Made by a program: the position numbers and the translations under genes
Source of the DNA: Saprospiraceae bacterium
GTDB lineage: Bacteria; Bacteroidota; Bacteroidia; Chitinophagales; Saprospiraceae
DNA length: 53,032 nt
NCBI GenBank assembly: GCA_029263015.1
Contig: JAJCYI010000137.1
Location: forward strand, 1-53,032
Direction: 5' to 3'
In this document: piece after piece, positions 1-53,032 of the stretch
How the letters are laid out: each line of letters begins with the position of its first letter
Position numbering within the stretch: the first letter of the stretch is position 1
Notes under the pieces: model-generated
What the model saw: only the letters and a program-made list of their open reading frames with translations
Database searches by the model: none
What the model was told of the DNA's origin: nothing

Positions 1-162
1 TAGACATCTTTCCTAAATAAATTTAAGGCATGGAAACAAGGATTTTTTTGTCAGACGAGGCATTTTTTGAAGGAATAGCCGAAGCTATTGCTGAAAAAAA
101 TAACGAAGTATGACGGAAAAAGACTGTTTAGCTGACTTATAGTTATTTAGGAAAGATGTCTA
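1..162 (+). repeat. TA-flanked palindromic element, copy 1 (MITE-like)
   Basis: A 20-bp perfect terminal inverted repeat (tagacatctttcctaaataa at 1-20 and its complement at 143-162) encloses a core with GTCAGAC, AGGCA, ATAGCC..AGCTAT and AAGTATGACGGAAAAA. The same core, allowing mismatches, occurs in reverse orientation at 860-1020 and 23274-23436. The ends are TA. It stops 4 bp before the iscA stop codon. It may continue left of the window. No coding capacity, so a non-autonomous element is inferred. Confidence 0.8.
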
Positions 163-166
163 TTTA

Positions 167-523
167 TCAAACTTCAAAAGAAGACCCGCACCCGCAAGTA
201 CTCTTCGCACTGGGATTGTTGAATGAAAAACCCCTGTTCTCCAGGCCATCCACCCAATCGATTTCCATTCCGGCGAGGTACATGAAATGTACTTTTTCTA
301 TCAGCACATTTATGCCTTCGATTTCAAAAACATCATCTTTTTCCGTGCGCTCGTCAAATCCCAAAACGTAGGAAAACCCTGAACAACCTCCGCCTTTCAC
401 GCCAACCCTCAGTCCATAACCGTCAGGGATGTCTTGTTCTATCAAGATGTTCTTTATTGCTTCCACCGCCCCTTCAGAGAGGACTAAGGGTTGATTGGCC
501 GTAGTTTGATTCGCTTCTGTCAT
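167..523 (-). CDS. IscA/ErpA/SufA-type iron-sulfur cluster assembly protein
   Basis: This 118-aa protein is an A-type carrier of the HesB/IscA family, which holds and passes on Fe-S clusters in the cytosol. The three family cysteines are visible: one in GGGCSG in the first half and two in the C-terminal CGCG. Length and the ending in CGCGSSFEV are usual for the family. The ATG at 521-523 is the only good start. It is a stand-alone gene, with the palindromic element 1-162 directly after its stop. The neighbouring sHdr cluster encodes many Fe-S proteins, so a supply role is plausible but not shown. IscA, SufA and ErpA cannot be told apart here. Confidence 0.93.
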   Translation of the reverse strand: MTEANQTTANQPLVLSEGAVEAIKNILIEQDIPDGYGLRVGVKGGGCSGFSYVLGFDERTEKDDVFEIEGINVLIEKVHFMYLAGMEIDWVDGLENRGFSFNNPSAKSTCGCGSSFEV

Positions 524-675
524 GATTCAAATTATTGGTAAGTCATTGAAACAAAATGATTTGCATTCATTTCACGTCGCAAAATAAGCTATTTTACCCT
601 ATGTCATCTGAATAAATGAACATTTTTTAATGCTTTTTGAAAAATGCTCGGATTTGGGTTGGGACCCATTCAATT

Positions 676-1099
676 TCAGCCGCCCTCTTTACGGACATCT
701 AATATTATGAATACGCCCTCTCCCACTTGTTTCCCAGCTTCTTCCAATAAGTTGTTCTTGAGTGCAATTATGTTTCCGAAAGGGATGACATCGCAAATAA
801 TCCCTTTGAACGGCACGCCGTCAATCGTTCCAATTATTTTAACCCTTTTTGCACCAAATAAGTAGGTGAACTCAAATAATCGACACTTTTGGCGGGCTCT
901 TTTTCCGCCATACTTTGTTAAAAAAAATGACCGTAGCTATGGCTATGCTAATTTTTTTTGCCTTGTCTGACGAAAAAATAACCTCGTCAAAAGTGTCGAT
1001 TATTTAACTCCACCTACTTACCTTTTTCACATCAAAAGGCACGGGAACAAATGTGCCGAGATTGCAACCGTCTTTTATGGTGGTTTTAAATTCTTGCAT
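676..1099 (-). pseudogene. DUF1905-family protein, disrupted by a palindromic element
   Basis: Reading the minus strand from the ATG at 1097-1099 gives MQEFKTTIKDG...VPVPFDVKKV, then a stop inside the inserted element. Beyond it, 858-676 reads FGAKRVKIIGTIDGVPFKG and ends in LDVRKEGG. Removing 859-1018 and keeping one TA restores one frame of 87 codons with the DUF1905 pattern PFDV..xFG.K+V.+.GTIDG.PF. The family is a small beta-barrel domain of unknown function. The insertion leaves only about 30 residues in frame, so the gene is almost certainly inactive. Confidence 0.75.
859..1020 (-). repeat. TA-flanked palindromic element, copy 2 (MITE-like)
   Basis: Terminal inverted repeats TAAGTAGGTG..AAATAATCGACACTTTTG (859-891) and the near-perfect complement (988-1020) flank the same core as copies 1 and 3, read on the minus strand. 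It sits inside the DUF1905 gene. The interrupted frame is restored if one TA is kept, which supports TA target-site duplication, as known for IS630/Tc1-mariner elements. Confidence 0.82.
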
Positions 1100-1142
1100 T
1101 TTGAGATTTTATTTTCTGCCCCTTTATTCTCCTCATCCACTA

Positions 1143-1895
1143 TCAACCAAACCGTTCCTTCAGGGGTTTTTCAATTATTTTGCGCACCTCTTGTTGAAGA
1201 GAATCAGCATTTTTTTTTGTCAAACCTGTTGTTTGTACCGGTTTGTGAATTACTACTTCCGAAATGCCGGGACCTGCATTTCCCTTCCAAAGCCCCTTCC
1301 TTTGCAAGAGTTGCCAATTATTGACAAAGGTGACCGGCAACACAGGCACCTGCATTTGAATAGCCATGACAAATACGCCGGATTTGAAGGTAGTGAGTTT
1401 TGGGGCTTCTTTTGAAACGGTTCCTTCCGGGAACATGATGACGGGGTTGCCCCTTCCTACCTCGCCCGAAATTCTTCTAAAAGCCTTAAAGGCTCCTGTG
1501 CGGCTGGCCCTATCAACTAAAATATTCATTCCGGAAGTGTAAAAAATATGGAACAGCGGCCATTTCGAAATCTCCTGTTTTCCAGTAAAAACAAAATATT
1601 TGCTAAAGATGCGGTATAGGCAGGTAATGTCTAAAAAGGAGCTGTGGTTGGGACATATAATATAAGGCCCCGTGACAGGAATATTCGATTTTCCTTTAAC
1701 ATTGATGGGGAGGCCACCAAAAAAATGTAACAAAAAAGCCCAAAATCTCATCGCCACGAAAGCGGTAGGGTAACGTTTGGAATCTGCCAGAAAAAATTTA
1801 AAAAGCGGATAAAGAAGGGCGAGCGAAAGTGCAAAAACCAACAGAAAGTACACCTTATAAAGAACCCGGAATGGCATCAACAAATATTGCATCAT
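1143..1895 (-). CDS. 1-acyl-glycerol-3-phosphate acyltransferase (PlsC family)
   Basis: A membrane-associated lysophospholipid acyltransferase that would add a second acyl chain during phospholipid synthesis. The HX4D catalytic motif appears as NHSSFLD in the first half, and the acceptor-binding motif as FPEGTVSKE further on. An N-terminal hydrophobic stretch (LVFALSLALLYPLF) precedes them. The frame extends to a TTG at 1922, but paired ATGs at 1890-1895 give a more usual 250-aa protein. It stands between the DUF1905 pseudogene and the bchD-like gene, on the same strand, with no obvious link to sulfur metabolism. Confidence 0.88.
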   Translation of the reverse strand: MMQYLLMPFRVLYKVYFLLVFALSLALLYPLFKFFLADSKRYPTAFVAMRFWAFLLHFFGGLPINVKGKSNIPVTGPYIICPNHSSFLDITCLYRIFSKYFVFTGKQEISKWPLFHIFYTSGMNILVDRASRTGAFKAFRRISGEVGRGNPVIMFPEGTVSKEAPKLTTFKSGVFVMAIQMQVPVLPVTFVNNWQLLQRKGLWKGNAGPGISEVVIHKPVQTTGLTKKNADSLQQEVRKIIEKPLKERFG

Positions 1896-2050
1896 CGAAA
1901 GTTGAGGTTGTAGGCGAAACAAGTTAGAAATCCTTCTAGCAAATATACTCTATTACCTTTGTTCAGAAACGGGGAATAAATAAAGTGTACGTCTAAGTTC
2001 TCATTCCAAATCAGCATTGGGCAACTCCTTCCCGCTTTCTCACAATGGTT

Positions 2051-3922
2051 TCACCTCAACCCAGCCACTTCCTTTTGCACCATATCTACCACCTGGCCTA
2101 CCTCTGCTTTCGGCAAATAAATATAGTGCGCGCCCAGCCAGCTTGCCAGTTCCCTGCCTGTGAGGTTTGCAATTGGTGACCGCCGGGTATCGAATAAAAC
2201 GCTGGCATCCAGCTCTTTCTTCAGCACCTTGCAAATAGGCTTCAGTTCTTTGGTCGCAAGTGTCTCTGGGTCGGGATGGCCAGCAATTGGATTGAGGGGT
2301 TGGTTGGCCCTGCCGTCGGTGAATAGCACCAGCACAGTGCCTGCTGTTTTTCGGTTGGAACGTGCTTGTTTCGCCAGTTGTAAAGTCTTTAGCATTGCCG
2401 CACCGATCGGGGTCTTTCCACCTGCCGGGATGCGCTTTAAAGTGCGCGAAGCGCGGGCCATGCTACTGCCTGGGGGCAATAGCAATTTCGCCTCCTTGTG
2501 CCGGAAATAGATGATGGCCACTTGGTCGCGAAATACATAAGCCTTTTCTAAAAGGGAAAGCGCCGCACCTTTGGCCGCCCGGTAATGGTTGATCGCCATC
2601 GAACCAGATCCGTCAATGGCAAAAATGAACAGCAGGCCGCTACGTTGTCGGAATTGTTTTATGCGGAAATTTTCTTTTTTTATGAAAACCCCATCTTCCA
2701 TTTTTTCTTTGGGAAACGAAAGTGCCGCCGCTTTTAATGTCGCCAAAATATCCACCCTGCCCTGCCCTGGTTTACCAGGCATGGAACGCACATGCCTGCC
2801 ACGCCGAAGATTTAGTCCAGACAAATGTTTGCCGCTTTTTCTCGCCGTTTTGGCCTTTCCTGAAAGAGTGGGCAGTTCCACTTGCTTGGCGACTTCCGGG
2901 CCAAGGTCGGGCAGGTCTTTTGAAAGTTGACCTTTCCGTTCGTCGCCCGTACCCTCGCTTTTGGGGCTAAGGTTTTTCCCTGTTTTTTTTCCCTGTTTTT
3001 CCTGCTGTGGACTTTTGGATTCATCTGGTCCCGGTTGCTCCGGCATATTCCCTGCAACACTTTTTTTGCGGGTGCTCTTTTCGGAAATATAGTCCGTTTC
3101 CAATTCTTCGTCACCCGGCATGGACATGGCGCCCATCCTGCCGAGATAGACCATCAATTTTGCCAAATCAACATCTTCCTGTGTGACCGGCACGCGTTGG
3201 TGCAATGCCGCATTTGCTTTGGCGCAGCGCACCGCCAATATTTCCATTCGGTTGCCCTCCACTCCCATTTGGGTGGCACTGCTGCACAATTCCTCCACTT
3301 GCTCCGGCCGCATTTCCACCAGCGGAAGTATCTCCCTCGCCCGCTGCACCCGGTAGATAACATCGGGTGGCATATCCATTTTTCGCCCAGCCTGATTGGC
3401 GAGAAAAACCCGCCACGACAAGTGGTTGAGAGTCTGTGTCCAAACCGAAAATGCGACCCGTCCAGACAGCGATTCTGGCAGTTCTGCCTCTTCTGGATTG
3501 AAAGTGCCAATGAGGGTAAATTTGGTGAGAAATATTTGGGAAATGCCCTCCCGTTCCAGTCGCACCTGCCCATCAAGGGATGCCTGTGTGATGGCATAAA
3601 GCAGTTCAGGCTGCAGCAGGTTTATTTCATCGACATATAAAACACCACCATTAGCCTCAGCGAGTAGGCCAGGCGAAGAGACAGCCTTTCCCATTTTATA
3701 GGAACGCTCCAAATCCACACCGCCAACCAGCCGCTCCAGCGAGCAACCCAGCGGCACATTCACAAATGGACTATTTTCAGGAAAAAGGCTTTTGGCCGCT
3801 CGGGCAATAGTCGTTTTTCCAGTGCCCGATGGACCTCCGATCAGCACGCCTTTCAGTCCTGGCTCGATGGCCGCAAGGGACAGCGCGATGAGGGGGTCTT
3901 TGAGGCCGGGGAAGGTGGTCAT
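2051..3922 (-). CDS. BchD-like AAA+/VWA protein (Mg-chelatase subunit D type)
   Basis: A 623-aa protein with an N-terminal AAA+ domain (Walker A GPSGTGKTT, Walker B VLYVDEINLL), a low-complexity Pro/Glu/Lys linker around residues 290-390, and a C-terminal von Willebrand A domain with the MIDAS motif DGSGSM. This is the architecture of the D subunit of magnesium and cobalt chelatases. Unlike many BchD proteins it keeps an intact P-loop. The BchI-like partner is at 5217-6242, with a DUF4143 gene between them. No large BchH/CobN subunit and no chlorophyll or corrin gene is present, so the substrate is unknown. A role as an ATP-driven metal insertase or chaperone for the sHdr region is speculation. 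Confidence 0.82.
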   Translation of the reverse strand: MTTFPGLKDPLIALSLAAIEPGLKGVLIGGPSGTGKTTIARAAKSLFPENSPFVNVPLGCSLERLVGGVDLERSYKMGKAVSSPGLLAEANGGVLYVDEINLLQPELLYAITQASLDGQVRLEREGISQIFLTKFTLIGTFNPEEAELPESLSGRVAFSVWTQTLNHLSWRVFLANQAGRKMDMPPDVIYRVQRAREILPLVEMRPEQVEELCSSATQMGVEGNRMEILAVRCAKANAALHQRVPVTQEDVDLAKLMVYLGRMGAMSMPGDEELETDYISEKSTRKKSVAGNMPEQPGPDESKSPQQEKQGKKTGKNLSPKSEGTGDERKGQLSKDLPDLGPEVAKQVELPTLSGKAKTARKSGKHLSGLNLRRGRHVRSMPGKPGQGRVDILATLKAAALSFPKEKMEDGVFIKKENFRIKQFRQRSGLLFIFAIDGSGSMAINHYRAAKGAALSLLEKAYVFRDQVAIIYFRHKEAKLLLPPGSSMARASRTLKRIPAGGKTPIGAAMLKTLQLAKQARSNRKTAGTVLVLFTDGRANQPLNPIAGHPDPETLATKELKPICKVLKKELDASVLFDTRRSPIANLTGRELASWLGAHYIYLPKAEVGQVVDMVQKEVAGLR

Positions 3923-3961
3923 GGATTTATTTTTATCATGAAGTCCTTTGAGGTAAGGCTC

Positions 3962-5092
3962 TTAGCTGATGAACCATTCAAAATTATCCTGCTCAATAAA
4001 CTGGAATTCACTATTGGGATAATTTTCCATGAATGCTTTAGGTGCTTTCTTTCTTTTAAATTTCCATTTCATTTCATATCCGGTCAGTTTCCCATTGAAT
4101 TCTTCGAGGTAATCAATTTCCTGTTGATCATGGGTTCTCCAGAAATAATTATTTGGATTGATTTGTTGGGTCTGGAGAAATTTCAGCCTCTCACAAATAA
4201 GAAAATTTTCCCATAACATCCCCTTGTCCATTCTCAATTCAACATCCTGATATTGTTGAATAATGCTATTCCTGACCCCGACATCATAGAAAAATATTTT
4301 ATATCCCTTGCTAATTTCTTTTCGCAGATTCCGGCTAAAAGAACGCAACCTGAATATAACAAAGGCTTTTTCCAACAAATCAATATACCTTTCTATGGTT
4401 CTCCGGTGGGTCTGTAAAGAATTGGACAATTCATTGACAGAAACCTCACTTCCTATTTGAAGAGCCAACAACTGAAGTAGTTTAAAGATAATATCTGCCC
4501 TTTTAAGATTTTCAAATTCCAAAACATCTTTGTACAAATACCTGCTGCTCAAATCATCCAATAGCACCCGTGCTTCTTCATCTGGAGCTTGTACAATTTC
4601 TGGATACATGCCAAACCTCAAAAAGTTGTTCAATTGCGCTTTCCGTTCAAACGGATTGTACAATTCTCCCACTTCCGAGTAGGATAATGGGTAAAGAATA
4701 AATTGTAATGCTCTCCCCGTCAAAGCTTCGCCCGTGCGGTTGGCTAAATCAAAACTGGAAGACCCCGTAGCTATGATCTGCAATTCAGGGTAAGTATCTG
4801 CTAACAACTTTAGGACACGTCCGATATTGGGAACATATTGAGCCTCATCAAAAACAACTATTTTTTTATTTCCAAGATATTTTTTTAAAAGGACTGGTTC
4901 CTCCTGTCCCAGAATTGCCCTAACCGATTGGATTTCACAATTGTAATATCCATCTTCCTGCCTGTATTTGGATAGCAATGCCTTGGCCAAAGTCGTTTTT
5001 CCCACTTGGCGTGCCCCATAAAGGATAATAACTTTTCCCCTAAATAACCAATTTTCTATGATGGGCTGGATCTTTCGCTTAATCAAATTCAT
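3962..5092 (-). CDS. AAA ATPase with DUF4143 C-terminal domain
   Basis: A 376-aa protein with Walker A GARQVGKTT, Walker B VVFDEAQ, a sensor-like ATGSSSFDL and the typical C-terminal DUF4143 end (YFWRTHDQQEIDYLEE). The family is common in Bacteroidota, often in many copies, and its function is unresolved. It lies between the bchI-like and bchD-like genes on the same strand and looks like an insertion into what would otherwise be an I-D pair. A second, diverged member is at 50841-52154. Upstream (5093-5216) is AT-rich with no recognised signal. Confidence 0.88.
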   Translation of the reverse strand: MNLIKRKIQPIIENWLFRGKVIILYGARQVGKTTLAKALLSKYRQEDGYYNCEIQSVRAILGQEEPVLLKKYLGNKKIVVFDEAQYVPNIGRVLKLLADTYPELQIIATGSSSFDLANRTGEALTGRALQFILYPLSYSEVGELYNPFERKAQLNNFLRFGMYPEIVQAPDEEARVLLDDLSSRYLYKDVLEFENLKRADIIFKLLQLLALQIGSEVSVNELSNSLQTHRRTIERYIDLLEKAFVIFRLRSFSRNLRKEISKGYKIFFYDVGVRNSIIQQYQDVELRMDKGMLWENFLICERLKFLQTQQINPNNYFWRTHDQQEIDYLEEFNGKLTGYEMKWKFKRKKAPKAFMENYPNSEFQFIEQDNFEWFIS

Positions 5093-5216
5093 ATAATTCG
5101 TGCATTTTGATGCACAAATTTACATAAATTAATGCACTTGAATATACATATTAAGAAAATCTCCTCGCCTTTTTATTTGGGTTGCTTTCAGTCTTAAACT
5201 ATTCAACATTTCACAT

Positions 5217-6242
5217 TTACCCCACCAACATATCCCCCATCGCTTCTTTTATCTTCTCCCCCGTATCAATTTCCTCCAATGGATCGCGGCGCAGGCGGTG
5301 GCGCAGGCACATCACGGCCACGGCGGTCAGGTCTTCCGATTTTACGGTTTTTCTTCCGTCAAAAGCAGCATAAGCTTTAGCCGCACGGGTGATGACAATC
5401 TCGCCCCGGTGACCATCAATTTTTAATTTCAAACACAACTCGACAGCTTTGGAAAGGAGGTGTTCCGGTAATATTACTTCCGGCAACACTGTTTTGGCTT
5501 GCGCAATTTGCTTTCGGAGTTCGGCTTGTTGCAGTTCCCATTTTTCCAAAAAAACTTTTGGGTTCTTGCGGAATGCTTCGATACGCATTACGACTTCCAC
5601 ACGCTGTCCTACATCGGTAATGGTGGTAATTTGAGTGTAAAGTCCAAAGCGGTCGAGCAGCTGTGGGCGTAGGTCGCCTTCCTCTGGGTTGCCCGAACCA
5701 ACCAGTACAAATTTGGCAGGATGTTTAACACTCAGGCCTTCCCGCTCCACAAGATTCACACCACTGACGGCCACATCGAGCAGCAAGTCTACCAAGTGGT
5801 CTTCCAGCAGATTGACTTCATCAATATAAAGGAATCCTCCATGAGCGCGGGCGAGCAGACCAGGTTCAAATGATTTCTTCCCTTTCGAAAGCGCCGCCTC
5901 AATATCCAGTGTACCAACCACCCTATCCTCGGTGGCGCTCAGGGGCAAATCCACCATCGGGACAGACTGGTATTCTTCGTTGGCAAACTGAATGGGAATG
6001 GTGGTTCGTTTACCTTGCACGCTCATTTCAGCTGATAGATCACTTGCAAGGATGAGTGGCAGCAACGCTGCCAATGCGCGCACAGAAGTGCTTTTGGCAG
6101 TACCCCGGTGTCCCATAATCAGAACTCCACCGATGCCCGGATCAATGGCATTGAGCAGCAGGGCGAGTTTCATTTCCTCTTGGCCGACGATGGCGGTGAA
6201 GGGGATGGTTGGCTGCTCTAATTTTTTAGATTTTTCATTCAT
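5217..6242 (-). CDS. BchI-like AAA+ ATPase (Mg-chelatase subunit I type)
   Basis: A protein of about 341 aa with the chelatase-I signature: P-loop GHRGTAKST, the GTLDIEAAL insert and Walker B FLYIDEVNLL, followed by GSGNPEEG and RPQLLDRFGL. These match the I subunit of magnesium chelatase and related MoxR-clade ATPases. The ATG at 6240-6242 is preferred, because the upstream extension translates a heptamer array. With the BchD-like protein it would form the ATPase motor of a metal chelatase. Position at the end of the sHdr-etf-emo run suggests co-expression, but the target is not evident. Confidence 0.87.
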   Translation of the reverse strand: MNEKSKKLEQPTIPFTAIVGQEEMKLALLLNAIDPGIGGVLIMGHRGTAKSTSVRALAALLPLILASDLSAEMSVQGKRTTIPIQFANEEYQSVPMVDLPLSATEDRVVGTLDIEAALSKGKKSFEPGLLARAHGGFLYIDEVNLLEDHLVDLLLDVAVSGVNLVEREGLSVKHPAKFVLVGSGNPEEGDLRPQLLDRFGLYTQITTITDVGQRVEVVMRIEAFRKNPKVFLEKWELQQAELRKQIAQAKTVLPEVILPEHLLSKAVELCLKLKIDGHRGEIVITRAAKAYAAFDGRKTVKSEDLTAVAVMCLRHRLRRDPLEEIDTGEKIKEAMGDMLVG

Positions 6243-6345
6243 TATTTTACATTTTACATTCCCACTCCTTTCCAAATTTAAAAGTGCTCCCAGAACTTGG
6301 AGTCCTGGAAGCACTTTTTAGATAAATGATAAATGATGAATTTAA
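6236..6345. repeat. Heptamer-periodic spacer with hairpin, 5' of bchI-like gene
   Basis: GATAAAT-type heptamers (6321-6341) face TTTTACA-type heptamers (6245-6260). Between them is a stem AAAAGTGCT / AGCACTTTTT (6280-6320). The arrangement may form a hairpin between emo and the bchI-like gene. Confidence 0.6.
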
Positions 6346-6425
6346 AGCAGCGACATCTGCCTATCTCAGGAAACTTACCATAAGTATAGGAGCCTCCGTC
6401 ACCATTCGCCATTAATCGCTCACCA

Positions 6426-8525
6426 TTAAATCGCCTCTTCCACCAATTCAATAATATCCTTCACCGCAATTTTATCTTCGTTGCCCGATATTTTTACCGC
6501 ATCCGAATACATGGTATAATCTTTCGGGCAGGCAACGATAAATAAATTTACGCCGTCAATTTCCAACGCTTCCTCGATACGCATTTCGGAGGGGCGCTTT
6601 TCCAGTTTGGAATCATCCATCCAGATGCGCCCGCCACCAGCGCCGCAGCAGAAGGAGTTTCCTTTGTTGCGCCGCATCTCGGTGAACTGCACACCCAACA
6701 ATTCCAGCAACTTGCGAGGTGCAGCGGTTTCGTCGTTGTACCTACCGAGATAGCAGGGGTCGTGGTAAGTGACTTTATAATGGCTGAGTTTTTTATTTAA
6801 TTTTAATTCGCCTTCGTCAATTAATTTGCAGAGCAGCCCCGTATAATGGTGGATGGTATAATTGCCGCCGAAATCGGGATATTCATTTTTAATGGTATTA
6901 AATGAATGCGGATCGGTGGTGACAATTTCCTTGAACTGGGCATCTTCAAATGTCGCTATATTGTCTTCGGCGAGCATTTCAAACAAGCCCTCTTCGCCAA
7001 TACGGCGCACATCGTTACCTGAATTTTTTTCACCTTCATATAATATCCCGAAATCTAATCCTATTTTATTGAAAAGGTTGGCGACCTTGCGGGTCATATT
7101 TTGCACACCTGCATCATAAGAACCAAAATCGCCCACAAACCAAAGGTATTCAACCTCCTCTTTCCGTGCATCTTTTAATTTAAAATCCAAACCCTTTGTC
7201 CATTTCGCCCGCATGCGTTCCGACTGTCCAAATGAATTTCCATAGTCGCCGATATTCGCCAAAGCGTCTTGCAAGGAGTCTTCCATATCTCCTTCTTCCA
7301 CCAATGTCCTGCGCAACTGTACGATAGTCGTCAGGTGCTCGATGCCTACTGGGCAGGCTTCCACGCAGGCCATGCAAGTGGTGCAAGACCAGAGGGTTTT
7401 TTTTTTGATAATGCCGCCAGCGACCATGGTCTTTTTGCCATTGCCTTTCACACCCTCGGCATAAGATTGCTGAAACCATTCGGAGGTCGATCCACCCGCA
7501 TCAGCGTATGTTCGCATATCCAAAATCAAGTCACGAGGGGATAGCGGCGCACCTGAAGCATTTGCTGGACAGGCCACATGGCAACGCCCACATTTGGTGC
7601 AGGAATCAAAATCCATCAGTTCTTTCCAGGTAAAATCTTCGAGTTTCAGATAGCCCATTCCCTCTGTCATTTTCTCCTCTGTCACACGGGGAAGGCGCTT
7701 CGCAGCCATGTCGTCCTTGAACATAAGGTTGGCATAATCCACCAAAATATGCATGGCCTTGGAGTAAGGAATATAAGCGATGAAAATCAACACAATAATA
7801 CCGTGAAACCACCAAGTAAATTGATGCGCAGTATCGCCCACAAGACCAATGCCATCAAGCATATTCGCAAATAACCAGCCGACAGGCGAGGCCGTTTGCT
7901 CAAAGGCGATATCCATCAAAGCACGGTCGGTGGAAATACGCAACCCTTCGATCATAAAACCGGTAATGGCAATGATGAGCAATAACCAAACAAATGCCTT
8001 GTCATCTTTTTTATAACCGGAGCGGTCATATTCTTCGGGCTTTAGATCGGGGCGGCTGTAATCCAATTGGGGCGGCTTTTTTGCCCGGCGGAACATCATC
8101 ATCAAAAGTCCGATAATAAACAGCACGCCCGACACATCCATAAATATGGAAAACACGACATAAAAAGTGCCGTCGAGCAAACGGTTTTCTCTGCCAAAAA
8201 CGAGTTCAATAAAATCATGGTCGAGCGCTACTATGACGGTTCCGATAAACAGAACCACAAAGCCCCAGAAAATCAACCAATGTGCCGTACCCGCATAAGT
8301 GTCTCTTTTATAAACGGTTTTATTAGTGGCCATCAGGGCCAGTGCCTTAAAAAACCTTCCGGCAAAATTGTTGAATCGACCGTTGTCGCTTCCCCTACTG
8401 TATTTTTTATATTTTTTCCAAAAACCAAAAATGAAAAAGCCCACGGTGGCGAGACCAACGACGTAAAAAACAATCTGCATCCAAGTTGGGAAGTTGCGGA
8501 AGATTTCTCTGGTGACTGGATCCAT
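6426..8525 (-). CDS. Membrane ETF:menaquinone oxidoreductase-like Fe-S protein (EMO/DUF224)
   Basis: A 699-aa protein. Residues 1-265 carry about six membrane segments and several histidines (near 82, 234, 241 and 259) suited to haem b, as in NarI-like domains. Then come two [4Fe-4S] motifs (C309/312/315/319 and C381/384/387/391) and a C-terminal CCG domain with DPCYLGR, FCCGAGGG and ACP. The first half of the CCG region has lost its cysteines. This matches the membrane Fe-S oxidoreductases that pass electrons from EtfAB to menaquinone. It follows etfB-etfA on the same strand, as expected. Its soluble half is clearly paralogous to the HdrC2-B2 fusion at 15767-17026: both end in a VKDI.EL.EEA tail. 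Confidence 0.88.
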   Translation of the reverse strand: MDPVTREIFRNFPTWMQIVFYVVGLATVGFFIFGFWKKYKKYSRGSDNGRFNNFAGRFFKALALMATNKTVYKRDTYAGTAHWLIFWGFVVLFIGTVIVALDHDFIELVFGRENRLLDGTFYVVFSIFMDVSGVLFIIGLLMMMFRRAKKPPQLDYSRPDLKPEEYDRSGYKKDDKAFVWLLLIIAITGFMIEGLRISTDRALMDIAFEQTASPVGWLFANMLDGIGLVGDTAHQFTWWFHGIIVLIFIAYIPYSKAMHILVDYANLMFKDDMAAKRLPRVTEEKMTEGMGYLKLEDFTWKELMDFDSCTKCGRCHVACPANASGAPLSPRDLILDMRTYADAGGSTSEWFQQSYAEGVKGNGKKTMVAGGIIKKKTLWSCTTCMACVEACPVGIEHLTTIVQLRRTLVEEGDMEDSLQDALANIGDYGNSFGQSERMRAKWTKGLDFKLKDARKEEVEYLWFVGDFGSYDAGVQNMTRKVANLFNKIGLDFGILYEGEKNSGNDVRRIGEEGLFEMLAEDNIATFEDAQFKEIVTTDPHSFNTIKNEYPDFGGNYTIHHYTGLLCKLIDEGELKLNKKLSHYKVTYHDPCYLGRYNDETAAPRKLLELLGVQFTEMRRNKGNSFCCGAGGGRIWMDDSKLEKRPSEMRIEEALEIDGVNLFIVACPKDYTMYSDAVKISGNEDKIAVKDIIELVEEAI

Positions 8526-8601
8526 GACCTAAGTGTTTTCGTTTTAAAAAAAATATGTCTCATTGGACAAATCCCATGGAGTTACAAACCGGATTATATT
8601 A

Positions 8602-8753
8602 CGGTGCGCTGCACCTTTACTGCTATTACTTTTATTATTTCTACTAATGTTGCGCCGCTCTGCGGCTATAGCCAAAAAGGGCCGGGATCGCCGCAGCGCG
8701 CCGCAACATTAGTAGCACAAAGCCAACACAGTCTATAAAGGTGCAGCGCACTG
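8602..8753. repeat. Nested palindromic element between etfA and emo
   Basis: Outer arms GGTGCGCTGCACCTTTA (8603-8619) and TAAAGGTGCAGCGCAC (8736-8751) enclose inner arms CTACTAATGTTGCGCCGC (8641-8658) and CGCCGCAACATTAGTAG (8699-8715). It is GC-rich compared with the neighbouring spacers. No second copy is seen in the window. Confidence 0.7.
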
Positions 8754-8859
8754 CAACTGATTTTTATCTAGTTCCACGGGATTTGTCAAAGAACCAAAAA
8801 TATAACGGCGACCGTTGGTTATCAATATAACCAACAGCCTTATATCTCAAATAATTAAT

Positions 8860-9783
8860 TTACAACTTCTCTGTCAGCGCAGGTACCACATCAAACAAAT
8901 CCTCGGTCGTGCCATAATCTGCATAATCAAAAATCGGTGCATTGGCATCGGTATTTATGGCAATGATGCAATCGGCATCTTTCATGCCCTCAATATGCTC
9001 CGGCGCACCGCTGATGCCAACAGCGATATATACTTTTGGTTTTACTTTCAAACCAGACTTGCCCACCTGACGTGTTTTGGGCAACCATTTGCTATCGACA
9101 ATAGGACGGGAGCAAGAAAGCGCGGCACCGAGTTTGTCGGCCAATACCTGCACCACTTCCATATTGTCCTCGTTCTGGATGCCACGTCCAACGCTCACTA
9201 ATACGTCCGTTGCGGTAATGTCCACATCCCCCCCTTCGGGTTCTATGAGTTGTTTGAATTTTATTTTCAAGCCGCTCAGGTCGGGTGCAGCTACTTCTTC
9301 CACCGCTGCGCCACTGCCCTTTCCAGCATCGACTGGGAATGACCCGGCCAATACGGAGGCAATAAAATCTCCCTCGACCGCTGATTCTACGCTCATTTTT
9401 CCACCATATAATTGGCTGGTCACACTGCCTTCAGAAACGTCGGAAGCATAAGCTATGAGCGGCATATTGCAATCAATGCTCAAGCCTGCAGCGATGTCCA
9501 TGCCCTGCGAAGTATTGCCCACCAAAACGATATTTGGGGTATGGCTGCCCACCAATGAAACAATTGTTTTGCAATATGCTTCGGGGTTGAAATTTGCCAA
9601 CTCCGGACTATCTACATATAAAACTTTATCAGCAGCAAAATCACTGGCCATGTCTTTTGCGCCGCTGCCAAGCAATACCGCTATGACATCGCCACCGAGG
9701 CTTTTTGCTTTACCCAGCATTTCATAAGTAATGTCCTCTACTTCGCCGTTTAAATGTTCGGCTATTACAAATATCTTACTCAT
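8860..9783 (-). CDS. etfA: Electron transfer flavoprotein alpha subunit
   Basis: A 307-aa EtfA-type protein. The N-terminal half is the ETF fold. The C-terminal FAD-binding half has the family motifs VSVGRGIQ, ASCSRP-like LSCSRPIVD, GQVG-like RQVGKSG, YIAVGISGAPEH and IIAINTDANAPIF. It would bind FAD with EtfB and carry electrons in the cytosol. It follows etfB after a palindromic heptamer spacer, and precedes the membrane EMO. In this cluster the electron donor is most likely the sHdr complex or its oxidised LbpA product rather than an acyl-CoA dehydrogenase; that is inference from context. Confidence 0.93.
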   Translation of the reverse strand: MSKIFVIAEHLNGEVEDITYEMLGKAKSLGGDVIAVLLGSGAKDMASDFAADKVLYVDSPELANFNPEAYCKTIVSLVGSHTPNIVLVGNTSQGMDIAAGLSIDCNMPLIAYASDVSEGSVTSQLYGGKMSVESAVEGDFIASVLAGSFPVDAGKGSGAAVEEVAAPDLSGLKIKFKQLIEPEGGDVDITATDVLVSVGRGIQNEDNMEVVQVLADKLGAALSCSRPIVDSKWLPKTRQVGKSGLKVKPKVYIAVGISGAPEHIEGMKDADCIIAINTDANAPIFDYADYGTTEDLFDVVPALTEKL

Positions 9784-9784
9784 A

Positions 9785-9893
9785 ATTAATTATAAATGCA
9801 AAATGATAAATAATAAATGTAAAAGTGAAAGCCACTTACTTTGTCTTATTTTTATATTTATTATTTATCATTTAATATTTTACATTAGATCAG
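9785..9893. repeat. Inverted heptamer array between etfB and etfA
   Basis: Left arm aaatgca-aaatgat-aaataat-aaatgta; the right arm is its approximate complement (tattatttatcattt...acatt). Both arms have a 7-bp period. Confidence 0.75.
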
Positions 9894-10645
9894 ATTTTCC
9901 CTTTAATAATATCCGCCAGTTTCCCTGCCACATCTTCCGCCGACCCGCTCAACATTTCCGCTCCTCCCCCACTCTCTGGCTTGAACATACGGCTGACTGA
10001 AGAACCCGCAGAAACACTTACGTCGCCCGCCGATACTTCTTCCAAATCGGTGGAACGCATCGCCCGACGGACTTTTGCAACTGGCACATATCGCGGCGTT
10101 TCCCTTGCAGCCTGAATACCCAAAACAATAGGAGTGGCAGCCTCAAACTCGGCTACCATGCCGCCGCCGTACTCTTTGGTGACATTTACACTGTCACCAT
10201 TTACGGCAACACCGGTCACGACGCTGATGTGCGGCACATTCATATAATGTGCCAGCAAAACGCCCAACTGTCCGTCTCGATCTTCCACCGACTGCACACC
10301 CGTAAATACCAAATCGGCGCCCATGCCCTGAATGGCATTTGCAAAAGCTTTGGCCGCTTCATGATTAGAGACGTTACCTTCTATCCCAGTCACTTTCACT
10401 ACTTTATCCGCTCCTTTTGCAGCAGCTGCATATAGGGCTTTGTCAATATCGTCGCCGTCCAATGCGATGGCGGTAACAGTGCCTCCACTGTCTTCTTTCA
10501 ACAAAAGTGCTTCTTCCAAAGCATGGTCGTCAAATTCATTGACTTTAAATTTGAGCCACTCCCGGTCAAGGTCTTTTCCCGAAGAATCTATTTCCAGTTC
10601 TTCGACCAAATCGGGCACTTGTTTGATTGGTACTATGATGTTCAT
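9890..10645 (-). CDS. etfB: Electron transfer flavoprotein beta subunit
   Basis: A 251-aa EtfB-type protein starting MNIIVPIKQVPD, which is the normal family N-terminus; the longer frame upstream only translates the heptamer array. Family features are the NEFDDHALEEAL segment, TGVQSVEDRDGQ near the nucleotide site and PRYVPVAKVRRA. It pairs with EtfA (8860-9783). EtfAB genes are reported in one of the two known kinds of sHdr cluster, where they are thought to accept electrons. It lies directly downstream of a LipS-type gene on the same strand. Confidence 0.93.
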   Translation of the reverse strand: MNIIVPIKQVPDLVEELEIDSSGKDLDREWLKFKVNEFDDHALEEALLLKEDSGGTVTAIALDGDDIDKALYAAAAKGADKVVKVTGIEGNVSNHEAAKAFANAIQGMGADLVFTGVQSVEDRDGQLGVLLAHYMNVPHISVVTGVAVNGDSVNVTKEYGGGMVAEFEAATPIVLGIQAARETPRYVPVAKVRRAMRSTDLEEVSAGDVSVSAGSSVSRMFKPESGGGAEMLSGSAEDVAGKLADIIKGKI

Positions 10646-10760
10646 ATTTAATTTAAAATTTAAAATGATAAATTTAAAATGCAAAAGTAACAGCCCGTTC
10701 TTAAGAACTATGAAAAAATAAATTTACAATTTTGACTGTTTCTTTTGCCCTTATTTTTTA
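10645..10760. repeat. Heptamer-periodic spacer between lipS-like gene and etfB
   Basis: Repeats of ttaaaat and gataaat with a 7-bp period at 10645-10690, and a weaker complementary arm at 10718-10760. Confidence 0.6.
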
Positions 10761-11846
10761 CATTACCAATTTCTCCAATTCCAGCTCTTGCCGTATCAGC
10801 ACCAAATCATCCGTGGCAGGAAGGAATGGAAAATCTCGGTGCGACTCACTCGGACGATAACTACCATAAGGACGAGTACAGCCAGGCTCGCCGTTTTCGC
10901 CTGGGCAACCATTGGTCATAAATGGTACGCCACCGTCAAGGGTTTTTAATACCTTATTTATTTTGGAGGCAAAAATTCCCAAGCCGACTATATTTTCTTC
11001 TTCGTTAAATTTAATGCTCTTGCGCTCCAATCCATATTCTTCGATTAAATGTTTGACCAATTGAATACGCCGCCAGCGTTTGATTTTTGATTTTGGATAA
11101 TTCCCCATGCGGGAGTCGGGTTCGGGATTAAAACAAAATAAATATGCGAGGATTTGTTTTTCTTTTAAATCATAAAACATATCCACCATCTCCATGTCTG
11201 TTTCGCCGAGGCCGACAACGGTATGGATGTTTACTTTCCATGGGCCATATATTTCACGGGAATAATTAATAACATCCCAATAATTTTTCCATTTCAAACC
11301 TCCCTGCGGAACGTTGGTTCGTCGATCAAAAAATAAATTTTCGGTAATGGCATCCAAGCCTACGCCGATCATGTCTGCCCCCAAATCCTTAAGGGCTTGC
11401 AGGCGTTCCCTATTTAATGTAGGTGGTGCGACCAAGAGAGAAAGTGGCGTTTTCACATTTTTGCAAATCTTCTCTGTTATTTCATAAGTGTCCTTATATG
11501 CCGAGCCATGTGTTACCATAGAAATGCAAAGACGGGTCATTTTATCTTCGTATTTCACCATACGGTCAATAACCAAATCCGTTTCGTACATTGGCCAGTC
11601 CACCCGAATAAAGGATTTGTCTTCATAATCGCCGGGACGGGTGCGAGCCAAGCCACAATAGGCACAATCAGAAAGGCAGCCGTTGTCGTAATTCAACAAA
11701 ATATTAATGCCTCCAAATTCAAAGTCTCTGGTAAAACGCCCCGACTGCAAACGCAGCGCCATTGCGCTTGCAGCACTCAGCCGAATAAATTCGGGGCTTT
11801 CTTTTTTTTGCTCAACAGGAGTTAAAGTTGGTAAAGGGAAATCCAT
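10758..11846 (-). CDS. BioB-like radical SAM enzyme, LipS1/LipS2-type lipoyl synthase component
   Basis: A 362-aa radical SAM protein with the cluster motif C57-x3-C61-x2-C64 (CLSDCAYC), as in biotin synthase relatives. A C-terminal pair of cysteines lies in NGCPGENGEPGC. The start MDFPLPTL at 11844-11846 is chosen because the upstream extension is heptamer repeat. The known LipS1/LipS2 pair inserts the two sulfurs into octanoyl groups on LbpA and replaces LipA. A second radical SAM gene (14235-15224), two lipoate ligases and two LbpA genes nearby support that role. Which of the two is LipS1 cannot be decided here. It lies downstream of the second lipoate ligase. Confidence 0.78.
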   Translation of the reverse strand: MDFPLPTLTPVEQKKESPEFIRLSAASAMALRLQSGRFTRDFEFGGINILLNYDNGCLSDCAYCGLARTRPGDYEDKSFIRVDWPMYETDLVIDRMVKYEDKMTRLCISMVTHGSAYKDTYEITEKICKNVKTPLSLLVAPPTLNRERLQALKDLGADMIGVGLDAITENLFFDRRTNVPQGGLKWKNYWDVINYSREIYGPWKVNIHTVVGLGETDMEMVDMFYDLKEKQILAYLFCFNPEPDSRMGNYPKSKIKRWRRIQLVKHLIEEYGLERKSIKFNEEENIVGLGIFASKINKVLKTLDGGVPFMTNGCPGENGEPGCTRPYGSYRPSESHRDFPFLPATDDLVLIRQELELEKLVM

Positions 11847-11847
11847 T

Positions 11848-11990
11848 TTTTTATTAAATGTAAAATGCAAAATATTAAATGATAAATTCAAAAGTGCCGC
11901 TCCTGCCCAATCAAAAATATTTTCCCACGCATTGTCGTCCACTTTTACATTTTATATTTATCATTTATTATTTTACATTTATTTCTTTGG
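11848..11990. repeat. Inverted heptamer array between lpl-2 and lipS-like gene
   Basis: Left arm aaatgta-aaatgca-aaatatt-aaatgat (11855-11890) and right complementary arm 11942-11983, both of 7-bp period, about 50 bp apart. Confidence 0.75.
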
Positions 11991-13089
11991 GATAATAGCA
12001 CGACCCCTGATAATTATGTTTAACTTCTTTCATTGCCCCCATTGCCGCTCGCCAAATTGAATCGAAAATTTCTTTATCAGTCAGGTCAATGTTATTAGTA
12101 TTAAATTTTAAAAATGCTTTTCGAACCACTTGCATAATTTTTTCTTTATCCAGCGGACTCCATTTTAATTGTGCTTCGATATTTTTAAATAGGTTTTCAT
12201 GTTCCGTAAAATCGCCCGTAATCAGTACGCTTTTAATCGTTTCCCCTTTCAGGGCAACATAAGTTCGCAATAAACCCGCAGCCGTTTTCTTCAAGCCCAT
12301 TCCCGTCATATCAGACTGGGGGGAGTTTTGGAAAATCCAATCATCGTTGCGGTATCGTGCATTCACCAGTTTTTTAATTTCTGTTTTTTCAGAATCAGTA
12401 ATTGATTTTTCGGTCAACTGAATATTAAAATATTTTTCAAAATTATCTGCTACTATTTGCCGAACTTCCTCAGCAGTTATATTCCGTTTTAATTCTCTCG
12501 AAATAGTTGTGATACGTTGCTCGACTTTATGGATTTGTTTTTTGTCACCGATTTTTTGGAGGGGAATATTTAATACTTTTAGCATCACCGGAATATCCAA
12601 ATCGACAAGCAAACTGGTATGGAATTGAATCGCTCCATGTGGATTGACGTGAATGCCGAGCCCAGCGATTTTTTTTCCATTTACCACCAAATCATTTTTC
12701 CCCTGAAAGCCCGCTTTTATTCCCAGCTGCTCCAACGCCTTTAAAACAGGAGTCGAAAATATATGGTACAATTCTCTCGTATTTTCCGAATCAAAAGTAT
12801 TTGCCGTGGCAAGGCATAAACCCAATTGACCCTCGCCCATAATTATCGCGCCTCCCCCTGTGAGTCGCCGTCCATATTGAAAACCAGATTTGCGGATAGC
12901 TTCCAAATCAAGTTCTGCATGTATGTTCTGAAAGCGGCCAACGAGGGTGCAATAATTTTTATAGGTATATAAGCGTAAGGTTGCTTCCGAACTTGTTTTG
13001 TCGGAATAGGTATCCATTAAAAACTCGTCGGTGGCCAAGCCGTGGTCGGCAGTGACGTTGTCTTCTTTTATGTAGTGCCAATTGGTCAT
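11968..13089 (-). CDS. Lipoate-protein ligase, second copy
   Basis: A 373-aa LplA-family protein. It would activate lipoate or octanoate with ATP and attach it to a lysine of a lipoyl domain. Motifs: RRLTGGGAIIM for the substrate pocket and NGKKIAGLG carrying the family lysine. It also has a C-terminal accessory domain (from about residue 260). It is only distantly similar to the ligase at 23434-24504, so the two may serve different LbpA proteins or different steps. It sits between the YeeE/YedE genes and a LipS-type radical SAM gene, which ties it to LbpA maturation. Confidence 0.88.
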   Translation of the reverse strand: MTNWHYIKEDNVTADHGLATDEFLMDTYSDKTSSEATLRLYTYKNYCTLVGRFQNIHAELDLEAIRKSGFQYGRRLTGGGAIIMGEGQLGLCLATANTFDSENTRELYHIFSTPVLKALEQLGIKAGFQGKNDLVVNGKKIAGLGIHVNPHGAIQFHTSLLVDLDIPVMLKVLNIPLQKIGDKKQIHKVEQRITTISRELKRNITAEEVRQIVADNFEKYFNIQLTEKSITDSEKTEIKKLVNARYRNDDWIFQNSPQSDMTGMGLKKTAAGLLRTYVALKGETIKSVLITGDFTEHENLFKNIEAQLKWSPLDKEKIMQVVRKAFLKFNTNNIDLTDKEIFDSIWRAAMGAMKEVKHNYQGSCYYPKEINVK

Positions 13090-13104
13090 TTACAAATGAT
13101 AAAT

Positions 13105-13512
13105 TCAATGAGGTAACTTGCCCCGGAAATATCCATATAAAAAAGTACCGGTCATGGCAGCCAGCAGGAACACGATCAGCACGGTGTAGCCGCTCCCCAA
13201 TAAAATGAACATAGGCCCAGGGCATATCCCCGCCAGTGCCCAACCAAGTCCAAAAATAAACCCGCCAAAAATGTAGCGTTTCCAATTCGTGTCTTTGTCT
13301 TGAATGGTAATTTCTTTTCCTTCCAATGATTTCAAGTGAACCTTTTTGATGAATTGAACCACGATGATGCCGATGGCAATAGCAGACAAGATGATTCCAT
13401 ACATGTGGAAGGATTGGAAATGGAACATTTCGTAAATCCTGAACCACGAAATAGCCTCTGACTTGTATAGCGTGATACCAAAAAGAATTCCCACGATAAT
13501 ATATCTTGACAT
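13105..13512 (-). CDS. YeeE/YedE-type membrane protein, second half
   Basis: An approximately 135-aa membrane protein with about four hydrophobic segments and the family motif GLGWALAGICPGP, whose cysteine is the conserved sulfur-handling residue of YeeE/YedE (sulf_transp) proteins. ATGs at 13510-13512 and 13516-13518 are both possible starts; the longer frame is unlikely. Split two-gene YeeE/YedE systems occur in many bacteria, with the partner here at 13614-14210. Members of the family import thiosulfate or other sulfur compounds. Placement inside an sHdr cluster supports import of the substrate sulfur. Confidence 0.85.
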   Translation of the reverse strand: MSRYIIVGILFGITLYKSEAISWFRIYEMFHFQSFHMYGIILSAIAIGIIVVQFIKKVHLKSLEGKEITIQDKDTNWKRYIFGGFIFGLGWALAGICPGPMFILLGSGYTVLIVFLLAAMTGTFLYGYFRGKLPH

Positions 13513-13613
13513 TCGCATAACTAACCTGTTTTTTTGTTGACTCCTATGCTTTCCAGAAATTGGAATTTTAAGTAACAAAGGTTACTTACCAGCATTGCTT
13601 GGAGTTTATTATT

Positions 13614-14210
13614 TCACCCAAATATTAGCGGAAATATTACATGGGTCATAAAAAGGCCTCCTGCAAAAAACCCGACTACAGCATACATTGACCCTAACTG
13701 CAGGGCCGACATGCCACTGATGGCATGTCCAGAAGTGCATCCGCCAGCATACCGGGCGCCAAATCCAACAAGGAAGCCACCAACAACAATAACGAGCAAT
13801 CCCCTCATGGTAAAAAGCGCCTTCCAGTCATAAAATTCAGGAATCAAAGGCACATGCCCTTCTTCGAAATTGAAACCGAGTTCCTGTAAGCTTTCTACTG
13901 TTGCTGCCGATACGTGTGCAATATTGCCGTCCACCGGAGTAAAATGGCGGGCTGCCAAATAGCCTCCGAAAACAGCACCAAGCGCCACCAAAAGATTCCA
14001 TCCTTGTGATTTCCAATCGAACTTAAAAAAGTCCGCCAGATCACCGGCCCCGTCAGCAGCACACATGACCCGGAAATTGGCCGACATGCCGAACTCTTTG
14101 CCGAAAAACAATAGGATGAACATAATAAGGGCAATCATCGGCCCAGCCACCCACCAAGGCCATGGCTGTGAAATGAATTCTATGAATTCCAATATCCATT
14201 CAGGCGTCAT
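13614..14210 (-). CDS. YeeE/YedE-family sulfur-compound transporter, first half
   Basis: A 198-aa inner-membrane protein with about five hydrophobic segments. The signature GGCTSGHAISG places the conserved cysteine at residue 158. The N-terminal half has a soluble-looking stretch (residues 90-130) between membrane segments. It pairs with the shorter YeeE/YedE protein immediately downstream; together they match the two-part transporters linked to thiosulfate or sulfane sulfur uptake. It follows a LipS-type gene in the sHdr cluster, which suggests delivery of sulfur to TusA/DsrE. Confidence 0.87.
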   Translation of the reverse strand: MTPEWILEFIEFISQPWPWWVAGPMIALIMFILLFFGKEFGMSANFRVMCAADGAGDLADFFKFDWKSQGWNLLVALGAVFGGYLAARHFTPVDGNIAHVSAATVESLQELGFNFEEGHVPLIPEFYDWKALFTMRGLLVIVVGGFLVGFGARYAGGCTSGHAISGMSALQLGSMYAVVGFFAGGLFMTHVIFPLIFG

Positions 14211-14234
14211 AAAGAATAATATTTATTAATTATT

Positions 14235-15224
14235 TCAAGTCCCACAGGAACAACTATTTTCAAAGAACAATGACTTCAAACCCATCCCTTCAGAATGCGA
14301 CACGATCCCCTCCGCCGGAAAAGCAATTCCGTTCAGCCCTGCTTCCACCGCCGCTTTATCCACTATTTTTTTATACTCCCCCAGTGGCCGAGCGCAGCCG
14401 ACCATGATATAGGTGTCGGGCATTTTCAGCCGTGCTTTTACAAAAAACTCAGCCACATCATCAGTAGGCGGTGGTTCGATACCCCACATTATAGTGTCGC
14501 TCATTGGGATTAAAATAACCACGACCAACGAGTGGACCGGGTATTTTGCAATCATATCGAGGGCGGTGTATTCGCCCAAAAATTTGCCATAGTGCAAACC
14601 CAAAATTACATGTGGGCGCAGGCTCAATTCATATTTCGACAATAATGCCAGCGAGTTATCATAATCTTCAATCGTGGCATCGAGATGATATACTTCTTTA
14701 ATTGTTTCGTTCGCTCCAATGATATCAATGGCGACCCCGTCAACCCCCGCATTTTTTAGCGCAGCTACTTCTGCCTCGTCCGACACCAATCCTGTGTGCA
14801 TGATTACCTTCAACCCCAGTTCCTCCCTGATGCGCTTGATGTCGCCTATATGTTTCATAAAAGGCACTTCTCCCGTTTTTTTTGAGCCGCCACTAATTAG
14901 CACGGATTCGGTTCCGATTGCCGCCATTTTCTGGCACATGGTAAAAAGTCCCTCCTTCTGGTCGAGGGGGATCATTGGTTCGAGGATTTTTTTATTGCAA
15001 TGGTCACAGTCAAGGGCACAGCCGTCACCTGTCAAACTTATCGGCAAGAAAGCATTGGGATTTTTTTGCTCAAATTCAGGAATAGCATAGCTTTTTAAGC
15101 CCGGGGCAAAATATTTTATTTCGTCGGGAAAATTTGCTTGGCGAACAGCGAATGCTTCCCGCCGTAATTTTCCCATATTTATGGGAGCACGTTTTACTGC
15201 ACCTTTATATTCTAAATCTATCAT
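14235..15224 (-). CDS. Radical SAM protein, LipS1/LipS2-type lipoyl synthase component
   Basis: A 329-aa radical SAM protein with C69-x3-C73-x2-C76 (CALDCDHC). The C-terminus ends in CSCGT, with two further cysteines at 325 and 327 that might bind an auxiliary cluster. Its ATG overlaps the TGA of LbpA-2 by 4 bp (ATGA), so the two are translationally coupled. That coupling to a lipoyl-carrier gene, and a second radical SAM protein at 10758-11846, make a role in sulfur insertion into the LbpA lipoyl group the best reading. The exact LipS1 versus LipS2 identity is open. Confidence 0.8.
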   Translation of the reverse strand: MIDLEYKGAVKRAPINMGKLRREAFAVRQANFPDEIKYFAPGLKSYAIPEFEQKNPNAFLPISLTGDGCALDCDHCNKKILEPMIPLDQKEGLFTMCQKMAAIGTESVLISGGSKKTGEVPFMKHIGDIKRIREELGLKVIMHTGLVSDEAEVAALKNAGVDGVAIDIIGANETIKEVYHLDATIEDYDNSLALLSKYELSLRPHVILGLHYGKFLGEYTALDMIAKYPVHSLVVVILIPMSDTIMWGIEPPPTDDVAEFFVKARLKMPDTYIMVGCARPLGEYKKIVDKAAVEAGLNGIAFPAEGIVSHSEGMGLKSLFFENSCSCGT

Positions 15225-15691
15225 GCTGCTCTTTGCGTTTCACTTATGGGTTCAGCTAACCAGCCTTTTTTTTCATATCTGGTAATTTCGGATTCAAACC
15301 AAGCCGTCACTTTATCATCACCAGACAACAGACCCTCTAATTCATTTAATTCGCTTATTTCCATTTCAATCAGCCAGCCTTTTCCATATGGATCGGTATT
15401 TATAAGGCGTGGGTTTTCGAGGACTTTTTCATTAACGGCTATTATTTTTCCCGTCATTGGCGCTTTTAAATGGCCGACGTGTTTTTCCGCTTCCACACTT
15501 CCAAAACTATTTCCTCTTGAAATGGAGGTGCCAACATCTTCTATCCTGATAGAGACAAAGGAGCCTGTCGTCTCCTGTACTAATGGACTCATGCCAATGC
15601 GGGCGGTATTGCCGTCAATGTCCAGCCAAAAACCTTCATCGGTAGCGTATGATACGTCAGTCCGGATATTGAAGTTTTTTACTTTTTTCAT
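15221..15691 (-). CDS. lbpA2: Lipoate-binding protein LbpA-2 (GcvH-like)
   Basis: A 156-aa GcvH-fold protein. The lipoyl lysine is K70 in SVEAEKHVG, followed by the APMTGKI turn and the GKGWLIEM strand typical of GcvH. No gcvT or gcvP genes are present, and a specialised LbpA is expected in an sHdr cluster, where the lipoyl arm carries sulfur intermediates. It follows hdrC2B2 and overlaps the start of the downstream radical SAM gene by 4 bp. It is diverged from LbpA-1 (21856-22329). The sequence alone does not show whether both are lipoylated. Confidence 0.9.
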   Translation of the reverse strand: MKKVKNFNIRTDVSYATDEGFWLDIDGNTARIGMSPLVQETTGSFVSIRIEDVGTSISRGNSFGSVEAEKHVGHLKAPMTGKIIAVNEKVLENPRLINTDPYGKGWLIEMEISELNELEGLLSGDDKVTAWFESEITRYEKKGWLAEPISETQRAA

Positions 15692-15699
15692 AAATTATT

Positions 15700-15745
15700 T
15701 TTACTGGACATTAGACGTTAGACAATAGATTTTAGACATTTTACC
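15700..15745. repeat. Heptamer-periodic spacer between hdrC2B2 and lbpA2
   Basis: Degenerate gacgtta-gacaata-gatttta-gacattt units with a 7-bp period at 15705-15740. Confidence 0.6.
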
Positions 15746-15766
15746 ATAAAAACAATTGTGTGTATT

Positions 15767-17026
15767 TCAAAGCGCTTCCTCGATCAATTCCACAATGTCT
15801 TTCACTAAAAGTTTACCCTCATTGCCAGTTGATTTGACCGCATCCTCAAATCGGGAAACTTCATACGGGCAGCAAATTGCCAGCACATCCGCACCTGTTG
15901 CAACTGCCTCCCGCACCCTGTTTTCAGAAAGGCGTTCGCTCACGTGGTCGGCCATGAAGCCATCCAGCCACATGCCGCCACCGCCACCGCCACAGCAAAA
16001 ACTTTGTTCTCGGCAACGTCCCATTTCAATCAGTTCAATGCCAGGAATTGCGGTGAGGCAATTTCTTGGTGCATCAAATTCGCCATTGTGCCTACCGAGG
16101 TAACAGGGATCATGGAATGTGACTTTATAATCCAGTTTTTTTGTAAAAGTTAATTTCTCCATTAATGGCGCGAGATAAGTAGTATAATGGATGGTCTCGA
16201 ATTTACCACCATGTTTTGGATATTCCTTGCGGAAAGCATTGAGGGCATGGGGGTCGGTGACCAATACTTTTTTGACTTTATATTTATTGAAAAGGCCAAT
16301 ATTGTGCTCGGCAAATTCTTCAAAAAGTCCCGTCTCGCCAGCCAATCTTTGGGAGTCGCAAGAACATTTCTCCTCCGCTCCCAATATGCCGTAATCTGTC
16401 CCCAATAATTTAAATATACGGGCGAGGGCACGGGTAGCATCTTTCCCCCTCCCATGATATGCCGGATAACATTCGACAAACCAGAGTAAATCCACGGGGC
16501 GTTTTATTTCTTTCATAATCGGCACTTCCACACCAGCGTCTTTTACCCAGTCTGCCCGCTTGCGCTGCGACTCGCCCATGGGGTTTCCATATTCAAAAGT
16601 ATTTTCAAAAACCTCTTGCAGTTCGTCTGGAACGTTGCCTTCCATGACGGCCTCTTCCCGTACTGCTGGCATTATTTTTATCATGTCCACTTCTTTGGGA
16701 CATACACGCAGGCAATTCATGCAAGTGGTACATTTCCAAAGATCATCATCCGTAAATAGGTCAAGCCCCAACTGGAGCTTGCGGAATATTTTCTGGGGGC
16801 CATATTCGCCAACTTGGTCAACGGGACATACGGGAATGCACTGCCCACATTGGTAACACCAGCCCATGGACTCTGCCCCAGCTAAATCGGTCACCTTGTC
16901 CAAGCCATCGGTATCATAATCGAAAATGACCCGTTGTTCGAACATCCGGTTCCAGTTCGCCGATAGCTCGATGCCTTCGACCGTGACCGATTCTTTTTCT
17001 ATGATTTGCGATTTATCTACTGGCAT
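15767..17026 (-). CDS. Fused sHdrC2-B2-like heterodisulfide reductase subunit
   Basis: A 419-aa soluble protein starting MPVDKSQ; the longer frame is heptamer repeat. Residues 57-67 and 99-109 are two [4Fe-4S] motifs (GWCYQCGQCIPVCP, KCTTCMNCLRVCP), the HdrC part. The HdrB/HdrD-like CCG part follows. Its first motif is atypical (C186, KCSCD at 221-223). The second is complete: C308 in DPCYLG, C344-C345 in FCCGGGG and CCP at 385. In described type I sHdr clusters hdrC2 and hdrB2 are separate genes; here they form one frame. It lies between Hyp and LbpA-2. It could also be viewed as the HdrB3-like subunit of type II clusters. It is paralogous to the soluble half of EMO. Confidence 0.86.
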   Translation of the reverse strand: MPVDKSQIIEKESVTVEGIELSANWNRMFEQRVIFDYDTDGLDKVTDLAGAESMGWCYQCGQCIPVCPVDQVGEYGPQKIFRKLQLGLDLFTDDDLWKCTTCMNCLRVCPKEVDMIKIMPAVREEAVMEGNVPDELQEVFENTFEYGNPMGESQRKRADWVKDAGVEVPIMKEIKRPVDLLWFVECYPAYHGRGKDATRALARIFKLLGTDYGILGAEEKCSCDSQRLAGETGLFEEFAEHNIGLFNKYKVKKVLVTDPHALNAFRKEYPKHGGKFETIHYTTYLAPLMEKLTFTKKLDYKVTFHDPCYLGRHNGEFDAPRNCLTAIPGIELIEMGRCREQSFCCGGGGGGMWLDGFMADHVSERLSENRVREAVATGADVLAICCPYEVSRFEDAVKSTGNEGKLLVKDIVELIEEAL

Positions 17027-17029
17027 AAC

Positions 17030-17165
17030 AGTTAAAAATGTAAAATGCAAAATGATAAATGTAAAATCTAAAAATGGCAGCACCTATTCGATTTAGAAAC
17101 CTTACTTCGTACGATGAAGCCTCGTTTTACATTTATTATTTATCATTTGATATTTTAAATTTAAT
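17030..17165. repeat. Inverted heptamer array between hyp and hdrC2B2
   Basis: Left arm aaatgta-aaatgca-aaatgat-aaatgta-aaatcta (17036-17072) and right arm its approximate complement (17127-17163), 7-bp period in both. Confidence 0.78.
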
Positions 17166-17904
17166 TTTTCCGGTTTATTCTTATTTCATAAACGCCCAAA
17201 ATCCGGCTGGAAAATTCCGCCACATTTGGCATTACTTGGTTAAATTCCTGCGTCATGCGCATCCGCAAAACGGTATATGCATATATCACATAAACACAGC
17301 TCAAATAAACATTGGTGCCAAACAAATTTCGGCTAATGGTCTGAAACCCAGCCGCTTTCCCAACCTCGTGTACAAAGGCAACTGCTTTCCCAACATTCAG
17401 ATATGATTGGCCCACAGTTGGAGCACTTAAATCAAAATCTTCGGTGGTGACCAAAGGGAGGGAGCCAGTATTTAATTTCGGGTTCCACATCCAATGACAC
17501 CATAGCCAATATTTGTCGGGGAAAGTATAATGCAGTAATTCCCCAGCGAGATCATATCGGAGATGTTCAGGAAGACTTTCCACCCGTTCGCAAAATACCT
17601 GAAAACGGATATGGACGGCATCGCTTCCGTAAAGCAATTCTTGGATATGCTTTTTGAAATTATCAATGCCTACTTCCTCAAGCAATTTTTTTATATTCCG
17701 TTTGGTGGAAAATATAAGCCGAAAGGTTTCCTGCAATTCTATTTCCGAAAGCCGCGCAATATTTTCTTGCCCAAACCTTTGTTTGAACCTTCCACTTTTC
17801 ACCACCAAGGCATCGGCGATTTTCACAAGGTGCTTCTCCTCGATCTTTTCCAAGGTTTCCTTCATGAATTCCTTGGCGGTTTCGGTGTCGACTATTTGGC
17901 TCAA
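17161..17904 (-). CDS. Conserved unknown protein of the sHdr cluster (Hyp position)
   Basis: A 247-aa protein without a recognised catalytic motif. It lies exactly where described sHdr clusters (C1-B1-A-hyp-C2-B2) carry the gene simply called hyp, and it is of a similar size, as far as I recall. It is mostly helical in appearance, charged in the first third, with a tryptophan-rich patch (DKYWLWCHWMWNP, about residues 129-141) and a moderately hydrophobic stretch near residues 190-215. No signal peptide. Downstream spacing to hdrC2B2 is a heptamer palindrome. Functionally it may be a structural subunit of the complex; this is inferred only from synteny. Confidence 0.7.
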   Translation of the reverse strand: MSQIVDTETAKEFMKETLEKIEEKHLVKIADALVVKSGRFKQRFGQENIARLSEIELQETFRLIFSTKRNIKKLLEEVGIDNFKKHIQELLYGSDAVHIRFQVFCERVESLPEHLRYDLAGELLHYTFPDKYWLWCHWMWNPKLNTGSLPLVTTEDFDLSAPTVGQSYLNVGKAVAFVHEVGKAAGFQTISRNLFGTNVYLSCVYVIYAYTVLRMRMTQEFNQVMPNVAEFSSRILGVYEIRINRKN

Positions 17905-17997
<93 letters not shown>

Positions 17998-17999
17998 CC

Positions 18000-19061
18000 C
18001 TAAGCCAGTACCGGCTGGGATTTCCTAACCGAAGCAAGCGCCTTCATGGCCGCCAAGCCCGCTGCCGAAACCGAGTCTTCCAAATCAGCCGGGCCCGTGC
18101 ATGCGCCTGCGGCAAATACCCCCGGCACATTGGTCGAAACGGTATCCAATGGCCCGCCTGTTGTTTCAATGAAATTATATTTGTTTTGCTTCAGGCCAAA
18201 ATATTCGGCCATCAGTTTGGTGCCTTCGCTCGGTTCCATACCTACCGCCAAAATGACCATGTCCATCTCGACTTCCATTGGTCGGCGCATCGTGGTGTCT
18301 TCGCCCTTCACCAAGAGTTTGTCGCCTCTTTTGACAATCTCGGTGGCCATTCCTTTTACATAATTGACTTTGTATTTTTCCTGAGCCGGCCAATAGATTT
18401 CATTCTCCCAATAACCGTACATCCGCATGTCAATATAAAAAATAAAAACCTTGCAACCAGGCACTTGCTGGCGTACTTCGATGGCCTGTTTGGAGGAAAT
18501 ACCGCAGCACACTTTGGAGCAATATTCGTTGCCAATCTGGCGGTCACGAGAACCGACACATTGGATGAAACAGATGCGTTTAGGTACTTCGCCGTTGGAA
18601 GGGCGCACGAATTTATGAGCCTTGAGCAACTTCTCCGCATCCGTCAAAGTAAGCACATCGTCATGCTCGTAATAGCCATATTTTTGGGTCTCCCGCCCTG
18701 GGTCAAAATGCGTAAAACCAGTAGCAACAATGACTGCGCCCGCCTCCATTTCTACCTCTTTTCCTGCAGATATAGCTTTTACCTTGAAATTGCCCGCTGA
18801 GCCGGAAGCGCCCGTGACAAGTGTATTATAACGGATGTCAACATTTGGGTTGTTGAGCATGGGCGCCATCATTTCATCAAGCGCCTCTTGGGTGTCCCTC
18901 AAGTCTGGCGTCAAAGCAGCGTACTGTTGTTCATCTGGATTGCCGCCGAGACGGTCCCTTTTTTCAACGAGGATGGCTTTGTAGCCCAAATCGGCAATGC
19001 CCTTGGCGGCTTCGATTCCTGCTACGCCCCCGCCGATGATTAGGATGTTTTGGTTTGCCAT
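18000..19061 (-). CDS. hdrA: sHdrA-like heterodisulfide reductase flavoprotein
   Basis: A 353-aa FAD protein, the short form typical of sHdrA and without the extra ferredoxin domains of methanogen HdrA. N-terminal Rossmann motif GGGVAGIEAAKG (10-21); a second ATG motif IVATGFTHFDPG (111-122); an Fe-S motif C164, C168, then C181-x3-C185-C186 (EYCSKVCC); and a C-terminal FAD motif GVFAAGACTGP. In the sHdr complex it is the flavin subunit linking the two HdrB/C arms. It lies between hdrB1 and Hyp, on the same strand. Confidence 0.92.
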   Translation of the reverse strand: MANQNILIIGGGVAGIEAAKGIADLGYKAILVEKRDRLGGNPDEQQYAALTPDLRDTQEALDEMMAPMLNNPNVDIRYNTLVTGASGSAGNFKVKAISAGKEVEMEAGAVIVATGFTHFDPGRETQKYGYYEHDDVLTLTDAEKLLKAHKFVRPSNGEVPKRICFIQCVGSRDRQIGNEYCSKVCCGISSKQAIEVRQQVPGCKVFIFYIDMRMYGYWENEIYWPAQEKYKVNYVKGMATEIVKRGDKLLVKGEDTTMRRPMEVEMDMVILAVGMEPSEGTKLMAEYFGLKQNKYNFIETTGGPLDTVSTNVPGVFAAGACTGPADLEDSVSAAGLAAMKALASVRKSQPVLA

Positions 19062-19064
19062 GTT

Positions 19065-19203
19065 TTGATTATTGATTTTAGTTGAGACTTTAGACTATTA
19101 GATTTTAGACATTAGATAAGACATAAAAATATTTTTTTCCAGTAAGTTTAAAAGTCTCTTCTCTTGTCTAAGGTCTTTTGTCTAAATGTCTAATGTCTGT
19201 TTT
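19065..19203. repeat. Inverted heptamer array between hdrB1 and hdrA
   Basis: Units of the type gacttta-gactatt-agatttt-agacatt-agataag (19085-19121) face a complementary arm rich in gtctaa (19155-19198). Confidence 0.68.
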
Positions 19204-19204
19204 T

Positions 19205-20392
19205 TTATTTCGCAGCATCTTCCCAAGTCATGTAATCCTTTTCACCTGACTTGATTTTGTCGCATTCAGCTTGAAATTCTGCCCACTTCTTTTCTACGTC
19301 AATGCCTATTTTTTCCATGAAGGGCTTGTTGTTGGTATTGTGCCAATGCAGCTGCAATACTTTGTAAGGGTGCGCACCCATCGCCAAAGCGGCCATTTGT
19401 GAATCTGACATTACAGGCAGCCCGACCTGTTTGTCATGTGCCTTGCCTACCACTTGGCTTTGGTCGAGGGTCGTTACGCAACCTGTGTCATGGGTTACTG
19501 TAACATCGGGGTTGGCTTCTTTTATCATCACCTCGATTTTGCGCTGCACCGAAAAGGAACGAGAGAAATCCCTCGATACCAAAATATGCCTGAACCCAAA
19601 ACCGCAGCAGTCGAACCAAGTGGAATAATCGGCCACATTGATGCCCAGTTTTTCCAGCACCCCGGTAATAATGGCAGTGCGCTGTGCGCCGTATATTTCT
19701 TCGTTATATATGGCGTCTTCCTCAATCAGTTTATGGTAATGACAAGCAGGATGAACCGTGGCGGTAATGTTGCTCATATCAATCACCTGCCTTTCGGCAA
19801 TACGGTCACGCATCGCATAGACCCATTCGCTGTAATGCACCACCTCTTCTGGGAGCACCAGTTTTTTGCCCAACCGCTTCATAATGTCCCTTACTTTCCT
19901 ACGCAAATCGTGCTGGTGTATCAACGCATGGCGCACTTCTTTGTAATGCCCGAAACTGGTGCCGCAATGGATGAGCGGAAAATAACCAACCTCTTCTGCT
20001 GCTGCAAAATTTCGAACAGCAACGGCAGCTTGTGCTTCTGGGTTGGAAGTTGCAGAGGCGTAGTAATTCCACGCGGTACAAGAAGTCTGGTCGGTCGGGT
20101 CAAAGTAATCCAGGCCAAAAGCCCTGTTCAACCAAAAAATGGAAGTGGAGTAGCCAGGAATATGGCCACATTGTCCACAACTTTTGTGGTGCCAAGTCTT
20201 TTCGAGCGGGATTTTTTTCATCCTGCCATATTTGGTCCTGACTTCCATATATGGCTCCGGCACTCTTATGACCTCCAACTCTCCTTCTTTTTCCAGTTGG
20301 AAAAGTTCTTCCCGCATATCGTGCGTTGGAGCCTCATCAGGATTTGCTTTGAAAATCCGTTCGCTTGCTTTGGATACTGGTAGGTGTATCAT
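19205..20392 (-). CDS. hdrB1: sHdrB1-like heterodisulfide reductase subunit
   Basis: A 395-aa soluble protein with two CCG-type halves. Cysteines 72, 75, 105 and 143 lie in the first (HKSCGQCGH, TSCTAW, IHCGTS). The second has HPACHYH (C217), DCCGFGF (C262-263) and HDTGCVTTLD (C305), where the usual last CxxC is reduced to one cysteine. The pattern agrees with an HdrB subunit binding a non-cubane [4Fe-4S] site, with a modified second site. It lies upstream of hdrA. A four-helix-bundle gene separates it from hdrC1, which is unusual because C1 and B1 are adjacent in described clusters. Confidence 0.9.
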   Translation of the reverse strand: MIHLPVSKASERIFKANPDEAPTHDMREELFQLEKEGELEVIRVPEPYMEVRTKYGRMKKIPLEKTWHHKSCGQCGHIPGYSTSIFWLNRAFGLDYFDPTDQTSCTAWNYYASATSNPEAQAAVAVRNFAAAEEVGYFPLIHCGTSFGHYKEVRHALIHQHDLRRKVRDIMKRLGKKLVLPEEVVHYSEWVYAMRDRIAERQVIDMSNITATVHPACHYHKLIEEDAIYNEEIYGAQRTAIITGVLEKLGINVADYSTWFDCCGFGFRHILVSRDFSRSFSVQRKIEVMIKEANPDVTVTHDTGCVTTLDQSQVVGKAHDKQVGLPVMSDSQMAALAMGAHPYKVLQLHWHNTNNKPFMEKIGIDVEKKWAEFQAECDKIKSGEKDYMTWEDAAK

Positions 20393-20396
20393 TATT

Positions 20397-20530
20397 ATTA
20401 ATTAAAAATTAAAAATGATAAATTAAAAATTAAAAAACGCCACGAAAGGAAAGTCGGAAAACCAGCAACTCATGTCTGTTTTTTAGAAATTTATCATTTT
20501 AAAATAATCACGTATCAATTAAATTTATCA
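20397..20530. repeat. Heptamer-periodic spacer between the four-helix protein gene and hdrB1
   Basis: aattaaa-aattaaa-aatgata-aattaaa-aattaaa at 20398-20436 with a 7-bp period; an AT-rich arm follows at 20484-20528. Confidence 0.65.
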
Positions 20531-20914
20531 GGAATTTTTATTTCTGATGTTATTTTCAATTCTATTTTTAGTTGATTTTGAAATGGTTGTAAAAATGGCA
20601 ACCAATTCCCCACATTCTTGCAAAACAGGGTTAACGATTTTTCCTTCTAAAAAAGGTTTTCGTTCAATTATTTTTAAGCAAATCTGACTTTCCCGTAATT
20701 CTTTGAGGCAAACCTTTATTTTATGTAAAAAATCGGAGTCCGACTCTGCTGCTTGTGCTTCGCCATAATTCAATGCGGGCGATGTTCCCGACCTATTAAG
20801 TTGGCCACCAAGATTTTTTGCAGCAGGTTTATTGGGTAATTGTTCAACTAACTCAAGAACCATCACGGCAAAATTGATTAACCTGTCTTCGAGATTGTAA
20901 TTCCGTTTTCCCAA
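20528..20914 (-). CDS. Four-helix-bundle protein (S23/IVP family)
   Basis: A 128-aa helical protein with the family segments YNLEDRLINFAVMVLELVEQLP, NRSGTSPALNYGEAQAAES and LKELRESQICLKII. These identify the four-helix-bundle family first seen in 23S rRNA intervening sequences; the Avd proteins of diversity-generating retroelements are related. The start is probably the TTG at 20912-20914: no ATG lies between an in-frame stop and this codon. Stand-alone members are common in Bacteroidota and have no agreed function. Here it splits hdrC1 from hdrB1 and keeps their strand. Confidence 0.85.
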   Translation of the reverse strand: MGKRNYNLEDRLINFAVMVLELVEQLPNKPAAKNLGGQLNRSGTSPALNYGEAQAAESDSDFLHKIKVCLKELRESQICLKIIERKPFLEGKIVNPVLQECGELVAIFTTISKSTKNRIENNIRNKNS

Positions 20915-20969
20915 AGCAAATGCGTTTAAAAATTAAATTATTGAACCACATTTCACACTTCTCCAGAAT

Positions 20970-21027
20970 ACCTACCTGCACCATTTTTAAATTTTAAATT
21001 CATCATTTTAAATTTTAAATTAAATTG
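20970..21027. repeat. Heptamer-periodic spacer downstream of hdrC1
   Basis: aaatttt-aaattca-tcatttt-aaatttt-aaattaa, 7-bp period and itself palindromic. Confidence 0.65.
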
Positions 21028-21029
21028 TC

Positions 21030-21737
21030 CTAATCAAAAGTAACATCATATCCCGCCTCTTCAAGCCGCTCTTCCATTACGTCCACCAAAATCATGAACA
21101 GCCCTTCGTCAATGCCTTCGATCAAATCCATGACCCCTGTCATGTGCCAGATGAGGTAGAGTTCAATGATCGTTTTTTCGTCAACTTTCCAGCCTGTTTC
21201 TATGGTATGAAGAGTTTCCGGTGGCAGGGCTTTCCGCCATACGTCCAGGTTCTCAGAAATTTCATGCACGTGTTTTCCCCAATCTGGGAAAGCATCTGGC
21301 TGCAACATATCAGGTGATACCTGGGAGCCAGTGGACATGATTTTATAAATAATACGGCCATATCCTTCCAATGCCTGCTTGGCGGTTTGTAGCCCATTGC
21401 GTACTGCTACTTCCCGCAATACAGTTATGATTTGGCCAGGTGAATTTTGCCGTGGGCAACGGTCGCACGAAAAACATTGCGAGCAATCCCAGACACTATC
21501 GTTCATCAGGGTGTAGACCAAATCAACGTCCTCTCTCGATACTGCCTGTGCAATCAGTCGAGGACTGAAATCATAAAACCGAGCGGAAGGACAGGCAGCT
21601 ACACAAATGCCACATTCATAGCAGCCATACAAAATGTGATCCCATCTGCCATCTGCCTTCGCCTCTTCGAACAGGCGCTCCTTTTCTTCATAGGAAACAT
21701 CAGAATACTTATTTACCGATATATCAAGTGCCGTCAT
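21030..21737 (-). CDS. hdrC1: sHdrC1-like iron-sulfur subunit
   Basis: A 235-aa cytosolic protein with two [4Fe-4S] motifs. The first is regular: C39-x2-C42-x2-C45-x3-C49-P. The second has one residue less before the last cysteine (C85, C88, C91, C94; CSQCFSCDRCP). The C-terminal 130 residues are helical. In the sHdr complex HdrC1 relays electrons between HdrB1 and HdrA. It follows lbpA-1. It has no membrane segments, unlike HdrE-linked subunits. Confidence 0.9.
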   Translation of the reverse strand: MTALDISVNKYSDVSYEEKERLFEEAKADGRWDHILYGCYECGICVAACPSARFYDFSPRLIAQAVSREDVDLVYTLMNDSVWDCSQCFSCDRCPRQNSPGQIITVLREVAVRNGLQTAKQALEGYGRIIYKIMSTGSQVSPDMLQPDAFPDWGKHVHEISENLDVWRKALPPETLHTIETGWKVDEKTIIELYLIWHMTGVMDLIEGIDEGLFMILVDVMEERLEEAGYDVTFD

Positions 21738-21865
21738 TTTATTAAAAATGATAAATTTAAAATGATAAATGATAAATTTAAAAATGGGGGCATCCTAATA
21801 CTCTAAACACAATATTCAAGTACAGCGCTTACTTTTACATTTATCATTTTAAATTTTAAATTAAA
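21738..21865. repeat. Inverted heptamer array between lbpA1 and hdrC1
   Basis: aatgata-aatttaa-aatgata-aatgata-aatttaa (21748-21783) against a complementary arm at 21833-21863. Confidence 0.72.
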
Positions 21866-22329
21866 TATTCATCCGTGCCTTCAATGTGCGTACATGTCAC
21901 CCCATCATTTTCAATTTTAGCGCGATAAGCTTCCACGGCAGCATCACCCGTAAGCAGTTCAGCTAAATCCCCCTCCATATTTTCAGGTTTCATTTTTACA
22001 ATCCAACCATCATTGTATGGGCTTCGGTTGACCACTTGGGCATCACCTACCAAGATTTCGTTGACCGCAACAATTTCTCCGGTCACTGGCGACTTTACCG
22101 GGCCTACCCATTTACCACTTTCGACGGTGGCTATTGGCCTACCCTTTTTTCTTGCGACACCAACCTTTTTGGCTTTGGCATGGAGTATCGGACCAGCAAG
22201 GGATTGGGCGACATCGGTCATGCCAATAGTAACAGTGTCATCGTCATTTACCCGTACCCATGTATTGTCTCCTACGGAATAATATAGGTTGGTAAAAACC
22301 ACACATTCGTTTATTTTTTCGTGTGCCAT
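21856..22329 (-). CDS. lbpA1: Lipoate-binding protein LbpA-1 (GcvH-like)
   Basis: A 157-aa GcvH-like protein. The presumed lipoylated lysine is K73 in TVESGKWVG, followed by SPVTGEIVAVN and the GWIVKM strand. It starts at the ATG at 22327-22329. Unlike glycine-cleavage GcvH it carries an N-terminal cysteine segment (INECVVFTN) and sits next to hdrC1 with no gcvT/gcvP. In the LbpA-dependent pathway the lipoyl dithiol carries the sulfur that sHdr oxidises. The second copy (15221-15691) is diverged, so the two may differ in partner or step. Confidence 0.92.
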   Translation of the reverse strand: MAHEKINECVVFTNLYYSVGDNTWVRVNDDDTVTIGMTDVAQSLAGPILHAKAKKVGVARKKGRPIATVESGKWVGPVKSPVTGEIVAVNEILVGDAQVVNRSPYNDGWIVKMKPENMEGDLAELLTGDAAVEAYRAKIENDGVTCTHIEGTDEYLI

Positions 22330-22477
22330 AATATATAATGATGAATGCTTTTAAATGTAGAATATAAAATGATAAAAAATAAATGTAAAAGTGTGCACAT
22401 TATGGCAACTGGATTCCAAATTTTTAATGTGCCGTCCATTTTTAAATTTTAGATTTATCATTTTACATTTAATTTTA
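22330..22477. repeat. Inverted heptamer array between dsrE-2 and lbpA1
   Basis: aaatgta-gaatata-aaatgat-aaaaaat-aaatgta-aaagtgt (22352-22393) against tttttaaattttagatttatcattttacattt (22439-22470). Confidence 0.72.
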
Positions 22478-22855
22478 AAAATACATGACATGGTCATAAT
22501 CCAATGCCAGGTCAATAATACTGGTGGCCCCAAGTATGCCAACGCCATCTATTAAATCGTCGGGCGTCATGTCCCAAAGGGTCAGGCTTTGTTGGCAAAC
22601 GCGTAGCTCTACTTCATTGTCCATTGCCATTTCCAGCATTGATTTTAAAGTAACACCACTGCCTTTCACTAATTCAACTTTTTCCGCTTCGCCTTTTTTT
22701 AGTTGGTTGGTACCGTTCATCGTGAACCAGACCATCACTTCCATTTCCATGGCAGCAGCAGCAACAGCATAATAAAGCGGCGAGTAAGTGCGGGTTGGCG
22801 TATCTACGCCGTGGGTTTGAATGACAAGGATTTTTTTGCCTTCGTGGTCGTCCAT
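22475..22855 (-). CDS. DsrE-family sulfur carrier, second copy
   Basis: A 126-aa DsrE/DsrF-fold protein. A hydrophobic first strand (KKILVIQTHG), an alanine-rich helix (YYAVAAAAMEMEV) and a cysteine at 87 (ELRVCQQSLTLWDM) match the position of the persulfide-carrying cysteine in this family. It is shorter than and quite different from the DsrE-like protein at 24565-25077. sHdr clusters usually carry DsrE3-type proteins that take sulfur from TusA. Location next to lbpA-1 fits delivery of sulfur to the lipoyl carrier, but the partner is not proven. Confidence 0.85.
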   Translation of the reverse strand: MDDHEGKKILVIQTHGVDTPTRTYSPLYYAVAAAAMEMEVMVWFTMNGTNQLKKGEAEKVELVKGSGVTLKSMLEMAMDNEVELRVCQQSLTLWDMTPDDLIDGVGILGATSIIDLALDYDHVMYF

Positions 22856-22862
22856 TTTGATG

Positions 22863-22993
22863 GTTTAGTTTAAAATGTAAAATATCAAATGATAAATATT
22901 AAATGTAAAAGTGCGCGTCATTACAAATGAACAAAACTCACTGGCAAACGGGTGCTGTCACTTTTACATTAATCATTTGATATTTTACATTTA
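22863..22993. repeat. Inverted heptamer array between the 84-aa gene and dsrE-2
   Basis: aaatgta-aaatatc-aaatgat-aaatatt-aaatgta-aaagtgc (22874-22915) against its approximate complement at 22960-22993. Confidence 0.75.
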
Positions 22994-22994
22994 T

Positions 22995-23249
22995 TTAAAA
23001 CAACTCGCATTCTTTTCCGGGGTCTGAATAAACGAAAATATAATTTTTGTCCCAAGTCCAATCTTCCACTTCGTCCATTAAAAAATCATATAGTTCATCT
23101 TTATTTTTTGCGTATTTTAGCAATCTTAATTTTTTCGCCCTACCCTGTTCGTTGGTTTCTAATATTTCCAATAATAGCCATTCGTTGGGCTTGCTGGAGT
23201 AAAGCAGTGCCATTTCTGAGGCAAAATATTCTTTTTTTTCGTCATGCAC
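22995..23249 (-). CDS. Small protein of unknown function in the sHdr cluster
   Basis: An 84-aa acidic protein (MHDEKKEYF...) that I do not recognise. It has two tryptophan-containing segments (SKPNEWLLLEIL and VEDWTWDKNYIFVY) and ends in KECELF with a single cysteine. It has no signal peptide or membrane segment. It lies between a palindromic element and dsrE-2 on the cluster strand, with normal spacing, which supports a real gene. Similar length and the pattern of strands and helices would suit a small soluble adaptor, but that is a guess. Confidence 0.6.
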   Translation of the reverse strand: MHDEKKEYFASEMALLYSSKPNEWLLLEILETNEQGRAKKLRLLKYAKNKDELYDFLMDEVEDWTWDKNYIFVYSDPGKECELF

Positions 23250-23273
23250 TTTTCTTTTTTTTAATGCTTGACA

Positions 23274-23436
23274 TAAGTAGTCGAGCCTAAATACTTTCCG
23301 TTTTTATCGGCTGCTCTTTTCATATAGCTGCGTTAAAAAAAAGTTCACGTAGCTAGGCTATGCTCACTTTTTTTGCCTTGCTATACCAAAAAATCAACTC
23401 GCTAAAATTCGGAAATTATTTAATCTTGACTACTTA
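23274..23436 (-). repeat. TA-flanked palindromic element, copy 3 (MITE-like)
   Basis: Terminal repeats TAAGTAGTCGAGCCTAAATA (23274-23293) and the near complement at 23417-23436 flank the core shared with copies 1 and 2 (AAGGCAAAAAAAG, AGCATAGCC, AGCTACG, on the minus strand). The right TA is part of the TAA stop of the lipoate ligase gene. It interrupts the sHdr gene run between lpl-1 and the 84-aa gene. Confidence 0.8.
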
Positions 23437-24504
23437 TTTATTGACCTGCAGAATTGCAGCGACCCAATCTTTAATTAATATGTTGGGAGACTCTACCCGG
23501 TGCAGCATATAAAATGCCTCTATTAATTCGGTCAATGCCTCTTCGGACAATTCCACATATCGGAGGACATTTTCCAGTCCTTTTAATTTATGCGGAGGCC
23601 GGAAATCAAAATCGCCTTTTATGGAAACATGGTCAATTCGCTTGCCTTTGGTGCGTATGCTCATTTGAATTAACCCGCCCCCTGTTTGGTGGTTAATTTC
23701 ATACAACCAAACATCGGCGTGGATCTTTACTACGCGAGGCCGGTGTTTTTTCGATGAGTCTTGATAAAGCCACTCTTTTGTGGTAAATTTTTTATCCAGT
23801 ACATCCATCATCCGGTATTCCTCGTCGGTAAAATCTCCGGGTATTATTTTCCTGTTTAATACTTCCGCACAGTTATTAATATAGGCGGTTTTGACTTCTT
23901 CCATATTTGGCGGGTCGTTCAATTCCCGTTTTATGGAAGTCATGTATTTTTGGAGGCTTTCCAACACATTTCCCCGAAAACTTTCATCAGGCAGGTTCAG
24001 CACTTTCGCCATCGTATGGCAATCGAAATCGAACAAGAAATTTCCTGTAACTACTTCTGCATTGCCGATGGCCGCTGCACCCGTGCCGACTATCTTCTTA
24101 TTCCCAACGTGGACATCATTGGGCGGGTGGAAATGCGCATTGATTCCAAAGAACTTATAAGTTTCAACCAGTGGTTTTATAAAAAGCTGAAACCGGGTAT
24201 CAATTTTAACAGGCAACTGTTTCGGCCCAAAAATCCATTGCGTGAAAAGCTGGTCGTCATCAAGATAAACCGTTCCTCCCCCCGTCTCCCTGCGGATAAT
24301 GGGGATATTATTTGAGGAACAATATTCAACATTGACCTCCTGTTCTAAATCCCGGTGAAACCCGATGCAGACATAAGGGTCTTTGGGAACATCGAGCACA
24401 ATGGTATCAGGCGTATCTGTCTTTTTTGCGTAAGCCAGAGCATGGTAAATGGTCTGTGACCGAAGGTAAGAAACCCTGTCTGCGTCAATCAATCGAATGT
24501 TCAA
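23434..24504 (-). CDS. Lipoate-protein ligase-like protein, first copy (sLpl-type)
   Basis: A 356-aa LplA-family protein with RRETGGGTVYLDD in the substrate pocket, VHVGNKKIVGTG with the family lysine, and a C-terminal domain from about residue 250, matching the two-domain (AB) ligases of the LbpA pathway. The start appears to be TTG at 24502-24504; no ATG lies nearby in frame. It would attach lipoate or octanoate to LbpA. The stop codon TAA is partly formed by the palindromic element 23274-23436. Upstream is dsrE-1. Confidence 0.88.
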   Translation of the reverse strand: MNIRLIDADRVSYLRSQTIYHALAYAKKTDTPDTIVLDVPKDPYVCIGFHRDLEQEVNVEYCSSNNIPIIRRETGGGTVYLDDDQLFTQWIFGPKQLPVKIDTRFQLFIKPLVETYKFFGINAHFHPPNDVHVGNKKIVGTGAAAIGNAEVVTGNFLFDFDCHTMAKVLNLPDESFRGNVLESLQKYMTSIKRELNDPPNMEEVKTAYINNCAEVLNRKIIPGDFTDEEYRMMDVLDKKFTTKEWLYQDSSKKHRPRVVKIHADVWLYEINHQTGGGLIQMSIRTKGKRIDHVSIKGDFDFRPPHKLKGLENVLRYVELSEEALTELIEAFYMLHRVESPNILIKDWVAAILQVNK

Positions 24505-24564
24505 AATGCTTTGGCGGTGTAAAGGTGTATTGGTTTACCGTTGAACCTGTAAACCAATAAACCA

Positions 24565-25077
24565 TTAAACAAACATATTTACTTCTGCCTCAGCGGCATA
24601 GGCCAAAAATGCTGCTGCACCTGCAATTTCTGCTTCTGGAATAAAATCCTCTTTGGAAAAACCAAAAACATCCATTGTCATTTGACAGCCGATGAGGCGC
24701 ACGTCCATGTCAACGCATGCTTCCCGCAGTTCTTCAATGGTTGCAACGCCTTTGTTCTTGAACATTTTTTTCATCAGGCCAGTCGCCATGCCTTCAAAGC
24801 CTGGTATGTTCGCCATTAGGGCGTTGGGCATGGGCCAGTTGATGTTCTGGAAACCTTCAGAGCCGAAAGGCATTTTCATCGGCATGGCCGGGTTGCCAAG
24901 AGGAGAGACCTTTGCATCAATCTCTTTATTCAAAAGGGGCAAGCCATAAAAAGTAAAAAATACGCCGACTTCCCAGTCCATTGCTGCTGCCGCAGATGCT
25001 AGAATGAAAGGAGGATAAGCCCAATCGAGCGTTCCTTTGGTGGCAACGAGGGCCAACCTTTTCTTTTTTTCAGCCAT
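24565..25077 (-). CDS. DsrE/DsrF/DrsH-family sulfur carrier, first copy
   Basis: A 170-aa protein of the longer DsrE class (DsrE2/DsrE3-like). It begins KKRLALVATKGTLDWA, contains a methionine- and proline-rich middle (MPMKMPFG) and places cysteines at 121 and 131 (ACVDMDVRLIGCQMTMDVFGF). C131 is the likely persulfide site. Its ATG lies 2 bp after the TusA stop, so it is coupled to tusA, and TusA is the known donor to DsrE3 proteins in sHdr systems. It has no clear membrane segment. Confidence 0.88.
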   Translation of the reverse strand: MAEKKKRLALVATKGTLDWAYPPFILASAAAAMDWEVGVFFTFYGLPLLNKEIDAKVSPLGNPAMPMKMPFGSEGFQNINWPMPNALMANIPGFEGMATGLMKKMFKNKGVATIEELREACVDMDVRLIGCQMTMDVFGFSKEDFIPEAEIAGAAAFLAYAAEAEVNMFV

Positions 25078-25079
25078 GA

Positions 25080-25313
25080 TTAATGTGTTTTTTTAATGGT
25101 GAACCGAAATACATTGTCGCCTTCATCTTTGGCTTCAATCAGTTCGTGGCCCGTCTGTTTTGCCCAAGCGTGCATGTCCGGCATAGAACCTGGATCGGTA
25201 GAAAGCATCTCCAAAACGTCTCCGATTTCCATTGCTTTGAGGGCTTTTCTTGTCTTTACCACAGGCATTGGGCAAAGCATCCCAGAACAATCCAATGTTT
25301 TAACTTCTGCCAT
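25080..25313 (-). CDS. tusA: TusA-family sulfur carrier
   Basis: A 77-aa protein starting MAEVKTLDCSGM, with the TusA motif CPMPVVKTRKAL; the persulfide cysteine is C14, with another at C9. The longer frame upstream is not needed. TusA carries sulfane sulfur and feeds DsrE and sHdr in this type of pathway. It lies between the ArsR gene and dsrE-1, so it is first in the metabolic run. Confidence 0.93.
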   Translation of the reverse strand: MAEVKTLDCSGMLCPMPVVKTRKALKAMEIGDVLEMLSTDPGSMPDMHAWAKQTGHELIEAKDEGDNVFRFTIKKTH

Positions 25314-25380
25314 GTTCGATTTAATATTTAAGAAATGAATGATATAATTTATCGGCCTCAGTAGTCGAGGTTGGGGATTT

Positions 25381-25701
25381 TCAAAAAATGTCACATTTTT
25401 CCATGCAGTCGAATATCTTGGTAATTTCGTCAAAGGCCAATCGGTAATAAATATTCCGGCCTTCCCTGAAAGAATTCAAGACTCCTTTGTCTTTCATCTT
25501 GGTTAGGTGATGGGACAGCAAAGATTGTTCGATTTCGATCTGTTCAAGAATTTGCGCAACCGATTGTGGCTGTCTTTCTTCGAGCAATTCAATGATTTCC
25601 AAGCGTAATGGATGCGAAATCGCTTTCAGGATGTGCGCCATTTTTTCCAGTTTTGCCCCGTCAATATTCCTGGTACTTATCTTTGTTTTTATGGTCATCA
25701 T
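25381..25701 (-). CDS. ArsR-family transcriptional regulator, likely of the sHdr cluster
   Basis: A 106-aa winged-helix protein with HPLRLEIIELL, the recognition region SLLSHHLTKMKDKGVL and wing REGRNIYYRL. It carries cysteines only at the C-terminus (C99 and C103, CMEKC), a layout that could sense redox or sulfur state. Known regulators of sHdr/Sox genes (SoxR, sHdrR) are ArsR proteins that use cysteines, though at other positions. It is the first gene of the minus-strand run and has a dyad (ATGAA-N6-TTCAT) at 25720-25735, 19 bp upstream, fitting autorepression. Two ATGs at its start make the exact N-terminus uncertain. Confidence 0.88.
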   Translation of the reverse strand: MMTIKTKISTRNIDGAKLEKMAHILKAISHPLRLEIIELLEERQPQSVAQILEQIEIEQSLLSHHLTKMKDKGVLNSFREGRNIYYRLAFDEITKIFDCMEKCDIF

Positions 25702-25719
25702 AATATTTGCGGCTAATGT

Positions 25720-25735
25720 ATGAATAATGGTTCAT
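25720..25735. promoter_or_regulatory. Candidate ArsR operator dyad upstream of the sHdr cluster
   Basis: ATGAATAATGGTTCAT reads ATGAA-N6-TTCAT, an imperfect dyad of the kind ArsR/SmtB proteins bind. It lies 19-34 bp upstream of the arsR start codon. Assignment is by position and symmetry only. Confidence 0.45.
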
Positions 25736-25745
25736 TTGTTCAAAA

Positions 25746-25876
25746 GAATATTTGGAGTTTTTATTTTGGCATTGCCTTATTTAGACAGCATTTAATTAAG
25801 CGAGGCATTACCATTGCCAAATATTCAAAACCATGTTGGCGGCCATGAATGATACATGAACATTTAACAAATGTAT
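25746..25876. other. Divergent intergenic region with two further dyads
   Basis: The arsR/aminotransferase intergenic region (25702-25980) holds GAATATTTGG (25746-25755) and its exact complement CCAAATATTC (25817-25826). It also holds ATACAT-N13-ATGTAT (25852-25876). These may be operators or mRNA hairpins for the divergent promoters. No -7 TAnnTTTG box was found on either strand. Confidence 0.4.
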
Positions 25877-25980
25877 CCACTGCTCTCACTTTCTTATTAA
25901 TGCTTCCTATTTTTGGCCTTTATTGACTTCCGAAATCCTCAACTTAACAGGATCAATTTTTTCAAACAACCTGACCAATC

Positions 25981-27501
25981 ATGCTGGAAAACTACTTCTC
26001 TAACTTTAGGAAAAACGTCATTGGCATTGACCAAACTTTTGACACTCCTTTCGGGAAAAAGAAAATCGTGTACGCAGACTGGACGGCGAGCGGTCGGTTA
26101 TATGGCCCCATTGAGCAACGGTTGCAGCACGAAATCGCCCCTTTCGTTGGCAATACACATACTGAAACAACCGTAACAGGTTCGACGATGACCCATGCCT
26201 ACCACGAGGCCATGAAGATCATCAAAAACCATGTTGGCGCCACAGACCATGATGTGATTATTTCTTCCAACTCCGGCATGACGGGGGTAGTCAATAAATT
26301 CCAGCGTATTTTAGGCTTGAAGGTACACGAGCATTTCCAACCCAAAATAAACCTTTCCGAAAATGAGCGCCCCATCATATTCTGCACCCACATGGAGCAC
26401 CACTCCAATCAGACTTCCTGGCTGGAAACCATCAGCGATGTAGAAGTTATTAATGCGGATGAAACAGGTCTCGTAGATTTGAACCACCTAAAGCAACTTT
26501 TGAAAAAACATGAATCCCGGAAAACAAAAATCGCCGCTGTTACTTCTTGCTCCAATGTCACGGGCATTTTTACACCTTATTATAGTATAGCTGAAATAAT
26601 GCACCGCAACGGCGGCCTGTGTTTCGTGGATTTTGCCTGTTCAGCTCCTTATATCCCCATCAATATGCACCCTGAAAACGAATGGCAAAAATTGGATGCG
26701 ATTTACTTTTCACCCCATAAGTTTTTGGGCGGGCCTGGAACAACGGGCATTTTGATTTTTGATTCGGAATTGTACAAAAACAAAATACCTGACAACCCTG
26801 GTGGCGGAACAGTGGACTGGACCAACCCATGGGGACAACACAAATACATTGATGAAATCGAAGCGAGGGAAGATGGTGGCACTCCTGCCTTTTTGCAAAC
26901 CATTAAAGTGGCGCTCTGCGTCAAACTGAAAGAAGAGATGGGCACAGATAAAATACTGGAAAGGGAGGAAAAAATGCTGAAAATATTAATGGGCGGCCTT
27001 GAAGACATTCCTAACCTGCACATTCTCGCTGGGCATATCAAAGACCGACTTGGCGTGGTTTCCTTCTATATTGACGACCTGCACTACAATCTGGCAGTCA
27101 AGTTATTGAACGACCGATATGGCATACAGGTGCGGGGTGGGTGTTCGTGCGCTGGCACTTACGGTCATTATTTGCTCCATGTAAGTCCACAACATTCAAA
27201 ATCTATCACTGACCAAGTCAACGTTGGCGATAATTCTTCCAAGCCTGGCTGGGTACGAGCGTCCATCCACCCCATTATGACAGATGAGGAAGTACACTTT
27301 ATGGTCAAAGCCATCCGAGCGCTTTGTCTGCATCACAAAGAATGGGAGGCAAACTATACGTATAGTCCTCAGGCCAATGAATTTCATTTTAACGGAGAAA
27401 ACCACTCCGATTTAAAACGGGCAAAAACATGGTTTGAGAAACCTTTGGGCACCCCCCAACGAAAGCCCCTATTTTCACGCTTGCTAAATTTCAGCAATTA
27501 A
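25981..27501 (+). CDS. Class V aminotransferase / cysteine desulfurase-like PLP enzyme
   Basis: A 506-aa fold-type I PLP enzyme. The PLP lysine is K247 in YFSPHKFLGG, the aspartate to the pyridine ring is D217 in FVDFACSAP, and GGCSCAG, about residue 390, holds cysteines near the place used for persulfide formation in cysteine desulfurases. It is longer than IscS or SufS (about 400 aa). It is divergent to arsR, so a sulfur-handling role alongside the sHdr cluster is possible. Whether it acts on cysteine or on another amino acid is not decided. Confidence 0.85.
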   Translation: MLENYFSNFRKNVIGIDQTFDTPFGKKKIVYADWTASGRLYGPIEQRLQHEIAPFVGNTHTETTVTGSTMTHAYHEAMKIIKNHVGATDHDVIISSNSGMTGVVNKFQRILGLKVHEHFQPKINLSENERPIIFCTHMEHHSNQTSWLETISDVEVINADETGLVDLNHLKQLLKKHESRKTKIAAVTSCSNVTGIFTPYYSIAEIMHRNGGLCFVDFACSAPYIPINMHPENEWQKLDAIYFSPHKFLGGPGTTGILIFDSELYKNKIPDNPGGGTVDWTNPWGQHKYIDEIEAREDGGTPAFLQTIKVALCVKLKEEMGTDKILEREEKMLKILMGGLEDIPNLHILAGHIKDRLGVVSFYIDDLHYNLAVKLLNDRYGIQVRGGCSCAGTYGHYLLHVSPQHSKSITDQVNVGDNSSKPGWVRASIHPIMTDEEVHFMVKAIRALCLHHKEWEANYTYSPQANEFHFNGENHSDLKRAKTWFEKPLGTPQRKPLFSRLLNFSN

Positions 27502-27513
27502 GACTGCTGGAAA

Positions 27514-27566
27514 TTTAGGCATATAGAAATTAGAAATTAGAAATTAGAAATTAGAAATTAGAAATT
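27514..27566. repeat. Tandem heptamer array (gaaatta)
   Basis: About six near-identical copies of the 7-bp unit agaaatt at 27526-27566, between the aminotransferase and mrp. Confidence 0.85.
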
Positions 27567-27719
27567 AAGGTGAATTAAACAAAATCATCTGGTAGTCAAT
27601 AATTTACGAAATTATTTTTATATTAAATAATTTAAAACCTATTGTCTGACGTCCACTTATGATTGTCATCCTTTTTACTCAAAACTAGAAACTCTATTAC
27701 TCAAAACTCACCTCCATTA

Positions 27720-28823
27720 ATGAATATCGAAGAAGGAAAAATCATAGAGGCACTTGGCCAAGTCATCTATCCAGGTACAGATAGGGATATTTTTTCCATG
27801 CACATGATTGAAAAGTTGGATACAGAAGGCAGCAATGTCAACATCCACCTGGCCCTGCCGTCTTTGGACATTCAACACAAAGAAAAATTGAATTTTGCGT
27901 GTATTGAGGAAATTCAAAAAATTTACCCAAAAGCTGAAGTAAACATCCACATGATGGCGCGGCCAGGTAACTTCAAGGAAAGCACTCCCGCCTCCCCTGC
28001 CGCTCCCGCCAAAAACATTATTGCCATAGCATCGGGAAAAGGTGGTGTAGGCAAATCCACCGTGGCAGTGAATTTGGCTTTAGGACTTCAACAATTGGGG
28101 GCTAAAGTAGGTTTGGTCGATTTAGACCTGCATGGCCCTTCCATTCCAACCATGTTGGGATTGCAAGGCCAGCACCCCAAAGTCAGCGAAGCCAACGGCC
28201 AACAAAAAATCCTACCGCTCGAAACACATGGCATGCCAGTCATGTCCATTGGCTTTCTCGTCAAACCAGAACAAGCAGTGGTGATGAGAGGCCCACGTCT
28301 GGCGGGGATCATCAATCAATTCCTCAAAGATGTACTGTGGGAATCTTTGGACTACCTGATCGTTGACCTCCCTCCCGGCACAGGTGACATTCAACTATCG
28401 CTAGTCCAAACAGTACCGGTCACCGGAACAATTATCGTCACAACGCCCCAGCGGGTGGCCGTTGCCGACGCCATCAAAGCAGCCAATATGTTCCGGATGC
28501 CGCCGATGGAAGTCCCCGTTCTCGGTGTGGTGGAAAACATGTCGTGGTTCACGCCAGTGGAGCTGCCAGACAACAAATATCATTTGTTTGGAAAAGGTGG
28601 TGGAGAGCAACTTGCAAGGTTGTACCAAACTAAATTACTCGGGCAAGTCCCGATCGTCCAGAGCATCCGGGAAGGTGGCGACACAGGGAAACCAGCAGTT
28701 TTGGAACAGGGAACGATCACCGCCCAACATTTCCTGAACATTGCCGAAAACACCATGAAGCAGGTCGCCGAACGCAACAAATCCCAGGCCCCGACCGAAG
28801 TGGTGCAAATTAAGCATCAGTAA
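27720..28823 (+). CDS. mrp: Mrp/ApbC-type P-loop ATPase, Fe-S cluster carrier
   Basis: A 367-aa protein: an N-terminal MIP18/DUF59 domain (IEEGKIIEALGQVIYPGT) followed by an Mrp/NBP35 ATPase domain with Walker A GKGGVGKST and VDLDLHGPSIP. It is the standard bacterial Fe-S cluster carrier. The family can pass Fe-S clusters to apo-proteins, useful beside an Fe-S-rich cluster. The ATG at 27720-27722 is preferred over the longer frame, which runs back into spacer sequence. Following DNA (28844-28875) has a strong stem. Confidence 0.93.
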   Translation: MNIEEGKIIEALGQVIYPGTDRDIFSMHMIEKLDTEGSNVNIHLALPSLDIQHKEKLNFACIEEIQKIYPKAEVNIHMMARPGNFKESTPASPAAPAKNIIAIASGKGGVGKSTVAVNLALGLQQLGAKVGLVDLDLHGPSIPTMLGLQGQHPKVSEANGQQKILPLETHGMPVMSIGFLVKPEQAVVMRGPRLAGIINQFLKDVLWESLDYLIVDLPPGTGDIQLSLVQTVPVTGTIIVTTPQRVAVADAIKAANMFRMPPMEVPVLGVVENMSWFTPVELPDNKYHLFGKGGGEQLARLYQTKLLGQVPIVQSIREGGDTGKPAVLEQGTITAQHFLNIAENTMKQVAERNKSQAPTEVVQIKHQ

Positions 28824-28843
28824 ATCATACTCCTATACACCCT

Positions 28844-29002
28844 GGTGTCCGACGCCTCGGAGGGCGTCCGACACCTTTATCAAATTAGAAAACAAAGGAT
28901 TGACTGAGGCTCAGAAATCTTTTCTCCCGATCTCCAAAGGGACCTATTCCATACTTTAACGAGATTTGTACAAGAACCAAAAAGGTTAAGGCGTCGGACA
29001 CC
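28844..29002. repeat. GTGTCSGACGCC palindromic repeats after mrp
   Basis: The stem GGTGTCCGACGCCT / AGGGCGTCCGACACC (28844-28875) is followed by a third arm, aaggcgtcggacacc, at 28988-29002. The same unit recurs at 32270-32345. A termination or transcript-end role is possible. The rest of 28824-29267 is AT-rich with nothing else recognised. Confidence 0.7.
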
Positions 29003-29267
29003 ATTGTATTCGCTACCAGTACTTTAAAGCGCACCACCCAACCCCTATAATATTCATCTCACAACCTTCTCTTTTTAAGTAAAAAATATTTGACCAATCA
29101 AGATTTGTCAAATTTTCAATTGAACATTCGAAGATATCTAGGATTGTTCATAATTTCACCTTCTGTTGTTTTCTGTTAACAATTATCACCAAATAATTTT
29201 CTATTCAATTTCCTTCCTGGTTCAAGACCATTTGAATCTATTTCCTAATTGTCTTAAAACTATTAAA

Positions 29268-30614
29268 ATGAAAAAAAATTATTTTAAACAAACTGCAGCT
29301 ACACTGTTATTGGTAAGTGGTTTGCTGACCACGACCGTTTTTGCAACCGATGGCTATTTTTCACTTGGATATGGAGCAATGAACAAAGGGATGGGAGGAG
29401 TCGGAGTGAGTATGTACCAATTTTCTCTTATCAACGGAAACCCTGCTGGGCTGGCGTTGTTGGGAAATCAGTACAGCGTCGGGGTGGCCCTTTTCAATCC
29501 AAACAGGAAATATACAATTACTGGCAACCCTTCTGGCATACCGGGCACTTTTGGCCTTACACCGGGCACGGTGGAAAGTGAATCCAAAAATTTCGCCATC
29601 CCCAATATAGGAGCCAACTGGGGTTTTGGCGCAAATGGTGAAAATGCATTCAGCATCGCCATCTTTGGCAACGGGGGTATGAACACCGATTACCCAACCC
29701 AAACCTTTTTCGACCAAAGTTCCACAACAACAGGCGTGAACCTCGCCCAGTTATTTGCCGCTTTTAGCTATTCAAGGAAACTTACCGAGAAACACAGTGT
29801 GGGCATCAGCGCTATTGCCGCTTACCAAATGTTTGAAGCTCAGGGCTTGGCCAGTTTTGGCGGCTTCTCTAGCGATGCCACCAAATTGACCGGTAATGAC
29901 TCAGACAACAGTGTCGGTTTTGGTGGCAAGTTGGGCTACTTGGGTGAAATTGCGGAAGGCCTGCGCCTTGGTGCCAGTTATCAAACTAAAATGGTAATGA
30001 GTGAATTCGATGATTATGCTGGCCTTTTTGCCGAGCAAGGTGATTTCGACATTCCTGCATCTTGGACTGCAGGACTTTCTTATGATGTGAGCGACAAACT
30101 TACCGTGGCATTCGATGTGAAGCAGATACTTTACAGCGACATTAAAGCAGTCGCCAACCCGATGAATTTGACGACTAATTCACCCACTGATCCAATGGGA
30201 AATCCAAACCCAAATTTTAGCCCTTTGGGAGCGGACGACGCATGGGGTTTTGGCTGGGAGGATATGACCATATTCAAAATTGGTCTGGAAGTTACCCCCA
30301 ACGAAGATTGGACATTCAGAGGCGGTTATTCTCACGGCGCGCAGCCTATCCCTGATAGTGAAGTACTTTTCAACATCCTTGCACCAGGTGTCATTGAAGA
30401 CCACATTGCCCTGGGATTTAGCAAAAGTATCGGCAGCAATGGCAACCAACTGCATTTTTCTTTCAACTATGCTTTGAACAAAAAAGTGTCAGGGTTTAAT
30501 CCACTTGATTTTGACCCAGTTCTTTCTGATCCGGCAAATGGCAATTTTGTGCCCAACCAGACCATTGATCTTGAAATGAACCAGCTTGATGTTGAGGTAG
30601 CTTTTACATTTTAG
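29268..30614 (+). CDS. OmpP1/FadL-family outer membrane protein
   Basis: An approximately 448-aa outer-membrane beta-barrel protein. It starts MKKNYFKQTAATLLLVSGLL with a signal peptide ending at ..FATDG, and the hallmark SLGYGAMNKGMGGVGVS follows directly after cleavage. Repeated amphipathic strands end in the terminal phenylalanine (VEVAFTF). FadL proteins let hydrophobic compounds cross the outer membrane. The long N-terminal extension of the open frame is discarded. A palindrome (30674-30706) follows it. Confidence 0.88.
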   Translation: MKKNYFKQTAATLLLVSGLLTTTVFATDGYFSLGYGAMNKGMGGVGVSMYQFSLINGNPAGLALLGNQYSVGVALFNPNRKYTITGNPSGIPGTFGLTPGTVESESKNFAIPNIGANWGFGANGENAFSIAIFGNGGMNTDYPTQTFFDQSSTTTGVNLAQLFAAFSYSRKLTEKHSVGISAIAAYQMFEAQGLASFGGFSSDATKLTGNDSDNSVGFGGKLGYLGEIAEGLRLGASYQTKMVMSEFDDYAGLFAEQGDFDIPASWTAGLSYDVSDKLTVAFDVKQILYSDIKAVANPMNLTTNSPTDPMGNPNPNFSPLGADDAWGFGWEDMTIFKIGLEVTPNEDWTFRGGYSHGAQPIPDSEVLFNILAPGVIEDHIALGFSKSIGSNGNQLHFSFNYALNKKVSGFNPLDFDPVLSDPANGNFVPNQTIDLEMNQLDVEVAFTF

Positions 30615-30673
30615 GTAATTTAAAATGGAGAATTGAGAACTAATGAATTTGTTGTAAGCGTTTGCTGGAAATA

Positions 30674-30706
30674 AGACCTGACAGGTTTCGAAAACCTGTC
30701 AGGTCT
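30674..30706. terminator. Palindrome AGACCTGACAGGTTT after the fadL-like gene
   Basis: AGACCTGACAGGTTT and its complement, separated by CGA, form a strong stem. No T-run follows, so a terminator function is likely but unproven. A half copy (AGACCTGTCAGGTT) is at 52935-52948. Confidence 0.5.
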
Positions 30707-30810
30707 GGCTGATAAGTCACCGGGTAAAAAATACTGCTGCTGAAATTTTAAGTGCCAACATTTCTCTTAACACCCTTAATTCTCAATTTGAAAGTATCCG
30801 TAGTTGACTC

Positions 30811-31113
30811 ATGAAAAAATTATCAATACTCCTCCTCGCCTGCCTGACCTGTACTTTTTTGGTGCAGGCCCAAAACCTCCAGCCTTATACCATCGGGGCA
30901 GAAACAACCGGCACTGTTTCCGAAGTAAAAAACAAAGTAAGAAATGCCCTATCTGAAAATGGCATTGAAGTCGTGGGCGAGTACACACCTGCTGGAGATG
31001 CCAACCGCTTGGTGCCTGCCATTACATCTCCCGATTTGAGCATGGGGACTTTTATGAAAATCGTTTCGACTCCAAAAGATATTAAACGGTTATTGGAAAC
31101 GGCGACGAAGTAA
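30811..31113 (+). CDS. Small secreted DUF302-like protein
   Basis: A 100-aa protein with a signal peptide (MKKLSILLLACLTCTFLVQA). The mature part has the N-terminal pattern of DUF302-like proteins (IGAETTGTVSEVKNKVRNAL, GIEVVGEYTP). It is shorter than most relatives I know, and ends at LLETATK, so it may be a C-terminally truncated member. The stop is followed 6 bp later by the methyltransferase gene, so the two are probably co-transcribed. The function is unknown. Confidence 0.6.
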   Translation: MKKLSILLLACLTCTFLVQAQNLQPYTIGAETTGTVSEVKNKVRNALSENGIEVVGEYTPAGDANRLVPAITSPDLSMGTFMKIVSTPKDIKRLLETATK

Positions 31114-31119
31114 GGGCTG

Positions 31120-31722
31120 ATGGGCATGATTTTCAAAAATTTAGAATCCGGTATCGAAGTCAAAGACGAAGACTTTCACCAAATCTACCCCCAGCAGATG
31201 AGGGGGTTTGCTGACATTCATTTCACCCCAATCGAAACCGCCAAAATGGCTGCCCGCTACCTGGTCCGAGAAGCTGGTACAAGGGTGCTCGACATCGGTT
31301 CGGGAGTTGGGAAGTTTTGCATGGTAGGAGCCTCCTGCACCCCTGGGCATTTCACTGGGGTTGAACTGCGTGAGAATCTTTACTCAATTTCCTGCGACCT
31401 TTTGCAGCAGTACCAACTGCCCAACCTCGAATTTATCCTCTCAAATATCACGGCAATTGACTTTCAGCAGTATGACGCTTTTTATTTTTTCAATGCCTTT
31501 TATGAAAACATCCATCCCGACGATAGCATTGACCACTCTGTGCAGATGCAGCAGGAACTCTACGAAAGTTATTCCCAATACGTGAAGGAACAGCTTGACG
31601 CCAAACCTACTGGCACCAGGCTGGCCACATTTTTCAGTTTTATGGATGAAGTGCCAGATAGCTACCTGTTGCAATCAGCAGGTGCGGAGGGCAAGCTCCT
31701 GCTTTGGGAAAAGATGGATTGA
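31120..31722 (+). CDS. Class I SAM-dependent methyltransferase
   Basis: A 200-aa methyltransferase with motif I VLDIGSGVGKFCM, an acidic end of strand 2 (FTGVELRENL) and a putative motif IV in YDAFYFFNAFYEN. A second possible ATG lies two codons inside. It follows the DUF302-like gene closely. The substrate is not evident; it resembles small-molecule or protein-type methyltransferases more than rRNA enzymes. Confidence 0.82.
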   Translation: MGMIFKNLESGIEVKDEDFHQIYPQQMRGFADIHFTPIETAKMAARYLVREAGTRVLDIGSGVGKFCMVGASCTPGHFTGVELRENLYSISCDLLQQYQLPNLEFILSNITAIDFQQYDAFYFFNAFYENIHPDDSIDHSVQMQQELYESYSQYVKEQLDAKPTGTRLATFFSFMDEVPDSYLLQSAGAEGKLLLWEKMD

Positions 31723-31778
31723 AAGGGATGGTTACTCATATCCAACTATTTACCAATTGAATCGCTATCTTTACGTCT

Positions 31779-32084
31779 ATGACGAGGTTTATTTATTTAA
31801 TATTCTTGGTTGCTTTTGTTAGCATACAATCGGCAGAGCTTCTTTACAGCATAGTTGATGCAGAGAGTTTATCCATTTCTTTCCTATTGGATGATTGTCA
31901 AGAATTTGAAAAGGACAACAATGAAGAAGAGCAACAAGAAAAAGCTGAAAAAAAACTTTCCAACGACAACCCTGTCTGTTCTATCCTAAGTTCCTTCTAT
32001 TTTAAAAGCGCAATAAACCCTCATTCCTGCGACTACTCCAACCCGTTTAAAGAAAACACCACACCTCCTCCTGAACTGGCTTAA
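31779..32084 (+). CDS. Small secreted protein, unknown
   Basis: A 101-aa protein with a signal peptide (MTRFIYLIFLVAFVSIQSAE) and a highly charged stretch (FEKDNNEEEQQEKAEKK) followed by a cysteine and proline-rich end (TTPPPELA). I do not recognise a family. It has no repeat or shadow character and lies just after the methyltransferase gene. Confidence 0.55.
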   Translation: MTRFIYLIFLVAFVSIQSAELLYSIVDAESLSISFLLDDCQEFEKDNNEEEQQEKAEKKLSNDNPVCSILSSFYFKSAINPHSCDYSNPFKENTTPPPELA

Positions 32085-32230
32085 CAGCTTGTTTCCCCGT
32101 TTCTCAACAAGTCGGAAATTTTACTAATGCACACCTTTGATTGAACGAAGGCTTAGTCCTCGCAGGCATATCTGAATATTGCTGGTGGGTGGTGGATAGT
32201 TAATTTTAGAGAATTTATCTGAAATGAATC

Positions 32231-32382
32231 AGGGGGGTGCATTTCAAAATGTCGGTAGTACTTCCCCCAGTGTCTGACGCCTCTCAGGGCGTCTGACACT
32301 TATGCCTGAGTTAGGTGTCGGACGTTCTACGAGGCGCCGGACACCGGGGCAAACGAAACCGACAAATTGAAATACACCCATC
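32231..32382. repeat. Palindromic element with nested GTGTCTGACGCC stems
   Basis: Outer arms GGGGTGCATTTCAAAATGTCGG (from 32233) and CCGACAAATTGAAATACACCC (to about 32380) enclose two stems: AGTGTCTGACGCCT / AGGGCGTCTGACACT and AGGTGTCGGACG / GGCGCCGGACACC. It shares its inner unit with 28844-29002. The region 32085-32624 holds no gene; beyond this element it has a stem at 32483-32510 (GTAAGCGCTGCC / GGCAGCGCCTAC). Confidence 0.65.
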
Positions 32383-32624
32383 AGGGGATAGAATTACAAA
32401 ATGATTTTACACTCAATTCCATTTAATTTTTCTGTTGTCCCAATTACTGCTCTTTATTTATTATTTAATAGTTGGTTTTCTTGTAAGCGCTGCCGAAAGG
32501 CAGCGCCTACTTTACCAAAAAAAGTTTGCATGCTGCCCCTACTGGACATTATTTCCGAAAACGTGTAGCTGTTTGAACCGTTTTTAGAAACAATAAAATA
32601 ACAAGCATAATGGCCCAAGTTAAG

Positions 32625-34104
32625 TAGGGTTTCCTCAGCGGCAGATAACTGCTTGGAAATGAATGGAATAAATTGACATTTCTATTATTTATGTACAAGG
32701 TTATTCGTATATTTGTTGAATAACTTTGCATTATGTTAAAATACATTTCTCAGCACCAAGGTAAATTTAAGGAATTCGGCAACCTTAAGCAATTGGAACT
32801 GCTTCCAGGCAACCGCTGGGTTCAGCTTGGGGATAAGCTTCCGTGGGATTTATTGGTAAATATCTATTCTGAATATTTTTCTGACCTGGGCAGTGTAGGG
32901 GTTAATCCCAGGATAATGATCGGCAGCCTCGTCATTAAGCACAAGCTTAACTATTCAGACGAAGAAACAGTATTGAGCATTTCAGAGAACCCCTACATGC
33001 AGTATTTTTTGGGACTGGATGAGTTTTGCACGGAACCTTTATTTGGTCCGAGCCTTTTTGTGGAAGTACGCAAACGTCTTGGCAGTGAAGCTTTCGAGTC
33101 CTTTACAGATGTACTGATCCGTGCTGCTGTTGGAAATAAAAAGGGATCGGATGATGGCAAGTTGCTGCCCAATAAAGGGAAGTTAAAACTTGATGCGACC
33201 GTTGCAGATCAATACATTCGGTATCCCAACGACCTTGGGCTGTTGAACGAGGCACGGGAGAAGACAGAGGCCATGATTGATGAACTGTTCGACTTTTTAA
33301 GGGACAGAATGATTGTGAAGCCGCGTACGTATAGGCAGCTGGCACGTAAGAAGTATTTGATAGAAGCCAAAAAGAGGCAAAAGAACAAAAAAACGTTACG
33401 GAGTGCCATTCGTTACATGCTTAATTGCCTTGACAGAAACATCCGCAATATCAACAAGATGTTGGATATGTTGAACGCCGCCCCCTTAAAATACAGGCAA
33501 GTGCGTGAATTTTGGATTATCCAAACGCTGAACGACCAACAACGGCAGATGTACCAAACAAAAGCCAGGCGTTGCGACCACAGGATCGTCAGTATTTCAC
33601 AACCACATGTACGTCCCATAGTAAGGGGCAAGCAAGGGAAAAAAGTAGAATTCGGTTCAAAGATTGGCCTTGCCCTGATGGATGGTTTTGTCAAGGCCGA
33701 TACCCTTAGCTGGGATGCCTACAATGAAAGCAGCGACCTGATCACCCAGGTGGAAACATATAAAAGCCTCTATGGATATTATCCGGAACTCGTTCAGGTG
33801 GATAAAATCTATGCTACGAACAAAAACCGGAAATGGTGTGCAGAAAAGGGGGTTCGCCTGACGGCCAGCCCAAAAGGCCCAAAAAAGAAACTCACTGCTT
33901 ATCAAAAAAGAAAACGAAAAAAGGAGTATGCCGAACGTAATGCTATAGAAGGAAAAATCGGACAGGCAAAACAGGGATACGAATTGAACAAGATTAAAGC
34001 TAAGTTAAAGGATACTTCAGAATGCTGGATAGGAGCCGTCCTTTTTATCACTAACCTGGTCAGATTCGCTGAAATCCAAAACTTCCTTTTCTGAGGAAAC
34101 CCTA
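32625..34104 (+). mobile_element. IS1182-like insertion sequence
   Basis: A complete-looking insertion sequence of about 1.48 kb with 14-bp perfect terminal inverted repeats TAGGGTTTCCTCAG (32625-32638) and its complement (34091-34104). The repeat may extend outwards (gttaRR on both sides). It carries one transposase gene. It has cut the 3' end of the lipoprotein gene at 34105-35222. No clear target-site duplication is seen. Confidence 0.85.
32733..34094 (+). CDS. IS1182/IS5-type transposase
   Basis: A 453-aa transposase with the DUF772-type N-terminus (LPWDLLVNIYSEYFSDLG, NPRIMIGSLVIKHKLNYSDEETV) and a DDE-type C-terminal domain (VQVDKIYATNKNRKWC, RNAIEGKIGQAK). The gene looks intact. A TAACTTTG box (32721-32728) sits 4 bp before the ATG and may be its -7 element. 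It lies within terminal repeats 32625-34104. Confidence 0.92.
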   Translation: MLKYISQHQGKFKEFGNLKQLELLPGNRWVQLGDKLPWDLLVNIYSEYFSDLGSVGVNPRIMIGSLVIKHKLNYSDEETVLSISENPYMQYFLGLDEFCTEPLFGPSLFVEVRKRLGSEAFESFTDVLIRAAVGNKKGSDDGKLLPNKGKLKLDATVADQYIRYPNDLGLLNEAREKTEAMIDELFDFLRDRMIVKPRTYRQLARKKYLIEAKKRQKNKKTLRSAIRYMLNCLDRNIRNINKMLDMLNAAPLKYRQVREFWIIQTLNDQQRQMYQTKARRCDHRIVSISQPHVRPIVRGKQGKKVEFGSKIGLALMDGFVKADTLSWDAYNESSDLITQVETYKSLYGYYPELVQVDKIYATNKNRKWCAEKGVRLTASPKGPKKKLTAYQKRKRKKEYAERNAIEGKIGQAKQGYELNKIKAKLKDTSECWIGAVLFITNLVRFAEIQNFLF

Positions 34105-35222
34105 TCTAACACTATCCCTGCTCCACCACTTGTGTCCAAAGAATTATTTGTTCCACAAATCTTTACACGAACGCCAGGATTATCTGCTCCAACAATTATT
34201 GTATTATCTTTTGTTGCAACGGTTGGAAATCCAAACACCATAGATTCACCTCCAGCTTCAATATCCGCTCCAGTGCCAAAAAACATAAATTCACCATCAT
34301 CATCTACGTAAGGTACATCTTCAGATAATCCGTTTCCAGTACAATCATTGTTTTCCACATGACATTCAATAGAGCCATCAAATAAAAGTATCCCAAACCA
34401 AAGGTTTTCATGAATGGAATTGTCCTTTATGGTCCATTTTGTACCTGGCATATTGGATGTAATAATTTTACTTGATTTTGGCAAGGTCAATTGAGTTTCT
34501 GGTGTCACGGCACATGGAATAACACCAATATAACTTTTTGTAATTGTATTGTTATCCACTGTCCCCCCGTCATCGGTCACCCATGCGCCTATGAGGCCTC
34601 CTTTTATGACATTGTTATGTATGTGAACATTCACGCCGTTTACGATAGTAATTCCAATGGCCTCAGGAATTTCTGCAGCTAAATATGGCAGCCATGCATC
34701 CGTACATTCCATATAATTGTCATCAATGTCAACATTATCTGAGTTTTGAGAAACGACATTGTACTGGTGCTTGGTGAAAGTACAGCCCCTCAAAATAGCC
34801 CCTTCTGATTCTTCAAAAATAACGCCTGTACCACCAATCTCCCCTTTAGGCCGGAGTTCAATATTTTCAATGCGAGTCCCAGGTGCTTGAAATACATAAA
34901 TAGCAGGGTCGAGTGTTTCCCCGTATGTATATATTGGGCCGGTATCGACTATTAATATTGCTCCATCCTCCCCTGCTGGTACATCCACCCCTATTAGTTT
35001 AATTGTTTTTTCTATTAATATAGTCCCGCTTTCGCAGTGTTCCCCAGCAGCCAATATAATCACGCCATTGGGTGCAATTTCATCAATGGCAGCAGCAAGT
35101 GCATCAACGGAATCTGCAGGGATAATGATTTCAGAAACCGGGCCTGATTCATCCTCTTTATTGCAGGAAAAAATAAGGAAAGATAGGATGGCAAGGAAAG
35201 AAAAAAAGGTGGTTTTCATCAT
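34017..35222 (-). CDS. Right-handed beta-helix lipoprotein, 3' end truncated by the IS
   Basis: An approximately 401-aa lipoprotein with the lipobox FLIFSCNKE and repeats of the parallel beta-helix type (GTRIENIELRPKG, GTGVIFEESEGAILRGC, NVHIHNNVIKGG, GTVDNNTITKS). The start is an ATG at 35220-35222 or 35217-35219. Authentic sequence runs to GAGIVLD at about 34105; the last 30 codons come from the IS. How much of the original C-terminus was lost cannot be told. Beta-helix proteins often bind or cleave polysaccharides. Confidence 0.8.
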   Translation of the reverse strand: MMKTTFFSFLAILSFLIFSCNKEDESGPVSEIIIPADSVDALAAAIDEIAPNGVIILAAGEHCESGTILIEKTIKLIGVDVPAGEDGAILIVDTGPIYTYGETLDPAIYVFQAPGTRIENIELRPKGEIGGTGVIFEESEGAILRGCTFTKHQYNVVSQNSDNVDIDDNYMECTDAWLPYLAAEIPEAIGITIVNGVNVHIHNNVIKGGLIGAWVTDDGGTVDNNTITKSYIGVIPCAVTPETQLTLPKSSKIITSNMPGTKWTIKDNSIHENLWFGILLFDGSIECHVENNDCTGNGLSEDVPYVDDDGEFMFFGTGADIEAGGESMVFGFPTVATKDNTIIVGADNPGVRVKICGTNNSLDTSGGAGIVLDRVSSEKEVLDFSESDQVSDKKDGSYPAF

Positions 35223-35477
35223 CAATAGTTTTTGTTAGGTTTAACTCATTCTTTTGTTTTCTAATTTGGAATAAGGCATCTGAAGCTATGAAAACCGAAG
35301 AATGAATGATAAATTCACGTCTCAAAAATACTAAAAGAAATTAGTTTGGCAAAATAATATTTGGCATTCTCGCAAATGCAACGTATTGATAAATGACAAT
35401 TCCATTATTTGCAAAATGTCCGAACCAAATAAAAACGTCCCTGATAAGGATTTAACCATTTGCAAAACCCTTACTTC

Positions 35478-37844
35478 ATGAAAAAAGTACTCTTTATTTC
35501 ATTTTGGTTTTTTCTTGGCCAGTGTTTAGCCCAGCAAAAAGGAGTAACCCCAGTAGTGCCCTCAAACAATAATCCAGAAGGAACAGTCAGGGCAGTGGTC
35601 ATTGGCATTTCTGATTATGAGGATGAGGGGATACCGGATTTGCAGTTTGCGGACAAGGATGCTGAATTATTTGCAGACTGGCTGTATAACTCCAATGCTG
35701 GTTCATTAAACCCTTCTAATATCAAACTATTGGTCAATCAAAATGCAACCCAAGGGAAAATAGGGGCTGCATTGGGATGGCTGATAGAAGATACAAAAGA
35801 GGGTGATGTGGCTGTTATTTATTTCAGTGGCCATGGGGACGTTGAAAATACGATATTGGGAGATCCAGGGTATTTGTTGGTTTGGGATTCACCTTCAAAG
35901 TCCTATATGTTGAGCGCATTTTCAATAGACGACCTAAAACGGATAGTCAATACGCTGTCCATTGTCAATAAGGCCAAGGTAATCCTGATCACAGATGCGT
36001 GCAGAGCAGGAAAGCTCGCAGGCAGTGCGATAAACGGGACTGGGCTTACCAACCAGAACCTTTCGGAACGATTTGGCAATGAAATCAAGGTACTTTCCTG
36101 CCAACCCAATGAATATAGCTTTGAAGGCGAGCAATGGGGCGGTGGGCACGGAGCTTTCACCTACTACCTCTCAGAAGGTCTTTATGGATTGGCAGACAAT
36201 AACAGCGATCTAAAGGTCACACTTTCTGAACTGGGCAGATACCTTGAAGACAACGTGACGGAACAGGTTGCGCCTCGCCAACAAATCCCAGTTGTAATCG
36301 GTAACAGGGCCGAGTCGATAACACTTGTCAATGAACAAGCATTAGCTGAACATAAAAAGGGAGGTGGGTTTCAGGTAGAAAACTTTTCGAAAATTGAAAA
36401 CAGGGGATTGGAAGAGGAACTGCTTGCTGGAGTTGATACTTCTGTAATAAGAAAATACGAGCTTTTCAAAACTGCCCTTGTTGACAATAAGTTCTTCGAC
36501 CCACCGGCAGTCTGTGCCGAAGACCTCTATCAGGAACTAACAGCAATTCCAGAATTGAAACCGCTGCACAACCAGATGAGAAGGGACTATGCTGCTGCAT
36601 TACAGGATGATGCACAGCAATTCCTGAACAGGATGATTTTCAAACCAGAACTGGAAATGGACATCTGGTATTCGCCCACATTGGTTGAAAAGCATTACGG
36701 ACCTCAACCAGTGAAGCTCGAACGGGCAGCTGAGTTATTGGGCCCAGACCACTACATGTATCCTATTTTACAGGCCAGAAAGTATCTTTTTAAAGGAGCC
36801 ATCCAATATATGCAATGTAGCAAATGGAAAAATATTTTATCAGGGACTTTAGCGATAAAGCATTTTAAAGAATCGCTCAAATGGCAGCCCAATGCCCCGC
36901 ACACTTATCTTTGGATGGCCGATACTTTTTGGAGAAACCTCCAAGAACTTGATTCTGCGGTTCACTATTTTGACCTGGCAATTGAGCATGCTCCAACATG
37001 GCGTTTACCCAGACACGAAAAAGCAATTTATTATAGTGAAAATGGCAAATTTAACCTAGCAAAAGAAATACTCGAGCAGGAAATATTGGTTGATAGTACC
37101 GACGGAAATTATTGGTATTCAATGTCCGGATATTATTTTTTTCAAGGGAAATATAAGGAAAGCATTGAAAAATCCATGCAAGCAATAGCGAATAGTCCAG
37201 AGTCATTATTATTCAGAATTGAACCTATATTACCACTGGGTTTTCTCGGAAAAAAAGATGAGGCGATGAAGATATTTAATGAAGTTGTGGATCTGTACCC
37301 CACCAACGGACATATTTATTACTTCATGGCCAATATGTATTTTCTTCTACAAGAGTACCATAATGCTATCCCCTATTTCCAACAAGCCATAGCTAAGGAT
37401 TCATCCATGATCTGGGCATACTCTCATTTGGGTGACACGTATATTTATTTGGATAGCATTGAACAGGCTAAGGTTATTCTGAAAAAAGGATATGAGCAAG
37501 ATTCCACTTATATGCCATTGATAAATTCAATGGGCGGTCTGTATGCAGGAAAAAAAGATCACAAACAGGCCAAGTATTTTTTCGAGAAGGCCATTGAACT
37601 GGACCCTTCATCCTGGCCGCCACACTATAACCTGGCCCTAACCAACACTGCTCAACATGCTTATGAAAAAGCCATTGACAATCTAAGATTGGCCTTTGAT
37701 AAGGGGATGAAAAATGAATTAAAAATCTATTACGGAAAAGGTTATGAATTTTTTAGGGACGATCCAGAACTTGACCCTTTAAAGGAAATGGAAGGGTATA
37801 AGGAATTGATGCGGGAGAATTTTGCTGATGAGTATAAGGAGTAG
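35478..37844 (+). CDS. Secreted caspase-like (C14) peptidase with TPR repeats
   Basis: A 788-aa protein with signal peptide MKKVLFISFWFFLGQCLAQ. Residues 35-290 form a caspase-like domain with catalytic H119 (YFSGHGD) and C175 (TDACRAGK). A linker follows, then several TPR repeats from about residue 440 to the end (HYFDLAIEHAP, AIPYFQQAIAKD, AKYFFEKAIELD). Such metacaspase-TPR proteins are known in Bacteroidota and may act in regulated proteolysis or cell death; no substrate is known. Its stop codon TAG is the first part of the 8-bp repeat flanking the element at 37850. Confidence 0.88.
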   Translation: MKKVLFISFWFFLGQCLAQQKGVTPVVPSNNNPEGTVRAVVIGISDYEDEGIPDLQFADKDAELFADWLYNSNAGSLNPSNIKLLVNQNATQGKIGAALGWLIEDTKEGDVAVIYFSGHGDVENTILGDPGYLLVWDSPSKSYMLSAFSIDDLKRIVNTLSIVNKAKVILITDACRAGKLAGSAINGTGLTNQNLSERFGNEIKVLSCQPNEYSFEGEQWGGGHGAFTYYLSEGLYGLADNNSDLKVTLSELGRYLEDNVTEQVAPRQQIPVVIGNRAESITLVNEQALAEHKKGGGFQVENFSKIENRGLEEELLAGVDTSVIRKYELFKTALVDNKFFDPPAVCAEDLYQELTAIPELKPLHNQMRRDYAAALQDDAQQFLNRMIFKPELEMDIWYSPTLVEKHYGPQPVKLERAAELLGPDHYMYPILQARKYLFKGAIQYMQCSKWKNILSGTLAIKHFKESLKWQPNAPHTYLWMADTFWRNLQELDSAVHYFDLAIEHAPTWRLPRHEKAIYYSENGKFNLAKEILEQEILVDSTDGNYWYSMSGYYFFQGKYKESIEKSMQAIANSPESLLFRIEPILPLGFLGKKDEAMKIFNEVVDLYPTNGHIYYFMANMYFLLQEYHNAIPYFQQAIAKDSSMIWAYSHLGDTYIYLDSIEQAKVILKKGYEQDSTYMPLINSMGGLYAGKKDHKQAKYFFEKAIELDPSSWPPHYNLALTNTAQHAYEKAIDNLRLAFDKGMKNELKIYYGKGYEFFRDDPELDPLKEMEGYKELMRENFADEYKE

Positions 37845-37849
37845 GGTTA

Positions 37850-38075
37850 TTCTCTACCGTACACTTTTTTGAATTTTACCAAATGTCGCCGACCGGACTG
37901 CCGCTTAGGCAATCCGACCGATTTTTGGAATAGTATGACCACAGAAATAAATGGTGTATGCGTTTTAAATTGTTCGATCGGATCGGCTAAGCGCCGGTCC
38001 GATCGGGCACCGCCAAGTAATTTGTCAATTGAGTCTACTTGAATTGATTAAATTTAGAAAGTGTACGGTAGAGAA
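37850..38075. repeat. 226-bp palindromic element with 8-bp flanking direct repeats
   Basis: Arms TTCTCTACCGTACACTTT (37850-37867) and its exact complement (38058-38075) are bounded by the direct repeat TAGGGTTA at 37842-37849 and 38076-38083, a likely target-site duplication. Inside, a second palindrome pairs GCCGACCGGACTGCCGCTTA with the region around 37975-38012. No coding capacity. It sits directly at the caspase stop codon. Confidence 0.82.
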
Positions 38076-38150
38076 TAGGGTTATAAAATTGAAGAACCCA
38101 ATGGAGAACAAGCAATAAAATTCATTTTATGAGAAGGAATTATTTATTTT

Positions 38151-38180
38151 GGTACAAAATATTGTACATTTACACGTACA
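38151..38180. promoter_or_regulatory. YefM-type operator: three NGTACA cores at 12-bp steps
   Basis: GGTACA (38151), TGTACA (38163) and CGTACA (38175) are spaced exactly 12 bp apart, upstream of the antitoxin start. TGTACA cores 12 bp apart are the known binding layout of YefM-YoeB in Escherichia coli. The middle core is an exact match. Confidence 0.7.
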
Positions 38181-38193
38181 AAATAAAACAATA

Positions 38194-38451
38194 ATGAAAG
38201 CAGTAACAATATCTTCATTGAGGTCGAAAATGAAATATTACTTTGATTCTGTAAGCAAGTCTTTGGATGTCATTATTATTCCAAGAAATAATAATGATGA
38301 TGATGCAATCGTCATCATGTCAATCAAAGAATATAATTCATTAAAGGAAACTGAATACCTCCTCTCCACGAATGCGAACCGAACAAGGTTAGAAGAATCT
38401 GTTATTCAATTAAAAAATGGCGAAATCATCACGTTTCCAATTGAAGGATAA
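38194..38451 (+). CDS. YefM/Phd-family antitoxin
   Basis: An 85-aa antitoxin starting [23 protein letters not shown], the YefM/Phd N-terminal DNA-binding pattern, with [17 protein letters not shown] as the middle helix and a C-terminal toxin-binding tail. Its stop TAA overlaps the toxin ATG by 1 bp. The three-core operator 38151-38180 lies 14 bp upstream and supports autoregulation. Confidence 0.92.
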
Positions 38452-38726
38452 TGATAATCGAATTCACAAAAAACGGATGGGAAGACTTTGAATATTGGAT
38501 AGATAATGACAAGGAAAATGTGATTAAAATCAAAGAATTGATTCAGTCTATCATACAAAACCCATTCAAAGGATTAGGCAAACCTGAACCTCTCAAACAT
38601 GGGTTAAAAGGATTTTGGTCACGACGGATCACCCAAGAACATAGATTGGTATATAAAGTATCAGGGAAGAAAGGCATATCACAAAAATGTTCCATAATTC
38701 AATGCCGGTTCCATTATGATGATTGA
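38451..38726 (+). CDS. YoeB/Txe-type mRNA interferase toxin
   Basis: A 91-aa RelE-superfamily toxin with the YoeB signature GKPEPLKHGLKGFWSRRIT, EHRLVYKV and ending CRFHYDD. YoeB proteins cleave mRNA at the ribosome. It overlaps the antitoxin by 1 bp. The start [16 protein letters not shown] is normal for the family. Confidence 0.93.
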   Translation: MIIEFTKNGWEDFEYWIDNDKENVIKIKELIQSIIQNPFKGLGKPEPLKHGLKGFWSRRITQEHRLVYKVSGKKGISQKCSIIQCRFHYDD

Positions 38727-38760
38727 AAACAACGGGACCATTTTCTACCATCAAAAAATC

Positions 38761-39510
38761 TCACTTCTCCTCCCCCACCAAGCTCGCCGACAAATACTCC
38801 CGGTTCATCCTCGCAATATTATCAATAGATATTCCTTTTGGACATTCAGCTTCACAGGCGGTGATATTTGAGCAGCGGCCAAAGCCTTCTTCATCCATTT
38901 GGTTCACCATCTTCAAAGCTCGTCGACTCGCTTCCACTTTGCCTTGTGGCAAAAGGGCAAGGTGAGAAACTTTGGCGCTGGTGAACAACATCGCAGAGGC
39001 ATTTGGACAAGCTGCCACGCAGGCCGCACAGCCAATACAGGTGGCAGCATCGAAAGCCAGGGACGAGTCGTTCCGATTGATTGGAATAGCATTTCCATCC
39101 TCTGCCTGGCCAGTACTCACTGAGATATACCCACCCGCTTGAATGATCCGGTCAAAGGAAGAACGGTCAACGACCAAATCTTTGATGACTGGAAACGCAT
39201 TGGCGCGGTACGGTTCAATATGAATAGTATCGCCATCATTAAAATGGCGCATGTGCAACTGGCAAGTAGTTGTGCCTTGCATGGGGCCATGTGGTTGACC
39301 GTTGATGACCAAGCTGCAAGCTCCACAAATCCCTTCCCGGCAGTCATGCTCAAATGCAACTGGTTCTTTTTTTTGTTGAATCAACTCTTCGTTCATCACG
39401 TCCATCATTTCCAGAAAGGACATGTGCTCATTGGCCTCTAAGGTATGATCTTCAAAATACCCTTTATCATTTGCACTTTTCTGACGCCAAACTTTTAATC
39501 TGAGTTTCAT
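38761..39510 (-). CDS. sdhB: Succinate dehydrogenase/fumarate reductase iron-sulfur subunit
   Basis: A 249-aa SdhB/FrdB protein. The plant-type [2Fe-2S] motif [16 protein letters not shown] and the two ferredoxin-type motifs [13 protein letters not shown] and [12 protein letters not shown] are all present. It is last of the sdhC-sdhA-sdhB run on the minus strand. The preceding 130-bp spacer to sdhA is a heptamer array. It couples flavin and quinone sites of complex II. Confidence 0.94.
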
Positions 39511-39517
39511 GATGTTG

Positions 39518-39640
39518 GTTTAAAAGTTTTTGGTTTTTGGTTTGGGGTTTTTGGTTCGGAGTTCGGGGTTTATGGTTAACCTATTCTTGAGCAGATATTC
39601 CGACAAACCAAGAACAAAAAACTCCGAACTAAAAACCAGC
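39518..39640. repeat. Inverted heptamer array between sdhA and sdhB
   Basis: Units ggttttt-ggtttgg-ggttttt-ggttcgg-agttcgg-ggtttat-ggttaac (39528-39579) pair with a complementary arm containing ACTCCGAACTAAAAACC (39621-39637). A 7-bp period throughout the left arm. Confidence 0.8.
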
Positions 39641-39646
39641 CCTCCC

Positions 39647-41647
39647 TTATTTATAGCTCCTTGTTTTCAATTCTATTGCTTCAAATTTCAGATGTTCTTT
39701 GTGGAGGACAGGATCGTTTTTCACGTCCGGCCATTCCCAGGCAGCGGCATAGGCGAAGTTTTCATCGTCCCTTTTGGCTTCTCCTTCTTCCGTTCTTGAT
39801 TCTTCTCGGAAATGTCCACCGCAGCTTTCTTTGCGGTTGAGGGCATCCACGCACATCAGTTCACCCAATTCAAAGAAATCGGCTACCCTGGCGGCTTTCT
39901 CTAATTCTGGGTTAAACTCATCCATTGTGCCGGGCACGAAGACATCTTTGTGAAATTCTTCCCGCAATTCACGGATCAGCCCGATGGCTTTTTTCAATCC
40001 TTCCGCATTCCTTGCCATGCCACAATGTTCCCACATGATTTTGCCAAGGCGACGGTGAAAGCTCTCAACGGATTGGTTGCCATTGTTGTCGAGGAAGTTT
40101 TGTAAACGCTCTTTTACTGCATTTTCCGCTTGCGCAAATTCAGGCAGATCGGTTGAAAATTTTGGCGTCCTGATTTCTTTGGAAAGGAAAGGCCCAATGG
40201 TATAAGGAACCACAAAATAACCATCCGCCAAGCCTTGCATCAGTGCAGAAGCACCCAATCGGTTGGCCCCGTGATCGCTGAAATTACACTCACCCAAGGC
40301 AAAAAGGCCTGGAATATTGGTCTCCAAATTATAATCCACCCACAGGCCGCCCATGGTGTAATGGACTGCCGGATAAATCTTCATCGGTGTTTTATAGGGG
40401 TTTTCGCCAGTGATCTTCTCGTACATTTCAAACAAGTTGCCGTACTTTTCTTCGATCTCGGCAACACCCAATTCCCTGATTTTTTCTGTTGATGGATTGT
40501 GCAGGTTCATTGAATGTGCTTTTGATTTGCCATAGCGTTCAAATGCACTTTCAAAATCGAGATAAACCCCCAAGCCGGTAGCCACGACGCCATGTCCTTT
40601 ATCGCATTCGACTTTTGCAGCACGAGAAGCGACGTCCCTCGGAACAAGGTTTCCAAAAGCAGGATAGCGGCGTTCGAGGTAGTAATCACGATCTTCTTCC
40701 GGAATGTCTTTTCCCATCTTCCGACCTTCCTGTATGGCTTTCGCATCTTCCAGTTTCGCTGGCACCCAGACTCTTCCATCGTTCCTCAAACTCTCTGACA
40801 TCAAGGTCAATTTGGATTGGTACTCTCCTGATTGGGGAATGCAGGTCGGATGGATTTGAGTGTAACAAGGATTCGCCATCATGGCACCTTTTTTCACGAC
40901 CCGCCAACCAGCAGTCACGTTGCAGTTCATGGCATTGGTGGACAGGTAAAATACGTTCCCGTATCCACCTGTGCCCAAAACGACACAATGCGCAGCAAAA
41001 CGCTCTAATTTGCCAGTGGTAAGGTTGCGGGCAATGATGCCCCGTGCCTTGCCGTCAACAACAACCAGTTCGAGCATTTCATGGCGGTTGTACATGGTGA
41101 CCGTTCCGAGTGAAATCTGGCGGCTCAATGCCTGGTATGCCCCGATCAACAATTGCTGGCCAGTCTGGCCACGGGCATAAAAAGTCCTTTCCACTTGCAC
41201 CCCACCGAAAGAACGGTTGTCCAACATCCCACTGTATTCACGGGCAAATGGCACGCCCTGTGCCACACACTGGTCGATGATGTCGTTGCTGACTTCTGCG
41301 AGGCGGTGGACATTGGCTTCTCGGCTGCGGTAGTCGCCACCTTTTACCGTATCGTAAAATAGGCGGTAAACACTGTCGCCATCGTTTTTATAATTCTTTG
41401 CTGCATTGATCCCACCTTGCGCAGCAATGGAGTGCGCACGGCGTGGGCTGTCATGGAAAGTAAAGCACTTCACATTATAACCCATTTCACCAAGACTGGC
41501 CGCCGCCGATGCACCAGCAAGGCCAGTACCTACCACAATTACTTCCAAGCGGCGTTTATTGTCAGGTGAAACAAGGGGCATTTTACTTTTATAGTCGGTC
41601 CACTTATCTGACATGGGACCTGGAGGAATATTGCTATTTAAACTCAT
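39647..41647 (-). CDS. sdhA: Succinate dehydrogenase/fumarate reductase flavoprotein subunit
   Basis: A 666-aa flavoprotein with FAD motif [15 protein letters not shown], the covalent-FAD region [10 protein letters not shown], and the C-terminal active-site stretch MGGLWVD. The length is that of the Bacteroidota/epsilon-type Sdh/FrdA rather than the 590-aa alpha-proteobacterial form. It follows sdhC across a 134-bp heptamer spacer. Confidence 0.95.
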
Positions 41648-41649
41648 GT

Positions 41650-41780
41650 TTTAATTGTTGATTGCTGTTGCTGGTTGCTGGTTCTTGGTTCTTGCTGCTA
41701 CATTTAACATTAGCACACCTACTGCCTACTGTTCACTGTTCACTGTTCACTGTTCACAAATCACTACTTAACTAATCACT
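41650..41780. repeat. Heptamer arrays between sdhC and sdhA
   Basis: tgctggt-tgctggt-tcttggt-tcttgct at 41668-41698, and four copies of ctgttca-ctgttca at 41726-41758, each with a 7-bp period. Confidence 0.78.
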
Positions 41781-41782
41781 AA

Positions 41783-42478
41783 TCAACTGTTCTTCAAATA
41801 GAAAATGATCGGTATGATCGCAAAACCCAATGGCACCAAGATCGCATACACTTTTCCCAAAAACTGGATGATTGGCGTGTACTTTTTATGGTTCAAGCCA
41901 AGCGATTGGAAAGCAGATTGGAAACCATGCCAAAGGTGGAATGCGATTACGGCCATTGATACCACATAAAAAATGACAAACATGGGGTTGAGGAAAGCAA
42001 TCTTTACTTTTTCGTAAAGGTCACTTAACTCTGCTCCACCTTCATAAGATACCAAAGCCACGTTGTCGAGTTTCATCTGCAACCAGAATTGGTACAAATG
42101 GATGAGGATGAACACGAACACAATGACACCAAGTACTGCCATATTTTTGGCGAAACCAGGGTGGGTGTTCACGGCCCTGACATTGGTTACAGCATATTTC
42201 TGACCACCACGAGCCGCCCGATTACGCAGCCAAAGCGAAATCCCAAGAACTGCGTGTAAAACAATAAAAAAGAAGTTTCCTTTCGATACAAATTGGATCA
42301 ATCCATTATGCGCCATGAAATCGGCATAGACATTAAAGGAATGCCCGCCGTCATCAGCGAGCAGTTGCAGGTTTCCTGCAAGGTGAACCATCAAAAACAA
42401 AATCAAAAACAGCCCCGTCAGGCTCATGATCAGTTTTTGGCCGATGGATGAAGTTAAGAATCTGGAAAACCAGCCCAT
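41783..42478 (-). CDS. sdhC: Succinate dehydrogenase cytochrome b subunit
   Basis: A 231-aa membrane protein with five hydrophobic helices and several histidines (LMVHLAGN, FIVLHAVLG, ILIHLYQF, IAFHLWHGF) that can bind two haems b, as in the b558-type family. It is the membrane anchor and quinone site of complex II and the first gene of the sdhC-A-B run. Confidence 0.93.
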   Translation of the reverse strand: MGWFSRFLTSSIGQKLIMSLTGLFLILFLMVHLAGNLQLLADDGGHSFNVYADFMAHNGLIQFVSKGNFFFIVLHAVLGISLWLRNRAARGGQKYAVTNVRAVNTHPGFAKNMAVLGVIVFVFILIHLYQFWLQMKLDNVALVSYEGGAELSDLYEKVKIAFLNPMFVIFYVVSMAVIAFHLWHGFQSAFQSLGLNHKKYTPIIQFLGKVYAILVPLGFAIIPIIFYLKNS

Positions 42479-42654
42479 ATTCGATGCAGATTTATTTACA
42501 AGTTGGTAGTGTCAGAATAAAAATTACCAACGCACCTTCTATTTCTGACAGCAGTCACAAATGTATTATGTCCAATGATTTTTACAAAGGGGAGTTTTGC
42601 GAAGGGGAGCGTGAAGGCTAATTTAGATTGTGTACAGATAGGCATCAAGGCCCA

Positions 42655-42692
42655 TTGTTCCATGGAACAATGAAACAATAGAACAATGAAGT
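42655..42692. repeat. Heptamer-like array (aacaatg) next to the peptidase gene
   Basis: Units gaacaat-gaaacaa-tagaaca (42664-42687) with a 7-bp period. The rest of 42479-42692 is unremarkable. Confidence 0.5.
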
Positions 42693-44849
42693 TTACCCCT
42701 TAATATATTTCACCGGCGTATCGGTATTGTAAAACAAAAATGAATAAATATCGGCTTGCTCGTCAATGATCTTGGAAGTTGGTTTGCCAGCGCCGTGGCC
42801 GGCGTCCGTTTCAATCCTGATCAGGACTGGGTTTTTACCTTCGTGTGCTTGTTGCAAAATGGCGGCAAATTTAAATGAGTGGGCAGGCACCACCCGGTCA
42901 TCGTGGTCGCCAGTTGTCACCATGGTGGCAGGGTATTCAACTCCTGGTTTTAGATTGTGAACAGGAGAATAACCATGAAGATAATCGAACATTTCCTCGC
43001 TTTGTTCTGAGGATCCATATTCAGGAATCCAACCTTTTCCAACCGTAAATTTATGATAGCGCAACATGTCCATCACGCCCACCGCTGGGAACGCAACTGC
43101 ATAAAGATCAGGCCGTTGTGCCATTACAGCACCTACCAGGAGTCCACCATTCGATCCTCCTTGGATGGCCAGCTTTTCTTTTTTGGTATATCCCTCTGCA
43201 ATCAAATATTCAGCAGCGGCGATATAATCATCAAATACATTTTGTTTTTTCATCAACATGCCGCCCTGGTGCCAATCTTCTCCATATTCTCCACCACCAC
43301 GCAGGTTCGGCAATGCGAATACGCCGCCATTTTCCAACAATAAAATTCGGGAAGTACTGAAAGATGGCGAAAGGCTGATGTTGAAGCCGCCATAAGCATA
43401 AAGCAAACAGGGGTTGTTACCATCTTGTTCCAGCCCCTTCTTATGTACCAAAAACATGGTAACGGGCGTACCGTCTTTGCTTTTGTAAGTGACTTGCTTT
43501 TCTACGTATTCTTCAGGATTGTACTTGAGGGGTGTTTGCTGAAAAAGCGAAGACTCACCCGTTTCGACATTATACTTAAAAATGGTGGGCGGGTACAAAA
43601 AGGAAGTATATGCATAAAACAGGATTTTAGTACTTTCACGCCCCCCAGGAGTATTGGCGGAGCCGACACCGGGTAATTTTATTTCCTTCTGATTACTGCC
43701 GTCATAGTCCATTTCATAAATGCGGTCAGTTGCTTTTTTCAAATAATTAGCAAACAACTTCCCTCCACCAGTATTGCAACCCTGCAACAAATTCTCAGAC
43801 TCAGGAATGATATTCTTCCAATTATCTTGAGCAGGATTATCTAAATCAACTTCGACAAGGCGATAGTTCGGAGCATCAATGTCGGTCAACACCAAAAACT
43901 TGCTACCAATGTTGTGGACCACACTACTTTTATTAGAATAGCCATCAAATAAGGTGACATAACCTGCATCAGAACCCAAATCTTTGTACAAGGTTTTGAA
44001 CCCATCTGTGCCAGGTTGTTGGAAAAGTACATGGTAATTTTCATCCTCCGTCACATATCCAAAGTGATAATAGGTGGGGTTTTCTTTGTCTTCATAAATA
44101 AGTTTATCAGCTGACTGGGGGTCTCCAAGTTTGTGATAATAGACAGAATGCATGAGGTTGTTGCCTTTCAGCTCCTCCCCATCTTTGGGTTCAGGGTAAC
44201 GTGAGTAAAAGAAACCATCTTTCCAAAAAGAAGCACCTCCAAATTTCACCCATTCGATCACATCCTCCGTTTTTTGCATGGACTCCACATCATAGACATA
44301 AAATTTCTGCCAATCAGACCCAGCATCGCTTTGGCTCACCACCATATATTTGTTGTCTTTTGAAAGGCCAGCTATGCTGATCGCCGTCGTCCCCTCTGCT
44401 GAAATTTTGTTCGGGTCAATAAATACAACAGGTTCCCCTTCCAAGCCTTTCTGACGGTAAATGACAGATTGGTTTTGGAGACCATCATTTTTATTGAAAA
44501 AATAATACTCACCAACCTTGAACGGCGCAGAGAATTTGGGATAGTTGAACAATTCCTCGTACCGCTCCCGAACGGCATTGCGGAACGGGATTTTATCAAG
44601 ATATCCATTCGTCGTTTCGTTCTGCACTTTCACCCAATCTTTGGTATCGTCCGCATTGTCATCTTCCAGCCACCTGTATGGATCAGCGACTTCGTGGCCA
44701 AAATAATCATCGGTCACATCTCCTGTTGCCGTCTCAGGATAAGATACTTCAATGCCGGGGTAACTCATGTCGTTAACAGGTGTTTGATTGCCTTCTTCAC
44801 AAGCCACCATGGTGCAAAGAAGAAAGAATAGAAATAGCAAATTTTTCAT
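42693..44849 (-). CDS. Prolyl oligopeptidase family (S9A) lipoprotein
   Basis: A 718-aa serine peptidase with a lipoprotein signal (CTMVACEEG) and an N-terminal beta-propeller. The catalytic serine is in QGGSNGGLL, the aspartate in DHDDRVVP, and the histidine in GHGAGKP near the C-terminus. The family cleaves after proline in peptides. It starts at the ATG at 44847-44849. Confidence 0.94.
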   Translation of the reverse strand: MKNLLFLFFLLCTMVACEEGNQTPVNDMSYPGIEVSYPETATGDVTDDYFGHEVADPYRWLEDDNADDTKDWVKVQNETTNGYLDKIPFRNAVRERYEELFNYPKFSAPFKVGEYYFFNKNDGLQNQSVIYRQKGLEGEPVVFIDPNKISAEGTTAISIAGLSKDNKYMVVSQSDAGSDWQKFYVYDVESMQKTEDVIEWVKFGGASFWKDGFFYSRYPEPKDGEELKGNNLMHSVYYHKLGDPQSADKLIYEDKENPTYYHFGYVTEDENYHVLFQQPGTDGFKTLYKDLGSDAGYVTLFDGYSNKSSVVHNIGSKFLVLTDIDAPNYRLVEVDLDNPAQDNWKNIIPESENLLQGCNTGGGKLFANYLKKATDRIYEMDYDGSNQKEIKLPGVGSANTPGGRESTKILFYAYTSFLYPPTIFKYNVETGESSLFQQTPLKYNPEEYVEKQVTYKSKDGTPVTMFLVHKKGLEQDGNNPCLLYAYGGFNISLSPSFSTSRILLLENGGVFALPNLRGGGEYGEDWHQGGMLMKKQNVFDDYIAAAEYLIAEGYTKKEKLAIQGGSNGGLLVGAVMAQRPDLYAVAFPAVGVMDMLRYHKFTVGKGWIPEYGSSEQSEEMFDYLHGYSPVHNLKPGVEYPATMVTTGDHDDRVVPAHSFKFAAILQQAHEGKNPVLIRIETDAGHGAGKPTSKIIDEQADIYSFLFYNTDTPVKYIKG

Positions 44850-44877
44850 GTCGGATAATATGTTAGGTGAATGAATA

Positions 44878-44935
44878 GTAGTGCGGATCTCCAGATTCTC
44901 ACATGCGTGTGAGCGAATCTGGAAATTCGCACTAC
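44878..44935. repeat. 58-bp hairpin overlapping the DinB-like stop codon
   Basis: GTAGTGCGGATCTCCAGATTC and its imperfect complement around TGCG form a strong hairpin. The TAG stop (44932-44934) of the DinB-like gene lies in the outer arm. It could act as a shared transcript end between the two genes. Confidence 0.75.
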
Positions 44936-45471
44936 ATTGCAGCGGTTATTTTTAAGGTCCTTTTTACCTGTTTTTTATGCCGACCAAAATGTTCTCTAAA
45001 AAAAAGCAGCATTCCATCCAAGGTCATCCTTCCTACAAAAATGCGGTAAATCAATTTGTTGACCCATTCTTCAGGAACAGATTCAAGAAAATCCATTAGT
45101 TCTTGTCGGGCCTCCCGCCAATCTTCTATCAGTTCTTCAAAAGAAATCCCTTGGTCAAACCGCTCCTCACTGACCACAGCAGGTGCCTTTATTTTGATCG
45201 GGGCACGCAGGTATAAATACAATAGAAATTTGCGGAAGTGTTCAGTAAACTTGGCATCTTTTAAGGTATCAGGATAACTCGTCTTCTTTTTTATATAGGC
45301 CAACGATTGCTTTTCTACAATAATAACATGTTGCAAGATTTCCAAAACTGACCAAGCACCTGGGTAGGGCTTTTTATCCAAATCTTCAAAAGAAAATCCC
45401 GACAGTTCTTCGAACAGTATGTTCAACTCGGATTCGAGGGCGAGGTATCTGGATCGATAGGAAGGGTGCAT
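44932..45471 (-). CDS. DinB-like (DUF1569/DinB superfamily) protein
   Basis: A 179-aa all-helical protein with the DinB superfamily layout (KPYPGAWSVLEILQHVIIVE, DWREARQELMDFL, LLFFREHFGRHKKQVKRTL). Histidines on helices 2 and 4 could bind a metal. The start overlaps the end of the MnmD-like gene by 49 bp. The exact function is unknown; many members are thiol or sugar related. Confidence 0.82.
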   Translation of the reverse strand: MHPSYRSRYLALESELNILFEELSGFSFEDLDKKPYPGAWSVLEILQHVIIVEKQSLAYIKKKTSYPDTLKDAKFTEHFRKFLLYLYLRAPIKIKAPAVVSEERFDQGISFEELIEDWREARQELMDFLESVPEEWVNKLIYRIFVGRMTLDGMLLFFREHFGRHKKQVKRTLKITAAM

Positions 45472-46142
45472 GTTTTAGGTTTTTTAATAGCCCGGATCAT
45501 TTCTCTTTTTCCGGGAGGACCTTTTAAGGTTTCAACTTTAAAGCCAACTGAATTCAGGGTCCGCTTGAATATCCCTTTGGCACAATAAGTTACCAAGATG
45601 CCGCCAGGCAATAGTGCCTCATACATCTTTTGCATTAAATCCTGGCCCCAAAGTTCGGGTTGTGCATTAGGTGCAAATGCATCGTAGTAGATAATGTCAA
45701 AAAAACTATTAAGCGCCACCGATTCTATTCCTTGCTTGTATTTGGCAAAGGAAAATTGGCTGTTGAGGATTGTTGTCTTTTCCCAATCTGCTCCATGCAA
45801 TTTGTGCAAAACACAATGGCCATTTTCAACTTTGAGCTTTTCACAAAAATTAAGCTGCTTAATTATTTCATCTGGGACGGGGTTTGGTTCGATGGCTGTA
45901 TAGTTAATTTTAAGGCTTAGTTTTTCAGCTTCAAGGCAGGTGAGTAAAGCGTTTAGGCCGGTGCCAAACCCTACTTCCAGTATGCTTAACTCTTTTTGGC
46001 CGATACATTTAGCATGTAATCCTTCCTTAATGAAAACGTGCCTACTTTCTTGGATAGCACCATACTTGGAGTGATAAGTTACGCCAAACTCTTCTGACAA
46101 AACGGTAGTAGAGCCATCCCTCGATTCAAATACAATCCACAT
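45423..46142 (-). CDS. MnmD-like tRNA methyltransferase (DUF752/MnmC-N type)
   Basis: A 239-aa methyltransferase of the MnmD family, which finishes the mnm5s2U34 modification of tRNA. Hallmarks: YHSKYGAIQESRHVFIKEGL, motif I ILEVGFGTGLNALLT and YYDAFAPNAQPELW. It starts at M46142 (MWIVFESRDGS). The oxidase half of MnmC is absent, as usual for the stand-alone form. The 3' end overlaps the DinB-like gene by 49 bp. Confidence 0.9.
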   Translation of the reverse strand: MWIVFESRDGSTTVLSEEFGVTYHSKYGAIQESRHVFIKEGLHAKCIGQKELSILEVGFGTGLNALLTCLEAEKLSLKINYTAIEPNPVPDEIIKQLNFCEKLKVENGHCVLHKLHGADWEKTTILNSQFSFAKYKQGIESVALNSFFDIIYYDAFAPNAQPELWGQDLMQKMYEALLPGGILVTYCAKGIFKRTLNSVGFKVETLKGPPGKREMIRAIKKPKTCTLPIDPDTSPSNPS

Positions 46143-46204
46143 TTGTTGTCTGGGTTTAAAAAATAGTGGCACAAATTAAGTGATCAAGGATTGAATAACC
46201 TAAC

Positions 46205-46305
46205 GGTTTTTATATTTTGAAATTGGAAATTAGAAATTTGAGAAATTTTAAGAACCCAATTATTCAGAAAGACCTCAATTTCCTAATATTTAATTTCCAG
46301 TTTCA
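46205..46305. repeat. Inverted heptamer array before the MnmD-like gene
   Basis: gaaattg-gaaatta-gaaattt (46221-46242) against a complementary arm (46275-46305). Confidence 0.65.
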
Positions 46306-46314
46306 CCTTCCCCG

Positions 46315-47049
46315 TCATCCATTCACCTTCCGCAATTTGATAATACCAAGGCTGTGAAAAATCCGTAGGACAGGATAAACTGGGTCAAATTCCCACCATT
46401 TGTTCGCAAAATTGGGGCTGTTCGGATGTTTGTGGTGGTTGTTTTGGAACAATTCCCCCAGCATTAAGAAGTCAAGAGGAATAGTGTTGCGCGAGTCATC
46501 GTCATTGTTGTAATTCTGGTAACCATATTTATGACCACACCAGTTTACAACTGCCCCGTGTATCGGTCCCATCAGGAAATGGATAGGCAACAATAGGTAC
46601 ATCCACCATGCAGTTGCAAAATTTATATAAAATACGATGTAGAAAACAACCCATAACAAACGGGAGAAGTTACCATAACCAAATTGATCGAGTGCGGGCC
46701 ACTCTGGGTAATTGCCCAAAAATTTTGGGGAGACTTTGATGGTATTGGTCACCAAACCGTGGAAAATTTCGCGAGTGTGCATCATCATGCCCATCACATC
46801 TTTGAAAAAATGTGGGGAGTGCGGATCTTTTTCGGTATCGGAGTAAGCATGGTGCATCCGGTGCATGATCGCATAGGCACTTGGTGTCAAATAAGACGAC
46901 CCTTGCCCAACATAGGCGATAAAATGGAAAAACCTTTCCCATAATTTATTCATAGTGAACATTTTATGGGAGGCATAGCGATGATGGAAGAACGTTTGGG
47001 AGAAAAGGGACAAAAACCAATGAGTAATAAAAAAGATCAGTATAGGCAT
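46315..47049 (-). CDS. Membrane fatty acid desaturase (acyl-CoA delta-9 type)
   Basis: A 244-aa membrane protein with the three histidine boxes of acyl-CoA/acyl-lipid desaturases: HRYASHK, HRMHHAYSD and NNHHKHPN. Hydrophobic stretches lie between them. It introduces a double bond into long-chain fatty acids using a di-iron site. It starts at the ATG at 47047-47049. The upstream 388 bp to the next gene is AT-rich; no defined signal found. Confidence 0.92.
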   Translation of the reverse strand: MPILIFFITHWFLSLFSQTFFHHRYASHKMFTMNKLWERFFHFIAYVGQGSSYLTPSAYAIMHRMHHAYSDTEKDPHSPHFFKDVMGMMMHTREIFHGLVTNTIKVSPKFLGNYPEWPALDQFGYGNFSRLLWVVFYIVFYINFATAWWMYLLLPIHFLMGPIHGAVVNWCGHKYGYQNYNNDDDSRNTIPLDFLMLGELFQNNHHKHPNSPNFANKWWEFDPVYPVLRIFHSLGIIKLRKVNG

Positions 47050-47437
47050 TCCTAGAAAGTAGTTTTATGAACGAATTACAATTAATCTTAAAAAAAACAA
47101 AGGTCGGGATAAGGTTTTAATACTCAATATTTTACAACCTTTTTTTTCATAGAAAACATGTTATAAATTTATAAAAATTAAAAATTGGAATAATGTTTGA
47201 AAAAACGTTATATGTTCTTGTTTCTCTTTATCAGCAAATTACAGATATTTATTTTTTGAAATTAATTAGAGGAATTTGAAACATTACATAAACAAACAAG
47301 CGTTAAACACATCGATTTTCAAACATTCTGGGCTGCACTAACCTTTGGATTCCCTGAACATAAACAACCGAGTGACGGCCCGTTGACAGCACACAGATTT
47401 TACATTGTCAGGACTGCCACCAAAAACCGCAGTTTTA

Positions 47438-48541
47438 ATGAACACCCTTAACAGAAGGCTTATACTGATCGCAACAACAACCCTAGCACTCACCGCAACA
47501 GCAGCTTTCGTATTTCAAACAGATGCGTATAATAATTTAAAAATTGATTTCAACCTGCTGCTCAAAGAAAACAAGATAAACAAAAAAAATATCCAAGAAC
47601 AAGCGATCATCATTGATCAACTTATTGAGGAGATTGAAATAAAAGAAGATAGCATTAGCGGCCTCCTCATTACTATTGATGGCTTGGTAGCCGAGATAAA
47701 TGTGCTGAAAGAAAAAGTAAGGTCAAAAAACCAAAAAGTACAAAAGTTGAGTTCAAGTGTCACTGAACTGACAAGGGAAATCAGCCAATTGAAAAATGGA
47801 AATTCAGCAGATCAAAAGTTGATCAAAGAACTTGCTGATGAGCGGAACGAATTGTTGGACAAAATGCTGACACTTGACCGAGAGCGTGAGAAAGAAAAGA
47901 ATAGAATAAAGATCAAGGAAGCAGCAGTCGCAGAGACCAATCATAATATTGAAGATTTGGAAAGTTCAGTGGATCTTGACAAAGAGCGAATCCAATCCAA
48001 TAATCAAAGCCTGTCAATAAACAATGAGCCATTTCCTGCTGGAACGCCAGCGCCAATGGCTATTGACAAGGAAATGGAAGTGCTGATAAAAACAAGGAAA
48101 CAAGCGAGGATGACTGAAATTGTTTCCAATACAAAAGTGAATTTCACGAGCATTGCTTTAAGGGATCAAAAGGAAGGAAAGGATTTTAGCAAAATCAATA
48201 ATGATGGTTGGCGGTACACTTTGATCGATTTTGACCTTGTACATCCAAACCCCGAAGTTATACTTGATGAAGCATTTATTTTACAGGTATTTGATGTTGA
48301 CAATCAGAAAGTTGTACCCGTAAACGAAAGCAACCCCGGATTCCCTGACAGTAAAATTGGATCGACTGGCTACCGGTTTATTTATGAGGGACAACCACTT
48401 TCGGTCACTTACTTCAATAGCCAAAAGAAAACAGGAAAGAATTATGAAATCCGTTTGTACTATGCTGGAAAAGGTTTCCTTATCCCGCTTCCAAACGGTT
48501 CTACCAGGATCATGAGCGACGGAGCTGTGGCAGTGCGTTAA
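47438..48541 (+). CDS. Coiled-coil envelope protein, unknown
   Basis: An approximately 367-aa protein with an N-terminal hydrophobic anchor (LILIATTTLALTATAAFVF), a long coiled coil (about residues 40-190, rich in Lys/Glu/Leu) and a C-terminal beta-rich domain (YTLIDFDLVHPNPEV, KNYEIRLYYAGKGFLIPL). I do not recognise the family. A stem-loop with a T-tract (48591-48622) follows it. Confidence 0.75.
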   Translation: MNTLNRRLILIATTTLALTATAAFVFQTDAYNNLKIDFNLLLKENKINKKNIQEQAIIIDQLIEEIEIKEDSISGLLITIDGLVAEINVLKEKVRSKNQKVQKLSSSVTELTREISQLKNGNSADQKLIKELADERNELLDKMLTLDREREKEKNRIKIKEAAVAETNHNIEDLESSVDLDKERIQSNNQSLSINNEPFPAGTPAPMAIDKEMEVLIKTRKQARMTEIVSNTKVNFTSIALRDQKEGKDFSKINNDGWRYTLIDFDLVHPNPEVILDEAFILQVFDVDNQKVVPVNESNPGFPDSKIGSTGYRFIYEGQPLSVTYFNSQKKTGKNYEIRLYYAGKGFLIPLPNGSTRIMSDGAVAVR

Positions 48542-48590
48542 AGATCCCATCAAATTTGGAAAGCCTTTATCTCAATAGAAGTTGTTTTTG

Positions 48591-48622
48591 GGCAGTGACC
48601 GTAGGTTGCTGCCTTTTTTTTT
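48591..48622 (+). terminator. Rho-independent-like terminator
   Basis: GGCAG-tgaCC-gta-GGttg-CTGCC stem followed by a run of nine T residues. Confidence 0.7.
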
Positions 48623-48705
48623 GTTCTTGACAAAACTTTGTGAAACCAACAGGCTTCAGATCATGAAGCCAAGCTCTGTAAGCTGTAAATTAGCTTTATT
48701 TTGAT

Positions 48706-48791
48706 TTAAGATTACATGATTTTTGGTTTTAGATTTTAGATTTTGAGGCCTCCGATCTAAAATCAAAAACCAAAAATCATGTAATCTTAAA
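48706..48791. repeat. Long palindrome upstream of recF
   Basis: TTAAGATTACATGATTTTTGG and its complement flank a 7-bp periodic inner part (gatttta-gatttta-gattttg) around GAGGCCTCC. A TA dinucleotide bounds each end. Confidence 0.78.
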
Positions 48792-48822
48792 TTTTCGTTC
48801 GCGGAGTTTTAGACACAACCCC

Positions 48823-48830
48823 TACCTTTG
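48823..48830 (+). promoter_or_regulatory. TAnnTTTG (-7) promoter box of recF
   Basis: TACCTTTG ends 4 bp before the recF ATG. This matches the Bacteroidota -7 element, and would imply a leaderless or very short 5' end. A convincing -33 TTTG is not seen at the usual distance. Confidence 0.55.
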
Positions 48831-48834
48831 CCCC

Positions 48835-49941
48835 ATGCACCTGGAGCAACTCAAACTCACCAATTTCAGGAACTACCAATTCCAAGCTTTAGAATTTTCA
48901 GACCGTCTCAATCTGATCGCTGGGCTAAATGGGATGGGCAAAACCAATCTGTTGGATGCCATATATTACATGTGTATGGGGAAAAGCCATTTTACCGGCA
49001 CGGACCGAAACGTGGTGCGGCAGGGAGAATCGTTCTTTCGACTGGAAGGGCATTTTAATTTAAAAGAGAAAAAAGAAAAGATCGTAGCCAAGGTGCAGCC
49101 CAGCAAGCAAAAAGTATTTGAGCGGAACGACAAAGCATACTTGCGCCTTGCAGATCATGTGGGGCTGCTCCCTGTTGTGTTCAAAGCGCCCGACGATACC
49201 AACCTGTTGATGGAGGGAAGTGAAGTGCGCCGACGGTTTTTGGACAATACCCTCTGCCAATTGGACAGCCATTACCTCGACCACCTCGTCAATTACAATA
49301 AAATCCTGCAAAAGCGGAATGCACTTTTGAAACAGTTTGCAGAGCAACGCAACTACGACCCTACCCTGCTGGAAGTTTATGATCAACAAATGGTTGAACC
49401 TGCCAATTATCTGCACGATAAAAGAAACGATTTTGTTGAATCATTCGAACCTGTCTTCAATGAATATTACAAAATTATCTGTGGTGGTCTCGAAACAGTC
49501 AAGTGTGAATACAAGTCTAAACTGACTGAAAATGAGTTACTTGAACTTCTGAAAGGAAGTGCTGAAAAAGACCGCATCCTCGCTCGAACCACCATTGGTG
49601 TTCACAAGGACGACCTGCAATTCAAAATGGACGACCGACCACTGAAAAATTTTGCCTCGCAAGGCCAACTGAAATCTTTTGTCCTTGCGCTAAAGTTGGC
49701 ACAATTTGATTGTCTAAAAAATGAAAAACAAACCATGCCCATCCTCTTGCTCGACGACCTATTCGACAAATTAGATGACCAGCGCGTTAAACACTTGGTC
49801 GAATTGCTCGTAAAAGGAGATTTTGGACAAGTATTTATCACCGACACACATCCTGAAAGGGGTGAAGAATTTGCCAAATTATTTGAAGGCGATTATGAAA
49901 AATTTATTATTGAGAACGGGAGGTTAATGGTGAATGTTTGA
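48835..49941 (+). CDS. recF: DNA recombination/replication protein RecF
   Basis: A 368-aa RecF protein: N-terminal LTNFRNY, Walker A GLNGMGKTNLLDAI, the ABC-like signature region FASQGQLKSFVLALKLAQ and Walker B PILLLDDLFDKLD. It loads RecA at gapped DNA. The start and length are those usual for the family. Confidence 0.95.
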   Translation: MHLEQLKLTNFRNYQFQALEFSDRLNLIAGLNGMGKTNLLDAIYYMCMGKSHFTGTDRNVVRQGESFFRLEGHFNLKEKKEKIVAKVQPSKQKVFERNDKAYLRLADHVGLLPVVFKAPDDTNLLMEGSEVRRRFLDNTLCQLDSHYLDHLVNYNKILQKRNALLKQFAEQRNYDPTLLEVYDQQMVEPANYLHDKRNDFVESFEPVFNEYYKIICGGLETVKCEYKSKLTENELLELLKGSAEKDRILARTTIGVHKDDLQFKMDDRPLKNFASQGQLKSFVLALKLAQFDCLKNEKQTMPILLLDDLFDKLDDQRVKHLVELLVKGDFGQVFITDTHPERGEEFAKLFEGDYEKFIIENGRLMVNV

Positions 49942-50046
49942 ATGGTGAATGGTGAATGTTTGAATGGTGAATAACAAAAATTTCAGTATTAGGTCCTTGT
50001 TCCCTTTTTACTTTTTACTTTTTACTTTTTACTTTTTACTTTTATT
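49918..50046. repeat. Heptamer arrays between recF and ftsE
   Basis: gaatggt-gaatggt-gaatgtt-tgaatgg (49926-49972) and five copies of tttttac (50008-50043); both with a 7-bp period, ending about 8 bp before ftsE. Confidence 0.82.
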
Positions 50047-50051
50047 TTAAA

Positions 50052-50741
50052 ATGAACGAACACATAGTAGTAAACTTGAACGATGCCGGCATCTTCCAAC
50101 AAGAAAACAAGGTGCTGGAAAAAGTAAACTTGAATATTTCTAAGGGTGAATTTGTGTACCTGATAGGCAAAACTGGCAGTGGCAAATCGAGCCTATTGAA
50201 GACCATGTACGCTGCCTTGCCATTGAGATTTGGCAAAGGGAGCATCGCAGGGCACGACCTGAAAACCCTCGACCGGAAATCCATTCCCCTCCTCCGCCGA
50301 AAACTCGGCATCATCTTCCAGGATTTCAATCTTTTGGACGACCGCACCATTGAACAAAACCTCCTGTTTGCGCTGCAAGCCATGGGCTGGAAGGACAAGA
50401 ATAAAATGAAAGACCGCATTGATGAACTGCTGGAAAAAGTTGACCTCAAGGGTAAGAATAATAATATGCCGCACAATATTTCTGGTGGAGAGCAACAACG
50501 CGTGGTTATCGCAAGAGCGCTGCTCAATAACCCCCAACTCATCATCGCTGACGAACCTACCGGCAACCTCGATCCTGAGACCTCTGACGACATCTTATTA
50601 CTGCTCCGCAAACTGGCGCAAGAAAACGACACTGCTGTTCTTTTTGCTACCCACGATTATCGCATCTTGGAAAATTTTCCAGCACGAATTATTCGCTGCC
50701 ATGCTGGGAAAGTGATCGATGAGGAGGATGTGTTGGTGTGA
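50052..50741 (+). CDS. ftsE: Cell division ATP-binding protein FtsE
   Basis: A 229-aa ABC ATPase of the FtsE/LolD class: Walker A GKTGSGKSSLL, signature SGGEQQRVVIARALLNNP, Walker B LIIADEPTGNLD, H-loop ATHDY. Motifs such as RRKLGIIFQDFNLL are typical of FtsE. FtsEX regulates septal peptidoglycan hydrolysis. No ftsX is seen in the window. Confidence 0.9.
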   Translation: MNEHIVVNLNDAGIFQQENKVLEKVNLNISKGEFVYLIGKTGSGKSSLLKTMYAALPLRFGKGSIAGHDLKTLDRKSIPLLRRKLGIIFQDFNLLDDRTIEQNLLFALQAMGWKDKNKMKDRIDELLEKVDLKGKNNNMPHNISGGEQQRVVIARALLNNPQLIIADEPTGNLDPETSDDILLLLRKLAQENDTAVLFATHDYRILENFPARIIRCHAGKVIDEEDVLV

Positions 50742-50840
50742 GCAACGGCACAGGACACCCAGCAGGAAAGCATGTGGCTATATGGCTGGTTTTTAGTTAG
50801 TTGGGAGGCATAAAGATATTATCCTTCAAGAACCTTCACC

Positions 50841-52154
50841 TCATTTTTTCTTCGAAAAATAAGACAAACCGTAAAGCGGGATGACAGCAATATTTTCATA
50901 CTCGCCAAAATTTTCCATAGAAACCCGATACCCTATTTTGATATTTTTTTCGGAAAGGAAAAGACGTAAACTCTGCATTTTCCCTTGCCTGCCTGATTTT
51001 ATTTCCAACGGGACAATTTCATTTTGTATTTGTAAAATGTAATCTACTTCCGCTTGGCTTCCTCGTTTGTCCCGCTGCCAATAATAAAGCTGAGGCCGGA
51101 CAAATGGGTTTCCGTTTTTGATCAACTCCAACCCTGCAAACAATTCGGCAAAAGAGCCTCTGAAAATATTTGAAAAATTGTTGGAGACCAAAAGGTCTGA
51201 AGGATTTAAACCTAAAATTCTTTGCAAAATACCGTGATCGAAAAGCAGCAACCTGAATTTTTTGGGATCGGATGATGCCCCCAACGGCAAGCCCGAAACT
51301 GCGGTGTGTTTTATTTGATAAATTAGTCCCGCTTTTTCGAGTAGGATAATTGCTTCTTTAATTTGGGCATGGTTCGCTTCCGGCAATGCTTTGGCAAGGT
51401 TGAATTTATTTCCTGTTTGGTGAGCAACAGATTCAAAAATTGGACGTAATCGAGATACTGGAACACTCTTTTTATATTTTGAGAAATCGTCCTTTAACCC
51501 TTCTGACAGTTGGTCTATAATTCGCAAACACGCTGCGAAGTCGTTTGTATTGAAAAAGGTTTGAATGACTTCCGGCAATCCACCCAACAACATAAATTGC
51601 CTCAATAATCCGATTAACCTTTCGTGGAATACTTTGTTGACCGGTTTCTCCGGACTGCCAGTTTCAATAATCCTGACTAAGTTTCCCTCGCCACCCGCCG
51701 TCAAAAATTCTATAAAAGACATAGGGTACATCCAAAGCGACTCGATGCGCCCTACTCCGTAGGAAGGCAGTTCTTCCATCGCAAATTCGAGCAGCGACCC
51801 AGCGGCCAATACATGCAACTCTGGGCGTTTTTCATAAAAGAAGCGTAAGGAGGAGATTGCAGGAATGCAGCTTTGGATTTCATCAAAAAAAACAAGTGTC
51901 TTCCCGTCTATGATCGGAACTTTGTAGTAAATGGAGAGGTTGCGGCACAAATCATCGGGGCTGAGACTCTGTTCAAAAAATAGGTGTACCTCCCGATCGA
52001 ATTCGAAATTGACTTCCAAAAAATATTCAAATTGTTCCCCCAAATGCCGGGCTGACCAGGTTTTGCCAACCTGCCTTGCCCCCCTCAACAACAGCACTTT
52101 CCGGTTGTCGGAAACAGCCCAATCTTTTAAATATTTTTCTATGGTTCTTTTCAT
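50841..52154 (-). CDS. AAA ATPase with DUF4143 C-terminal domain, second copy
   Basis: A 437-aa relative of the ATPase at 3962-5092, with Walker A GARQVGKTW, Walker B LVFFDEIQ, the sensor-like LAAGSLLEF and the DUF4143 end (QRDKRGSQAEVDYILQ). It is unrelated in position to the sHdr cluster. The function of the family is unknown. Confidence 0.9.
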   Translation of the reverse strand: MKRTIEKYLKDWAVSDNRKVLLLRGARQVGKTWSARHLGEQFEYFLEVNFEFDREVHLFFEQSLSPDDLCRNLSIYYKVPIIDGKTLVFFDEIQSCIPAISSLRFFYEKRPELHVLAAGSLLEFAMEELPSYGVGRIESLWMYPMSFIEFLTAGGEGNLVRIIETGSPEKPVNKVFHERLIGLLRQFMLLGGLPEVIQTFFNTNDFAACLRIIDQLSEGLKDDFSKYKKSVPVSRLRPIFESVAHQTGNKFNLAKALPEANHAQIKEAIILLEKAGLIYQIKHTAVSGLPLGASSDPKKFRLLLFDHGILQRILGLNPSDLLVSNNFSNIFRGSFAELFAGLELIKNGNPFVRPQLYYWQRDKRGSQAEVDYILQIQNEIVPLEIKSGRQGKMQSLRLFLSEKNIKIGYRVSMENFGEYENIAVIPLYGLSYFSKKK

Positions 52155-52359
52155 TTTTTAATTTTATCAAACCAAAATTAAGCCTTTATATTAAAAAAGT
52201 CAGATCAAAGAAGAAGATATTATCTAAAAATGTCAGGCCAAATGGAAGTAATTTTTACAAAAAAGTCAGACCAAAGTTACTTGCCAAATTTATCAATAGT
52301 CTCTTAATCGTTGATTTTCAACCATTTAGACATTCGACCGTAAATTTGATCGACTAATT

Positions 52360-52400
52360 CATTGGAACTGTAAAACAATGAAGCCATGAAACAATGACCC
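52360..52400. repeat. Heptamer-like array before msrB stop
   Basis: aaacaat-gaagcca-tgaaaca-atgaccc (52373-52400), a weak 7-bp period with the aacaatg flavour seen at 42655. Confidence 0.4.
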
Positions 52401-52401
52401 A

Positions 52402-52911
52402 TCACTCCACAAATTTCAGCGATGCGGAATTGATGCAGTACCTGAGTCCTGTCGGTGCTGGGCCATCATTGAAGAGGTGACCTAAATGGCCATCGCACTT
52501 GCTGCATACAACCTCGGTGCGGGTCATTTCAAATTTGCCATCCTTGTGTTCAGTGATGCATTCATTATTGGCAGGTTGGTAAAAGCTTGGCCAGCCGGTG
52601 CCACTTTTGAATTTAGTTGCTGAGTCGAACAGGTCGGCTCCACAGGCACGGCAGACATATTTTCCCTCCTTTTTGTTATCCCAATACCCTCCCGTGAATG
52701 CCCTTTCTGTTCCTGCTTCCCGTAATACATAATACTCCTCTTCAGAAAGTTGTGACTTCCATTCGTCGTCCGTTTTGATAATTTTATTGACGGGTACACC
52801 TTGTGAGGAAGTCGACTGCCCGGTGTCCTTTTTATCATTCTGGTGTACATTTTGGGCGTGGTTGCAGGAGGCAAGGAATAGGAATGAGAATAGAAGAATT
52901 GAATTTTTCAT
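52402..52911 (-). CDS. msrB: Peptide-methionine (R)-S-oxide reductase MsrB, lipoprotein form
   Basis: A 169-aa protein with a lipoprotein signal ([10 protein letters not shown]), the zinc-binding pairs CRACG and CSKCDGH, and the catalytic cysteine in [11 protein letters not shown]. It repairs methionine-R-sulfoxide in exported proteins. The start at M52911 is chosen because the longer frame begins beyond a run of 18 T residues (52949-52966). Confidence 0.93.
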
Positions 52912-52948
52912 ATTATAAAATTTAGGTTTATCCAGACCTGTCAGGTTG

Positions 52949-52966
52949 TTTTTTTTTTTTTTTTTT
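52949..52966. repeat. 18-bp poly-T tract
   Basis: A run of 18 T residues lies 38 bp upstream of msrB (poly-A on its coding strand). It could vary in length and alter promoter spacing. Confidence 0.8.
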
Positions 52967-53032
52967 GGGGTTATTTTTGGCAAAAAAATAGGAATAAAAA
53001 AAACAGTCCGGTGTGATGTTTATGGGGGAGTG

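What the first reader, a model, noticed from the sequence alone, without database searches (positions are those of the whole stretch)
2051..25701. Near-complete sHdr-LbpA sulfur-oxidation cluster in a Bacteroidota genome
The minus-strand run carries hdrC1, hdrB1, hdrA, hyp, a fused hdrC2-B2, two lbpA, two lipoate ligases, two LipS-type radical SAM genes, tusA, two dsrE, two YeeE/YedE halves, etfAB and emo. The sHdr pathway is mainly described from Proteobacteria, Aquificae, Actinobacteria and archaea, and I do not know of a characterised Bacteroidota case. Sulfur entry, carrier maturation, oxidation and electron exit are all encoded together, which would make this bacterium a likely thiosulfate or sulfane-sulfur oxidiser.
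Basis: partly seen in the sequence, partly recalled or inferred. Interest (0 to 1): 0.92.

Follow-up and report, generated by a model that had tools for sequence, protein, structure and literature searches.

The report
Sulfur-oxidation gene cluster in Saprospiraceae
A Saprospiraceae (Bacteroidota) genome carries a nearly complete type II sHdr-LbpA gene cluster, the machinery other microbes use to oxidise sulfur inside the cell, together with extra conserved parts that hint at a separate assembly line for its lipoic-acid cofactor.

Summary
The minus strand of 6426-25701 encodes arsR, tusA, dsrE2-like, a lipoate ligase, an 84-aa protein, dsrE, lbpA, hdrC1, hdrB1, hdrA, hyp, a fused hdrC2-B2 (hdrB3), a second lipoyl carrier, lipS1, a second ligase, lipS2, etfBA and emo. 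This meets the published definition of a type II sHdr cluster. HdrB1 relatives are in 9 of 150 same-family genomes (own included), and the contig is host-like, so contamination is unlikely and the case is not unique.

Corrections: 2051-6314 is not part of it. The YeeE pair is in none of 82 related loci, so a conserved sulfur-entry step is not shown. SoxY was not found in the 9 sHdr-positive family genomes, so thiosulfate use is unsupported; a sulfide:quinone oxidoreductase points to sulfide-derived sulfane sulfur.

New details: the second carrier ("LbpX") keeps the lipoylated lysine but lacks both LbpA cysteines; LbpX-type genes sit beside lipS1 or the second ligase in 30 of 32 loci. The 84-aa protein has one invariant cysteine near its C-terminus (22 of 22). 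The ArsR ends in C-x3-C, unlike SoxR/sHdrR. I propose LbpX as the scaffold on which LipS1/S2 build lipoate (inference).

The parts
25381..25701 (-). ArsR/SmtB-type regulator with C-terminal C-x3-C (C99, C103)
   Evidence: HTH_5 45 bits, NF033788 76.2 bits; C-x3-C also in 13 of 13 Bacteroidota loci with an arsR match, and in none of the 9 other loci with one
25080..25313 (-). TusA-type sulfur carrier
   Evidence: PF01206 91.8 bits, the only match in the genome
24565..25077 (-). DsrE2-like sulfur carrier
   Evidence: NF047629 208.1 bits (cut-off 210), PF13686 171.6 bits
23434..24504 (-). lipoate-protein ligase LplA_1
   Evidence: PF21948 127 bits; on the other side of a 100% SH-aLRT branch from LplA_2
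22995..23249 (-). 84-aa protein without family, one invariant Cys (C81) near the C-terminus; candidate sulfur carrier (inference)
   Evidence: no Pfam match; Cys in 22 of 22; last residues of low confidence in the model; no solved fold match at E 0.001
22475..22855 (-). DsrE-type sulfurtransferase, one Cys (C87)
   Evidence: PF02635 66 bits
21856..22329 (-). LbpA: lipoate-binding protein with K73, C9 and C146
   Evidence: PF01597 122.8 bits
21030..21737 (-). sHdrC1
   Evidence: Fer4-type domains and HdrC families, below cut-offs; synteny
20528..20914 (-). 23S_rRNA_IVP-type gene, insertion, not part of the system
   Evidence: PF05635 46.9 bits; match in only 1 of 82 related loci, at another place
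19205..20392 (-). sHdrB1 (proposed catalytic subunit)
   Evidence: CCG domain, HdrB families below cut-off; 78-89% identical in 8 other family genomes
18000..19061 (-). sHdrA flavoprotein
   Evidence: best solved match 6tjr_A, 2.9e-85 over 5-346
17161..17904 (-). hyp, conserved all-helical subunit
   Evidence: in 76 of 82 loci; model pLDDT 89.6, no solved fold match at E 0.001
15767..17026 (-). sHdrB3 (fused HdrC2-HdrB2)
   Evidence: Fer4 plus CCG in one frame; 74 of 77 related ORFs at least 400 aa
15221..15691 (-). LbpX: second GcvH-like carrier, Lys kept, no Cys
   Evidence: PF01597 107.7 bits
14235..15224 (-). LipS1 lipoyl synthase
   Evidence: NF053742 224.3 bits, cut-off 230; 11 of 11 sHdr+ and 0 of 9 sHdr- genomes, 3 of the 11 over the cut-off
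13614..14210 (-). YeeE half (PmpA-like); lineage-specific insertion
   Evidence: PF04143 63.5 bits; 0 of 82 loci
13105..13518 (-). YeeE half (PmpB-like, DUF6691); lineage-specific insertion
   Evidence: PF04143 and PF20398, 49 bits each; 0 of 82 loci
11968..13089 (-). lipoate-protein ligase LplA_2, neighbour of LbpX/LipS
   Evidence: PF21948 147.1 bits; own side of a 100% branch
10758..11846 (-). LipS2 lipoyl synthase
   Evidence: NF053743 186.7 bits, cut-off 270
9890..10645 (-). EtfB
   Evidence: PF01012 83.1 bits; synteny
8860..9783 (-). EtfA
   Evidence: PF00766 111.2 bits, PF01012 101 bits
6426..8525 (-). EMO (EtfD-type ETF:menaquinone oxidoreductase: membrane part plus HdrD-like part)
   Evidence: CCG/Fer4, QmoC-like N-terminal part 50 bits, 9ojn_A 3.8e-81, five hydrophobic segments

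Best explanation
This is a type II sHdr-LbpA operon of a Saprospiraceae bacterium. Persulfide sulfur, most likely from sulfide through the genome's sulfide:quinone oxidoreductase, is handed over by TusA and DsrE-type carriers to lipoylated LbpA and the sHdr complex (C1-B1-A-hyp-B3). The sulfur is oxidised there to sulfite, and the electrons leave through EtfAB and the membrane protein EMO to menaquinone. LipS1/LipS2 and two ligases make the lipoate. Shown: gene content, order, conservation, host. Inferred: every reaction, its direction, the substrate, and menaquinone as acceptor. My proposal for the two carriers (inference): LplA_2 loads octanoate on LbpX, LipS1/S2 insert sulfur there, and LplA_1 supplies LbpA.
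For: All defining type II genes are syntenic (definition in passages of PMC11582611). HdrA is of the short sHdr form. LbpA has lysine and both cysteines. LipS1 is in 11 of 11 sHdr+ and 0 of 9 sHdr- genomes. GCV_H matches: three in 8 of 11 sHdr+ genomes (2 in G110 and G234, 4 with fragments in G142), exactly one in 9 of 9 sHdr-. Core tree: 21 Bacteroidota rows, the window among them, on one side of a 100% branch. A sulfide:quinone oxidoreductase elsewhere in the genome, 2.1e-103 to solved mitochondrial SQR. EMO matches a solved iron-sulfur reductase. SdhA on the same contig is 80-86% identical in 13 of 13 same-genus genomes.
Against: No experiment in any Bacteroidota is known to me. No sulfite-oxidising enzyme was found; only AprA was searched, 0 of 20, and it rang in no control, so it decides nothing. 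SoxY absent. Sulfur entry unexplained. LipS1/LipS2 score below curated cut-offs. No characterised type I/II proteins were in the trees. All LbpX together have only 76/66 support in the careful tree.
Confidence: 0.82

Rival explanations
1. (Not exclusive of the best explanation.) The cluster works mainly as a detoxification and electron-salvage route for sulfide-derived persulfide in a heterotroph, not as a growth-supporting lithotrophic pathway.
For: The SQR is of the mitochondrial type, recalled as often linked to detoxification; SoxY not found in 9 of 9 sHdr+ family genomes; patchy presence, 9 of 150 family genomes.
Against: EtfAB/EMO and the costly cofactor machinery suggest energy conservation; not testable by sequence.
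Confidence: 0.4
2. A methanogen- or sulfate-reducer-type Hdr that runs in the reducing direction (heterodisulfide or electron bifurcation).
For: HdrB1 and HdrC1 have their best NCBIfam matches in methanogen HdrB/HdrC.
Against: Those matches are far below cut-offs (121.7 of 450, 88 of 350 bits); HdrA lacks the extra domains and matches 6tjr best; linkage with LbpA, LipS, DsrE, TusA.
Confidence: 0.03
3. Contamination: the contig or operon belongs to another phylum and was binned wrongly.
For: Calditrichota-labelled clusters are 81% identical in HdrB1; the Bacteroidota label needs 3 changes on the tree.
Against: SdhA of the same contig is host-like; G+C 43.1% against 42.8% of the rest of the window; same cluster in other assemblies.
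Confidence: 0.03
4. (Concerns LbpX only.) LbpX is simply an LbpA that lost its cysteines and acts in the sHdr cycle, or an extra GcvH; it has no special part in lipoate assembly.
For: GcvH-like by sequence; all LbpX together weakly held (76/66); the Sulfobacillus Cys-free row has an LbpA-like lysine motif and matched LbpA best.
Against: Beside lipS1/LplA_2/lipS2 in 30 of 32 loci, also where this module lies apart from the hdr genes; LbpA and GcvH clades exclude it (100/99 each); the genome has its own GcvH.
Confidence: 0.5

Closest known systems
Type II sHdr-LbpA clusters (the Etf-linked 'group III' of eLife 2018, Actinobacteria and Firmicutes)
   Same: C1-B1-A-hyp-B3 with etfAB and lbpA in one cluster; eLife sections 5 and 6 read, type II definition in passages
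   Different: Ligases, LipS1/S2 and a cysteine-free carrier inside the same run; extra 84-aa Cys-tail protein; different ArsR; Bacteroidota host
sLpl(AB)-LipS1/S2 lipoate assembly of Hyphomicrobium denitrificans (PLoS Biol 2023, passages)
   Same: ligase plus LipS1/LipS2 linked to lbpA
   Different: two distinct ligase groups and an additional GcvH-like carrier
SoxR/sHdrR repressors (PMC10451225, passages)
   Same: ArsR type, next to the cluster
   Different: cysteines C99/C103, three residues between, instead of the C50/C116 layout
PmpAB/YeeE sulfur transporters (PMC11582611, passages)
   Same: two short YeeE-family halves with cysteines (not aligned to PmpAB)
   Different: not a conserved part of these clusters
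Glycine cleavage H protein
   Same: H-protein sequence family and lysine
   Different: LbpA and GcvH are separate clades; the ordinary GcvH is on contig C244

Membership tests
Type II sHdr system | shdrC1-B1-A-hyp-B3 and etfAB in one syntenic cluster | tested here: met
   window; definition; 60 of 82 related loci hold all seven
Type II sHdr system | HdrC2 and HdrB2 fused | tested here: met
   Fer4 and CCG in one frame
Type II sHdr system | tree position with experimentally studied type I/II proteins | not tested
   no characterised cluster was at hand; only related loci were in the tree
Type II sHdr system | sulfur-oxidising activity | not testable with these tools
   no culture or expression data
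LbpA (21856-22329) | conserved Lys and two conserved Cys | tested here: met
   K73, C9, C146. By best match there are 115 LbpA rows: 103 show all three; 8 are cut or gapped at a column; 2 have Phe for the second Cys; 2 have no Cys and were moved by me to LbpX
LbpA (15221-15691, LbpX) | two conserved Cys | tested here: not met
   0 of 31 rows assigned by best match have Cys at either column, nor the 2 moved rows; so not filed as LbpA
LipS1/LipS2 lipoyl synthases | score over the curated cut-off | tested here: inconclusive
   224.3 of 230 and 186.7 of 270 bits; best NCBIfam match in each case
SoxR/sHdrR | two Cys in the C50/C116 layout | tested here: not met
   only C99 and C103
Methanogen-type Hdr | over curated cut-offs; long HdrA | tested here: not met
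GcvH of glycine cleavage | in one clade with GcvH | tested here: not met
   careful tree of 20 GcvH, 28 LbpA, 29 LbpX rows: GcvH 100/99, LbpA 100/99, LbpX 76/66

The most novel reading that the evidence does not exclude
These clusters contain a dedicated lipoate assembly line: LbpX is a cysteine-free scaffold carrier on which LplA_2 and LipS1/S2 build lipoate, while LplA_1 serves the cysteine-bearing working carrier LbpA; and the 84-aa protein is a new sulfur carrier with a mobile C-terminal cysteine.
Probability: 0.3. Interest if true: 0.75.

Novelty: new variant of a known kind. Interest (0 to 1): 0.6.

Why it matters
It places intracellular sulfane-sulfur oxidation in Saprospiraceae and, by record titles, Cyclobacteriaceae and Flammeovirgaceae, groups usually seen as degraders of organic polymers (recalled), so their part in the sulfur cycle may be overlooked. 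The conserved extra parts give concrete candidates for two open points: how LbpA gets its lipoate, and which proteins pass sulfur to it.

Tried and rejected
YeeE pair as a conserved sulfur importer: rejected, 0 of 82 loci and no difference between sHdr+ and sHdr- genomes. Sox-dependent thiosulfate oxidation: of 20 genomes SoxY matched only in the two other-family ones, G154 and G234 (none of the 14 named controls rang either); SoxB and SoxA were not searched. AprA: 0 of 20, no control rang, inconclusive. Type I reference from plasmids: the three Acidithiobacillus plasmids carry an HdrB1-like gene, and in the one I opened it stands without hdrA or hdrC near a gcvH-like gene, so no type I reference was gained. 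Empty insertion site in sister genomes: the flanking aminotransferase gene matched only in G061 of three sister genomes, on another contig than its sHdr cluster, so no empty site was seen. Folds of hyp and the 84-aa protein: no solved match at E 0.001 or better. Rfam, gathering scores: nothing in the window. The quick tree gave LbpX 96%, the careful one only 76/66 after I dropped three long rows and kept 28 of the LbpA rows; I rely on the weaker value.

Rows dropped before counts: L001-L023, L025 and L027 as duplicates, fragments or adjoining stretches; for the carrier trees, rows under 95 or over 300 aa were left out and rows over 190 aa cut to their last 165 residues. The tool kept 80 of 290 confirmed loci, so taxon counts lean to close relatives. 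Gene labels in related loci are best matches to the window's own proteins, so label and clade are not independent.
Full report
What is there. The minus strand of 6426-25701 reads, in the direction of transcription, arsR, tusA, dsrE2-like, lplA_1, an 84-aa gene, dsrE, lbpA, hdrC1, (IVP insert), hdrB1, hdrA, hyp, hdrB3, lbpX, lipS1, two YeeE halves, lplA_2, lipS2, etfB, etfA, emo. With the ORF starts as first listed, gaps run from -4 to 184 bases, with one of 334.

Which kind. PMC11582611 (passages) defines type II by shdrC1B1AHB3 and etfAB in one cluster, B3 being the fused C2-B2. The window meets this. eLife 2018 (PMC6067878, sections 5 and 6 read) describes the Etf-linked arrangement as group III in Actinobacteria and Firmicutes. 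HdrA has the short form: best solved match 6tjr_A (349 aa; I recall it as the Hyphomicrobium sHdrA, deposited under a fumarate reductase name) over 5-346. EMO's HdrD-like part matches 9ojn_A, named 'Iron-sulfur-binding reductase', which I take to be a mycobacterial EtfD because of a paper seen only in a search listing (PMC13083937).

Host. The window is G000:C137 of a 6.95-Mb genome. Same-family genomes share contig lengths with records titled Saprospiraceae (e.g. 84478 and 57145 bases), the second of them in the window's genus; that the window's family is Saprospiraceae follows from this. SdhA on the same contig is 80-86% identical in 13 of 13 same-genus genomes and 70-81% in the other matches (26 of 30 genomes matched). 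G+C of the cluster is 43.1%, of the rest of the window 42.8%.

Distribution. HdrB1 at E 1e-20 or better, own genome counted: 9 of 150 in the family, 3 of 248 in the order, all in the family, 3 of 395 in the phylum, own plus two of another family. In named contigs 376 stretches matched the pattern, 290 were confirmed, the best 80 kept; by record title 24 Bacteroidota, 13 Chloroflexota, 9 Bacillota, 6 Planctomycetota, 6 Actinomycetota, 5 Thermomicrobiota, 4 Fidelibacterota, 2 Calditrichota, 1 Acidobacteriota and 10 without phylum (one search counts 12 without because it adds the unnamed L024 and L026). Of the 24 Bacteroidota loci 11 hold the full type II set; judged from the lengths the other 13 seem cut by contig or locus ends. 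On the core tree (window plus 81 loci, quick, LG+G4) 21 Bacteroidota rows including the window lie on one side of a branch (100%), near Calditrichota; the two other-family genomes fall with Fidelibacterota (100%), so the phylum holds at least two sHdr lineages. L057, labelled Bacteroidetes, is almost identical to a KSB1 record and may be mislabelled.

Two carriers. By best match to the window's proteins there are 115 LbpA and 31 LbpX rows, the window's included. Of the LbpA rows 103 show the lysine and both cysteines, 8 are cut or gapped at a column, 2 Chloroflexota rows have Phe for the second Cys, and 2 have no Cys (a fragment in L054 and a Sulfobacillus row in L073); because these two also stand beside lplA_2 I counted them with LbpX. 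All 31 LbpX rows keep the lysine and none has a Cys at either column; the same holds for the two moved rows, except that the fragment does not reach the lysine. eLife 2018 states that LbpA proteins other than some archaeal ones have both cysteines, so LbpX falls outside. LbpX lies within 1 kb of lipS1, lplA_2 or lipS2 in 30 of 32 loci; the other two, L031 and L079, end at that place. In Planctomycetota loci the run lbpX-lplA_2-lipS1-lipS2 lies apart from the hdr genes. LplA_1 (52 rows) and LplA_2 (30 rows) are the two sides of one branch (100%); the ligase lysine is in 50 of 52 and 30 of 30. LplA_2 stands next to lbpX or a lipS gene in 29 of 29 loci, LplA_1 in 2 of 51. In 20 genomes, sHdr-negative ones have exactly one GCV_H match (9 of 9); sHdr-positive ones have 2-4, three in 8 of 11. 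In the careful tree (20 GcvH, 28 LbpA, 29 LbpX rows) LbpA and GcvH are well held (100/99 each), so is a 19-row LbpX group with the window (100/99), but all LbpX together only 76/66; the EAEKH and EAAKM forms may be two groups.

Other conserved parts. The 84-aa protein occurs in 21 of 82 loci and the window; one Cys near the C-terminus is invariant in 22 of 22. The model has mean pLDDT 80 with a last block of 48 and no solved fold match at E 0.001. ArsR matches occur in 22 loci: the 13 Bacteroidota ones end in C-x3-C like the window's, the 9 others do not and may be unrelated regulators. SoxR, SqrR, BigR and sHdrR share C50/C116 (PMC10451225 passages).

Supply and fate of sulfur. SoxY: 0 of 9 sHdr+ family genomes, 2 of 2 other-family ones, 0 of 9 sHdr-. 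The genome has an SQR close to mitochondrial SQR at C72. Of ten ORFs scanned in a 15-kb stretch around it, apart from the SQR itself only a Disulph_isomer protein and one protein with weak cytochrome c matches might bear on sulfur or respiration. AprA search inconclusive. YeeE-family matches: 9 of 11 sHdr+ and 8 of 9 sHdr-.

In print? In the listings (two returned none) I saw no title or abstract start that reports sHdr in Bacteroidota, but I opened only nine papers, mostly by passages: PMC11582611, PMC10451225, PMC10332631, PMC12345210, PMC13384644, PMC6067878, and for the check PMC5549381, PMC8359478, PMC13029343. None reports it in the passages seen. PMC12345210 places its binned sHdr in Proteobacteria, with a search built on separate HdrC2 and HdrB2. 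PLoS Biol 2023 and Commun Biol 2024 screened GTDB species; their tables, which I could not read, may list Bacteroidota. So the cluster as such may be known as data; I saw no description of the LbpX pairing or of the 84-aa protein in what I read.

Noticed in passing
window 6224-23008, intergenic gaps: By my reading, 12 of 22 gaps between chlI and arsR hold AT-rich repeats built of heptads (AAATGNN and the reverse complement), several as facing pairs. A strict pattern gives 7 arrays in the window (5 in this run), 0 in 11 relatives' loci, 2 in 66.5 kb of other own-genome DNA, mean 0 in 50 local shuffles.
   Followed up: partly
window 2051-6314; L014; L012/L034: chlI- and chlD-like genes (Mg/cobalt chelatase subunits) beside emo here and in G041, upstream of arsR in G060.
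   Followed up: no
window 20528-20914; L037: 23S_rRNA_IVP-type gene inserted in the operon, at another place in L037.
   Followed up: no
L165 (NZ_CP040512.1): Three Acidithiobacillus ferrooxidans plasmids carry an HdrB1-like gene; in the one opened it lies near a gcvH-like gene among hemerythrin and globin genes.
   Followed up: no
L024, L026 (G154, G234): A second, distant Bacteroidota family has a different sHdr lineage, close to Fidelibacterota, and SoxY in both genomes.
   Followed up: partly
L057 and L058: Near-identical clusters under the labels Bacteroidetes and KSB1; probably one is mislabelled.
   Followed up: no
window 35460-37844: Caspase-domain (Peptidase_C14) plus TPR protein near a transposase gene at 32733-34094.
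   Followed up: no
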